Below are positions 1 to 64,000 of a stretch of DNA of 64,000 bases, piece after piece. The notes under the pieces were generated by a model. It made no database searches. It saw only the letters and a program-made list of their open reading frames with translations, and was not told the origin of the DNA. The stretch is from Hydrangea macrophylla. Its lineage: Eukaryota > Streptophyta > Magnoliopsida > Cornales > Hydrangeaceae. A program made the position numbers and the translations under genes. Position 1 is the stretch's first letter. Each line of letters begins with the position of its first letter. The DNA is taken from the NCBI GenBank assembly GCA_033977485.1, contig CM066994.1, positions 10,418,001 through 10,482,000 on the forward strand, in the 5' to 3' direction.

Positions 1-880
1 GGTGGTGTGATGTTGATCCCAAAAGTTGCGGAGGAATTTAATATTATTGCTGAAATCACACACAACAATTGAGAGAAGTGTAGATGGTTTATGTCGTCTG
101 GTTGGTAAAGTTGTCCTCCCTAGTCTTCGATGAAAAATTCTTATATAAGTGAGTGCGTGGATGGTTTGTTCACGGTTCAAACGATGGTGAGGAAAAATCC
201 TGCTTTGGGAGAATGAGAGGTCGAGGCTTTTCTCTGGTGGAGTTAATGCGTTTAATTAACTCTGGGCAATTGCACATGCATTGGCCGTAGTTTGACGAAT
301 CGGGGATGTTGAGACTATGTTGATTCGGGGTGTGCATGCTGGTACAGAAGACGGTCAATGGTAAAAGGTTGCAAAGTTATCAACTATGTGGGTGCTCCGG
401 TTGAGGGGGTGCTGGTCATGTGTGATAGAATGGTTGGACAGTTTTCCCACAAGTGATAGAGGGGGTGACTATTGGGATTATATCACAAATGGGATATTCC
501 CATTAATTTAGGGATTGTGATTTGGTTAGATTCCTATTGTGATTTGGTTTCCTTTGTGATAGAATTGTATTACTTGTCCAACAAGTAGTAGTTTTTAAGC
601 TCTATATAAAGGGATGTTGTATATAGGTAAGCCCTTGGTGTACCAAGTTGGGGGTCTCCCCTCATGAGGGTTCATGGACTAGGGTAAGAGAGATATTAAG
701 CATTGGGGTTTTCTGTGAGAGTTGTTCACAATGATAGGGATGTGAGTTAGGAATGAGTATTTCGTTATCTCTATGATTTCTCTACGTATTACAGTGATTA
801 TGTTAGGGTCTTTGGGGTGTTGAGTGGGGAGTGTACAAGGTTCTTGTATTTGGGTTATGGGATTTAATCCATATAACTTG
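1..880 (+). repeat. Old LTR-like sequence, left part, interrupted by a nested insertion
   Basis: No coding region is recognised here. A good TATA box (TATATAAA, 603-610) is followed by a transcript-leader-like stretch. If the insertion at 881-8434 and one ACTTG copy are removed, this sequence reads into 8440-8605, which has the GCCGAACCACG-type motif and the T-rich tail common in the R/U5 part of plant copia LTRs. I infer a degraded LTR starting near 419 and ending near 8603. The outer ends and any target duplication could not be fixed, and 1-418 shows nothing I recognise. Confidence 0.45.
876..880. other. Target-site duplication ACTTG, left copy
   Basis: The five bases ACTTG directly precede the first LTR. 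They are repeated exactly after the third LTR at 8435-8439. This is the length expected of an LTR-retrotransposon integrase. Confidence 0.9.
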
Positions 881-2266
881 TGTTTGCTATAATATTTATT
901 CGGGCGTGCCAGAGCCTTGTTAGGTAGGCCCAAACTAATAAAACAAAATTTCCTAAGTCACTTGTGTGAGTGATACACAAGGTTTGGAAATCTGACATCT
1001 AACAGGCGATTGTGATGGCCAAGTAGGAAAGTACCCTCGGCCTGTAGTCCCTAGACAGTATTGAAGCATACAAGTCTAGCAAGTGATGAACAATAAAGAA
1101 ATTAAATAAAAATAGCATTTTTATTTAATTGTAGAAGAAAAGAAAAATTACAAAGATGTAATTAAAAGCTAGGAAAGCCTAAGAAAATAAAAAGGATGCT
1201 AAGAATGCATTGGATGCGGTTTGTCGAAGAGACGCGGAGTGAGTTGATAGCTTGGCCTGCCTGCAGATTTATAGCGGCCATGAAGGTCTTCTAGATAAAG
1301 TAGGAAATATCAGATGCATCATTATCTGGTAAAAAATACCAGTTTATTTCCATAAACTGATAATAGTTGCCATATCTTCAAAATATATACATATATGCAT
1401 ATATATCTTGTATCTTGAATCTGGTCCGAATTGGGTCTCCATTCGGCTGACTTCCCCTCCAAGTAATAGATAAGCACCATAAAGTGATAATATTATCTCC
1501 CCTTATCAGCATCAATCAAGAATTATCTTGATATGGAAACTCAAATCCGAACGCTATGTATTTGTTTCAATTCAATAAGTGATTGAATTGAAAACAAATT
1601 CATATGAGCACTCCTCTATTGGTGGGACCACCACTTTGGTCAAAAAGTGGCTGAATATTGCGGAGAGTTATGAGTTGCAGCCCGATTGACATGTTGACAG
1701 TCCGACTGGCAATGAAATATTGGATGTCCGATTGGTCATGAATACTGAACTGGGCTTTAAATGAAGCCTAAGATGTGTAGCCCGATAACATCACAGTCCG
1801 ATGGAATTTTGGTGCCAAACAAAGCCTATGCCTAAGTACATGATACACTGCCACTTGAATCGCATATGAGATTTCCTACATCAGCAACGTGATGATGAGC
1901 TGGGCCTACCACTGTTGACTATTAAATGCATGACTACCAACCCGTTGATCAAAGTGCAAACTAATAAGGCCAAATTTATAAATTGGTCAACCAAAAACCA
2001 TATAATTATTAAAGTAATATGGCCCTCTTTTAGGTACAAGGCTGGGATGATTGATGAAGCTGATGCCATAGAGTAGTGCAGCCCGATTAAAAATACTAAG
2101 CCAGTCCGATCTGAATCTAGAATAGTTTAGAACTCATTTGGCCCTATCAATTTTGAACCAGTCACTTGACCCCTAATTTTTGCAATTGGTCTCTAAGTCC
2201 GATTAAAAAGATCCAATCGGCCTTAACCAACTTTAACTTAAAAAGTGTATTTTTTAGGTGCAAACA
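881..2266 (-). repeat. LTR 1 (3' LTR in element orientation)
   Basis: Begins TGTTTGCTAT and ends GGTGCAAACA, a 6-bp terminal inverted repeat with TG/CA ends. It differs from LTR 2 and LTR 3 at two noticed positions: C at 1457 (T in the others) and A at 1473 (T in the others). Confidence 0.92.
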
Positions 2267-2285
2267 ATGCCCCCCGGGCTCTTTA
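2267..2285 (-). promoter_or_regulatory. Polypurine tract of internal domain 1
   Basis: On the minus strand the bases directly before the LTR read AGAGCCCGGGGGGCAT. This G-rich purine run is where plus-strand DNA synthesis is primed in LTR elements. The same run is at 5351-5369 in the second internal domain. Confidence 0.7.
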
Positions 2286-2860
2286 AAAATAAAAACAATG
2301 TAATTTTTGAAGAGCCAATTTTTTCCTTCTTCAGACCGATTGCCTTTAGATTGACATCGGTCTTAGTCAAATCACCACATAAACTGCATCGGGCTCATGA
2401 ATACACTCAAATCGGGCTTTAATGAACCGCCTGGGACATGTAGTCAAACCTTAATATCAATACCCAATGTTTTACCAAATGCTTTGGTTTTTGTCTGCAA
2501 CCAATGAAACTATCGGGTCCCACCACCATGCTTTAGTATATTACCCATGACTGGAGCCTTTAAAATATTTTGCTTCCATCATTTAGCTCCTCGGGCTCAC
2601 GGGCACTTTAGACTGCGATCGGGCTCATCATGTAGACCGATGATCTTTGGACCAACATCGGGCTTGGCCAAGAGACCGTTTGACTCCTCACGTTGTAACT
2701 TGACTGAGACATGTAATTACTTTATCGGGCTCCACCACTTGACTGCTACACCATCGGCCTCTATGTCCGATTCAGCATCTCAAGCATCCATCTAGCATCA
2801 CTTTATTTATTATTATTTCTTGCTTTCGGCCTTGTGAGTCCGAATAGCTTATTGACTGAA

Positions 2861-3934
2861 TTAATTCAGTCTGGTCTTCAGTACCTTTTTAGTCTTTTGA
2901 TAATACCATTGCTGTAAAAATAGCCACCAAATAACCTTTAGTTTTTGGTGACATCCACACAGCCAACGTGGATGTAGATCAATCCAAGCCAAATAATTAA
3001 TTGGCTTAAAATAAAAATAATAATCGGTCACTACAAGGAGACCGAAAAAGTTAAACAATTCCTTGAGGCTGAGCTTCCTCAAAGAAATATTTTTAAAAGC
3101 TTCATGGACCGATTTAGCATCAACCGGTCTCTGCGAAGCTTGCCCCCCGAGCGGTTCATCACCGATTTCTTTGTCAACAATGGGGTCTTCATCATCGTCC
3201 TTCTTACTAACGGGAGGCTCTATGGCCGATATAAGATCACTCGGCCTATCACTTTCCTCTTCGGCCTCAATGAAATTTTGAGGCTCGTCTTGAATTTGCC
3301 CCCCGGGTGCTTCGTCGTCTTCTTCAACGTCAGTGGGGAGCTCTATGGCCGAAATAAGATCACTCGGCTCTTTATTTATTTTCTCGCCTTCTTGCCCCCC
3401 GAGCGGCTTGGACAGCATGGAATCAAGATGACCGGAGACACCGGTCTCTTGATTTAGAGCAGTAACATCGGCCTTCTCGGGCCGTTGTCGTGACTTTAAG
3501 AATTGTTCGATCCTTTGCCCTTGAACCTCTAGTATTGCTAGGCTTGCTTTCGTATCCTCTTCAAATCGGCTAAGCTTTGCCTGCTGTTCTCTTGAGTGCT
3601 CCTTCATATCTTCAAGAGCACGAAGAATGTTGTCACAAACTTGCTTCTTTCGCCAGTCACCGTATAGAAACTCGTCTAGAGACATGAACGAATTTCCCTC
3701 GGGCGGCGGTTCATCAGCTCCACTCGAAGCTGTAAGGAGGCCGATTTCTTGATTAAAAAATCGCAAGTCGGCCTCAAAACGGTCTATCTCATTGTAAAGA
3801 TGACCAGTTTCATTCCAATATCCATCGTTGTAGAAACGATAGATTTCTTCGCGAAGTTGGCGTATTGACTCATTCCGCCAACCAATCTGGTTGTTGTAGA
3901 AGTATAGCCATGCTTCAGTGTGTGCATGGCTCAT
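2861..3934 (-). CDS. Retrotransposon internal ORF, copy 1, function unknown
   Basis: An ORF of about 357 codons starts at the ATG at 3932-3934, just inside the primer-binding site. A GTG codon extends the open frame by one codon. The N-terminal third is rich in aromatic and charged residues and looks helical, with spaced ExxR/ExxI patterns. The middle is strongly acidic (Glu/Asp) and carries two copies of a PSDLISAIE motif about 40 residues apart. The C-terminus is hydrophobic and basic, with Trp-Leu-Cys-Gly and Trp-Trp-Leu-Phe. I see no CCHC knuckle, protease DSG/DTG or YxDD motif. It is probably a protein of a non-autonomous element, perhaps a replaced or diverged gag. I do not recognise the family. 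Confidence 0.65.
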   Translation of the reverse strand: MSHAHTEAWLYFYNNQIGWRNESIRQLREEIYRFYNDGYWNETGHLYNEIDRFEADLRFFNQEIGLLTASSGADEPPPEGNSFMSLDEFLYGDWRKKQVCDNILRALEDMKEHSREQQAKLSRFEEDTKASLAILEVQGQRIEQFLKSRQRPEKADVTALNQETGVSGHLDSMLSKPLGGQEGEKINKEPSDLISAIELPTDVEEDDEAPGGQIQDEPQNFIEAEEESDRPSDLISAIEPPVSKKDDDEDPIVDKEIGDEPLGGQASQRPVDAKSVHEAFKNISLRKLSLKELFNFFGLLVVTDYYFYFKPINYLAWIDLHPRWLCGCHQKLKVIWWLFLQQWYYQKTKKVLKTRLN

Positions 3935-3943
3935 CACTTGGCT

Positions 3944-3961
3944 GTCCCACCGGGCGTGCCA
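3944..3961 (-). promoter_or_regulatory. Primer-binding site, internal domain 1
   Basis: The minus strand reads TGGCACGCCCGGTGGGAC, three bases in from the LTR edge at 3965. It begins with TGG, the complement of a tRNA CCA tail, as expected of a tRNA-primed element. I could not name the tRNA from memory. The same site is at 7028-7045. Confidence 0.75.
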
Positions 3962-3964
3962 AAT

Positions 3965-5350
3965 TGTTTGCTATAATATTTATTCGGGCGTGCCAGAGCC
4001 TTGTTAGGTAGGCCCAAACTAATAAAACAAAATTTCCTAAGTCACTTGTGTGAGTGATACACAAGGTTTGGAAATCTGACATCTAACAGGCGATTGTGAT
4101 GGCCAAGTAGGAAAGTACCCTCGGCCTGTAGTCCCTAGACAGTATTGAAGCATACAAGTCTAGCAAGTGATGAACAATAAAGAAATTAAATAAAAATAGC
4201 ATTTTTATTTAATTGTAGAAGAAAAGAAAAATTACAAAGATGTAATTAAAAGCTAGGAAAGCCTAAGAAAATAAAAAGGATGCTAAGAATGCATTGGATG
4301 CGGTTTGTCGAAGAGACGCGGAGTGAGTTGATAGCTTGGCCTGCCTGCAGATTTATAGCGGCCATGAAGGTCTTCTAGATAAAGTAGGAAATATCAGATG
4401 CATCATTATCTGGTAAAAAATACCAGTTTATTTCCATAAACTGATAATAGTTGCCATATCTTCAAAATATATACATATATGCATATATATCTTGTATCTT
4501 GAATCTGGTCCGAATTGGGTCTCCATTCGGCTGACTTCCCTTCCAAGTAATAGATATGCACCATAAAGTGATAATATTATCTCCCCTTATCAGCATCAAT
4601 CAAGAATTATCTTGATATGGAAACTCAAATCCGAACGCTATGTATTTGTTTCAATTCAATAAGTGATTGAATTGAAAACAAATTCATATGAGCACTCCTC
4701 TATTGGTGGGACCACCACTTTGGTCAAAAAGTGGCTGAATATTGCGGAGAGTTATGAGTTGCAGCCCGATTGACATGTTGACAGTCCGACTGGCAATGAA
4801 ATATTGGATGTCCGATTGGTCATGAATACTGAACTGGGCTTTAAATGAAGCCTAAGATGTGTAGCCCGATAACATCACAGTCCGATGGAATTTTGGTGCC
4901 AAACAAAGCCTATGCCTAAGTACATGATACACTGCCACTTGAATCGCATATGAGATTTCCTACATCAGCAACGTGATGATGAGCTGGGCCTACCACTGTT
5001 GACTATTAAATGCATGACTACCAACCCGTTGATCAAAGTGCAAACTAATAAGGCCAAATTTATAAATTGGTCAACCAAAAACCATATAATTATTAAAGTA
5101 ATATGGCCCTCTTTTAGGTACAAGGCTGGGATGATTGATGAAGCTGATGCCATAGAGTAGTGCAGCCCGATTAAAAATACTAAGCCAGTCCGATCTGAAT
5201 CTAGAATAGTTTAGAACTCATTTGGCCCTATCAATTTTGAACCAGTCACTTGACCCCTAATTTTTGCAATTGGTCTCTAAGTCCGATTAAAAAGATCCAA
5301 TCGGCCTTAACCAACTTTAACTTAAAAAGTGTATTTTTTAGGTGCAAACA
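3965..5350 (-). repeat. LTR 2 (shared middle LTR)
   Basis: Same ends and length as LTR 1. At the two diagnostic sites (4541 T, 4557 T) it matches LTR 3, not LTR 1. It serves both as the 5' LTR of the left unit and the 3' LTR of the right unit. Confidence 0.92.
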
Positions 5351-5944
5351 ATGCCCCCCGGGCTCTTTAAAAATAAAAACAATGTAATTTTTGAAGAGCC
5401 AATTTTTTCCTTCTTCAGACCGATTGCCTTTAGATTGACATCGGTCTTAGTCAAATCACCACATAAACTGCATCGGGCTCATGAATACACTCAAATCGGG
5501 CTTTAATGAACCGCCTGGGACATGTAGTCAAACCTTAATATCAATACCCAATGTTTTACCAAATGCTTTGGTTTTTGTCTGCAACCAATGAAACTATCGG
5601 GTCCCACCACCATGCTTTAGTATATTACCCATGACTGGAGCCTTTAAAATATTTTGCTTCCATCATTTAGCTCCTCGGGCTCACGGGCACTTTAGACTGC
5701 GATCGGGCTCATCATGTAGACCGATGATCTTTGGACCAACATCGGGCTTGGCCAAGAGACCGTTTGACTCCTCACGTTGTAACTTGACTGAGACATGTAA
5801 TTACTTTATCGGGCTCCACCACTTGACTGCTACACCATCGGCCTCTATGTCCGATTCAGCATCTCAAGCATCCATCTAGCATCACTTTATTTATTATTAT
5901 TTCTTGCTTTCGGCCTTGTGAGTCCGAATAGCTTATTGACTGAA

Positions 5945-7018
5945 TTAATTCAGTCTGGTCTTCAGTACCTTTTTAGTCTTTTGATAATACCATTGCTGTA
6001 AAAATAGCCACCAAATAACCTTTAGTTTTTGGTGACATCCACACAGCCAACGTGGATGTAGATCAATCCAAGCCAAATAATTAATTGGCTTAAAATAAAA
6101 ATAATAATCGGTCACTACAAGGAGACCGAAAAAGTTAAACAATTCCTTGAGGCTGAGCTTCCTCAAAGAAATATTTTTAAAAGCTTCATGGACCGATTTA
6201 GCATCAACCGGTCTCTGCGAAGCTTGCCCCCCGAGCGGTTCATCACCGATTTCTTTGTCAACAATGGGGTCTTCATCATCGTCCTTCTTACTAACGGGAG
6301 GCTCTATGGCCGATATAAGATCACTCGGCCTATCACTTTCCTCTTCGGCCTCAATGAAATTTTGAGGCTCGTCTTGAATTTGCCCCCCGGGTGCTTCGTC
6401 GTCTTCTTCAACGTCAGTGGGGAGCTCTATGGCCGAAATAAGATCACTCGGCTCTTTATTTATTTTCTCGCCTTCTTGCCCCCCGAGCGGCTTGGACAGC
6501 ATGGAATCAAGATGACCGGAGACACCGGTCTCTTGATTTAGAGCAGTAACATCGGCCTTCTCGGGCCGTTGTCGTGACTTTAAGAATTGTTCGATCCTTT
6601 GCCCTTGAACCTCTAGTATTGCTAGGCTTGCTTTCGTATCCTCTTCAAATCGGCTAAGCTTTGCCTGCTGTTCTCTTGAGTGCTCCTTCATATCTTCAAG
6701 AGCACGAAGAATGTTGTCACAAACTTGCTTCTTTCGCCAGTCACCGTATAGAAACTCGTCTAGAGACATGAACGAATTTCCCTCGGGCGGCGGTTCATCA
6801 GCTCCACTCGAAGCTGTAAGGAGGCCGATTTCTTGATTAAAAAATCGCAAGTCGGCCTCAAAACGGTCTATCTCATTGTAAAGATGACCAGTTTCATTCC
6901 AATATCCATCGTTGTAGAAACGATAGATTTCTTCGCGAAGTTGGCGTATTGACTCATTCCGCCAACCAATCTGGTTGTTGTAGAAGTATAGCCATGCTTC
7001 AGTGTGTGCATGGCTCAT
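5945..7018 (-). CDS. Retrotransposon internal ORF, copy 2, function unknown
   Basis: The predicted protein is identical to that at 2861-3934, including both PSDLISAIE motifs and the same start 31 bases inside the LTR. The two internal domains have not diverged at protein level, so the duplication is young or homogenised. Confidence 0.65.
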   Translation of the reverse strand: MSHAHTEAWLYFYNNQIGWRNESIRQLREEIYRFYNDGYWNETGHLYNEIDRFEADLRFFNQEIGLLTASSGADEPPPEGNSFMSLDEFLYGDWRKKQVCDNILRALEDMKEHSREQQAKLSRFEEDTKASLAILEVQGQRIEQFLKSRQRPEKADVTALNQETGVSGHLDSMLSKPLGGQEGEKINKEPSDLISAIELPTDVEEDDEAPGGQIQDEPQNFIEAEEESDRPSDLISAIEPPVSKKDDDEDPIVDKEIGDEPLGGQASQRPVDAKSVHEAFKNISLRKLSLKELFNFFGLLVVTDYYFYFKPINYLAWIDLHPRWLCGCHQKLKVIWWLFLQQWYYQKTKKVLKTRLN

Positions 7019-7048
7019 CACTTGGCTGTCCCACCGGGCGTGCCAAAT

Positions 7049-8434
7049 TGTTTGCTATAATATTTATTCGGGCGTGCCAGAGCCTTGTTAGGTAGGCCCA
7101 AACTAATAAAACAAAATTTCCTAAGTCACTTGTGTGAGTGATACACAAGGTTTGGAAATCTGACATCTAACAGGCGATTGTGATGGCCAAGTAGGAAAGT
7201 ACCCTCGGCCTGTAGTCCCTAGACAGTATTGAAGCATACAAGTCTAGCAAGTGATGAACAATAAAGAAATTAAATAAAAATAGCATTTTTATTTAATTGT
7301 AGAAGAAAAGAAAAATTACAAAGATGTAATTAAAAGCTAGGAAAGCCTAAGAAAATAAAAAGGATGCTAAGAATGCATTGGATGCGGTTTGTCGAAGAGA
7401 CGCGGAGTGAGTTGATAGCTTGGCCTGCCTGCAGATTTATAGCGGCCATGAAGGTCTTCTAGATAAAGTAGGAAATATCAGATGCATCATTATCTGGTAA
7501 AAAATACCAGTTTATTTCCATAAACTGATAATAGTTGCCATATCTTCAAAATATATACATATATGCATATATATCTTGTATCTTGAATCTGGTCCGAATT
7601 GGGTCTCCATTCGGCTGACTTCCCTTCCAAGTAATAGATATGCACCATAAAGTGATAATATTATCTCCCCTTATCAGCATCAATCAAGAATTATCTTGAT
7701 ATGGAAACTCAAATCCGAACGCTATGTATTTGTTTCAATTCAATAAGTGATTGAATTGAAAACAAATTCATATGAGCACTCCTCTATTGGTGGGACCACC
7801 ACTTTGGTCAAAAAGTGGCTGAATATTGCGGAGAGTTATGAGTTGCAGCCCGATTGACATGTTGACAGTCCGACTGGCAATGAAATATTGGATGTCCGAT
7901 TGGTCATGAATACTGAACTGGGCTTTAAATGAAGCCTAAGATGTGTAGCCCGATAACATCACAGTCCGATGGAATTTTGGTGCCAAACAAAGCCTATGCC
8001 TAAGTACATGATACACTGCCACTTGAATCGCATATGAGATTTCCTACATCAGCAACGTGATGATGAGCTGGGCCTACCACTGTTGACTATTAAATGCATG
8101 ACTACCAACCCGTTGATCAAAGTGCAAACTAATAAGGCCAAATTTATAAATTGGTCAACCAAAAACCATATAATTATTAAAGTAATATGGCCCTCTTTTA
8201 GGTACAAGGCTGGGATGATTGATGAAGCTGATGCCATAGAGTAGTGCAGCCCGATTAAAAATACTAAGCCAGTCCGATCTGAATCTAGAATAGTTTAGAA
8301 CTCATTTGGCCCTATCAATTTTGAACCAGTCACTTGACCCCTAATTTTTGCAATTGGTCTCTAAGTCCGATTAAAAAGATCCAATCGGCCTTAACCAACT
8401 TTAACTTAAAAAGTGTATTTTTTAGGTGCAAACA
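7049..8434 (-). repeat. LTR 3 (5' LTR in element orientation)
   Basis: Complete LTR ending CAAACA, followed at once by the right ACTTG duplication. It carries T at 7625 and T at 7641, as in LTR 2. As the 5' LTR on the minus strand it would hold the active promoter, but no promoter motif was fixed. Confidence 0.92.
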
Positions 8435-8439
8435 ACTTG
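8435..8439. other. Target-site duplication ACTTG, right copy
   Basis: Exact repeat of 876-880, directly following the third LTR. No ACTTG duplication surrounds the middle LTR. Confidence 0.9.
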
Positions 8440-8605
8440 TACCAATTCTTTTACTCAATAGTGAAAGAATGGATCTCTCGGGTGTGGATGTAGGCAAGTG
8501 TTTGGCCGAACCACGTAGAAATCTGTGTGTCTTTTCTTTGGTGTGCATGTTTAATTACTGCTCATGTGTGTCTGTTTATTTGAAAGAATTTGGTTCCGCA
8601 TGTTA
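8440..8605 (+). repeat. Old LTR-like sequence, right part
   Basis: Continues the sequence broken at 880. It includes a GTGGATGTAGGCAAG / GCCGAACCACG stretch followed by a T- and G-rich tail ending near CCGCA at about 8602. This arrangement is familiar from the downstream half of plant copia LTRs. No primer-binding site follows, so either it is a solo or 3' LTR or the rest is lost. Confidence 0.45.
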
Positions 8606-8623
8606 AATTCCCACCACTTCTCT

Positions 8624-8908
8624 CTAAGCTTCCAGTTTAGTGTTGAGTTCCCCTTTAGTCTCATCAACCAAGACAATATCATCTGCGAACAACATACACC
8701 ATGAGACATCATCTGTGATTTGTCTGGTCAATTCATCCATCATTAGGTTGAATAAATAAGGGCTCAAGGCTGACCCTTGGTACAGGCCTACGGTAATTGA
8801 GAATTTGCTTGTTTTTCCGACAGGTAATTTAATTTTAGTAACGATTTCATCATACATATCCTCCACCACATCAATATAACCCTTGGTCACTCCCTTCTTC
8901 TCTAGCAC
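8624..8908 (-). pseudogene. LINE (non-LTR retrotransposon) reverse transcriptase fragment
   Basis: An open stretch of 94 codons matches the palm region of plant LINE reverse transcriptases. It has a VGLYQGSALSPYLFNLMMDEL-like block and then the catalytic FADDIVL motif (the A-x-D-D variant of YxDD). Upstream fingers, endonuclease and RNase H parts are absent. It is a dead fragment, lying directly against the LTR remnant at 8605. Confidence 0.85.
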
Positions 8909-8995
8909 CCATCAAATTAAATCATAAAAAAATATAAAATAAAATACAATAAATCCAAAATGGCTAAAGAATCATAAGGTTATGGTCATTTTAGT

Positions 8996-9465
8996 AGATG
9001 CTATTGTTTTTACAGTGTTGTTCAGGTAAACCCAGTAACATTTCTTCAAATCAACAAAATAATAGCAAAATTATAGCCAGTTTATAGATGTTACTAGCTT
9101 TACAATATTGCCCAAGGTAAAGACAATAGCATATCATCAAATACAAAACGTTTTTTCAAGGCTAGTAACATGACACTATCGTAAAAAATCGCAAAATTAT
9201 GACAATTTTTCAGATATTAATGCCTTTACGTTACTGCTCAAGTAAAAACAAAAACATATCAGCAAAGATTAGTGACATTGTATTGCACAAAAGAGACAAT
9301 ACCATTGCTTCAAACTAACTAAATAATTGCAAAACTATGGCCAATTTATAGATGTTACTACATGTACAATACTGTCCAGATAAATACAGTAACATATCAT
9401 CAAAGATAAAATATTTTTTCAAAAATAGTAACATGTTACTGTCTCAAAGACAGTGACATTACTTT
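8996..9465. repeat. Degenerate direct repeat, about four units
   Basis: Units start with an AGATGTTACT-like motif near 8996, 9086, 9212 and 9350. They share the order TTACAATAtTGCCCA, then AACATATCATCAAA, then GCAAAATTATgGCCA. Spacing is 90, 126 and 138 bases, so units differ by internal indels. No coding potential is visible. A T-run at 9489-9502 follows. It is an old, AT-rich tandem repeat of unknown origin. Confidence 0.6.
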
Positions 9466-9502
9466 ATAATGGTCCGACATTGACTTGATTTTTTTTTTTT
9501 TT

Positions 9503-10885
9503 CATTTTGTCGTAGTCATTATGCATCTTGTTTGATATATATTTTCTTTTAGAGATTACAGATATATAATTTTATTCAACATGAAGTTGTGATTTGAAAG
9601 TTATGATATTTTAAAGTTTGAAAAAAAAAAGCCTTGAAACACGTGCTGAGGTATCAAAATAACATGTTCTACGTGTGTGAAATATAGGCAAATTTGTCAA
9701 TAACCTTATTTTCAGTTTAAAAATTGACTTGATGTCAAACAATTCAAATATTGATGTCTTTATCACTTGAAAAAAAATGGACTGGACTGTTCTTGGATGA
9801 TAATCTTTATTAGGAACTTTTAATTAATTCTCCCTATTTTTTTGGCTTAAAAAAATTATAAAACAAATATTCATAGCTTTAATTCAGGCCGACTCGAGCC
9901 CAACCAGAAGCTCACTTTACCACATTGAGTCGAGCTCGTGACTTTTTAAATTTGTCGAACTCGGGCTCACCTATGCCCGCCTCAATTCCGCCCGATAGAC
10001 AGGCCTACCTAGTTCTATACGTGGACCCACCCAGGTGTTCAAAGATAACTAGTCAATAATACCCTTCATAACTTAAATATTTCCCAAATTGTCCAACTTA
10101 ATGAATATACAGTAAGGATGACTGCTTTCCGCGTCATTTTCGCATTGTATGTGAAAGATGAAATATTAATTATAATTAAAATTAAAATTAAAAGCAACGA
10201 ATGAGCCAAAAATTCCAGTAATCAAAACAATATCGTCATCGTGTTAATTAATTCACCAAAAAGAAAAAGATTAAAAAATGTCCCTCGCAGCTTTTACATG
10301 AAACCTTTTCAAAAGGTAAAAATTTTCACTTTTCTTTGGGAATTTATTTGGTCAACTTTTACCTCCTCGCATACCCACATTAACATTTACAGATATATTT
10401 TTGTTTTGTGCTTCGTTCTGGTGGATCTGGTCATATACAAAGTGAAGAGATTTTAACTCTGGATTCCTTGGTTCTATTCTGGGTCGATGGGTATAGATTT
10501 GAATGGTTCAGTTAATTGGAGCTCTTAATTCTTGAATTCTCGAGGTGGGTTGGTTATCGACTGTGTTTCTGATTCAATATATTTGAGTTTTTTCAGAAGG
10601 AAAATTTTCTGGGTTTTGGGTTATTCAGTGTTTTTTGGTGCCAATTTCTGGGATTTAGTCAAAGAAGCTGTTCTTGGGTCCCAAGAATATTGATGATAAG
10701 TCTATGATTGGGACATTTGAAGGGATTTTCTTCAGACTTCTGGAAGATTTGAGTAATAGAGGATTGAGGATTCAGAGGTTATTTTATTTTATTAATAGTT
10801 TCAGTTTTTGTGTGTGTGTGTGGATGTGATGGTATTGATGAGATGAGAAGTATACTATGCGTTTGTAATGCCGATTCAAGAACAA
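9503..10885 (+). promoter_or_regulatory. Formin upstream region (promoter and 5' leader, not resolved)
   Basis: AT-rich sequence with no supported gene. A short GC-richer patch at 9886-10010 (GACTCGAGCCC, GAGTCGAGCTCG, GAACTCGGGCTC) looks like repeat debris. From about 10440 the base composition becomes leader-like, with a short GT run at 10811-10822. Transcription probably starts between 10350 and 10700, but I could not choose a TATA box. Short upstream ORFs, such as 10241-10456, carry no recognisable protein. Confidence 0.4.
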
Positions 10886-13800
10886 ATGGGTGTCAAAAGA
10901 GTGGTTTGTTTCATTGTATTTGTCCTGGTTTTAGCAGCTGTAGTTTCAGAAGGCAAGAAGAGGACACAGTTGTTGGGTGATCAAGTAGATTCAGCTTGGG
11001 GAGAGCTAAATGAGGATATGGTAGTGTACTTTTATCCCTATGTTGAGTGTAATTTTATTCCTGTATTGTATGCAACTTCTAGTTATTTCTAAATTTTGAT
11101 ACTTTGAATGTTATTGAATGCTTGTCCACATATGGGATAGTAAATTATTGCATTTGTTTGCTAATATTAGCTTACATGACAGCTTGGCTTATTTGCTTCT
11201 ATTTGCATGCTTAGAAAGCACTTAATCCATGTTGATGATACACTTTATGATAGTGCTGTATTCAATTGCATTAAGTAGAAGAATCAGACTGATATTACGG
11301 TTTCTGCTCGCAAAATGGAGAAATCTGTAACAAGATGTATAGGAAGTTTATTTATTTGCCATTAGGTCTGCTTTCATGATTTACCAATTTGTTGTTAGTA
11401 CATTGTTTAATCAGAAGTTTGCAAAAGAACATATCAATATGTTCTACATCATTTTTATTCATTATGTTGGACAATGTAAAGAAGGTGTCTGGGTGATAAT
11501 GTTGTTTTGTTCGTTACGAAGATATGTACGCTTCAGGGTTGAGGGTTTAGGGGTATATTTAGGCAAGACAATACAAAAATCTTAGAAAGTGTCTGAAGTA
11601 GGGGTTGTGAATAGTATCTGTGAACAATAACTAATTGTTTAGTGTTGAATTGGTCAAGGAGGGTAGACAACTAGCTTGGTCTTTGAGGTGGTAGGTCTCT
11701 TGAATTCCATTAAAGTTTTGCTGGGATATCGAGACAACAATCTTTTATTGGTATTAGCCTATTAGGCGTTGGAGGAAAAGCTTATAGAGTAAGAAAAGGG
11801 CTAGGTTTATTGAATTCGCTTTAGGTTCGAGAATGATCTTAGTATGTGATTGTAATTATAACGGGAAGAAGGATTCACTCTTAGGATCTAGTAGGCATCT
11901 AGCTAGATTTAGGTTTGATCATACGAATTTTGCTGGTGCCGCACCTTAGAGTTTCATGTCTCCCTTGTTTCTCGACATCGATGCCATATTCTTACCATTG
12001 TGACATTTCTTCATTGAATTTTCTTATTGTCCATTGAGAATTCTTCCCTTCCTGTTCTTTGGTTGGATATGAAGGAAGGAAATAGGATTTCTAGTTTTTC
12101 ACTATCTCACCCTTGTAGAACTTAAGATGATGTTGGGATGGTAAAAGGAAAAAGAAGGAGAGAGAGAGAGAGACTCCTTCCTTCTACTTCTCTGTTCCCT
12201 CATTTCTCTCCGTCCCTTCTTACCAAGCAATACAAGAATTAATCATCACTTGCTATTTTCACACAACCCCCTCCCACTTTTCTTTCTGATCAAAATGGAC
12301 CCCAAATAATTGATCACTTGAGTTGAACAAAGGTTCTAATGCACATACATGTGTACTAGCATATTCGATACAAAAGGGGTTCCAACGAAATGATAATTTA
12401 TATGCACGTCAACACACTTGATTGTTGTCAAATATCCTAGTTGAGTATATATCTCTGCATTTGCTTGTGATGCTATCTACATTTTCTATTGTTCTACTTC
12501 AAAATGGGAAATCAAATAGTGTAAATAAATGAAAAGTTTTCTGACTGCAGGCCGAACTATTATGGTTCAATTGTGGGCTAGAGTTATTTCATTCCAAGGT
12601 ATCTGTTGAAGATCTCGAACTATATGTCCCCGAGAAGTCCAGTAGCATCTCCGAAAACAGGTTACTGGCCAAAGAAGACGTACAGAGAGCTATCAGTGTG
12701 CTGCATCCGGAGGTACAACTTACCGTTTTGGATTGTTTAAGAAAGAAAAATCTCCTGTTTCTCGTCTCGGGTGAAGAGAGAAGCTCTAAGAATTGGTACA
12801 AGAAGTATATAGAGGCTCTATTTCCTAGCCCTGATGCGCCTAGAAGACGAGAATTACAGCAGAGCTCTCCGGAAGCGCCTGCCCCTGCTCCAGGGCCCGG
12901 ATTACCCGTTCCTAGTCCAGCGCCTTATTCTGATCCAGCTCCTTCAGGCTCACAAGTTCCTCATTCTCCGAGGCAGCCGTTCTTTCCACCTATTAATGAC
13001 TCGGGCTCGCCGCCGACAGCTGGTGGACATTCTTCTACAAGTCCAGGCATTGCTTCAAATGCAGAGTCAAATAAAGGAAAAAAAAGTAGTAAGTCGGTTG
13101 TTATTGTTGCCGTTGTTGTAACTGCGGCAGCAACATTACTTTTAGCTGCGTTACTTTTTCTATGCTATCGTAGGGTTTGCATGAACGGCCCTGGAGGTGG
13201 ACGAAACGACGAGAGGCCTCTTCTTAGCCTAAGCTTAAGTGACTACTCAGGTAACATATTCACAGCTCTGCTCTCTTTGGGTAATGGATTTGATGAGGGA
13301 ACAGAAAGAAAAAACGCTGAGTCACTATGCGGTTCATGAATTTAGCGAGGAAAAGGAAGGAGAAACACTAAGGAAATCACTTTCTTTGCACAGTTAGTAA
13401 CTAAACAATGAGGAAAATAAGAAGGAAAAGAAATTATGGTAAGAAATATATGAAACATTTTGAATTTTTGAGTCCCTCCCTTTTTTCTCAAGTTACAATA
13501 ATATTTGAAAACTTTCAGTTTCAGTGATATTTAAGCATAGAGGAAACTCAAGGAAACTAGTTATCCTTCTCTAGTCCCACAAACTGAACAAAGCCTGAGG
13601 AAAACACTTTTCTTTGTTTGGTTAATAAGATAAGAACGAGGAAGATAGGAAGGAAAATGGTGAGAAATGAATTAAAAATTTTGGATTTTTGAGTCACTTC
13701 CCTCTTTTCTCAAATTACAATTAATTTTGATATATTTTTTAAAAAAATTCTAATGTTATTTAAGCATGGAGGAAACGCTAGGGAAATTAGTTTTTTTTTT

Positions 13801-16800
13801 TCCTTTACCCTCCCTATATCTGCAAACCGAACAGAGGTTTACTCTCTCATCTTGTTTTCTGTGAACTCCCACTGCATTTTTCTTTTCTGATGCTCTCTCA
13901 TATATGAAAATACAGGTACTTCTCACAACCCATTTGCCTCAGCAAACTCAATCAACAAGGAGAAACTTGGCAACCAACCAATTAGTACCAACACAAACCA
14001 TAATAAATGGCCTTCATCCACTGATGGAAAAATATATGTAGATTCAGATAATATAAATGCTTATAAAGTAGAAACTCATTCGTTGCAAGCTGTAAATGAC
14101 TCAGTACAAGCACTTCCTCCTCTGAAGCCCCCTCCTGGAAGGATGGGCAGTTCACCCGGACTCCCTCCTCTGAAGCCTCCACCTGGCAGGCTGGATTCGT
14201 CGCAAACTCTACAGCCTCCGGCAGGCAAGGCGGCTCCTCCCCCACCTCCTCCTCCAGTACCACCACCCTCCATGAAACCTTCCGGAAGCCCAAATCGTCC
14301 TCCTCCGGGCCCACCACCTCCGCCACCCATACCTTCTGGCATGAAGACCGGTCCTCGCCCTCCACCTCCACCGATAGGTGGTGCTCCACCGCGGCCACCG
14401 GGCATGGGCTTAAAACCACCTCGACCATCACTTCATCCATCAACTAGTGGAGATGGTGAAGACAGTGATGCTCAAAAGGCTAAACTAAAGCCGTTCTTCT
14501 GGGATAAGGTTCTAGCCAACCCAGACCATTCGATGGTCTGGCACCAGATTAAGTCGGGGTCGTTCCAGTAAGTCTCCCCTTTTCTCTTGTGTTTATGTGT
14601 GTGTGTGTGTGTGTGTTTCAGTGTTTGTATTATCTTTGAGTTTGCTTATGATTTGGATACCTCTCTCTTGCTGCCAAAAACATGGTATGTGTGTGGGTTT
14701 TTCTTTTTAGGTAGTAACACTATATATATGTTTCTATATTTTTTCAGGTTTAATGAAGAGATGATAGAAAATCTTTTTGGCTATGCCCCTGCTGATAAAA
14801 ATAAAAATGCTACCAAGAAGGAATCATCATCCCAAGACCCTCCCACTCAGTATATACAAATTCTTGATCCAAAGAAGTCTCAAAACTTGTCGATTCTTCT
14901 AAAAGCGTTAAACGTGACAATAGAGGAAGTATGTGATGCACTTCAAGAAGGTCGGTCTTTGTCTTTTCTCCATTTACAAGGCAATAGCATAAAGAAGTTT
15001 GAAAAAAATAAAATTGTGCAGTTAACGCTTTATGTACCTAATTGTAGAAATTGAACTTAGACTAAGAAGCTCTTTCAGGATTAAAATTTTGGTTTAATCT
15101 TGTAAAGAAAAAGAAAAGTAGCAACCGGAAAAAAAGAGACTAAAAGTGCTTCGTCTTTTTATTTTTTTAAAAGAACCATATACTTGTCCTGACTGTCTTC
15201 CAGGTCTTATCAAGTTATGACAATTTAAAAAAGACAGTAATGCTATGGTTTCCAAATGTGGGATTCCCAAACGCTACGGAATGATATCACATGCAGTGTT
15301 CTGTGGTACCACGACCATTTTTACCTTATAATAGGTTGAGGGGCAAAAAAAGGTAACACCGGAGAAACTTTGGCATTATATGTATTGATGAAGGGCAGTG
15401 CAACAGCTACATTTTCCGTCAAATATATATTTTTTTGTTTTTAATCAGAGTGCAACGCATGAATTCTAAATATAAGGAGGATTGTGGTTTACGATACAAT
15501 TTTGTGAAGGAAAATAGTTTTGATAATGCAATATTAATATTGTTGAGGGCACGAAAGCTCGGTCTAACCCATTTTAGTAAAATCAGGAAATGAGCTTCCA
15601 CCCGAGCTCGTTCAAACTTTGTTAAAGATGGCACCAACAGCAGAAGAAGAGCTGAAGCTCAGGCTTTTTAGTGGCGACCTTTCTCGACTCGGGCCTGCAG
15701 AGCGGTTTCTAAAAATCTTGGCTGACATTCCATTTGCTTTCAAAAGGCTGGAATCTTTGCTTTTTATGTGCACTCTCCAGGAGGAGTCTTCCGGAATTAG
15801 AGAGTCCTTTGCTACCTTGGAGGTAACACATTGGGTCTCTGAATTGGCATCGCGTATTGTACTTGTGTCTTACTGGTTGTCGCTCTTTCCGCTTAAACTT
15901 CTATGAGAGTGCATTGTACGAATTGTTGAGAACATAAGGAGTGTCTGTAGCTGTTGTTTTTAAATCGTGAGTACAACAACAATTATGAAGTAATTTTTCA
16001 TTCAAGTTAGATCAAATGTTAAAAATCTTTTCCACAAAAAAATTTAAAATTTTTGTTCGTTATTGTTCTCTTTTTAAATAGCTACACTTTGGAGCTCTTT
16101 TGGAATTTTTTTTTTTTAGCTTCAAGTGGGAATCAGATTTTTAAAAAGCTGACAGCTAATCCACACTGTCACAACTTCTTTAAACAATCACGAATAACAT
16201 TTATGCCCCAAAAAGCTATCCAGACAGGCTCAAAATTGTGGATTATAAGATTGTTAAACTAAAATTTCAAAATCCCTTTCAACAAAGTGAAATGGCTGCT
16301 CTTGTTCAACTACAAACTCTACTAGTAATTCTCTGGCATTTACACGTTGTACAATATTTAGAATTTGCTTTATAACCAACCACCTTGTCCATCTCCTAAA
16401 TTGTTTTACTTTTTCAAATTGGTCCGACACAGCAAAAAGTCTTAGCCATTTGTAGTAGTAGATGCAGATTGAGATACATGAACAGATGGAAATAGGGTAG
16501 TAGATAGATGACAAAATGTGAGAACCAAAACTCGTATGTGTTTAAAAACAGTACGTTTTGTAAATTTTGAGTAGTCTGGTTTGTGAATTGGAATTTCGGT
16601 ACAAGTAGTTTAGTTCTATTGCTTCTCTATATCACACTGCAGGCTGCTTCCACAGAACTCAGGAATAGCCGGTTGTTCCTCAAACTCCTAGAGGCGGTTC
16701 TCAAAACAGGCAATCGAATGAACGATGGAACCTTTCGTGGTGGTGCACAAGCATTCAAGCTTGACACCCTCTTGAAATTATCAGACGTGAAAGGCGTAGA

Positions 16801-17497
16801 TGGAAAAACTACACTCTTGCACTTTGTCGTTCAAGAGATAATCCGATCGGAAGGTGTACGAGCAGCCCGTGCAGCCAAAGAGGTGCAGAGTATGTCCACC
16901 AGCAAATCGTATGGTTTGGCCGAGGACTCTTCTCATGATTCGGAAGAGCATTACTGCAATCTAGGACTTCGGGTGGTTTCGGGCTTGAGTGGAGAGCTTC
17001 AAAATGTCAAGAAAGCCGCAGTTTTGGATTCTGATAGCATGACAGGCACCGTAGCTAAACTTGGTCGTGCACTCATAAAATCTCGGGATTTTCTGAACTC
17101 GGATATGAAGAATATAGATGACGAAAATGGGTTCCACAAAATTTTAAAGGGTTTTGTACAGAACGCTGAGGTGGACATCATGTGGTTGCTTGAGGAAGAA
17201 AAGAGAATAATGGCTCTGGTGAAGAGCACGGCTGATTATTTCCATGGGAATACCGGGAAGGATGAGGGTTTGAGGTTGTTTGTTACTGTTAGGGATTTTC
17301 TGATAATCCTAGATAAGGTATGCAAAGAGGTGAAAAATGCTCCTAGGAAGACGAATAATAAGCCAAGCAAAGAAGGTTTGACGGTCCCGCCTTCTTCAGA
17401 AACCCGCCCACCACGTCTTGATCCTCGCCAGCAGCTTTTTCCAGCAATTACGGACCGCCGGATGGATAGTTCTAGTTCAGACGATGACACTCCATAG
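10886..17497 (+). CDS. Class I formin-like protein (six exons)
   Basis: Exons by GT/AG sites and frame: 10886-11020, 12551-13250, 13916-14567, 14748-14950, 15587-15822, 16643-17497. They join to 2781 bases, or 926 aa plus stop. Class I formins nucleate and bundle actin at the plasma membrane. Residues 1-21 form a signal peptide. An extracellular domain with [12 protein letters not shown] and a proline/serine-rich stretch follows. The transmembrane helix is at about 227-251. FH1 has long proline runs (about 345-450) that bind profilin. FH2 starts at [10 protein letters not shown] (about 468) and includes [18 protein letters not shown], the family's most conserved block. The C-terminus is acidic (SSSSDDDTP). 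Starting at the upstream ATG (10868) would add six residues, and the inner ATG suits the signal peptide better. No lesion was seen. Which Arabidopsis FH member is closest is unresolved. Confidence 0.9.
12157..12173. repeat. GA microsatellite in formin intron 1
   Basis: A short (GA)n run within intron 1 (11021-12550). The rest of that 1.5-kb intron shows no recognisable element. Confidence 0.8.
13343..13845. repeat. Diverged tandem duplication within formin intron 2
   Basis: Two copies of about 245 bp (about 13343-13593 and 13599-13845). They share, in order, a GAGGAAA block, TTTTTGAGTC, CCCTTTTTTCTCAA, TTACAAT, TTTAAGCAT(A/G)(G)AGGAAAC and a CAAACTGAACAAAG / CAAACCGAACAGAG end. They fill most of the intron (13251-13915) without touching either splice site. 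Origin is unclear; a duplicated MITE or simple segmental duplication would fit. Confidence 0.7.
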
Positions 17498-17619
17498 ACT
17501 CTGTTAGACACAGGTATATGAGACCTTTCAACTTCTCAGACACAATTTTTTGTTTCCCCCTTTTCTGGTAAACAATAATTTGAAAAAACTTGGCTAATAA
17601 CTAGTACATATTGAACCTC
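17498..17619 (+). other. Formin 3' flank
   Basis: Probable 3' UTR. A CACAG|GTATATGAG context at 17508-17521 could be a splice border in the UTR, but nothing decides it. No clear poly(A) signal was fixed. Confidence 0.35.
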
Positions 17620-17850
17620 AAGGCGTTAGCCCGTGTGGTGGGAAGAGCGGTGCTAAGTGCCTCATGCGGCACAAGTCGCAAGTTTGTAACTTTGAATCCC
17701 CACCAAGTGTGTGGACTCCTAGGGCCCATCGGTCTCTCTGATTGACCCGATTTGTGTGGAGATCTGGATTTGCACAGGTCCCGGAGTTTACTCTGCAGGG
17801 TCGGGTCCTTTGACCTTGGCTTGGAGGGGTTCCAGCATCATAACAAAATT
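17620..17850 (+). mobile_element. SINE-like, tRNA-derived element
   Basis: The 5' part resembles a tRNA-derived polymerase III promoter. An A-box-like TTAGCCCGTGTGG is near 17626, and a B-box-like TAACTTTGAATCCC is near 17687, about 50 bases downstream. A unique 3' body of about 150 bases follows (GGTCCCGGAG, GGGTCGGGTCC). No clean poly(A) tail or target duplication was seen, so it is either old or truncated. Confidence 0.5.
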
Positions 17851-19111
17851 TATATACATATACAAGCATGTATTGTCTTTGAAATTTCTATTCTTCATGG
17901 ATAGTTTGCACTTGGTAAATCTAAGCAACACCTTTCGTTGTCTTCGTCTATAGCTGAGATGGCTTGAATTTATGTAGCTTCAACGAGACTGATCCAGTAC
18001 AATGTTTGATTTGACACGCAGCATTATGAGTTGATCTAATTACAAAATTGGTTGGGAAGGAGCTTCGAATCAATGGCGTCCACACTTGAAAAGGCCTAAA
18101 TTCCAGTGAAACAATGATATACAGATAAAAGCTACCAATGCAATCTTATGAACACTTCCATCTTCAGCATATGGAGGACCATGGGGGACTTAATCTGTGG
18201 TTTTATGTTGATTTTGCCTTCATGGAGCTTCCCAAGTGTTAATTGATAAGTACTTATTTCTCTTGTACAATTTTGTTGATAATTTGGAGTAGTAGCCAGT
18301 GAATTGTTTCAATGATTAGTGAATGTGACTACATAAATTGATTAATGAATGTGACTACATAAATCAATGTTCATTGTTTAGAGGATTTTTTTTTTTAATT
18401 CTAGTGGCTAGTTCAGGAGTTCTTTCAAAAATGTAATTTAGTAGTATCTACATTGAGCAGATTGAAAGTATGTTGTTTACTAATCAATGATGTTGTGGGT
18501 TTTTTAATCTTCGAATGGCCTCTATAATAGCTTCTTTCTTTCCTCATCAATGATGAAGCACATTTATATTTATATTTTTTGTTTTAGTTACTACTGAAAA
18601 TGTAATTGCAGGAAGTTATTGATTTGGGATTAATAGCGATTGTTGTTCATTCAAAGAGATGCGAAACTCAGGGTATGTGCACCGACCTCACAACACAAGT
18701 ACCGTTTAAATCAAGGAGGCAAGTTGGTAATAGGGTTCTAATCCATGCCAAATGCCTTCAGGTCTGTCCTCCTAATCAACTTGCAACGACTCTTGGAGTG
18801 TTCTAACCTTCGATCTCCAAGATGGAGGACCAAGTTATTGGCCAACTCGAACAAAGCTTAGGTTGGTTGAGAGACATTTCTATGTTGATAGATAGTGATG
18901 GTCTTGAGTAAGACTTGGAATAGCATTTTGGTCATTGATGCCTAGCTATAGATTATTGCTTTTCTTAATATTTGGTGCAAAGATTGAACATTGCTTTAAA
19001 ATGCAAACTTCCTTCTTCTTTTGGAAATGATCGGCCCTCAATTTCTCGAAAGTTCTAAACTACTTTGGACATTTAAAAGGAGACTCAAGACGGGAAAACT
19101 TACAAAACGAA
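17851..19111. other. Intergenic, no gene supported
   Basis: AT-rich sequence. A direct duplication of a GAATGTGACTACATAAAT motif occurs near 18321-18364. A denser stretch at 18606-18806 is open for 66 codons but matches no family I know. Nothing else is supported. Confidence 0.5.
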
Positions 19112-19125
19112 ATACAATGGTGATG

Positions 19126-19305
19126 TTGGTAACCACATTCCTTGTGGTCGAGTGGTAAGCTTTTAGATGTACTACCTAAGAAGTTTAGTGTCGAGTCATG
19201 GGGAGCATGGTCACTGGAGAATTCACCCGGTGACTCCAGGGCCTTGGGGATTAGTTGAGGTGCGCGCGAGCTAGTCCGAACACCCCCGATTACCAAAAAA
19301 AAAAA
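19126..19305 (+). mobile_element. tRNA-derived SINE with A tail
   Basis: An A box (TGGTCGAGTGGTAAGC, near 19143) and a B box (TAGTGTCGAGTCAT, near 19187) sit in the right order and spacing. The body ends GGGGATTAGTTGAGGTGCGC, then GCTAGTCCGAACACCCCCG and an 11-A tail (19294-19304). That 3' end is familiar from a SINE family widespread in flowering plants. Imperfect flanking repeats (AATGGTGATGTTGGT at 19116-19130 and AATGATGGTGTTGGT after the tail) fit a mutated target duplication. Confidence 0.8.
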
Positions 19306-19767
19306 TGATGGTGTTGGTTGTATCATGTATGATATGACCGAAGGTTGCTGGCTATGGATGTGCCATATGTAAATTGATACATATTCCAACTTGTTAGGGC
19401 ATCCACAGAGCTCTATTTTTAGGATATGCTAAACACTACGTGGGTCTTGTATATGACAAACACACTTGCGAATTATTCAACCAACGTTTGCTCTCCAACG
19501 TGTATCACAAAGATCATGTTAGATGACTTCATAATGACATTATTATTGATAGATTACAATTAAATGAGCTTTTGTTATGTATATTTTTAAAATAGTATAC
19601 CAGTTTTTGTCTGGATGAATTGGGATATGTGTCACCTAATGAAGTCTGAATGAGCAATGCAGGATTAAAAATGGGTGAGCAAAAATGCTCTTAACTATTA
19701 AAAGGTGTCCTAACAAGGTGTCAATAGCTAGTACAGCTACCTCTCCGATCTAGATTTCTTACTTGAG

Positions 19768-19905
19768 TAATGATACACCCACAACCGCATTCGACACATT
19801 CTGACTTTTAATTGCCCTTAATTCTGGTGGGTCCTATATAATACTCACTAGAATCAAGGGTCAGGATGTACTGAATAGAGTTGTGGGTGTGGATATATCA
19901 TTATT
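19768..19905. mobile_element. Small inverted-repeat element (MITE-like)
   Basis: The left end TAATGATACACCCACAAC (19768-19785) pairs with the right end GTTGTGGGTGTGGATATATC plus ATTA (about 19880-19902). The interior continues the similarity (CATTCTGAC against GTCAGGATG). It is about 138 bp and would fold into one imperfect hairpin. The target duplication was not resolved, so the superfamily is unknown. Confidence 0.65.
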
Positions 19906-20147
19906 GTTCTTAAAAAAGCAAAGTTTTTATATAAATCTTTGAGGGTGTAAACGTTATTTTCCTAGTTTTATGATGGTTGAGATAAAATCACAGAGAATAT
20001 AAAGGAGCAACTTACAATTTATCCTTTTGAACTTTCAAATGCCTACCCTCATGAGCATCTGACCGTTCATTACTAAAACATCTGATGGCTAAGGATCTCA
20101 ATCCTCGTCATCGCTTACCATTGGCTCTTTTTGTTCCAACACTTTAC

Positions 20148-20156
20148 TATATAAAT
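20148..20156 (+). promoter_or_regulatory. TATA box of the H2A gene
   Basis: TATATAAAT lies 110 bases before the H2A start codon. An inverted CCAAT box (ATTGG) is at about 20120-20124. A CT-rich leader (20160-20265, including a CCCCCCC run) follows. This is a compact promoter, typical of plant histone genes. Confidence 0.75.
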
Positions 20157-20265
20157 CTCTCGCAGTTACATCCCTCCAATAACTTCATCTCTCAAATTTC
20201 AACCTTCACCTCCCCCCCACCCCCCTTCTCTCACTTCCTAACAGATCTCACTTTCTCTCTCTACA

Positions 20266-20763
20266 ATGGCCGGAAGAGGAAAGTCTCTTGGCTCCGCCGC
20301 CCCTAAGAAGGCCACCTCTCGCAGTAGCAAGGCCGGTCTTCAGTTCCCCGTCGGCCGAATCGCCCGTTTCCTCAAAGCCGGCAAGTACGCTGAGCGTGTA
20401 GGCGCCGGAGCTCCGGTCTACCTCGCCGCCGTCCTTGAATATCTCGCCGCTGAGGTAAATACCTATACATGTACATATGTATATATATATATATATATAT
20501 GTAAACGCACATATGTATATCTGATTTGGTGTGATTTTGGGGGGTTGTAGGTGCTGGAATTGGCAGGAAATGCGGCTCGGGACAACAAGAAGACACGGGT
20601 GGTCCCACGCCACATCCAATTGGCGGTGAGGAACGATGAAGAGCTGAGCAAGTTGCTTGGTGCGGTCACAATTGCCAATGGTGGTGTGATGCCAAATATT
20701 CACACTCACTTGTTGCCAAAGAAAGCTAGCTCTGCCTCTTCTAAAGCTGATGATGACAATTAG
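20266..20763 (+). CDS. Histone H2A, canonical type (two exons)
   Basis: Exons 20266-20454 and 20551-20763 give 133 aa. H2A pairs with H2B on the nucleosome in the nucleus. The sequence has the full histone fold from [20 protein letters not shown] to [17 protein letters not shown]. It also has the acidic-patch residues of [10 protein letters not shown]. The tail [12 protein letters not shown] has neither the SQEF phosphorylation motif of H2A.X nor the SPKK-type motif of H2A.W, and the docking region is not H2A.Z-like, so it is canonical. Ala replaces the usual Asp in [11 protein letters not shown]. The 96-bp intron splits LAAE|VLEL, the same place as in the second H2A gene of this window. Confidence 0.95.
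20478..20499. repeat. AT microsatellite in the H2A intron
   Basis: An (AT)n run fills about a fifth of the 96-bp intron (20455-20550). It is flanked by ACATATGTATA on both sides, so the intron RNA could form a short hairpin. Confidence 0.85.
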
Positions 20764-21668
20764 ATTTTTATACAAATTGCAAATTTTTTAGATTTGAAAT
20801 TAGGGTTAGATTAGGTTTGATTTTAGTATATCAGGTTTTTTTTTTTTGTTTTTTTTTTTTTTTTGTGTGTTTTTTTTTTAAATTGGTTGTTTTGTTATTG
20901 CTCCCTGTAAGTGAATGCTAGAATGGAAAAAAAAATGAGAAGTTTTTAATTAAATTCGGATTTGAGTTGTTTGTACTGTTTCTGGGTGTTGCAATGATTA
21001 GTCTTCACAGAAGTATTTTCAGGCATGAGTGATTGAAATAGCTCTCAGTCATTTTGGGTTGTACTATAATAATATATAGATAATATATAATGCTATAAAT
21101 AGCTTAACACTACCAGCTTAGGCAGTGGTACAACATGCTACTGCATATAGTATAATTGACAACATTTGAGCAGTGCAGCATAACTTTTATTTTTGGTGAA
21201 GTGTAGCGTAACTATTTTGTGTTTCTTGGCATCACAGTTCACAAGTAATGAGTTGGTTGATTATTTGACAGCAAAAATCAATAAAATTTTTTGAAATACC
21301 CAAATCAAGAAGACAGTTTCTTTTGATTGCAACAGCAACTTCAAATCCACGTGAGTGGAAGGAATTGAATTTGAATTCTGCAAACTGGTAATGCACGAGT
21401 GTAATTATCAAATCAAATTTTTTTCTTGAACCAGATTTGGTGAGAATTTTTAAAACTGGTTATGTGCAACCAATCTAATGAAACAGTGAACAAGTAGCGC
21501 ACCCCCGCGAAAGAGAACTTTGTTTCCAAGAAGATGATGGGGGGAAGAAAGAGAACCTTTACAGTCAACCCCTCAGCTATATTCTATCTTTAGCAGACAT
21601 AGTTTTTCCTCCAATTTATTGCAGTCTAGTGGCCAACTGGAACCAAGGCACCCCGAAATCGATTTTAA
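20764..21668. other. H2A 3' flank and intergenic spacer, no gene seen
   Basis: Contains long T-runs at 20837-20879 and AT-rich sequence. No mobile-element end or ORF is supported. The last bases before the copia array (21651-21668, ending GATTTTAA) bear no LTR and no primer-binding site. Confidence 0.6.
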
Positions 21669-22653
21669 CTCCCCGACTCTACTCCGTCTGTTTTAGCAGC
21701 CCCTTTTCGACCACAGTTCAACAATCAGAATAAGCCTTACTCGAGAGTTGGTAGTGATGTATGCAGCTACTGTAAGGAGAAGGGTCATTGGAAGGCTCAG
21801 TGTCCTAGGTTGGGTCGTGCAAACCAGCCCAATAGCAGCAACCAGCCCCCACATGGTAGATCACCACAACACCAGCAACCTCAATATTCTCTTTGGAAAT
21901 CTGACAACCAATCTCAGCAGCGTTCATATGGGCCTCCACAGCCTAATACTGCAGCAGTTGTACCACCATCAGACTCATTTGGACTCGGTTCCCCTTCCCC
22001 ATCCACTCCGTCCATGACCTCCCTTGCTGAGCAATTTCAGAAGTTCCTTGCCACACAGCCACATGCTATGGCCACCTCTTCACTAGGTATGTCTTTAGGT
22101 ATGTCCTCAGGTATTTGGGTGTTAGACTCTGTAGCTTCTAATCATATGTCGCCTGACTTGTCGTCTTTTGCTTCCTTATGTCCCGCTTCCTCTTTGCCTG
22201 TTATGACTGCTGATGGTACTCCCATGCCATTAGCAGGTGTTGGGTCTGTTGTCACACCTCATGTATCTCTCCCTAGTGTTTACCACATTCCTAAACTTAC
22301 TATGAATCTTGTTTCTGTTGGTCAGCTTTGTGATGCAGGTTATTTAGTCTCTTTTTTTTCTACTTTTTGTCATGTGCAGGATCCGCAGTCTCAGACGCTG
22401 ATTGGGACAGGCCGTAGGCAAGGGAGATTATACATCTTGAACAAGCTCAATGTACCAGTGATTGCAGCTTCTAGTGTTGACTTGTCATCATTTCGTTTGA
22501 GTTCATCTTCGTCTAGTTTTTATTTATGGCATTCTCGCCTTGGTCATGTTTCAGTCTCTCGTTTAAAATATTTAGCTTCTACAGGAAAATTAGGAGATTT
22601 ACAAACTCATGACATTTCTGATTGTAGTGGTTGTAAACTGGCAAAATTTTCCG
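21669..22653 (+). repeat. Array unit 0 (5'-truncated)
   Basis: Starts within the gag linker at CTCCCCGACTC. It has the knuckle, protease and pre-integrase parts only. The catalytic DSG is DSV. Private changes are SLGMSLG, FFSTFC and HVSVSRL. Confidence 0.93.
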
Positions 22654-24462
22654 GATGATTTTGGTTCGTTGTTGGATTTCTCGCTGATTCGGATTCGGAT
22701 TTGTATTTAGATCTCGCACTGCTTTGCGCTCGTTTTTGGATCTGTCTGATTCTGGTTCGTCTGTTTTGTGTTTTTGGATCTGTTTTTGATTTTGGGTTCG
22801 CTTATTTTGTGTTACTTAATTGATTCGTTTTCGTAATGGCTACTGAACGTGATGATTCGCTTCAAGCGATTAGTGTTAAACTCGATGGCAAGAATTTTGC
22901 ATATTGGAATTATGTGATGAAAAATTTTCTGAAGGGGAAGAAGATGTGGGGTTATATCAATGGGGATTTTAGTAAACCTACGAATGAAAATGCTGATAAA
23001 TTTACAGAGTTGCTAGATGTTTGGGACACAAATAATTCAAAAATCATTACTTGGATCAACAACTCCGTTGCTCCCTCAATAGGTATGCAGTTGGCAAAGT
23101 TTGAATATGCAAAGGAGGTGTGGGATCATTTGGCTAAATTATTTACACAGTCCAATTTTGCGAACAGGTACCAATTAGAGTGTGATATTCGTGCCCTTGA
23201 ACAAAAAAATTTGAGTATTCAGGAGTTCTATTCTACAATGACAGATCTTTGGGATCAGTTAGCTCTCCTGGAGTCGCCCGAATTGCGGGCCTTTGCCCCA
23301 TATATCGCTAGTAGGGAGGAACAACGTCTGGTTCAGTTTTTGATGGCTCTACGTGAAGATTTTGAGGGCCTTCGTGGGTCCATTCTCCATCGTAGCCCAC
23401 TTCCTTCCGTTGATTCTGTTGTTCATGAGTTAGTAGCCGAGGAAATACGTCTCAAGACACAGTCTGGAAAGGGAATTCTCCCCGACTCTACTCCGTCTGT
23501 TTTAGCAGCCCCTTTTCGACCACAGTTCAACAATCAGAATAAGCCTTACTCGAGAGTTGGTAGTGATGTATGCAGCTACTGTAAGGAGAAGGGTCATTGG
23601 AAGGCTCAGTGTTCTAGGTTGGGTCGTGCAAACCAGCCCAATAGCAGCAACCAGCCCCCACATGGTAGATCACCACAACACCAGCAACCTCAATATTCTC
23701 TTTGGAAATCTGACAACCAATCTCAGCAGCGTTCATATGGGCCTCCACAGCCTAATACTGCAGCAGTTGTACCACCATCAGACTCATTTGGACTCGGTTC
23801 CCCTTCCCCATCCACTCCGTCCATGACCTCCCTTGCTGAACAATTTCAGAAGTTCCTTGCCACACAGCCACATGCTATGGCCACCTCTTCACTAGGTATG
23901 TCTTCAGGTATGTCCTCAGGTATTTGGGTGTTAGACTCTGTAGCTTCTAATCATATGTCGCCTGACTTGTCGTCTTTTGCTTCCTTATGTCCCGCTTCCT
24001 CTTTGCCTGTTATGACTGCTGATGGTACTCCCATGCCATTAGCAGGTGTTGGGTCTGTTGTCACACCTCATGTATCTCTCCCTAGTGTTTACCACATTCC
24101 TAAACTTACTATGAATCTTGTTTCTGTTGGTCAGCTTTGTGATGCAGGTTATTTAGTCTCTTTTTCTTCTACTTTTTGTCATGTGCAGGATCCGCAGTCT
24201 CAGACGCTGATTGGGACAGGCCGTAGGCAAGGGAGATTATACATCTTGAACAAGCTCAATGTACCAGTGATTGCAGCTTCTAGTGTTGACTTGTCATCAT
24301 TTCGTTTGAGTTCATCTTCGTCTAGTTTTTATTTATGGCATTCTCGCCTTGGTCATGTTTCAGCCTCTCGTTTAAAATATTTAGCTTCTACAGGAAAATT
24401 AGGAGATTTATAAACTCATGACATTTCTGATTGTAGTGGTTGTAAACTGGCAAAATTTTCCG
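22654..24462 (+). repeat. Array unit 1
   Basis: ATG at 22836. The frame is open for 525 codons and closes early because a CAA after LGDL is TAA (24411-24413). The protease motif is DSV. Ser follows the last knuckle Cys (QCSRLG). Confidence 0.93.
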
Positions 24463-26271
24463 GATGATTTTGGTTCGTTGTTGGATTTCTCGCTGATTCG
24501 GATTCGGATTTGTATTTAGATCTCGCACTGCTTTGCGCTTGTTTTTGGATCTGTCTGATTCTGGTTCGTCTGTTTTGTGTTTTTGGATCTGTTTTTGATT
24601 TTGGGTTCGCTTATTTTGTGTTACTTAATTGATTCGTTTTCGTAATGGCTACTGAACGTGATGATTCGCTTCAAGCGATTAGTGTTAAACTCGATGGCAA
24701 GAATTTTGCATATTGGAATTATGTGATGAAAAATTTTCTGAAGGGGAAGAAGATGTGGGGTTATATCAATGGGGATTTTAGTAAACCTACGAATGAAAAT
24801 GCTGATAAATTTACAGAGTTGCTAGATGTTTGGGACACAAATAATTCAAAAATCATTACTTGGATCAACAACTCCGTTGCTCCCTCAATAGGTATGCAGT
24901 TGGCAAAGTTTGAATATGCAAAGGAGGTGTGGGATCATTTGGCTAAATTATTTACACAGTCCAATTTTGCGAACAGGTACCAATTAGAGTGTGATATTCG
25001 TGCCCTTGAACAAAAAAATTTGAGTATTCAGGAGTTCTATTCTACAATGACAGATCTTTGGGATCAGTTAGCTCTCCTGGAGTCGCCCGAATTGCGGGCC
25101 TTTGCCCCATATATCGCTAGTAGGGAGGAACAACGTCTGGTTCAGTTTTTGATGGCTCTACGTGAAGATTTTGAGGGCCTTCGTGGGTCCATTCTCCATC
25201 GTAGCCCACTTCCGTCCGTTGATTCTGTTGTTCATGAGTTAGTAGCCGAGGAAATACGTCTCAAGACACAGTCTGGAAAGGGAATTCTCCCCGACTCTAC
25301 TCCGTCTGTTTTAGCAGCCCCTTTTCGACCACAGTTCAACAATCAGAATAAGCCTTACTCGAGAGTTGGTAGTGATGTATGCAGCTACTGTAAGGAGAAG
25401 GGTCATTGGAAGGCTCAGTGTCCTAGGTTGGGTCGTGCAAACCAGCCCAATAGCAGCAACCAGCCCCCACATGGTAGATCACCACAACACCAGCAACCTC
25501 AATATTCTCTTTGGAAATCTGACAACCAATCTCAGCAGCGTTCATATGGGCCTCCACAGCCTAATACTGCAGCAGTTGTACCACCATCAGACTCATTTGG
25601 ACCCGGTTCCCCTTCCCCATCCACTCCGTCCATGACCTCCCTTGCTGAGCAATTTCAGAAGTTCCTTGCCACACAGCCACATGCTATGGCCACCTCTTCA
25701 CTAGGTATGTCTTCAGGTATGTCCTCAGGTATTTGGGTGTTAGACTCTGTAGCTTCTAATCATATGTCGCCTGACTTGTCGTCTTTTGCTTCCTTATGTC
25801 CCGCTTCCTCTTTGCCTGTTATGACTGCTGATGGTACTCCCATGCCATTAGCAGGTGTTGGGTCTGTTGTCACACCTCATGTATCTCTCCCTAGTGTTTA
25901 CCACATTCCTAAACTTACTATGAATCTTGTTTCTGTTGGTCAGCTTTGTGATGCAGGTTATTTAGTCTCTTTTTCTTCTACTTTTTGTCATGTGCAGGAT
26001 CCGCAGTCTCAGACGCTGATTGGGACAGGCCGTAGGCAAGGGAGATTATACATCTTGAACAAGCTCAATGTACCAGTGATTGCAGCTTCTAGTGTTGACT
26101 TGTCATCATTTCGTTTGAGTTCATCTTCGTCTAGTTTTTATTTATGGCATTCTCGCCTTGGTCATGTTTCAGCCTCTCGTTTAAAATATTTAGCTTCTAC
26201 AGGAAAATTAGGAGATTTACAAACTCATGACATTTCTGATTGTAGTGGTTGTAAACTGGCAAAATTTTCCG
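24463..26271 (+). repeat. Array unit 2 (intact 543-codon ORF)
   Basis: ATG at 24645. The full gag-protease-zinc-finger frame is open to the junction stop (26274-26276). The protease motif is DSV, so it should lack protease activity. Confidence 0.93.
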
Positions 26272-28081
26272 GATGATTTTTGGTTCGTTGTTGGATTTCT
26301 CGCTGATTCGGATTCGGATTTGTATTTAGATCTCGCACTGCTTTGCGCTCGTTTTTGGATCTGTCTGATTCTGGTTCGTCTGTTTTGTGTTTTTGGATCT
26401 GTTTTTGATTTTGGGTTCGCTTATTTTGTGTTACTTAATTGATTCGTTTTCGTAATGGCTACTGAACGTGATGATTCGCTTCAAGCGATTAGTGTTAAAC
26501 TCGATGGCAAGAATTTTGCATATTGGAATTATGTGATGAAAAATTTTCTGAAGGGGAAGAAGATGTGGGGTTATATCAATGGGGATTTTAGTAAACCTAC
26601 GAATGAAAATGCTGATAAATTTACAGAGTTGCTAGATGTTTGGGACACAAATAATTCAAAAATCATTACTTGGATCAACAACTCCGTTGCTCCCTCAATA
26701 GGTATGCAGTTGGCAAAGTTTGAATATGCAAAGGAGGTGTGGGATCATTTGGCTAAATTATTTACACAGTCCAATTTTGCGAACAGGTACCAATTAGAGT
26801 GTGATATTCGTGCCCTTGAACAAAAAAATTTGAGTATTCAGGAGTTCTATTCTACAACGACAGATCTTTGGGATCAGTTAGTTCTCCTGGAGTCGCCCGA
26901 ATTGCGGGCCTTTGCCCCATATATCGCTAGGAGGGAAGAACAACGTCTGGTTCAGTTTTTGATGGCTCTACGTGAAGATTTTGAGGGCCTTCGTGGGTCC
27001 ATTCTCCATCGTAGCCCACTTCCGTCCGTTGATTCTGTTGTTCATGAGTTAGTAGCCGAGGAAATACGTCTCAAGACACAGTCTGGAAAGGGAATTCTCC
27101 CCGACTCTACTCCGTCTGTTTTAGCAGCCCCTTTTCGACCACAGTTCAACAATCAGAATAAGCCTTACTCGAGAGTTGGTAGTGATGTATGCAGCTACTG
27201 TAAGGAGAAGGGTCATTGGAAGGCTCAGTGTCCTAGGTTGGGTCGTGCAAACCAGCCCAATAGCAGCAACCAGCCCCCACATGGTAGATCACCACAACAC
27301 CAGCAACCTCAATATTCTCTTTGGAAATCTGACAACCAATCTCAGCAGCGTTCATATGGGCCTCCACAGCCTAATACTGCAGCAGTTGTACCACCATCAG
27401 ACTCATTTGGACTCGGTTCCCCTTCCCCATCCACTCCGTCCATGACCTCCCTTGCTGAGCAATTTCAGAAGTTCCTTGCCACACAGCCACATGCTATGGC
27501 CACCTCTTCACTAGGTATGTCTTCAGGTATGTCCTCAGGTATTTGGGTGTTAGACTCTGGAGCTTCTAATCATATGTCGCCTGACTTGTCGTCTTTTGCT
27601 TCCTTATGTCCCGCTTCCTCTTTGCCTGTTATGACTGCTGATGGTACTCCCATGCCATTAGCAGGTGTTGGGTCTGTTGTCACACCTCATGTATCTCTCC
27701 CTAGTGTTTACCACGTTCCTAAACTTACTATGAATCTTGTTTCTGTTGGTCAGCTTTGTGATGCAGGTTATTTAGTCTCTTTTTCTTCTACTTTTTGTCA
27801 TGTGCAGGATCCGCAGTCTCAGACGCTGATTGGGACAGGCCGTAGGCAAGGGAGATTATACATCTTGAACAAGCACAATGTACCAGTGATTGCAGCTTCT
27901 AGTGTTGACTTGTCATCATTTCGTTTGAGTTCATCTTCGTCTAGTTTTTATTTATGGCATTCTCGCCTTGGTCATGTTTCAGCCTCTCGTTTAAAATATT
28001 TAGCTTCTACAGGAAAATTAGGAGATTTACAAACTCATGACATTTCTGATTGTAGTGGTTGTAAACTGGCAAAATTTTCCG
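26272..28081 (+). repeat. Array unit 3 (intact 543-codon ORF)
   Basis: ATG at 26455. It is the first unit from the left with the catalytic DSG. The leader has one extra T, making the unit 1810 bp. Private changes are STTTDLW, LVLLESP and ARREEQ. Confidence 0.93.
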
Positions 28082-29889
28082 GATGATTTTGGTTCGTTGT
28101 TGGATTTCTCGCTGATTCGGATTCGGATTTGTATTTAGATCTCGCACTGCTTTGCGCTCGTTTTTGGATCTGTCTGATTCTGGTTCGTCTGTTTTGTGTT
28201 TTTGGATCTGTTTTTGATTTTGGGTTCGCTTATTTTGTGTTACTTAATTGATTCGTTTTCGTAATGGCTACTGAAAGTGACAATTCGCTTCAAGCGATTA
28301 GTGTTAAACTCGATGGCAAGAATTTTGCATATTGGAATTATGTGATGAAAAATTTTCTGAAGGGGAAGAAGATGTGGGGTTATATCAATGGGGATTTTAG
28401 TAAACCTACGAATGAAAATGCTGATAAATTTGCAGAGTTGCTAGATGTTTGGGACACAAATAATTCAAAAATCATTACTTGGATCAACAACTCCGTTGCT
28501 CCCTCAATAGGTATGCAGTTGGCAAAGTTTGAATATGCAAAGGAGGTGTGGGATCATTTGGCTAAATTATTTACACAGTCCAATTTTGCGAACAGGTACC
28601 AATTAGAGTGTGATATTCGTGCCCTTGAACAAAAAAATTTGAGTATTCAGGAGTTCTATTCTACAATGACAGATCTTTGGGATCAGTTAGCTCTCATGGA
28701 GTCGCCCGAATTACGGGCCTTTGCCCCATATATCGCTAGTAGGGAGGAACAACGTCTGGTTCAGTTTTTGATGGCTCTACGTGAAGATTTTGAGGGCCTT
28801 CGTGGGTTCATTCTCCATCGTAGCCCACTTCCGTCCGTTGATTCTGTTGTTCATGAGTTAGTAGCCGAGGAAATACGTCTCAAGACACAGTCTGGAAAGG
28901 GAATTCTCCCCGACTCTACTCCGTCTGTTTTAGCAGCCCTTTTTCGACTACAGTTCAACAATCAGAATAAGCCTTACTCGAGAGTTGGTAGTGATGTATG
29001 CAGCTACTGTAAGGAGAAGGGTCATTGGAAGGCTTAGTGTCCTAGGTTGGGTCGGCAAACCAGCCCAATAGCAGCAACCAGCCCCCACATGGTAGATCAC
29101 CACAACACCAGCAACCTCAATATTCTCTTTGGAAATCTGACAACCAATCTCAGCAGCGTTCATATAGGCCTCCACAGCCTAATACTGCAGCAGTTGTACC
29201 ACCATCAGACTCATTTGGACTCGTTTCCCCTTCCCCATCCACTCCGTCCATGACCTCCCTTGCTGAGCAATTTCAGAAGTTCCTTGCCACACAGCCACAT
29301 GCTATGGCCACCTCTTCACTAGGTATGTCTTCAGGTATGTCCTCAGGTATTTGGGTGTTAGACTCTGGAGCTTCTAATCATATGTCGCCTGACTTGTCGT
29401 CTTTTGCTTCCTTATGTCCCGCTTCCTCTTTGCCTGTTATGACTGCTGATGGTACTCCCATGCCATTAGCAGGTGTTGGGTCTGTTGTCACACCTCATGT
29501 ATCTCTCCCTAGTGTTTACCACATTCCTAAACTTACTATGAATCTTGTTTCTGTTGGTCAGCTTTGTGATGCAGGTTATTTAGTCTCTTTTTCTTCTACT
29601 TTTTGTCATGTGCAGGATCCGCAGTCTCAGACGCTGATTGGGACAGGCCGTAGGCAAGGGAGATTATACATCTTGGACAAGCTCAATGTACCAGTGGTTG
29701 CAGCTTCTAGTGTTGACTTATCATCCTTTCGTTTGAGTTCATCTTCGTCTAGTTTTTATTTATGGCATTCTCGCCTTGGTCATGTTTCAGCCTCTCGTTT
29801 AAAATATTTAGCTTCTACAGGAAAATTAGGAGATTTACAAACTCATGACATTTCTGATTGTAGTGGTTGTAAACTGGCAAAATTTTATG
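28082..29889 (+). repeat. Array unit 4
   Basis: ATG at 28264, with an unusual ESDNSLQ N-terminus. A TAG within the knuckle (29035-29037, CAG to TAG) and a 1-bp deletion just after (GTCGGCAAACC) break gag. Both lesions are shared with unit 5. The protease half reopens at 29250. Confidence 0.93.
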
Positions 29890-31697
29890 GATGATTTTGG
29901 TTCGTTGTTGGATTTCTCGCTGATTCGGATTTGGATTTGTATTTAGATCTCGCACTGCTTTGCGCTCGTTTTTGGATCTGTCTGATTCTGGTTCGTCTGT
30001 TTTGTGTTTTTGGATCTGTTTTTGATTTTGGGTTCGCTTATTTTGTGTTACTTAATTGATTCGTTTTCGTAATGGCTACTGAACGTGATGATTCGCTTCA
30101 AGCGATTAGTGTTAAACTCGATGGCAAGAATTTTGCATATTGGAATTATGTGATGAAAAATTTTCTAAAGGGGAAGAAGATGTGGGGTTATATCAATGGG
30201 GATTTTAGTAAACCTACGAATGAAAATGCTGATAAATTTACAGAGTTGCTAGATGTTTGGGACACAAATAATTCAAAAATCATTACTTGGATCAACAACT
30301 CCGTTGCTCCCTCAATAGGTATGCAGTTGGCAGAGTTTGAATATGCAAAGGAGGTGTGGGATCATTTGGCTAAATTATTTACACAGTCCAATTTTGCGAA
30401 CAGGTACCAATTAGAGTGTGATATTCGTGCCCTTGAACAAAAAAATTTGAGTATTCAGGAGTTCTATTCTACAATGACAGATCTTTGGGATCAGTTAGCT
30501 CTCATGGAGTCGCCCGAATTGCGGGCCTTTGCCCCATATATCGCTAGTAGGGAGGAACAACGTCTGGTTCAGTTTTTGATGGCTCTACGTGAAGATTTTG
30601 AGGGCCTTCGTGGGTCCATTCTCCATCGTAGCCCACTTCCGTCCGTTGATTCTGTTGTTCATGAGTTAGTAGCCGAGGAAATACGTCTCAAGACACAGTC
30701 TGGAAAGGGAATTCTCCCCGACTCTACTCCGTCTGTTTTAGCAGCCCCTTTTCGACCACAGTCCAACAATCAGAATAAGCCTTACTCGAGAGTTGGTAGT
30801 GATGTATGCAGCTACTGTAAGGAGAAGGGTCATTGGAAGGCTTAGTGTCCTAGGTTGGGTCGGCAAACCAGCCCAATAGCAGCAACCAGCCCCCACATGG
30901 TAGATCACCATAACACCAGCAACCTCAATATTCTCTTTGGAAGTCTGACAACCAATCTCAGCAGCGTTCATATAGGCCTCCACAGCCTAATACTGCAGCA
31001 GTTGTACCACCATCAGACTCATTTGGACCCGGTTCCCCTTTCCCATCCACTCCGTCCATGACCTCCCTTGCTGAGCAATTTCAGAAGTTCCTTGCCACAC
31101 AGCCACATGCTATGGCCACCTCTTCACTAGGTATGTCTTCAGGTATGTCCTCAGGTATTTGGGTGTTAGACTCTGGAGCTTCTAATCATATGTCGCCTGA
31201 CTTGTCGTCTTTTGCTTCCTTATGTCCCGCTTCCTCTTTGCCTGTTATGACTGCTGATGGTACTCCCATGCCATTAGCAGGTGTTGGGTCTGTTGTCACA
31301 CCTCATGTATCTCTCCCTAGTGTTTACCACATTCCTAAACTTACTATGAATCTTGTTTCTGTTGGTCAGCTTTGTGATGCAGGTTATTTAGTCTCTTTTT
31401 CTTCTACTTTTTGTCATGTGCAGGATCCGCAGTCTCAGACGCTGATTGGGACAGGCCGTAGGCAATGGAGATTATACATCTTGGACAAGCTCAATGTACC
31501 AGTGGTTGCAGCTTCTAGTGTTGACTTGTCATCCTTTCGTTTGAGTTCATCTTCGTCTAGTTTTTATTTATGGCATTCTCGCCTTGGTCATGTTTCAGCC
31601 TCTCGTTTAAAATATTTAGCTTCTACAGGAAAATTAGGAGATTTACAAACTCATGACATTTCTGATTGTAGTGGTTGTAAACTGGCAAAATTTTCCG
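29890..31697 (+). repeat. Array unit 5
   Basis: ATG at 30072. Same knuckle TAG (30843-30845) and 1-bp deletion as unit 4, so these neighbours share a recent ancestor. Length 1808 bp. Confidence 0.93.
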
Positions 31698-33510
31698 GAT
31701 GATTTTGGTTCGTTGTTGGATTTCTCGCTGATTCGGATTCGGATTTGTATTTAGATCTCGCACTGCTTTGCGCTCGTTTTTGGATCTGTCTGATTCTGGT
31801 TCGTCTGTTTTGTGTTTTTGGATCTGTTTTTGATTTTGGGTTCGCTTATTTTGTGTTACTTAATTGATTCGTTTTCGTAATGGCTACTGAACGTGATGAT
31901 TCGCTTCAAGCGATTAGTGTTAAACTCGATGGCAAGAATTTTGCATATTGAAATTATGTGATGAAAAATTTTCTGAAGGGGAAGAGGATGTGGGGTTATA
32001 TCAATGGGGATTTTAGTAAACCTACGAATGAAAATGCTGATAAATTTGCAGAGTTTCTAGATGTTTGGGACACAAATAATTCAAAAATCATTACTTGGAT
32101 CAACAACTCCGTTGCTCCCTCAATAGGTATGCAGTTGGCAAAGTTTGAATATGCAAAGGAGGTGTGGGATCATTTGGCTAAATTATTTACACAGTCCAAT
32201 TTTGCGAACAGGTACCAATTAGAGTGTGATATTCGTGCCCTTTAACAAAAAAATTTGAGTATTCAGGAGTTCTATTCTACAATGACAGATCTTTGGGATC
32301 AGTTAGCTCTCATGGAGTCGCCCGAATTGCGGGCCTTTGCCCCATATATCGCTAGTAGGGAGGAACAACGTCTGGTTCAGTTTTTGATGGCTCTACGTGA
32401 AGATTTTGAGGGCCTTCGTGGGTCCATTCTCCATCGTAGCCTACTTCCGCCCGTTGATTCTGTTGTTCATGAGTTAGTAGCCGAGGAAATACGTCTCAAG
32501 ACACAGTCTGGAAAGGGAATTCTCCCCGACTCTACTCCGTCTGTTTTAGCAGCCCCTTTTCGACCACAGTCCAACAATCAGAATAAGCCTTACTCGAGAG
32601 TTGGTAGTGATGTATGCAGCTACTGTAAGGAGAAGGGTCATTGGAAGGCTCAGTGTCCTAGGTTGGGTGGTGCAAACCAGCCCAATAGCAGCAACCAGCC
32701 CCCACATGGTAGATCACCACAACACCAGCAACCTCAATATTCTCTTTGGAAATCTGACAACCAATCTCAGCAGCGTTCATATAGGCCTCCACAGCCTAAT
32801 ACTGCAGCAGTTGTACCACCATCAGACTCATTTGGACCCGGTTCCCCTTCCCCATCCACTCCGTCCATGACCTCCCTTGCTGAGCAATTTCAGAAGTTCC
32901 TTGCCACACAACCACATGCTATGGCCACCTCTTCGATCACTAGGTATGTCTTCAGGTATGTCCTCAGGTATTTGGGTGTTAGACTCTGGAGCTTCTAACC
33001 ATATGTCGCCTGACTTGTCGTCTTTTGCTTCCTTATGTCCCGCTTCCTCTTTGCCTGTTATGACTGCTGATGGTACTCCCATGCCATTAGCAGGTGTTGG
33101 GTCTGTTGTCACACCTCATGTATCTCTCCCTAGTGTTTACCACATTCCTAAACTTACTATGAATCTTGTTTCTGTTGGTCAGCTTTGTGATGCAGGTTAT
33201 TTAGTCTCTTTTTCTTCTACTTTTTGTCATGTGCAGGATCCGCAGTCTCAGACGCTGATTGGGACAGGCCGTAGGCAAGGGAGATTATACATCTTGGACA
33301 AGCTCAATGTACCAGTGGTTGCAGCTTCTAGTGTTGACTTGTCATCCTTTCGTTTGAGTTCATCTTCGTCTAGTTTTTATTTATGGCATTCTCGCCTTGG
33401 TCATGTTTCAGCCTCTCGTTTAAAATATTTAGCTTCTACAGGAAAATTAGGAGATTTACAAACTCATGACATTTCTGATTGTAGGGGTTGTAAACTGGCA
33501 AAATTTTTCG
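31698..33510 (+). repeat. Array unit 6
   Basis: ATG at 31880. TGA at 31949-31951 (Trp codon) and TAA at 32243-32245 (Glu codon) break gag. It is the first unit from the left with the 4-bp GATC insertion (about 32935-32938), which shifts frame before the protease. Confidence 0.93.
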
Positions 33511-35323
33511 GATGATTTTGGTTCGTTGTTGGATTTCTCGCTGATTCGGATTCGGATTTGTATTTAGATCTCGCACTGCTTTGCGCTCGTTTTTGGATCT
33601 GTCTGATTCTGGTTCGTCTGTTTTGTGTTTTTTGATCTGTTTTTGATTTTGGGTTCGCTTATTTTGTGTTACTTAATTGATTCGTTTTCGTAATGGCTAC
33701 TGAACGTGATGATTCGCTTCAAGCGATTAGTGTTAAACTCGATGGCAAGAATTTTGCATATTGGAATTATGTGATGAAAAATTTTCTGAAGGGGAAGAAG
33801 ATGTGGGGTTATATCAATGGGGATTTTAGTAAACCTACGAATGAAAATGCTGATAAATTTGCAGAGTTGCTAGATGTTTGGGACACAAATAATTCAAAAA
33901 TCATTACTTGGATCAACAACTCCGTTGCTCCCTCAATAGGTATGCAGTTGGCAAAGTTTGAATATGCAAAAGAGGTGTGGGATCATTTGGCTAAATTATT
34001 TACACAGTCCAATTTTGCGAACAGGTACCAATTAGAGTGTGATATTCGTGCCCTTGAACAAAAAAATTTGAGTATTCAGGAGTTCTATTCTACAATGACA
34101 GATCTTTGGGATCAGTTAGCTCTCATGGAGTCGCCCGAATTGCGGGCCTTTGCCCCATATATCGCTAGTAGGGAGGAACAACGTCTGGTTCGGTTTTTGA
34201 TGGCTCTACGTGAAGATTTTGAGGGCCTTCGTGGGTCCATTCTCCATCGTAGCCTACTTCCGTCCGTTGATTCTGTTGTTCATGAGTTAGTAGCCGAGGA
34301 AATACATCTCAAGACACAGTCTGGAAAGGGAATTCTCCCCGACTCTACTCCGTCTGTTTTAGCAGCCCCTTTTCGACCACAGGCCAATAATCAGAATAAG
34401 CCTTACTCGAGAGTTGGTAGTGATGTATGCAGCTACTGTAAGGAGAAGGGTCATTGGAAGGCTCAGTGTCCTAGGTTGGGTCGTGCAAACCAGCCCAATA
34501 GCAGCAACCAGCCCCCACATGGTAGATCACCACAACACCAGCAACCTCAATATTCTCTTTGGAAATCTGACAACCAATCTCAGCAGCGTTCATATAGGCC
34601 TCCACAGCCTAATACTGCAGCAGTTGTACCACCATCAGACTCATTTGGACCCGGTTCCCCTTCCCCATCCACTCCGTCCATGACCTCCCTTGCTGAGCAA
34701 TTTCAGAAGTTCCTTGCCACACAGCCACATGCTATGGCCACCTCTTCGATCACTAGGTATGTCTTCAGGTATGTCCTCAGGTATTTGGGTGTTAGACTCT
34801 GGAGCTTCTAATCATATGTCGCCTGACTTGTCGTCTTTTGCTTCCTTATGTCCCGCTTCCTCTTTGCCTGTTATGACTGCTGATGGTACTCCCATGCCAT
34901 TAGCAGGTGTTGGGTCTGTTGTCACACCTCATGTATCTCTCCCTAGTGTTTACCACATTCCTAAACTTACTATGAATCTTGTTTCTGTTGGTCAGCTTTG
35001 TGATGCAGGTTATTTAGTCTCTTTTTCTTCTACTTTTTGTCATGTGCAGGATCCGCAGTCTCAGACGCTGATTGGGACAGGCCGTAGGCAAGGGAGATTA
35101 TACATCTTGAACAAGCTCAATGTACCAGTGGTTGCAGCTTCTAGTGTTGACTTGTCATCCTTTCGTTTGAGTTCATCTTCGTCTAGTTTTTATTTATGGC
35201 ATTCTCGCCTTGGTCATGTTTCAGCCTCTCGTTTAAAATATTTAGCTTCTACAGGAAAATTAGGAGATTTACAAACTCATGACATTTCTGATTGTAGGGA
35301 TTGTAAACAGGCAAAATTTTTCG
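33511..35323 (+). repeat. Array unit 7 (first unit of trimer A)
   Basis: ATG at 33693. Open for 372 codons to the frameshift caused by the GATC insertion. It carries RLVRFLMAL, PQANNQ and CRDCKQAKFFG, all shared with unit 10. Confidence 0.93.
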
Positions 35324-37132
35324 GATGATTTTGGTTCGTTGTTGGATTTCTCGCTGATTCGGATTCGGATTTGTATTTAGATCTCGCACTGCTTTGCGCT
35401 CGTTTTTGGATCTGTCTGATTCTGGTTCGTCTGTTTTGTGTTTTTGGATCTGTTTTTGATTTTGGGTTCGCTTATTTTGTGTTACTTAATTGATTCGTTT
35501 TCGTAATGGCTACTGAACGTGATGATTCGCTTCAAGCGATTAGTGTTAAACTCGATGGCAAGAATTTTGCATATTGGAATTATGTGATGAAAAATTTTCT
35601 GAAGGGGAAGAAGATGTGGGGTTATATCAATGGGGATTTTAGTAAACCTACGAATGAAAATGCTGATAAATTTGCAGAGTTGCTAGATGTTTGGGACACA
35701 AATAATTCAAAAATCATTACTTGGATCAACAACTCCGTTGCTCCCTCAATAGGTATGCAGTTGGCAAAGTTTGAATATGCAAAGGAGGTGTGGGATCATT
35801 TGGCTAAATTATTTACACAGTCCAATTTTGCGAACAGGTACCAATTAGAGTGTGATATTCGTGCCCTTGAACAAAAAAATTTGAGTATTCAGGAGTTCTA
35901 TTCTACAATGACAGATCTTTGGGTTCAGTTAGCTCTCATGGAGTCGCCCGAATTGCGGGCCTTTGCCCCATATATCGCTAGTAGGGAGGAACAACGTCTG
36001 GTTCAGTTTTTGATGGCTCTACGTGAAGATTTTGAGGGCCTTCGTGGGTCCATTCTCCATCGTAGCCTACTTCCGTCCGTTGATTCTGTTGTTCATGAGT
36101 TAGTAGCCGAGGAAATACATCTCAAGACACAGTCTGGAAAGGGAATTCTCCCCGACTCTACTCCGTCTGTTTTAGCAGCCCCTTTTCGACCACAGTCCAA
36201 CAATCAGAATAAGCCTTACTCGAGAGTTGGTAGTGATGTATGCAGCTACTGTAAGGAGAAGGGTCATTGGAAGGCTCAGTGTCCTAGGTTGGGTCGTGCA
36301 AACCAGCCCAATAGCAGCAACCAGCCCCCACATGGTAGATCACCACAACACCAGCAACCTCAATATTCTCTTTGGAAATCTGACAACCAATCTCAGTAGC
36401 TTTCATATAGGCCTCCACAGCCTAATACTGCAGCAGTTGTACCACCATCAGACTCATTTGGACCCGGTTCCCCTTCCCCATCCACTCCGTCCATGACCTC
36501 CCTTGCTGAGCAATTTCAGAAGTTCCTTGCCACACAGCCACATGCTATGGCCACCTCTTCACTAGGTATGTCTTCAGGTATGTCCTCAGGTATTTGGGTG
36601 TTAGACTCTGGAGCTTGTAATCATATGTCGCCTGACTTATCGTCTTTTGCTTCCTTATGTCCCGCTTCCTCTTTGCCTGTTATGACTGCTGATGGTACTC
36701 CCATGCCATTAGCAGGTGTTGGGTCTGTTGTCACACCTCATGTATCTCTCCCTAGTGTTTACCACATTCCTAAACTTACTATGAATCTTGTTTCTGTTGG
36801 TCAGCTTTGTGATGCAGGTTATTTAGTCTCTTTTTCTTCTACTTTTTGTCATGTGCAGGATCCGCAGTCTCAGACGCTGATTGGGACAGGCCGTAGGCAA
36901 GGGAGATTATACATCTTGGACAAGCTCAATGTACCAGTGGTTGCAGCTTCTAGTGTTGACTTGTCATCCTTTCGTTTGAGTTCATCTTCGTCTAGTTTTT
37001 ATTTATGACATTCTCGCCTTGGTCATGTTTCAGCCTCTCGTTTAAAATATTTAGCTTCTACAGGAAAATTAGGAGATTTACAAACTCATGACATTTCTGA
37101 TTGTAGGGGTTGTAAACTGGCAAAATTTTTCG
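35324..37132 (+). repeat. Array unit 8 (second unit of trimer A)
   Basis: ATG at 35506. TAG at 36397-36399, plus DLWVQLAL and the protease variant DSGACNHM, all shared with unit 11. A private TGA at 37006-37008 replaces the Trp of LWHSRLGH. Confidence 0.93.
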
Positions 37133-38945
37133 GATGATTTTGGTTCGTTGTTGGATTTCTCGCTGATTCGGATTCGGATTTGTATTTAGATCTCGCACTG
37201 CTTTGCGCTCGTTTTTGGATCTGTCTTATTCTGGTTCGTCTGTTTTGTGTTTTTGGATCTGTTTTTGATTTTGGGTTCGCTTATTTTGTGTTACTTAATT
37301 GATTCGTTTTCGTAATGGCTACTGAACGTGATGATTCGCTTCAAGCGATTAGTGTTAAACTCGATGGCAAGAATTTTGCATATTGGAATTATGTGATGAA
37401 AAATTTTCTGAAGGGGAAGAAGATGTGGGGTTATATCAATGGGGATTTTAGTAAACCTACGAATGAAAATGCTGATAAATTTGCAGAGTTGCTAGATGTT
37501 TGGGACACAAATAATTCAAAAATCATTACTTGGATCAACAACTCCGTTGCTCCCTCAATAGGTATGTAGTTGGCAAAGTTTGAATATGCAAAAGAGGTGT
37601 GGGATCATTTGGCTAAATTATTTACACAGTCCAATTTTGCGAACAGGTACCAATTAGAGTGTGATATTCGTGCCCTTGAACAAAAAAATTTGAGTATTCA
37701 GGAGTTCTATTCTACAATGACAGATCTTTGGGATCAGTTAGCTCTCATGGAGTCGCCCGAATTGCGGGCCTTTGCCCCATATATCGCTAGTAGGGAGGAA
37801 CAACGTCTGGTTCTGTTTTTGATGGCTCTACGTGAAGATTTTGAGGGCCTTCGTGGATCCATTCTCCATCGTAGCCTACTTCCGTCCGTTGATTCTGTTG
37901 TTCACGAGTTAGTAGCCGAGGAAATACATCTCAAGACACAGTCTGGAAAGGGAATTCTCCCCGACTCTACTCCGTCTGTTTTAGCAGCCCCTTTTCGACC
38001 ACAGTCCAACAATCAGAATAAGCCTTACTCGAGAGTTGGTAGTGATGTATGCAGCTACTGTAAGGAGAAGGGTCATTGGAAGGCTCAGTGTCCTAGGTTG
38101 GGTGGTGCAAACCAGCCCAATAGCAGCAACCAGCCCCCACATGGTAGATCACCACAACACCAGCAACCTCAATATTCTCTTTGGAAATCTGACAACCAAT
38201 CTCAGCAGCGTTCATATAGGCCTCCACAGCCTAATACTGCAGCAGTTGTACCACCATCAGACTCATTTGGACCCGGTTCCCCTTCCCCATCCACTCCGTC
38301 CATGACCTCCCTTGCTGAGCAATTTCAGAAGTTCCTTGCCACACAGCCACATGCTATGGCCACCTCTTCGATCACTAGGTATGTCTTCAGGTATGTCCTC
38401 AGGTATTTGGGTGTTAGACTCTGGAGCTTCTAATCATATGTCGCCTGACTTGTCGTCTTTTGCTTCCTTATGTCCCGCTTCCTCTTTGCCTGTTATGACT
38501 GCTGATGGTACTCCCATGCCATTAGCAGGTGTTGGGTCTGTTGTCACACCTCATGTATCTCTCCCTAGTGTTTACCACATTCCTAAACTTACTATGAATC
38601 TTGTTTCTGTTGGTCAGCTTTGTGATGCAGGTTATTTAGTCTCTTTTTCTTCTACTTTTTGTCATGTGCAGGATCCGCAGTCTCAGACGCTGATTGGGAC
38701 AGGCCGTAGGCAAGGGAGATTATACATCTTGGACAAGCTCAATGTACCAGTGGTTGCAGCTTCTAGTGTTGACTTGTCATCCTTTCGTTTGAGTTCATCT
38801 TCGTCTAGTTTTTATTTATGGCATTCTCGCCTTGGTCATGTTTCAGCCTCTCGTTTAAAATATTTAGCTTCTACAGGAAAATTAGGAGATTTACAAACTC
38901 ATGACATTTCTGATTGTAGGGGTTGTAAACTGGCAAAATTTTTCG
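37133..38945 (+). repeat. Array unit 9 (third unit of trimer A)
   Basis: ATG at 37315. A private TAG at 37567-37569 ends gag after 84 codons. Has RLVLFLMAL and RLGGANQ, shared with unit 12, and the GATC insertion, which unit 12 lacks. Confidence 0.93.
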
Positions 38946-40758
38946 GATGATTTTGGTTCGTTGTTGGATTTCTCGCTGATTCGGATTCGGATTTGTATTT
39001 AGATCTCGCACTGCTTTGCGCTCGTTTTTGGATCTGTCTGATTCTGGTTCGTCTGTTTTGTGTTTTTGGATCTGTTTTTGATTTTGGGTTCGCTTATTTT
39101 GTGTTACTTAATTGATTCGTTTTCGTAATGGCTACTGAACGTGATGATTCGCTTCAAGCGATTAGTGTTAAACTCGATGGCAAGAATTTTGCATATTGGA
39201 ATTATGTGATGAAAAATTTTCTGAAGGGGAAGAAGATGTGGGGTTATATCAATGGGGATTTTAGTAAACCTACGAATGAAAATGCTGATAAATTTGCAGA
39301 GTTGCTAGATGTTTGGGACACAAATAATTCAAAAATCATTACTTGGATCAACAACTCCGTTGCTCCCTCAATAGGTATGCAGTTGGCAAAGTTTGAATAT
39401 GCAAAAGAGGTGTGGGATCATTTGGCTAAATTATTTACACAGTCCAATTTTGCGAACAGGTACCAATTAGAGTGTGATATTCGTGCCCTTGAACAAAAAA
39501 ATTTGAGTATTCAGGAGTTCTATTCTACAATGACAGATCTTTGGGATCAGTTAGCTCTCATGGAGTCGCCCGAATTGCGGGCCTTTGCCCCATATATCGC
39601 TAGTAGGGAGGAACAACGTCTGGTTCGGTTTTTGATGGCTCTACGTGAAGATTTTGAGGGCCTTCGTGGGTCCATTCTCCATCGTAGCCTACTTCCGTCC
39701 GTTGATTCTGTTGTTCACGAGTTAGTAGCCGAGGAAATACATCTCAAGACACAGTCTGGAAAGGGAATTCTCCCCGACTCTACTCCGTCTGTTTTAGCAG
39801 CCCCTTTTCGACCACAGGCCAACAATCAGAATAAGCCTTACTCGAGAGTTGGTAGTGATGTATGCAGCTACTGTAAGGAGAAGGGTCATTGGAAGGCTCA
39901 GTGTCCTAGGTTGGGTCGTGCAAACCAGCCCAATAGCAGCAACCAGCCCCCACATGGTAGATCACCACAACACCAACAACCTCAATATTCTCTTTGGAAA
40001 TCTGACAACCAATCTCAGCAGCGTTCATATAGGCCTCCACAGCCTAATACTGCAGCAGTTGTACCACCATCAGACTCATTTGGACCCGGTTCCCCTTCCT
40101 CATCCACTCCGTCCATGACCTCCCTTGCTGAGCAATTTCAGAAGTTCCTTGCCACACAGCCACATGCTATGGCCACCTCTTCGATCACTAGGTATGTCTT
40201 CAGGTATGTCCTCAGGTATTTGGGTGTTAGACTCTGGAGCTTCTAATCATATGTCGCCTGACTTGTCGTCTTTTGCTTCCTTATGTCCCGCTTCCTCTTT
40301 GCCTGTTATGACTGCTGATGGTACTCCCATGCCATTAGCAGGTGTTGGGTCTGTTGTCACACCTCATGTATCTCTCCCTAGTGTTTACCACATTCCTAAA
40401 CTTACTATGAATCTTGTTTCTGTTGGTCAGCTTTGTGATGCAGGTTATTTAGTCTCTTTTTCTTCTACTTTTTGTCATGTGCAGGATCCGCAGTCTCAGA
40501 CGCTGATTGGGACAGGCCGTAGGCAAGGGAGATTATACATCTTGGACAAGCTCAATGTACCAGTGGTTGCAGCTTCTAGTGTTGACTTGTCATCCTTTCG
40601 TTTGAGTTCATCTTCGTCTAGTTTTTATTTATGGCATTCTCGCCTTGGTCATGTTTCAGCCTCTCGTTTAAAATATTTAGCTTCTACAGGAAAATTAGGA
40701 GATTTACAAACTCATGACATTTCTGATTGTAGGGATTGTAAACAGGCAAAATTTTTCG
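38946..40758 (+). repeat. Array unit 10 (first unit of trimer B)
   Basis: ATG at 39128. Matches unit 7 at RLVRFLMAL, PQANNQ, the GATC insertion and CRDCKQAKFFG. Private change SPSSSTPS. Confidence 0.93.
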
Positions 40759-42567
40759 GATGATTTTGGTTCGTTGTTGGATTTCTCGCTGATTCGGATT
40801 CGGATTTGTATTTAGATCTCGCACTGCTTTGCGCTCGTTTTTGGATCTGTCTGATTCTGGTTCGTCTGTTTTGTGTTTTTGGATCTGTTTTTGATTTTGG
40901 GTTCGCTTATTTTGTGTTACTTAATTGATTCGTTTTCGTAATGGCTACTGAACGTGATGATTCGCTTCAAGCGATTAGTGTTAAACTCGATGGCAAGAAT
41001 TTTGCATATTGGAATTATGTGATGAAAAATTTTCTGAAGGGGAAGAAGATGTGGGGTTATATCAATGGGGATTTTAGTAAACCTACGAATGAAAATGCTG
41101 ATAAATTTGCAGAGTTGCTAGATGTTTGGGACACAAATAATTCAAAAATCATTACTTGGATCAACAACTCCGTTGCTCCCTCAATAGGTATGCAGTTGGC
41201 AAAGTTTGAATATGCAAAGAAGGTGTGGGATCATTTGGCTAAATTATTTACACAGTCCAATTTTGCGAACAGGTACCAATTAGAGTGTGATATTCGTGCC
41301 CTTGAACAAAAAAATTTGAGTATTCAGGAGTTCTATTCTACAATGACAGATCTTTGGGTTCAGTTAGCTCTCATGGAGTCGCCCGAATTGCGGGCCTTTG
41401 CCCCATATATCGCTAGTAGGGAGGAACAACGTCTGGTTCAGTTTTTGATGGCTCTACGTGAAGATTTTGAGGGCCTTCGTGGGTCCATTCTCCATCGTAG
41501 CCTACTTCCGTCCGTTGATTCTGTTGTTCATGAGTTAGTAGCCGAGGAAATACATCTCAAGACACAGTCTGGAAAGGGAATTCTCCCCGACTCTACTCCG
41601 TCTGTTTTAGCAGCCCCTTTTCGACCACAGTCCAACAATCAGAATAAGCCTTACTCGAGAGTTGGTAGTGATGTATGCAGCTACTGTAAGGAGAAGGGTC
41701 ATTGGAAGGCTCAGTGTCCTAGGTTGGGTCGTGCAAACCAGCCCAATAGCAGCAACCAGCCCCCACATGGTAGATCACCACAACACCAGCAACCTCAATA
41801 TTCTCTTTGGAAATCTGACAACCAATCTCAGTAGCTTTCATATAGGCCTCCACAGCCTAATACTGCAGCAGTTGTACCACCATCAGACTCATTTGGACCC
41901 GGTTCCCCTTCCCCATCCACTCCGTCCATGACCTCCCTTGCTGAGCAATTTCAGAAGTTCCTTGCCACACAGCCACATGCTATGGCCACCTCTTCACTAG
42001 GTATGTCTTCAGGTATGTCCTCAGGTATTTGGGTGTTAGACTCTGGAGCTTGTAATCATATGTCGCCTGACTTATCGTCTTTTGCTTCCTTATGTCCCGC
42101 TTCCTCTTTGCCTGTTATGACTGCTGATGGTACTCCCATGCCATTAGCAGGTGTTGGGTCTGTTGTCACACCTCATGTATCTCTCCCTAGTGTTTACCAC
42201 ATTCCTAAACTTACTATGAATCTTGTTTCTGTTGGTCAGCTTTGTGATGCAGGTTATTTAGTCTCTTTTTCTTCTACTTTTTGTCATGTGCAGGATCCGC
42301 AGTCTCAGACGCTGATTGGGACAGGCCGTAGGCAAGGGAGATTATACATCTTGGACAAGCTCAATGTACCAGTGGTTGCAGCTTCTAGTGTTGACTTGTC
42401 ATCCTTTCGTTTGAGTTCATCTTCGTCTAGTTTTTATTTATGGCATTCTCGCCTTGGTCATGTTTCAGCCTCTCGTTTAAAATATTTAGCTTCTACAGGA
42501 AAATTAGGAGATTTACAAACTCATGACATTTCTGATTGTAGGGGTTGTAAACTGGCAAAATTTTTCG
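40759..42567 (+). repeat. Array unit 11 (second unit of trimer B)
   Basis: ATG at 40941. Matches unit 8 at DLWVQLAL, the TAG (41832-41834) and DSGACNHM. Private change EYAKKVW. Confidence 0.93.
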
Positions 42568-44376
42568 GATGATTTTGGTTCGTTGTTGGATTTCTCGCTG
42601 ATTCGGATTCGGATTTGTATTTAGATCTCGCACTGCTTTGCGCTCGTTTTTGGATCTGTCTGATTCTGGTTCGTCTGTTTTGTGTTTTTGGATCTGTTTT
42701 TGATTTTGGGTTCGCTTATTTTGTGTTACTTAATTGATTCGTTTTCGTAATGGCTACTGAACGTGATGATTCGCTTCAAGCGATTAGTGTTAAACTCGAT
42801 GGCAAGAATTTTGCATATTGGAATTATGTGATGAAAAATTTTCTGACGGGGAAGAAGATGTGGGGTTATATCAATGGGGATTTTAGTAAACCTACGAATG
42901 AAAATGCTGATAAATTTGCAGAGTTGCTAGATGTTTGGGACACAAATAATTCAAAAATCATTACTTGGATCAACAACTCCGTTGCTCCCTCAATAGGTAT
43001 GCAGTTGGCAAAGTTTGAATATGCAAAAGAGGTGTGGGATCATTTGGCTAAATTATTTACACAGTCCAATTTTGCGAACAGGTACCAATTAGAGTGTGAT
43101 ATTCGTGCCCTTGAACAAAAAAATTTGAGTATTCAGGAGTTCTATTCTACAATGACAGATCTTTGGGATCAGTTAGCTCTCATGGAGTCGCCCGAATTGC
43201 GGGCCTTTGCCCCATATATCGCTAGTAGGGAGGAACAACGTCTGGTTCTGTTTTTGATGGCTCTACGTAAAGATTTTGAGGGCCTTCGTGGATCCATTCT
43301 CCATCGTAGCCTACTTCCGTCCGTTGATTCTGTTGTTCACGAGTTAGTAGCCGAGGAAATACATCTCAAGACACAGTCTGGAAAGGGAATTCTCCCCGAC
43401 TCTACTCCGTCTGTTTTAGCAGCCCCTTTTCGACCACAGTCCAACAATCAGAATAAGCCTTACTCGAGAGTTGGTAGTGATGTATGCAGCTACTGTAAGG
43501 AGAAGGGTCATTGGAAGGCTCAGTGTCCTAGGTTGGGTGGTGCAAACCAGCCCAATAGCAGCAACCAGCCCCCACATGGTAGATCACCACAACACCAGCA
43601 ACCTCAATATTCTCTTTGGAAATCTGACAACCAATCTCAGCAGCGTTCATATAGGCCTCCACAGCCTAATACTGCAGCAGTTGTACCACCATCAGACTCA
43701 TTTGGACCCGGTTCCCCTTCCCCATCCACTCCGTCCATGACCTCCCTTGCTGAGCAATTTCAGAAGTTCCTTGCCACACAGCCACATGCTATGGCCACCT
43801 CTTCACTAGGTATGTCTTCAGGTATGTCCTCAGGTATTTGGGTGTTAGACTCTGGAGCTTCTAATCATATGTCGCCTGACTTGTCGTCTTTTGCTTCCTT
43901 ATGTCCCGCTTCCTCTTTGCCTGTTATGACTGCTGATGGTACTCCCATGCCATTAGCAGGTGTTGGGTCTGTTGTCACACCTCATGTATCTCTCCCTAGT
44001 GTTTACCACATTCCTAAACTTACTATGAATCTTGTTTCTGTTGGTCAGCTTTGTGATGCAGGTTATTTAGTCTCTTTTTCTTCTACTTTTTGTCATGTGC
44101 AGGATCCGCAGTCTCAGACGCTGATTGGGACAGGCCGTAGGCAAGGGAGATTATACATCTTGGACAAGCTCAATGTACCAGTGGTTGCAGCTTCTAGTGT
44201 TGACTTGTCATCCTTTCGTTTGAGTTCATCTTCGTCTAGTTTTTATTTATGGCATTCTCGCCTTGGTCATGTTTCAGCCTCTCGTTTAAAATATTTAGCT
44301 TCTACAGGAAAATTAGGAGATTTACAAACTCATGACATTTCTGATTGTAGTGGTTGTAAACTGGCAAAATTTTTCG
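42568..44376 (+). repeat. Array unit 12 (third unit of trimer B; intact 543-codon ORF)
   Basis: ATG at 42750. The gag half matches unit 9 (RLVLFLMAL, RLGGANQ), but the GATC insertion is absent, so the ORF stays open with DSG. Private changes are NFLTGKK and LRKDFEG. Confidence 0.93.
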
Positions 44377-46189
44377 GATGATTTTGGTTCGTTGTTGGAT
44401 TTCTCGCTGATTCGGATTCGGATTTGTATTTAGATCTCGCACTGCTTTGCGCTCGTTTTTGGATCTGTCTGATTCTGGTTCGTCTGTTTTGTGTTTTTGG
44501 ATCTGTTTTTGATTTTGGGTTCGCTTATTTTGTGTTACTTAATTGATTCGTTTTCGTAATGGCTACTGAACGTGATGATTCGCTTCAAGCGATTAGTGTT
44601 AAACTCGATGGCAAGAATTTTGCATATTGGAATTATGTGATGAAAAATTTTCTGAAGGGGAAGAAGATGTGGGGTTATATCAATGGGGATTTTAGTAAAC
44701 CTACGAATGAAAATGCTGATAAATTTGCAGAGTTGCTAGATGTTTGGGACACAAATAATTCAAAAATCATTACTTGGATCAACAACTCCGTTGCTCCCTC
44801 AATAGGTATGCAGTTGGCAAAGTTTGAATATGCAAAGGAGGTGTGGGATCATTTGGCTAAATTATTTACACAGTCCAATTTTGCGAACAGGTACCAATTA
44901 GAGTGTGATATTCGTGCCCTTGAACAAAAAAATTTGAGTATTCAGGAGTTCTATTCTACAACGACAGATCTTTGGGATCAGTTAGCTCTCCTGGAGTCGC
45001 CCGAATTGCGGGCCTTTGCCCCATATATCGCTAGTAGGGAGGAACAACGTTTGGTTCTGTTTTTGATGGCTCTACGTGAAGACTTTGAGGGACTTCGTGG
45101 GTCCATTCTCCATCGTAGCCTACTTCCGTCCGTTGATTCTGTTGTTCATGAGTTAGTAGCCGAGGAAATACATCTCAAGACACTGTCTAGAAAGATAATT
45201 CTCCCCGACTCTACTCCGTCTGTTTTAGCAGCCCCTTTTCGACCACAGGCCAACAATCAGAATAAGCCTTACTCGAGAGTTGGTAGTTATGTATACAGCT
45301 ACTGTAAGGAGAAGGGTCATTGGAAGGCTCAGTGTCCTAGGTTGGGTGGTGCAAACCAGCCCAATAGCAGCAACCAGCCCCCACATGGTAGATCACCACA
45401 ACACCAGCAACCTCAATATTCTCTTTGGAAATCTGACAACCAATCTCAGCAGCGTTCATATAGGCCTCCACAGCCTAATACTGCAGCAGTTGTACCACCA
45501 TCAGACTCATTTGGACCCGGTTCCCCTTCCCCATCCACTCCGTCCATGACCTCCCTTGCTGAGCAATTTCAGAAGTTCCTTGCCACACAGCCACATGCTA
45601 TGGCCACCTCTTCGATCACTAGGTATGTCTTCAGGTATGTCCTCAGGTATTTGGGTGTTAGACTCTGGAGCTTCTAATCATATGTCGCCTGACTTGTCGT
45701 CTTTTGCTTCCTTATGTCCCGCTTTCTCTTTGCCTGTTATGACTGCTGATGGTACTCCCATGCCATTAGCAGGTGTTGGGTCTGTTGTCACACCTCATGT
45801 ATCTCTCCCTAGTGTTTACCACATTCCTAAACTTACTATGAATCTTGTTTCTGTTGGTCAGCTTTGTGATGCAGGTTATTTAGTCTCTTTTTCTTCTACT
45901 TTTTGTCATGTGCAGGATCCGCAGTCTCAGACGCTGATTGGGACAGGCCGTAGGCAAGGGAGATTATACATCTTGGACAAGCTCAATGTACCAGTGGTTG
46001 CAGCTTCTAGTGTTGACTTCTCATCCTTTCGTTTGAGTTCATCTTCGTCTAGTTTTTATTTATGGCATTCTCGCCTTGGTCATGTTTCAGCCTCTCGTTT
46101 AAAATATTTAGCTTCTACAGGAAAATTAGGAGATTTACAAACTCATGACATTTCTGATTGTAGGGGTTGTAAACTGGCAAACTTTTTCG
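44377..46189 (+). repeat. Array unit 13
   Basis: ATG at 44559. Carries the GATC insertion and a 372-codon ORF. The first knuckle Cys is Tyr (SYVYSYC), so the zinc finger should not fold. Several other private changes occur between 45180 and 45200. Confidence 0.93.
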
Positions 46190-47998
46190 GATGATTTTGG
46201 TTCGTTGTTGGATTTCTCGCTGATTCGGATTCGGATTTGTATTTAGATCTCGCACTGCTTTGCGCTCGTTTTTGGATCTGTCTGATTCTGGTTCGTCTGT
46301 TTTGTGTTTTTGGATCTGTTTTTGATTTTTGGTTCGCTTATTTTGTGTTACTTAATTGATTCGTTTTCGTAATGGCTACTGAACGTGATGATTCGCTTCA
46401 AGCGATTAGTGTTAAACTCGATGGCAAGAATTTTGCATATTGGAATTATGTGATGAAAAATTTTCTGAAGGGGAAGAAGATGTGGGGTTATATCAATGGG
46501 GATTTTAGTAAACCTACGAATGAAAATGCTGATAAATTTGCAGAGTTGCTAGATGTTTGGGACACAAATAATTCAAAAATCATTACTTGGATCAACAACT
46601 CCGTTGCTCCCTCAATAGGTATGCAGTTGGCAAAGTTTGAATATGCAAAGGAGGTGTGGGATCATTTGGCTAAATTATTTACACAGTCCAATTTTGCGAA
46701 TAGGTACCAATTAGAGTGTGATATTCGTGCCCTTGAACAAAAAAATATGAGTATTCAGGAGTTCTATTCTACAATGACAGATCTTTGGGATCAGTTAGCT
46801 CTCATGTAGTCGCCCGAATTGCGGGCCTTTGCCCCATATATCGCTAGTAGGGAGGAACAACGTCTGGTTCAGTTTTTGATGGCTCTACGTGAAGATTTTG
46901 AGGGCCTTCGTGGGTCCATTCTCCATCGTAGCCCACTTCCGTCCGTTGATTCTGTTGTTCATGAGTTAGTAGCCGAGGAAATACGTCTCAAGACACAGTC
47001 TGGAAAGGGAATTCTCCCCGACTCTACTCCGTCTGTTTTCGCAGCCCCTTTTCGACCACAGTCCAACAATCAGAATAAGCCTTACTCGAGAGTTGGTAGT
47101 GATGTATGCATCTACTGTAAGGAGAAGGGTCATTGGAAGGCTCAGTTTCCTAGGTTCGGTCGTGCAAACCAGCCCAATAGCAGCAACCAGCCCCCACATG
47201 GTAGATCACCACAACACCAGCAACCTCAATATTCTCTTTGGAAATCTGACAACCAATCTCAGCAGCGTTCATATAGGCCTCCACAGCCTAATACTGCAGC
47301 AGTTGTACCACCATCAGACTCATTTGGACCCGGTTCCCCTTCCCCATCCACTCCGTCCATGACCTCCCTTGCTGAGCAATTTCAAAAGTTCCTTGCCACA
47401 CAGCCACATGCTATGGCCACCTCTTCACTAGGTATGTCTTCAGGTATGTCCTCAGGTATTTGGGTGTTAGACTCTGGAGCTTCTAATCATATGTCGCCTG
47501 ACTTGTCGTCTTTTGCTTCCTTATGTCCCGCTTCCTCTTTGCCTGTTATGACTGCTGATGGTACTCCCATGCCATTAGCAGGTGTTGGGTCTGTTGTCAC
47601 ACCTCATGTATCTCTCCCTAGTGTTTACCACATTCCTAAACTTACTATGAATCTTGTTTCTGTTGGTCAGCTTTGTGATGCAGGTTATTTAGTCTCTTTT
47701 TCTTCTACTTTTTGTCATGTGCAGGATCCGCAGTCTCAGACGCTGATTGGGACAGGCCGTAGGCAAGGGAGATTATATATCTTGGACAAGCTCAATGTAC
47801 CAGTGGTTGCAGCTTCTAGTGTTGACTTGTCATCCTTTCGTTTGAGTTTATCTTCGTCTAGTTTTTATTTATGGCATTCTCGCCTTGGTCATATTTCAGC
47901 CTCTCGTTTAAAATATTTAGCTTCTACAGGAAAATTAGGAGATTTACAAACTCATGACATTTCTGATTGTAGTGGTTGTAAACTGGCAAAATTTTCCG
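46190..47998 (+). repeat. Array unit 14
   Basis: ATG at 46372. TAG at 46807-46809 (Glu codon) ends gag after 145 codons. The last knuckle Cys is Phe (KAQFPRF). The remaining frame is open for 394 codons to the junction. Confidence 0.93.
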
Positions 47999-49807
47999 GA
48001 TGATTTTGGTTCGTTGTTGGATTTCTCGCTGATTCGGATTTGGATTTGTATTTAGATCTCGCACTGCTTTGCGCTCGTTTTTGGATCTGTCTGATTCTGG
48101 TTCGTCTGTTTTGTGTTTTTGGATCTGTTTTTGATTTTGGGTTCGCTTATTTTGTGTTACTTAATTGATTCGTTTTCGTAATGGCTACTGAACGTGATGA
48201 TTCGCTTCAAGCGATTAGTGTTAAACTCGATGGCAAGAATTTTGCATATTTGAATTATGTGATGAAAAATTTTCTGAAGGGGAAGAAGATGTGGGGTTAT
48301 ATCAATGGGGATTTTAGTAAACCTACGAATGAAAATGCTGATAAATTTGCAGAGTTGCTAGATGTTTGGGACACAAATAATTCAAAAATCATTACTTGGA
48401 TCAACAACTCCGTTGCTCCCTCAATAGGTATGCAGTTGGCAAAGTTTGAATATGCAAAGGAGGTGTGGGATCATTTGGCTAAATTATTTACACAGTCCAA
48501 TTTTGCGAACAGGTACCAATTAGAGTGTGATATTCGTGCCCTTGAACAAAAAAATTTGAGTATTCAGGAGTTCTATTCTACAATGACAGATATTTGGGAT
48601 CAGTTAGCTCTCATGGAGTCGCCCGAATTGCGGGCCTTTGCCCCATATATCGCTAGTAGGGAGGAACAACGTCTGGTTCTGTTTTTGATGGCTCTACGTG
48701 AAGATTTTGAGGGCCTTCGTGGGTCCATTCTCCATCGTAGCCCACTTCCGTCCGTTGATTCTGTTGTTCATGAGTTAGTAGCCGAGGAAATACGTCTCAA
48801 GACACAGTCTGGAAAGGGAATTATCCCCGACTCTACTCCGTCTGTTTTAGCAGCCCCTTTTCGACCACAGTCCAACAATCAGAATAAGCCTTACTCGAGA
48901 GTTGGTAGTGATGTATGCAGCTACTGTAAGGAGAAGGGTCATTGGAAGGCTCAGTGTCCTAGGTTGGGTCGTGCAAACCAGCCCAATAGCAGCAACCAGC
49001 CCCCACATGGTAGATCACCACAACACCAGCAACCTCAATATTCTCTTTGGAAATCTGACAACCAATCTCAGCAGCGTTCATATAGGCCTCCACAGCCTAA
49101 TACTGCAGCAGTTGTACCACCATCAGACTCATTTGGACCCGGTTCCCCTTCCCCATCCACTCCGTCCATGACCTCCCTTGCTGAGCAATTTCAGAAGTTC
49201 CTTGCCACACAGCCACATGCTATGGCCACCTCTTCACTAGGTATGTCTTCAGGTATGTCCTCAGGTATTTGGGTGTTAGACTCTGGAGCTTCTAATCATA
49301 TGTCGCCTGACTTGTCGTCTTTTGCTTCCTTATGTCCCGCTTCCTCTTTGCCTGTTATGACTGCTGATGGTACTCCCATGCCATTAGCAGGTGTTGGGTC
49401 TGTTGTCACACCTCATGTATCTCTCCCTAGTGTTTACCACATTCCTAAACTTACTATGAATCTTGTTTCTGTTGGTCAGCTTTGTGATGCAGGTTATTTA
49501 GTCTCTTTTTCTTCTACTTTTTGTCATGTGCAGGATCCGCAGTCTCAGACGCTGATTGGGACAGGCCGTAGGCAAGGGAGATTATACATCTTGGACAAGC
49601 TCAATGTACCAGTGGTTGCAGCTTCTAGTGTTGACTTGTCATCCTTTCGTTTGAGTTCATCTTCGTCTAGTTTTTATTTATGGCATTCTCGCCTTGGTCA
49701 TGTTTCAGCCTCTCGTTTAAAATATTTAGCTTCTACAGGAAAATTAGGAGATTTACAAACTCATGACATTTCTGATTGTAGTGGTTGTAAACTGGCAAAA
49801 TTTTCCG
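47999..49807 (+). repeat. Array unit 15 (intact 543-codon ORF)
   Basis: ATG at 48181. Full frame with DSG and a complete CCHC knuckle. Trp to Leu in FAYLNYVM is private. Confidence 0.93.
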
Positions 49808-51616
49808 GATGATTTTGGTTCGTTGTTGGATTTCTCGCTGATTCGGATTCGGATTTGTATTTAGATCTCGCACTGCTTTGCGCTCGTTTTTGGATCTGTC
49901 TGATTCTGGTTCGTCTGTTTTTTGTTTTTGGATCTGTTTTTGATTTTGGGTTCGCTTATTTTGTGTTACTTAATTGATTCGTTTTCGTAATGGCTACTGA
50001 ACGTGATGATTCGCTTCAAGCGATTAGTGTTAAACTCGATGGCAAGAATTTTGCATATTGGAATTATGTGATGAAAAATTTTCTGAAGGGGAAGAAGATG
50101 TGGGGTTATATCAATGGGGATTTTAGTAAACCTACGAATGAAAATGCTGATAAATTTGCAGAGTTGCTAGATGTTTGGGACACAAATAATTCAAAAATCA
50201 TTACTTGGATCAACAACTCCGTTGCTCCCTCAATAGGTATGCTGTTGTCAAAGTTTGAATATGCAAAGGAGGTGTGGGATCATTTGGCTAAATTATTTAC
50301 GCAGTCCAATTTTGCGAAAAGGTACCAATTAGAGTGAGATATTCGTGCCCTTGAACAAAAAAATTTGAGTATTCAGGAGTTCTATTCTACAATGACAGAT
50401 CTTTGGGATCAGTTAGCTCTCATGGAGTTGCCCGAATTGCGGGCCTTTGCCCCATATATCGCTAGTAGGGAGGAACAACGTCTGGTTCAGTTTTTGATGG
50501 CTCTACGTGAAGATTTTGAGGGCCTTCGTGGGTCCATTCTCCATCGTAGCCTACTTCCGTCCGTTGATTCTGTTGTTCATGAGTTAGTAGCCGAGGAAAT
50601 ACGTCTCAAGACACAGTCTGGAAAGGGAATTCTCCCCGACTCTACTCCGTCTGTTTTAGCAGCCCCTTTTCGACCACAGTCCAACAATCAGAATAAGCCT
50701 TACTCGAGAGTTGGTAGTGATGTATGCAGCTACTGTAAGGAGAAGGGTCATTGGAAGGCTCAGTGTCCTAGGTTGGGTGGTGCAAACCAGCCCAATAGCA
50801 GCAACCAGCCCCCACATGGTAGATCACCACAACACCAGCAACCTCAATATTCTCTTTGGAAATCTGACAACCAATCTCAGCAGCGTTCATATAGGCCTCC
50901 ACAGCCTAATACTGCAGCAGTTGTACCACCATCAGACTCATTTGGACCCGGTTCCCCTTCCCCATCCACTCCGTCCATGACCTCCCTTGCTGAGCAATTT
51001 CAGAAGTTCCTTGCCACACAGCCACATGCTATGGCCACCTCTTCACTAGGTATGTCTTCAGGTATGTCCTCAGGTATTTGGGTGTTAGACTCTGGAGCTT
51101 CTAATCATATGTCGCCTTACTTGTCGTCTTTTGCTTCCTTATGTCCCGCTTCCTCTTTGCCTATTATGACTGCTGATGGTACTCCCATGCCATTAGCAGG
51201 TGTTGGGTCTGTTGTCACACCTCATGTATCTCTCCCTAGTGTTTACCACATTCCTAAACTTACTATGAATCTTGTTTCTGTTGGTCAGCTTTGTGATGCA
51301 GGTTATTTAGTCTCTTTTTCTTCTACTTTTTGTCATGTGCAGGATCCGCAGTCTCAGACGCTGATTGGGACAGGCCGTAGGCAAGGGAGATTATACATCT
51401 TGGACAAGCTCAATGTACCAGTGGTTGCAGCTTCTAGTGTTGACTTGTCATCCTTTCGTTTGAGTTCATCTTCGTCTAGTTTTTATTTATGGCATTCTCG
51501 CCTTGGTCATGTTTCAGCCTCTCGTTTAAAATATTTAGCTTCTACAGGAAAATTAGGAGATTTACAAACTCATGACATTTCTGATTGTAGTGGTTGTAAA
51601 CTGGCAAAATTTTTCG
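49808..51616 (+). repeat. Array unit 16
   Basis: ATG at 49990. TGA at 50335-50337 follows FAKRYQLE. This stop, the preceding Lys and a leader G-to-T change (CTGTTTTTTGTTTTTGG) are shared with unit 17. Confidence 0.93.
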
Positions 51617-53425
51617 GATGATTTTGGTTCGTTGTTGGATTTCTCGCTGATTCGGATTCGGATTTGTATTTAGATCTCGCACTGCTTTGCGCTCGTTTTT
51701 GGATCTGTCTGATTCTGGTTCGTCTGTTTTTTGTTTTTGGATCTGTTTTTGATTTTGGGTTCGCTTATTTTGTGTTACTTAATTGATTCGTTTTCGTAAT
51801 GGCTACTGAACGTGATGATTCGCTTCAAGCGATTAGTGTTAAACTCGATGGCAAGAATTTTGCATATTGGAATTATGTGATGAAAAATTTTCTGAAGGGG
51901 AAGAAGATGTGGGGTTATATCAATGGGGATTTTAGTAAACCTACGAATGAAAATGCTGATAAATTTGCAGAGTTGCTAGATGTTTGGGACACAAATAATT
52001 CAAAAATCATTACTTGGATCAACAACTCCGTTGCTCCCTCAATAGGTATGCTGTTGGCAAAGTTTGAATATGCAAAGGAGGTGTGGGATCATTTGGCTAA
52101 ATTATTTACACAGTCCAATTTTGCGAAAAGGTACCAATTAGAGTGAGATATTCGTGCCCTTGAACAAAAAAATTTGAGTATTCAGGAGTTCTATTCTACA
52201 ATGACAGATCTTTGGGATCAGTTAGCTCTCATGGAGTCGCCCGAATTGCGGGCCTTTGCCCCATATATCGCTAGTAGGGAGGAACAACGTATGGTTCAGT
52301 TTTTGATGGCTCTACGTGAAGATTTTGAGGGCCTTCGTGGGTCCATTCTCCATCGTAGCCCACTTCCGTCCGTTGATTCTGTTGTTCATGAGTTAGTAGC
52401 CGAGGAAATACGTCTCAAGACACAGTCTGGAAAGGGAATTCTCCCCGACTCTACTCCGCCTGTTTTAGCAGCCCCTTTTCGACCACAGTCCAATAATCAG
52501 AATAAGTCTTACTCGAGAGTTGGTAGTGATGTATGCAGCTACTGTAAGGAGAAGGGTCATTGGAAGGCTCAGTGTCCTAGGTTGGGTCGTGCAAACCAGC
52601 CCAATAGCAGCAACCAGCCCTCACATGGTAGATCACCACAACACCAGCAACCTCAATCTTCTCTTTGAAAATCTGACAACCAATCTCAGCAGCGTTCATA
52701 TAGGCCTCCACAGCCTAATACTGCAGCAGTTGTACCACCATCAGACTCATTTGGACCCGGTTCCCCTTCCCCATCCACTCCGTCCATGACCTCCCTTGCT
52801 GAGCAATTTCAGAAGTTCCTTGCCACACAGCCACATGCTATGGCCACCTCTTCACTAGGTATGTCTTCAGGTATGTCCTCAGGTATTTGGGTGTTAGACT
52901 CTGGAGCTTCTAATCATATGTCGCCTGACTTGTCGTCTTTTGCTTCCTTATGTCCTGCTTCCTCTTTGCCTGTTATGACTGCTGATGGTACTCCCATGCC
53001 ATTAGCAGGTGTTGGGTCTGTTGTCACACCTCATGTATCTCTCCCTAGTGTTTACCACATTCGTAAACTTACTATGAATCTTGTTTCTGTTGGTCAGCTT
53101 TGTGATGCAGGTTATTTAGTCTCTTTTTCTTCTACTTTTTGTCATGTGCAGGATCCGCAGTCTCAGACGCTGATTGGGACAGGCCGTAGGCAAGGGAGAT
53201 TATACATCTTGGACAAGCTCAATGTATCAGTGGTTGCAGCTTCTAGTGTTGACTTGTTATCCTTTCGTTTGAGTTCATCTTCGTCTAGTTTTTATTTATG
53301 GCATTCTCGCCTTGGTCATGTTTCAGCCTCTCGTTTAAAATATTTAGCTTCTACAGGAAAATTAGGAGATTTACAAACTCATGACATTTCTGATTGTAGT
53401 GGTTGTAAACTGGCAAAATTTTCCG
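51617..53425 (+). repeat. Array unit 17, joined to the pol region
   Basis: ATG at 51799. TGA at 52144-52146 (shared with unit 16) and a private TGA at 52666-52668 break gag. Instead of ending at the junction it continues into integrase, so it marks the parent layout of the element. Confidence 0.93.
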
Positions 53426-56009
53426 CTTTACCATTTAATAGAAGTATTTCTTATTCTCTTGCACCATTTGATTTAATTCATTCTGATGTGTGGGGACCCT
53501 CTCCTGTTACTACAAGAGGGGGGTCTCGATATTATGTATCATTTATTGATGATTGCACTCGTTACTGTTGGGTTTATCTTATGAAATGCCGTTCAGACTT
53601 CTTTGATATTTACAATACCTTTCGTGCTTTTGTTAAAACTCAACATTCTGCTGTCATCAAATATTTTAGATGTGATTTAGGTGGAGAGTATACCTATCAT
53701 AAATTTCGTGAGTTGCTTGCTTTAGATGGAACTATTCACCAGTCCTCTTGTACAGACACTCCTGAGCAAAATGGTGTTGCTGAAAGGAAACATCGGCATA
53801 TTATTGAAACTGCTCGCTCTCATTTATTATCTGCATATGTCCCTAGTGATTTTTGGGGAGAGGCTGTCCTTACTGCTGTCAATCTAATTAATAAAATTCC
53901 ATCCTCTCACTGCTCAGGTCTATCACCTTTTGAAAAATTGTATGGGCATGCTCCTGATTATTCTTCCTTAAAGGTGTTTGGTTGTACTTGTTTTGTCCTT
54001 CGACCTCATGTAGAGCGTACCAAATTGTCACCTAAGTCTGCTATTTGTGTTTTTCTAGGTTATGGTGAGGGCCAGAAGGGATATCGTTGCTTTGACCCAC
54101 TTACTAAAAAACTATATGTCTCTCGTCATGTTGTGTTTCTCGAGCACATACCCTTCTTTTCTATTCCTGATAATCATCATGAGTTGACTAAATCTGATCT
54201 CATCCATCTTGACCCATTCTCTGATGATACCGATAGTGTGCCCTCTCAAGCCCTATGCACCACTGATATTGTCTCACCTCATGGTTCTACTTCTGCTGAT
54301 ACTGGTACCTTCCCGCTTGATGCTACCTCCCTTCCAGAGGCCACCCAAGCACCTACTGAGACTGTGGAACCTCCTCGCTATCTTGCTCGCACTCGTAAGT
54401 CTACTCAATCACCTGATTTTGTTTATTCTTGTTATTCGGATTCTTTTGCTTCATTTTTAGCTTCAGTTCATGATCTCTCTGAGCCTCTGTCCTATAAAGA
54501 GGCAGCTCTTGATCCTCTTTGGCAACAGGCTATGGCAGAGGAACTCTCAGCATTGTATAAGACAGACACTTGGAGTTTGGTTCCCTTACCTTCTGGTAAG
54601 AGCGCCATTGGTTCTCGTTGGGTTTATAAAATTAAAACCAAGTCAGATGGGTCTGTTGAGCGGTACAAAGCAAGATTGGTTGCCAAGGGTTTTTCCCAGC
54701 AGTATGGTATGGATTACGAGGAGACTTTTGCTCCTGTTGCTAAAATGACTACTGTTCGTACTCTTATTGCAGTTGCTTCTATTCGTCAGTGGCATATAAC
54801 TCAGATGGATGTTAAAAATGCTTTCTTGAATGGAGACCTCCAAGAGGAGGTTTATATGGTTCCTCCTCCGGGTGTTCCTCATGGTACTGGTGAAGTTTGC
54901 AGGCTTAAAAAAGCCTTATATGGTCTTAAACAAGCTCCTCGAGCTTGGTTTGAGAAGTTTTCCACAGTGATTACCTCATTTGGGTTTTCCTCTAGTGAGT
55001 ATGATTCAGCTCTCTTTATTAGGTGTACCACTGCTGGTCGTATTATGCTTTCTTTGTATGTTGATGATATGATTATTACTGGTGATGATGTTGATGGGAT
55101 TGCAGTGTTGAAGTCTGAATTAGCTCGTTGTTTTGAAATGAAGGACTTAGGTCCACTATGTTATTTTTTGGGGATTGAAGTAGCCTATTCTCCAAAAGGT
55201 TATCTTCTTTCTCAGTCTAAGTATACAGGTGACATTCTTGAGCGTGCTCGCCTCACTGATAATAAGATTGTTGATACCCTTTGGAGCTTAATGTTCGTCT
55301 TTCCCCTTCTGATGGCGTTCCTTTGCCTGATCCTACCTTATATCGCACTATTGTTGGTAGCTTGGTTTATCTTACTATTACTCGTCCGGATATTGCTCAT
55401 GATGTTGATGTTGTTAGTCAGTTTGTTACTTCCCCTACTACAGTTCATTGGGCTGCTGTTCATCGTATTTTGAGGTACTTGAGGGGCACTAGGTTTCAAA
55501 GTCTTTTACTTTCTTCATCATCTTCCTTGGAGCTGCGTGCGTACTCTGATGCTGATTGGACCAGTGATCCTACAGATCGCAAGTCTGTTACTGGGTTTTG
55601 TATATTTTTGGGTGATTCTCTCATTTCTTGGAAGAGCAAGAAGCAAGATGTTGTTGCTGTGTCTTCCACAGAAGCTGAGTATCGTGCTATGGCTTAGACT
55701 ACCCGTGAGCTTATTTGGTTACGCCGACTACTTACAGATATGGGTGTCTCCCTTCCTCGCCCTTCACCTATGTATTGTGATAATAAGAGTGCTATTCAGA
55801 TTGCTCACAATTCAGTTTTCCATGAGAGGACCAAGCATATAGAGATTGATTGTCACATTACTCGTCATCACCTTAAGCATGGAGCTATCACTTTGCCTTT
55901 TGTTTCTTCTTCCGCACAGATTGCTGATTTGTTTACAAAGTCACATTCGATTCAGCGTTTTCGTTTTTTAGTTGGCAAACTCTCTATGCTTTTAGCTGCA
56001 GCATCGTGA
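52786..56009 (+). pseudogene. Ty1/copia pol: protease, integrase, reverse transcriptase, RNase H (broken)
   Basis: Copia-order pol that would cut its polyprotein, integrate and copy the element. From the codon at 52786, protease LDSG is near residue 38. The pre-integrase zinc finger is near 168-208. The integrase DD35E triad sits at Asp255 (FIDD), Asp297 (RCDLGGEY) and Glu333 (NGVAERK). The reverse transcriptase follows, with KARLVAKG, QMDVKNAFLNG and the catalytic YVDD at 758-761. The frame shifts near 55275-55280, consistent with one lost base, and resumes at 55281. RNase H (DADW, STEAEYRAMA, YCDNKSAI) is cut by TAG at 55695-55697 and continues to TGA at 56007-56009. With the two gag stops upstream, this copy cannot make a full polyprotein. 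Confidence 0.92.
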
Positions 56010-56022
56010 GTTTGAGGAGGGG
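56010..56022 (+). promoter_or_regulatory. Polypurine tract before the 3' LTR
   Basis: The purine-rich GTTTGAGGAGGGG run directly precedes TGTTAGAA. It lies just after the pol stop, the usual copia arrangement. Confidence 0.7.
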
Positions 56023-56220
56023 TGTTAGAATTAGTTTTATTAGCTTTAGGGTAGTTTAGTCTTTTCTTTGTATTAGGGTAATACTGTATACCTAGATATT
56101 CTATTATTATTGCCTCTTCTTTTTCATTGTATTCATTCATTCAGTTTTAGTGTTATGAAAAACTCTAGCTCTCTTTTCTCTTTCCCTTTGTTGTTTTCTT
56201 GATTATTTAATATATTCACA
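56023..56220 (+). repeat. Probable 3' LTR of the copia element
   Basis: Begins TGTTAGAATTAG after the purine tract and ends ATATTCACA, giving TGT...ACA ends over 198 bp. The right edge is inferred from the ends alone. No second LTR exists in the window to confirm it, and no matching target duplication was found at the array's left end. Confidence 0.6.
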
Positions 56221-56225
56221 GTTAA

Positions 56226-56440
56226 TACTTGGTAGCGATAAGAATTGCATTATCAACATCACATTTCCTCGTAAAAATATTTAGTGGTTTGAGCCTAGCG
56301 TGTTTACATTATGTTCTAATATTGGCTTTGACCCCACAGATTTTTAGAATACTAAACTTCGTAATAAGCTTTATAGGTAATAGATAACGAATTAAATTTG
56401 TGTAAATGATTGAATAATTGTTGGTTGAAGCAATTTGTTA
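56226..56440 (+). repeat. Dispersed repeat R, copy 1
   Basis: Starts ACTTGGTAGCGATAAG, includes ATCACATTTCCTCGTAAA and ATATTTAGTGGT, and ends GTTGGTTGAAGCAATT. The same order is found at 59479-59700. It begins within a few bases of the copia 3' LTR end. Confidence 0.7.
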
Positions 56441-56828
56441 TTATTATTTTTTAACATTGGTAGGATACATAAAGTATACTTAAATAAAAAAATAATAATG
56501 CATTCATAACTTAAAATATGTTCACAAAGAAGCCTCAATAGATGTTTTCTTGCCAAAAACCTAGTGATTGACAATCCAATTGGGGAGAGTTCAGCGATTT
56601 TGTTGTGGTCAAAAGATTTTTTTTGGGGCGGGGGAAGAGTTTAACGATTGTTGAAAAATGTACTACACTCAATGCATTTAGCAGCACTAGCTATTGACAT
56701 GACTTTACAAATATTACTAAACCGTAGAGAATAACTGAAAGGATATGTGTGAATAAAAATTGTTTAGCTGAGCTTAGATTGACCGTGATAAGAATTAAAT
56801 TCTTGACAATACCTTTTCTTTTTAGATA

Positions 56829-57494
56829 GTATTCTAAAAATCCTCCTAGGCATCCGCCTAGGCCCTAGGCCTTGCTCAGCCGCTTGAATTTTCACCTAAT
56901 TCCTTGCAAAAATTCTACAGCAATTTAGGTCTGATCTAGGCCAAGCCTAGGGGTGAGCTTGTAATTTTTGTAAAATAATAACAAGGAAAAAACCTTAATA
57001 AACACATCACCTTCCACAATCGTTTACTCATTTGACTACTAAGAGTGAGAGAGAGAGAGAGTGAGAGAGAGAGAGAGAGAGACGACTGGGAAGAAGAAGA
57101 CCAAGAAGTACGCAACTTGACCTTCGTTTTTCCAAATTAGGATTTATGAAATTAGGGCTTCTTCTTTCTATCTCTCTCCTCTAGTGTGTGCGTCTGCATG
57201 CGAGAGTGTGACTATGTGTGTGCGAGTACGAGAGTGTGTGTGACATTGTGTTGTGCAACAGTGCGAGAGTGTGTGTGTGTGTGTGCTCGTTGCGCTGCTG
57301 GTGTGTGTCACTGTGAGTTGGAAGCTTAGTTTGTTGGTAAGTATCAATTTAAATTACATTGTTGATATTTGATAATGTGAATTTTTTTTTTTCATGTTAG
57401 AGTTGTCTATGTATTATTAATTTTGCTTTAAAATACTAGGCCCCGCCTATGCCCTCCCTCACTGCCTACTGCCTAGCAATTTTTAGAACATTAT
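56829..57494. mobile_element. hAT-like non-autonomous DNA element
   Basis: Flanked by exact 8-bp repeats TTTAGATA (56821-56828 and 57495-57502), the length made by hAT transposases. Ends share an imperfect inverted repeat: TTCTAAAAATCCTCCTAGGC on the left, and TTCTAAAAATTGCTAGGC on the minus strand at the right. The 666-bp interior has no transposase. It holds a GA microsatellite and GT-rich sequence. The interior (57095-57350) looks like a captured 5' leader, but this is only an impression. Confidence 0.65.
57046..57083. repeat. GA microsatellite
   Basis: (GA)n with two GTGA interruptions, inside the hAT-like element. GT-rich simple sequence follows at 57184-57312. Confidence 0.9.
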
Positions 57495-57528
57495 TTTAGA
57501 TACCGTGTGGTCCGTGCTAGCATATTTA

Positions 57529-57812
57529 GGCTTAGTTTGGCCCCCATGTGGTGCTTCTCCTTTTTCAAAGCCCAATTTCATGTTAATTCATTTGGTAACT
57601 AGTTTATGAGCTTTGCAAAAATTGAACTTAGGGCTTTTTTTTAGGGAGCTTTTAAAAGCTCTAGAATGGAGCTTTTAAAAGCTCAAGGTTGCTTTTTGGT
57701 TTCATGATGACTTTTTGAAGAGTACTGTGTCACTTGTATAAAATTATCAAAGAATTTAGTAATAAATTTTATCAACTCCTTTTAAAAAGCCACGTGGGGG
57801 CCAAACTAAGCC
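57529..57812. mobile_element. PIF/Harbinger-like MITE, TTA duplication
   Basis: A 284-bp element. The terminal inverted repeat is GGCTTAGTTTGGCCCCCA(T/C)GTGG over about 23 bases. Target TTA lies on both sides (57526-57528 and 57813-57815). A GGC/GGG...GTTTGG end with a TTA/TAA target is the Tourist pattern. No ORF. Confidence 0.8.
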
Positions 57813-57895
57813 TTAGAGTGCCCAATTGAGTTATTGTTGATATTTGTAAAGCTTTTAACCCTTTAATGCCCTTTAATTTGTAAGGGTCTTGCTAG

Positions 57896-58038
57896 GGGCA
57901 CAAACAACTTCCACTAACACTTACTAACACACTCTATCTCTCTCCTAGTGGTGCTGCGGGGTCCACTGCGGACCCCACAGTGTCACTAGGAGAGAGATAG
58001 AGTGTGTTAGTAAGTGTTAGTGGAAGTTGTTAGTGCCT
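57896..58038. mobile_element. Foldback hairpin element
   Basis: Two exact 48-base inverted arms (57903-57950 and 57984-58031) flank a 33-base core. The core is itself a smaller palindrome (GGGGTCC...GGACCCC). Outer bases GGCACAAAC/GTTAGTGCC extend the pairing imperfectly. The whole piece would fold into one long hairpin. No target duplication is clear. Confidence 0.85.
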
Positions 58039-58459
58039 CAAATATTACTCAATTTGTAATTAAAAAAGTTTATATAACTCATATAGATTATCCAGTGAAC
58101 TTTTAAGTGTCTCTAACATTGATCATTAAAGACATGACATTGTACAATTTTCATTTACAAGTAAAAGAAGAGAAGCTAAATTACATAATTTGGATGGATA
58201 CAAATATAGCAAGATTATAAATTGGAAGTTTTGGACTAAAAATAATAATGATTGCTATGTTTGTTTGTGATTTTTTTTTTCTTTTTTTTAATTACAAGGG
58301 GAAGGGGTGGACTTTGAATACTCGAACTATGCAGTGGAGGGGAGACCCACCCCGGCACCACTTCACGAGCAACTCTTCACAAAACCCAGGAGACAACTTT
58401 TCACAACATTGAGAGCACTCTTCACACCATTACAAACGTAAAGAAAATTGAAATGTTAA

Positions 58460-59263
58460 GGGCTCGTTTGGTAGCGTTGCTGTTTTTTGTTTTCAGTTTT
58501 GGTTTTCATTTTTTTTTAAAACAAAAACTAAAAACATGTTTGGTAATGTTTATGTTTTTTTCTCACCAAAAACGTTTTCAAAATTTTGGCCAAAACCAAA
58601 AACAGCAAAAAGTTGTTTTCATTTTTTACAAAATCGAAAACGCTACCCCCGATCAGGTTTGGTCTTATGAATCCGTAGAAACTAGAAAGACTATCCCCAT
58701 GAAATGTAGATTGCAGACTTGTGTGGGACCTGTTTGTAGGCTCAGTATTGTAATTGGGCTTGCAAAGCACTTCAATGTCCATTTCTCCAAAAATTACCAT
58801 TTTATCCCTCAATATATTGGGAAATGCTGATCAAGTCCCCACTCCCACTCCCACTCCCATCATCAATTTACTTGAATAACCCGAACTAATTTCAGAATAT
58901 CCAATGAGCTCCCAAATAGTTACAACAACTCCCAGCATGTTCCAGAGTCTATTTAAAGTAGAAAAGCATAGCATTAGTCTTCATAGACTGGTTCTTATTT
59001 TGAGAAAATATCTTTCGTATGCAGTGTATTTAAGCAATGAGTAAAGGCCTATTTTGGAAAATAGATTTGACATTGATGTCGTTACCAAACGCGTTTCTTG
59101 TTTTTGCTTTCATTTTTGTTTAAAAAAAAAAAAACAATCTTACCAAACAAGTTTTCTGTTTTCATCTATAAAAAAATAATAATAATAATAATAAATAAAC
59201 AGAAACTGGTTTTCGTTTTTAAAAAACTGAAAATTGAAAACAGGAAACGTTACCATGTGACCC
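58460..59263. mobile_element. PIF/Harbinger-like element, TAA duplication
   Basis: Starts GGGCTCGTTTGGTAGCGTT and ends AACGTTACCATGTGACCC, an imperfect terminal inverted repeat. TAA is on both sides (58457-58459 and 59264-59266). The 804-bp length is long for a MITE. Inner TTTGGTAATG and GTTACCAAAC motifs suggest one copy nested in another. Long A- and T-rich arms would pair. The open frames inside resemble no transposase. Confidence 0.7.
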
Positions 59264-59334
59264 TAAACAATTCAAAAGTTGGTTTTCTTTTTTTAAAAAA
59301 TTGTTGATGGCTTCTTCAATTTTTTAGTTTTTGT

Positions 59335-59700
59335 TGATATATTTTTTTAAAAATAACACTAAATCTATAAATATTTTTACAAATGTATCAAATCTATAAA
59401 CATTTTTCACGTGCATGCACGTGATTCGCTCGTGAAATGCACGTGAATTGCACGGGTTCAAAAGAAAGTTTTCTTTACTTGGTAGCGATAAGTATTGAAA
59501 TATTGACATCACATTTCCTCATAAATATTTAGTGGTCTGTGCTAACGTTTTTACATTGCATTCTAACGTTTTTACATTGTATTCTAACGGCGTTGACCCC
59601 ATATATTTTAAACTACCTAACAAGCTTTTTATAGTTGACATTTATGTTACAAATTAAATTTGTGTAAACGAGTGAATAATAGTTGGTTGAAGCAATTCAC
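59335..59700 (+). repeat. Dispersed repeat R, copy 2 with upstream extension
   Basis: 59335-59478 (AATCTATAAAtATTTTTA, TGCACGGGTTCAAAAG) recurs at 60045-60145. 59479-59700 matches 56226-56440. Together they suggest that the full repeat is longer than either pair shows. Confidence 0.65.
59408..59423. other. Palindrome with two G-boxes
   Basis: CACGTGCATGCACGTG is a perfect 16-bp palindrome with a CACGTG G-box at each end. A partial third copy (GCACGTGAATTGCACG) lies 16 bases downstream. It is inside repeat R, with no gene next to it. Confidence 0.7.
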
Positions 59701-60325
59701 CTCTTGAATTGACAATGGAGAGCGTGGAAATCAATGAATTCTCTTTTGTGTAGAAAAAAAAATTACTCAAAGTTTGGCAAAATAAACACCAATAGTTAAC
59801 CTTAAACAATTGAATGGTATCTTTTGCTGGATCAAGGAAATGTGATATCAATAATTCAATTCTTATTGCTACCAAGATCTTTGTTGGATCAAGGAAATGT
59901 GATGCAATAATTAAATTCTTGACAGCGATACCAAGTATTCAACCGAGTTTAGATAAACAACGATAAGGATTAAATTCTTGATTTTTCTTTTAGGTACCAT
60001 GTGGCTCATGCAAGCATTGTCATAGTGCCCAACTGAGTTTAATAACAATAAATCTATAGATATTTTTATAAGCAAATGATATCCAATCTATAAACATTTT
60101 TTCTTATGCATCACACGTGCATTGCACAGGTTCAAAAGATAATTTCCTTAAGGTAGCGATAAGATTTAATTGTTTAATTAGGTTAACTATTGGTGCTTGC
60201 TTTGCCAAAGTCTCTATAATTTTTTTTTTCTACTCAAGAGAATTCATTGATTTCCACGCTCTCCATTGTCAATCCAAGAGGGGAAATTATCAAAGCAAAA
60301 GATACCTTCTTGTAAACCAGTAACA
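59690..60325. repeat. Inverted copies of repeat R
   Basis: 59699-59830 and about 60185-60315 are reverse complements, including TTGACAATGGAGAGCGTGGA and AATCAATGAATTCTCTT on one arm. 59833-59877 is also the reverse complement of 59479-59520 (TTGGTAGCxATAAG and ATCACATTTCC). A further end-like copy is at 59881-59940. The layout is that of terminal-inverted-repeat elements broken up by later duplication. Confidence 0.7.
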
Positions 60326-60329
60326 AATT

Positions 60330-63020
60330 TAGCAATATCGTGTAATAAACCATTACCCTCCCTCGTAGAATGATGACTTGATACTGAGCTGATGAGGGAT
60401 CAAGAAGTTTTTAGAGAGACCCACAAAAGAGATCTTCACAAAACTTTCCAGATATGCAAACAAACTCCACAAAACTCCATATCTAATGAAAGCATATCAG
60501 ATCTGATGGAGACAAAGCTGGTGCATATCACAAATCTGAAAAGGCAACTCCGTAATTATGAAGAGGAATAGCCGGATCTGACTGTGGGAAGAAGAAAGCA
60601 AGGAGTTCGCAAGTGAAAATCAGGCCAAACAAAACATAAAAACTACCTCAGAGGACAAGAATACCCCCATGAAGGGGGAGACAACCCTCCTAAAGAGCAC
60701 TTGAGAAAGAGCCTTTTTTTTCGAGAGTTTTCTGGAGGATGCAAAAATCCCAAAAAATAACAATCTAGAAAAATGAAAGAGGTAAAAAAAGTATAAGGAT
60801 TGAGGAAACAAAATTGAGCCCGTTGGAGAGAACTCCTGATTCTGTGATTCAATTGTTAGAAACATTTTTTGGACAAAAGTTATCAAATGTAGCTTTTGGC
60901 CAACTGCAAAGTTCACTAATTGACTCACATTTTCTGCAACTGAAATGCAGGAGCTGGTTTATTAAACAATTTTATTTTACCTTTTTGCAGTTTTGTAAAC
61001 TCCAAAAAACTGTTGTCAAACAAGGTGGAAATCAATTTTTGATAAAACTTTAAACCAAATCCAATTATGCCATTCTGACATGGTAATGTAATAGATATAA
61101 TGGGCCATTGTAATTTGAAGCATTACACTTTCATAAAAGTAAAATTTGACATACCCCCACAAACTCATACATTGAGAGAAAAAGGGGGGAAAGTAAAAAA
61201 AAAAGAGAGGAAAATCTCTCTCACACAATACACACTAATGGAGCTAGCTCGCACACATTTTACTTCAAGGGTTTGGGACAGCTTAATTGATGTCTTAATA
61301 AAAATTCCACAAATCAACATCCCAAGGAGCTTCATCATCATCATCATTAACACCCAAACTAAGGAGCTCTTGCTCAGAATAAGGGTACCAAATCCAAACC
61401 CCACATCCTTTGGTCCTCATCCAAATTACTCCAAAAACTACTTAAGACTCATCCCAACTCATTGTGCTCTCCGGCTGCCTATGGTCAGTTCAGTCAACAT
61501 TTTTCGGTAAATTGAGACTATAAGTTCGGTCCCAAATTAGTACAAACCCCGACCAACTACACCCTACTGAAGATGTCATGACCATAAAACACAATCACTA
61601 CATTAATTAGGATACACACTTCCTATGTAATCCATAAACTCAAACTATTAAATGTCATTAGCAACTACAGTACTTTTTTGCATTAATTCAACTGTCATCA
61701 TAAATGAGTCCAGTTAACAAAAATTCTTAAAAGAGAATATTGAAATTGAATAAGCAGAGTTTCTTATATGCCTACTGAAATTAAAAAAAAAAAAAAAAAA
61801 AAAAGAAAAGAAAAGAGTATTCCTGGAAAGATCAATTAACATATATATAACCACTAAAGAATTAAAGATATACTGTGCTTTACCGCCAAATATTCAAAAC
61901 CATCAGAGAACTACAAACAACTTATTCTACTGCAAATTAGGCATGCATGAAATCTTAATGCAACCCATCACACTCCAAGTGCTGAACTAGAAAAACTATT
62001 CTCAATTTGCCACTAATGTAGATATCACGACCCAAGCACTTCTCTTCAAGAGCACCAAAGACAACATAATATCATGTATTCAATACCACATACCAGGGTA
62101 AAAAGACTTGACCTAGTTAGTAAAAAGAGCTATTCACACTACCCTCATACTACAGTCTGAACCTTGCCATGGCAAAATATGTCCATCCTCACACGAAACC
62201 ACTATACCAAATGAGTAAAAAAAAAAATAAGAAGAAAAAAGTAACAAATGAATGGCAGTTGTAAAGATAATTATTAGCAACACATTTTTACTCATCTCAA
62301 AGTTACTCATCCTCATCTCTCATTATCATTAACTAATGTAGTGGGATCCAATATTAAATGAAAATTAATTAATAATATGTGCATTAATCAATGAGAAATA
62401 AGGGTGAGCAAAACAAAACTCTATTATTGGCAACTACAAGTCTAGAAGCCTCTGTTAGGCTTATGTTCGGGCAATGGTCGATGATTAAAGTTCAAAAGAA
62501 CAAAGTTTCACTCTCCCCAAACTCCAAACACCAAACCATTGCCCAATCCAAGTACCATGGATTCCAACACCTTTTATCTTCCTAGTTGTTTAGACAAAAG
62601 AACATGCTAAACAACCCAACAAACAGAAAGTTCAGAGAACACAGACATCCAACACAATTGATAAAACTGCTGCTGATAATATCTAAGAAAACACAACACT
62701 TCACATATCACCCAGCAACCACTGATCCCTTAAAGCTATTTCAATGAGAATAACAATCAAAATCAAAACTCCACAAACAATTATAAAAACAGCACATAGT
62801 TTGGATTCATTCAAATATTTCTTCAATGTAAATGCCATTTGTTAGGAATAATAAAAAGAGGGAGAAGATGTACTCCTATTCACATCACTAATGAAACACT
62901 ACACACCTACTTCAAAAACTACTGAAAAACAACAACCAAACAAGGACAAACTGATTTCTCAAACCCTAATTAGATTTGCTAAAAAAACAGCACTGTAGTA
63001 GTTCAATAATGCACTTTTTC
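60330..63020. other. AT-rich intergenic region, no gene supported
   Basis: Contains an A-run (61782-61804) and other short A-runs. No element ends, RNA gene or conserved ORF was recognised. The part after about 62830 probably includes the 3' UTR of the minus-strand H2A gene. Confidence 0.55.
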
Positions 63021-63027
63021 ACACTGT

Positions 63028-64000
<973 letters not shown>

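Follow-up and report, generated by a model that had tools for sequence, protein, structure and literature searches.

A copia leader-gag-protease array in Hydrangea macrophylla whose unit junction lies at a recurrent rearrangement point of its retrotransposon family

How an array starts, before unequal exchange has material to act on, is an open step in the birth of satellites. A locus of Hydrangea macrophylla raises this question, since a segment of a Ty1/copia retrotransposon is repeated there head to tail while the last copy is still joined to its parent element. The array was analysed within a 64,000-nt stretch of the genome, referred to here as the window.

Each unit comprises the leader end, gag, protease and GAG-pre-integrase of the element (Table 1). 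The main lags between repeats are 1809 and 1813, and offset self-alignments over 1 to 30 kb are 97.97-98.99% identical, far above chance. Seventeen junctions, with ends from 22652 to 51615, divide the array into 984 nt of an incomplete left copy, 16 complete units of 1808-1813 nt and a final 1807-nt copy, which is cut at 53422 and continues into pol. The gag-C/protease part is thus present 18 times and the leader/gag-N part 17 times; the eighteen copies of about 1.81 kb counted in an earlier sequence-only reading are correct when the partial left copy is included. In Pfam, the single unit scanned (24633-26273) holds copia gag, Pol_BBD and GAG-pre-integrase domains (PF14244, PF14223, PF22936, PF13976), and the frame at 52669-55470 adds rve, SH3_retrovirus and RVT_2. 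The parent has the Ty1/copia order gag-PR-INT-RT, with the protease motif read as DSG. RNase H is expected within its single-copy region, which a purine-rich tract closes at about 56013-56022.

BLAST of the LTR against the window (query shifted by one base) returned one LTR, at 56023-56220, and a second match of 31 nt on the minus strand (63835-63865, 84%, E 0.025); a search allowing up to one mismatch gave no primer-binding site. Neither an LTR nor a primer-binding site separates the units, and nested or repeated insertion was rejected on this ground. The same searches uphold the earlier description of copia coding units without intervening LTRs, which repeated transposition alone is insufficient to explain; LTRs between units, which that reading had named as refuting it, were looked for by BLAST and none appeared. 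It had also rightly placed the source at the right end, where the final unit alone is continuous with pol and the single LTR. The two LTRs, primer-binding site and target-site duplication of an intact element are not all present at this locus. Of 20 dispersed copies, 14 have an LTR pair, and most copies have TGGTATCAGAGC-like primer-binding sites; because the locus keeps the 3' LTR alone, the local copy is 5'-truncated, which would account for the absent left partner of the presumed target-site duplication. The array lies between FH2 and H2A gene sequences and a second H2A gene, with an H2A gene about 0.9 kb away. The window also holds a second young tandem (881-8435, 99.9% identity).

Table 1. 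Positions of the array, its units and the attached parent element within the window.
Feature	Position	Strand	Remarks
Whole tandem array	21669..53425	+	Self-BLAST, lag counts, junction positions
U00, partial leftmost copy	21669..22652	+	Begins within gag, without 5' LTR or leader; DSV replaces DSG
U01	22653..24461	+	Gag-protease frame stop at codon 526; DSV
U02	24462..26270	+	Frame open; DSV
U03	26271..28080	+	Frame open; DSG
U04	28081..29888	+	Broken frame, first stop codon 258
U05	29889..31696	+	Broken frame (258, in common with U04)
U06	31697..33509	+	Broken frame (24); 1813-bp type carrying 4-nt insertion
U07	33510..35322	+	1813-bp type; broken frame (373); opens duplicated three-unit block U07-U09
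U08	35323..37131	+	Broken frame (298)
U09	37132..38944	+	1813-bp type; broken frame (85)
U10	38945..40757	+	Broken frame (373); 6 differences from U07; block U10-U12 duplicates U07-U09
U11	40758..42566	+	Broken frame (298); 2 differences from U08
U12	42567..44375	+	Frame open; 5 differences from U09
U13	44376..46188	+	1813-bp type; highest divergence among units; broken frame (373)
U14	46189..47997	+	Broken frame (146)
U15	47998..49806	+	Frame open
U16	49807..51615	+	Broken frame (116, in common with U17)
U17, last unit	51616..53422	+	Runs on into pol; tree sister of U01-U16
Unit junction, example	51601..51627	+	Protease/GAG-pre-integrase end + leader, GGATGATTTTGG
Integrase/reverse transcriptase region of parent, single-copy	53423..56022	+	Stops near end, from 55471 in frame
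Sole LTR, 198 nt	56023..56220	+	TGTTAG...TTCACA; bounds taken from paired LTRs in dispersed copies
GTTAA, presumed right target-site duplication	56221..56225	+	Read from sequence

Satellite DNA is characterized by many copies, as a rule spread over several loci or massed in large heterochromatic blocks. A 25-nt junction pattern, searched with at most two mismatches through the whole 2.22-Gb assembly, matched 17 places, all within the window, and its reversed control matched nowhere. The array is therefore a single locus of 31.8 kb, at C13:10439669-10471425, and a dispersed satellite was rejected because the junction is confined to it. The label satellite-like thus suits the head-to-tail, near-identical monomers (mean pairwise divergence among U01-U17, 1.13%) but not their distribution. 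One dispersed copy, L106, was considered as a second array and rejected, since its own LTR and primer-binding site precede its leader.

The relationships among units indicate how the array grew. U01-U17 form a clade that includes no dispersed copy (support 0.941), and U17 is sister to U01-U16 (support 0.935), as though the array had passed through a stage of two copies before the upstream one expanded. The partial left copy groups in the tree with a rearranged dispersed copy, L018, whereas its nearest sequence by distance is U02; the grouping is taken as an alignment effect. Neighbouring units diverge by 0.93% (16 pairs), those 12-15 units apart by 1.25-1.36% and the one pair 16 apart by 1.55%, so that divergence climbs with distance, though not smoothly. 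Together with the duplicated three-unit block, this gradient is as unequal exchange predicts. Among 117 polarised derived sites, four are present in all 17 units, all inside 63 leader alignment columns; two of these leader states are each seen in one dispersed copy (L069 and L024). In gag-protease, none is fixed, three sites are derived only in U01-U16 and one only in U01-U15. The lack of any gag-protease change common to all 17 units makes the duplication old relative to the divergence of the element from its relatives. For comparison, the pol region differs from dispersed copy L001 at 11 of 1500 sites (0.73%), and the units differ from the same copy (as L017) at 15-31 of about 1809 (0.83-1.71%); with pol somewhat less diverged than the units, equal age is only approximate.

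Singletons make up 75 of the 113 non-fixed derived sites, against a constant-size coalescent mean of 35.5 (P 0.0048), although assembly or polishing errors could inflate this count. Such an excess fits a burst, as expected if a leader-gag-protease circle had been excised, multiplied through rolling-circle replication and returned to the element by recombination. Head-to-tail units with one common junction and a U01-U16 clade separate from U17 agree with this route as well. It is nevertheless improbable: the array joins the parent pol in register at its right end, the assembly contains no further array with the junction, and the graded divergence is already accounted for by local unequal exchange. 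We infer that unequal exchange, rather than rolling-circle DNA, drove growth; of the two routes that the sequence-only reading left side by side, unequal crossing-over fits the gradient and the block duplication, and the rolling circle is disfavoured.

Expansion of one or a few copies by mis-assembly is very improbable, even with a second young tandem in the same window. U01-U17 hold 82 singleton and 39 shared variant columns, the full units have four lengths, and disabling changes are shared by particular neighbouring or block-duplicated units.

The gag-protease frame is open in four of the 17 units. Observed changes comprise 24 synonymous, 72 non-synonymous and 11 stop changes, compared with neutral means of 24.7, 76.2 and 6.1; purifying selection was not detected, selection on the coding frame was rejected on these counts, and the mutations look neutral. 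Coding content has not been maintained, and the earlier description of a coding monomer needs amending to that extent. These counts also bear on whether the array is kept as a co-opted gag cluster that holds the family in check through its Gag products or small RNAs, a scenario to which the surviving open frames and the nearby H2A gene lend some colour. It is hardly credible, as the changes match neutral expectation and the array interior has no LTR, and consequently no known promoter.

The most informative feature of the locus, which escaped the sequence-only reading, is where the junction falls. Its leader end, a T-run just 5' of GGATGA, is a rearrangement hotspot of the family, a finding that is new here. 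The family has 469 leader sites in the genome, the array's own included. The 64 dispersed copies compared consist of 39 scored from 1264 candidates, which are biased toward array-like copies, and the first 30 of the leader sites, less five duplicates. The hotspot point is present in 58 of them (the exceptions being L018, L029, L030, L036, L061 and L072), and the sequence immediately 5' of it varies widely. Of 1114 ordered pairs of copies, 642 lose homology 0-9 nt 5' of GGATGA, 189 at 10 nt or more upstream of it and 283 downstream; these positions may be off by a few nucleotides owing to a fuzzy start match.

Some of the divergent leaders carry pieces of the family itself. Eleven of 26 tested segments match its LTR, leader or protease; the match of L058 is merely an ordinary LTR end with primer-binding site, which leaves ten captured pieces, compared with 0.65 of 26 for shuffled segments. 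In L032 and L060, for example, an LTR abuts the leader and the primer-binding site is missing, and L059 has a protease piece followed by a leader start (14 and 12 nt). Besides these ten, L107 carries a 61-nt head-to-tail duplication of its own, independent of the others, at the hotspot point. The leader of L085 ends ATTTTCC/GGATGA, which gives it 8 nt (ATTTTCCG) in common with the protease end. Exact short head-to-tail leader repeats are rare, with one place at spacers of 32-62 nt and none at 1-31 nt, and the 'short' leader class (n = 23) includes four misfits (L063, L065, L070, L077). Hairpin-driven pausing has little support as the cause of the hotspot, folding of two hairpin-type leaders giving z -0.82 and -2.43. 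Rearranged leaders are common to three pairs of copies (L057/L068, L080/L081, L090/L091), which possibly arose by duplication as DNA.

The position of the leader end at a point rearranged recurrently in independent copies points to reverse transcription for the first duplication, and an abnormal template switch during that process probably founded the repeat. The dispersed copy at C15:58119280 would be a relative of the parent copia element. As reverse transcriptase moved along the RNA from 3' to 5', it would have come off at the leader T-run and resumed on AAAATTTTCC, a similar stretch at the protease/GAG-pre-integrase end of either that RNA molecule or one packaged with it, with the result that the leader-gag-protease segment was copied twice, head to tail. 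The duplicated element would then have inserted beside the H2A gene. There, unequal exchange, with sister chromatids or homologues as partners, would have expanded the upstream 1.8-kb copy in situ to about 16.5 units, with local block duplications afterwards, while the pol-joined U17 stayed single; a deletion would have removed the left end, including the 5' LTR. The broader proposition, that the family has a leader switch point at which growing cDNA changes over to sequence of the LTR, leader or protease or to foreign sequence and that one such jump founded the array, is evenly balanced. Two related routes were set aside: circular RNA formed by back-splicing, because the junction as read lacks GT/AG signals, and a switch between two family RNAs, for which no donor was found, the array state at the three sites separating U17 from U01-U16 occurring in 0, 0 and 2 of the 64 copies.

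The same T-run can also break or slip as DNA, which counts against an origin in reverse transcription. The first duplication may instead have been chromosomal, through microhomology-mediated joining, replication slippage or unequal exchange between ATTTTCCG-like stretches lying 1.8 kb apart in the inserted element, with growth by unequal exchange. This alternative, the chief competitor of the template switch, is somewhat unlikely, although short similar stretches do occur at both unit ends (the microhomology being read from relatives, because the parent's 5' leader is lost) and two copies followed by expansion fit it equally well. Passage through RNA could have carried the junction to further insertions, and the assembly search found it in none. 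For maize CRM1TR and CRM4TR, moreover, the authors favour illegitimate recombination with gene conversion and propose intrastrand deletions (PMC3648361). Against a chromosomal start stand the age of the duplication relative to the element's divergence from relatives and the coincidence of the leader end with the point where independent insertions hold LTR, leader and protease pieces.

Tandem arrays built from retrotransposons, some of them gag-related, have been described before. CRM1TR and CRM4TR are likewise local tandem repeats drawn wholly from an LTR retrotransposon, but they derive from centromeric Ty3/gypsy elements, have LTR and UTR monomers and occupy several loci (PMC3648361), whereas the Hydrangea array is copia, has a coding segment without an LTR and lies at one locus beside genes. 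As in CRM1TR-like repeats, its monomer comes wholly from one family and its junction is absent from ordinary copies. Satellites of rye and Aegilops/wheat also contain gag-related sequence (PMC9659126, PMC3648361), those of rye and Aegilops being listed in a review (PMC9659126). The passages describing them report partial gag-like sequence or similarity and mention no attached parent, in contrast to the whole leader-gag-protease unit with its parent still joined. The monomer had been called unusual, yet gag-related satellites as such are already reviewed (PMC9659126). Cassandra, another plant retroelement found in long tandem arrays, has no gag, pol or env domains (PMC7215508), whereas the Hydrangea unit is gag-protease without an LTR. 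Abnormal template switching in plant LTR elements was proposed earlier for Triticeae complexes, in which it fuses element copies and leaves a third, internal LTR and flanking target-site duplications (PMC1950507). In contrast, the switch proposed here would lie inside an element and yield an LTR-less direct repeat, amplified later. No array tied to a template-switch hotspot was found in searches of open-licence literature, which is weak evidence of absence.

With its attached parent, single junction, first-branching pol-joined unit and 469 family leader sites, this locus makes the founding step of an array testable. If the proposed origin is true, retrotransposons could seed new satellites inside the particle, before insertion. 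More speculatively, a leader switch point may be a general way in which such arrays begin; one monomer end of both CRM1TR and CRM4TR lies at the same relative UTR point (PMC3648361).

The array is a head-to-tail repetition of a Ty1/copia segment, the units of which run from leader through gag and protease to a GAG-pre-integrase domain (domains scanned in one unit). Each unit starts at the leader point GGATGATTTTGG, about 182 nt upstream of the gag ATG, and ends in ...AAAATTTTCC or a variant differing by one to two bases, where the next unit starts; there are 17 such junctions. The leftmost copy (U00) is incomplete and begins within gag, the full units U01-U16 follow, and only the rightmost copy (U17) continues into pol (integrase, RT) and then one LTR. 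The sequence-only reading had described units without an LTR, with the rightmost alone reaching pol and an LTR, and both points hold: neither an LTR nor a primer-binding site was found inside the array. Two H2A-like genes lie convergently on either side of the array region, the second with a minisatellite in its intron, and a separate tandem holds a 369-aa minus-strand frame twice, without a Pfam match.

Features of the array and its neighbourhood, in window coordinates (the window is C13:10418001-10482000)
Feature	Position	Strand	Details
Second tandem	881-8435		unit 3,084 bp, about 2.45 copies, 99.9% identical
Formin (FH2) domain matches	13891-17497		three frames, one under Pfam cut-off; Pfam scan
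H2A-like histone gene 1	20266-20763	+	read from translation
Ty1/copia-derived array	21669-53425
LTR	56023-56220		single, 3' of right copy's integrase/RT
Near-palindrome, foldback-like	57897-58037		141 bp, 90.8% identical to own reverse complement
H2A-like histone gene 2	about 63090-64000	-	read from translation
Minisatellite	63474-63798		68-bp unit

The junction is confined to this locus. A search of the assembly (2.22 Gb, 19 contigs) returned 17 junction matches, every one within the window, and 17 exact places for the array's private leader allele, all in the array; three places outside carry that allele with one mismatch. The left flank matches its own locus at full length and other places only in short pieces. 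Dispersed copies of the family were sampled with one unit as query: 39 scored out of 1264 candidate places gave 81 pieces, matching the unit at about 93-99% and mostly in the ordinary order leader-gag-protease. When 5' and 3' pieces were compared, 14 of 20 copies had LTR pairs, eleven of them 195-201 nt long with 0-7 substitutions between partners and the remaining three shorter. The leader pattern occurs at 469 sites, the array's own included.

Dispersed copies agree well 3' of the leader motif GGATGA and disagree just 5' of it. Among 1114 ordered pairs with a placeable point (out of 1330 from 37 copies), homology stops 0-9 nt 5' of GGATGA in 642, further upstream in 189 and downstream in 283. 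In a sample of 64 copies (the 39 scored and 25 new among the first 30 of the 469 sites), leaders were short in 23, of which four do not fit the class, GC-rich in nine and of other types in 22; the intact upstream leader was missing in four and the hotspot sequence in six. Eleven of the 26 other or leader-lacking segments match sequence from the family itself (LTR, leader or protease). The match in L058 is its ordinary LTR end with primer-binding site, so the captures number ten, compared with 0.65 of 26 for shuffled controls. These ten include L090 and L091, which share one context, L027, a leader duplication, and L059, with a short protease piece (14 nt) and then the leader start (12 nt), each weak singly. 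L107, not counted among the ten, carries a 61-nt stretch of leader duplicated head to tail at the hotspot. Both L026 (several hundred nt without family match) and L079 (unrelated DNA) have A-rich runs 5' of the hotspot; these segments are possibly captured host sequence. In L018 (C8:122854381-122857025), two family fragments lie inverted, head to head, and the segment is partly missing.

Given these rearrangements, the array junction can be regarded as a further use of the hotspot, the protease end being its acceptor. The L085 leader reads ...GATTTTCC, then GGATGA, and shares ATTTTCCG with the protease end; the T-rich donor resembles the AAAATTTTCC acceptor. If reverse transcriptase returned to a point 1.8 kb back, either on its own template RNA or on the partner RNA, the product would be an LTR-less head-to-tail repeat. 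We infer that a template switch in reverse transcription was probably the founding event; this reading is limited by the loss of the parent's leader and by the assembly-wide search, which did not find the array junction in any second insertion. The founding duplication could instead have been a chromosomal microhomology event, which we consider rather unlikely. RNase H removes the template during reverse transcription, which makes many jumps within one reverse transcription unlikely. For this reason, and because U17 branches outside the remaining units, in keeping with an initial two-copy stage, the growth of the array is assigned to chromosomal exchange.

In a FastTree phylogeny with 39 dispersed copies, U01-U17 form one clade (support 0.941) with L017 nearby, and U17 is sister to U01-U16 within it (0.935); the partial U00 was wrongly placed in the first tree. 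Mean divergence increases unevenly from 0.93% between neighbours to 1.25-1.36% at 12-15 units apart and 1.55% at 16 (one pair). The block U07-U08-U09 differs from U10-U11-U12 at 6, 2 and 5 sites, respectively, as expected if three units were duplicated together by unequal exchange. Particular units (U04/U05, U07/U10/U13, U08/U11 and U16/U17) have disabling changes in common, indicating that copying continued after decay had begun.

Polarisation against seven dispersed copies, leaving out one ambiguous column and all gapped columns, gave 117 derived sites, four of them in 17/17 units. In gag-protease, three sites are derived in U01-U16 without U17 and one in U01-U15. Units carry a mean of 18.5 derived sites, or 14.5 without the four all-unit sites. 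These counts place the two-copy stage early in the element's separate history; expansion of the upstream copy started some three or four changes later, when roughly a quarter of the time had passed. The dispersed copy L001/L017 differs from pol at 11 of 1500 sites and from units at 15-31 per about 1809, divergences of the same order and somewhat higher for the units. Singletons (75/113) exceed the mean of 35.5 under a constant-size coalescent (P 0.0048), which fits a rapid expansion that then gave way to slow local exchange; errors in the assembly could have added to their number. All four all-unit substitutions fall within 63 leader columns (alignment columns 118-180), and about 1.6 kb of gag-protease has none fixed. 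The set is absent elsewhere, two of the four occurring singly, in L069 and L024; the cluster perhaps came from recombination or from clustered copying errors near the switch.

Derived changes comprise 24 synonymous, 72 non-synonymous and 11 stops (neutral means 24.7, 76.2 and 6.1), and 4 of 17 units retain an open frame; nothing suggests that the array's coding content is used. The changes are strand-asymmetric (G>T 19 vs C>A 7).

Retrotransposon-derived tandem repeats are already known as a kind. The literature describes CRM1TR/CRM4TR, from LTR and UTR (PMC3648361), satellites of rye and Aegilops that are related to gag (PMC9659126), gag and pol domains among satellite sources (PMC12628747) and template-switch complexes carrying a third LTR (PMC1950507). 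In contrast to CRM1TR/CRM4TR, the rye and Aegilops gag satellites and the template-switch complexes as described there, the Hydrangea array is confined to one locus, with an H2A gene 0.9 kb away, has a leader-gag-protease monomer without an LTR, still has its copia parent attached, and has a junction tied to a rearrangement hotspot of its family.
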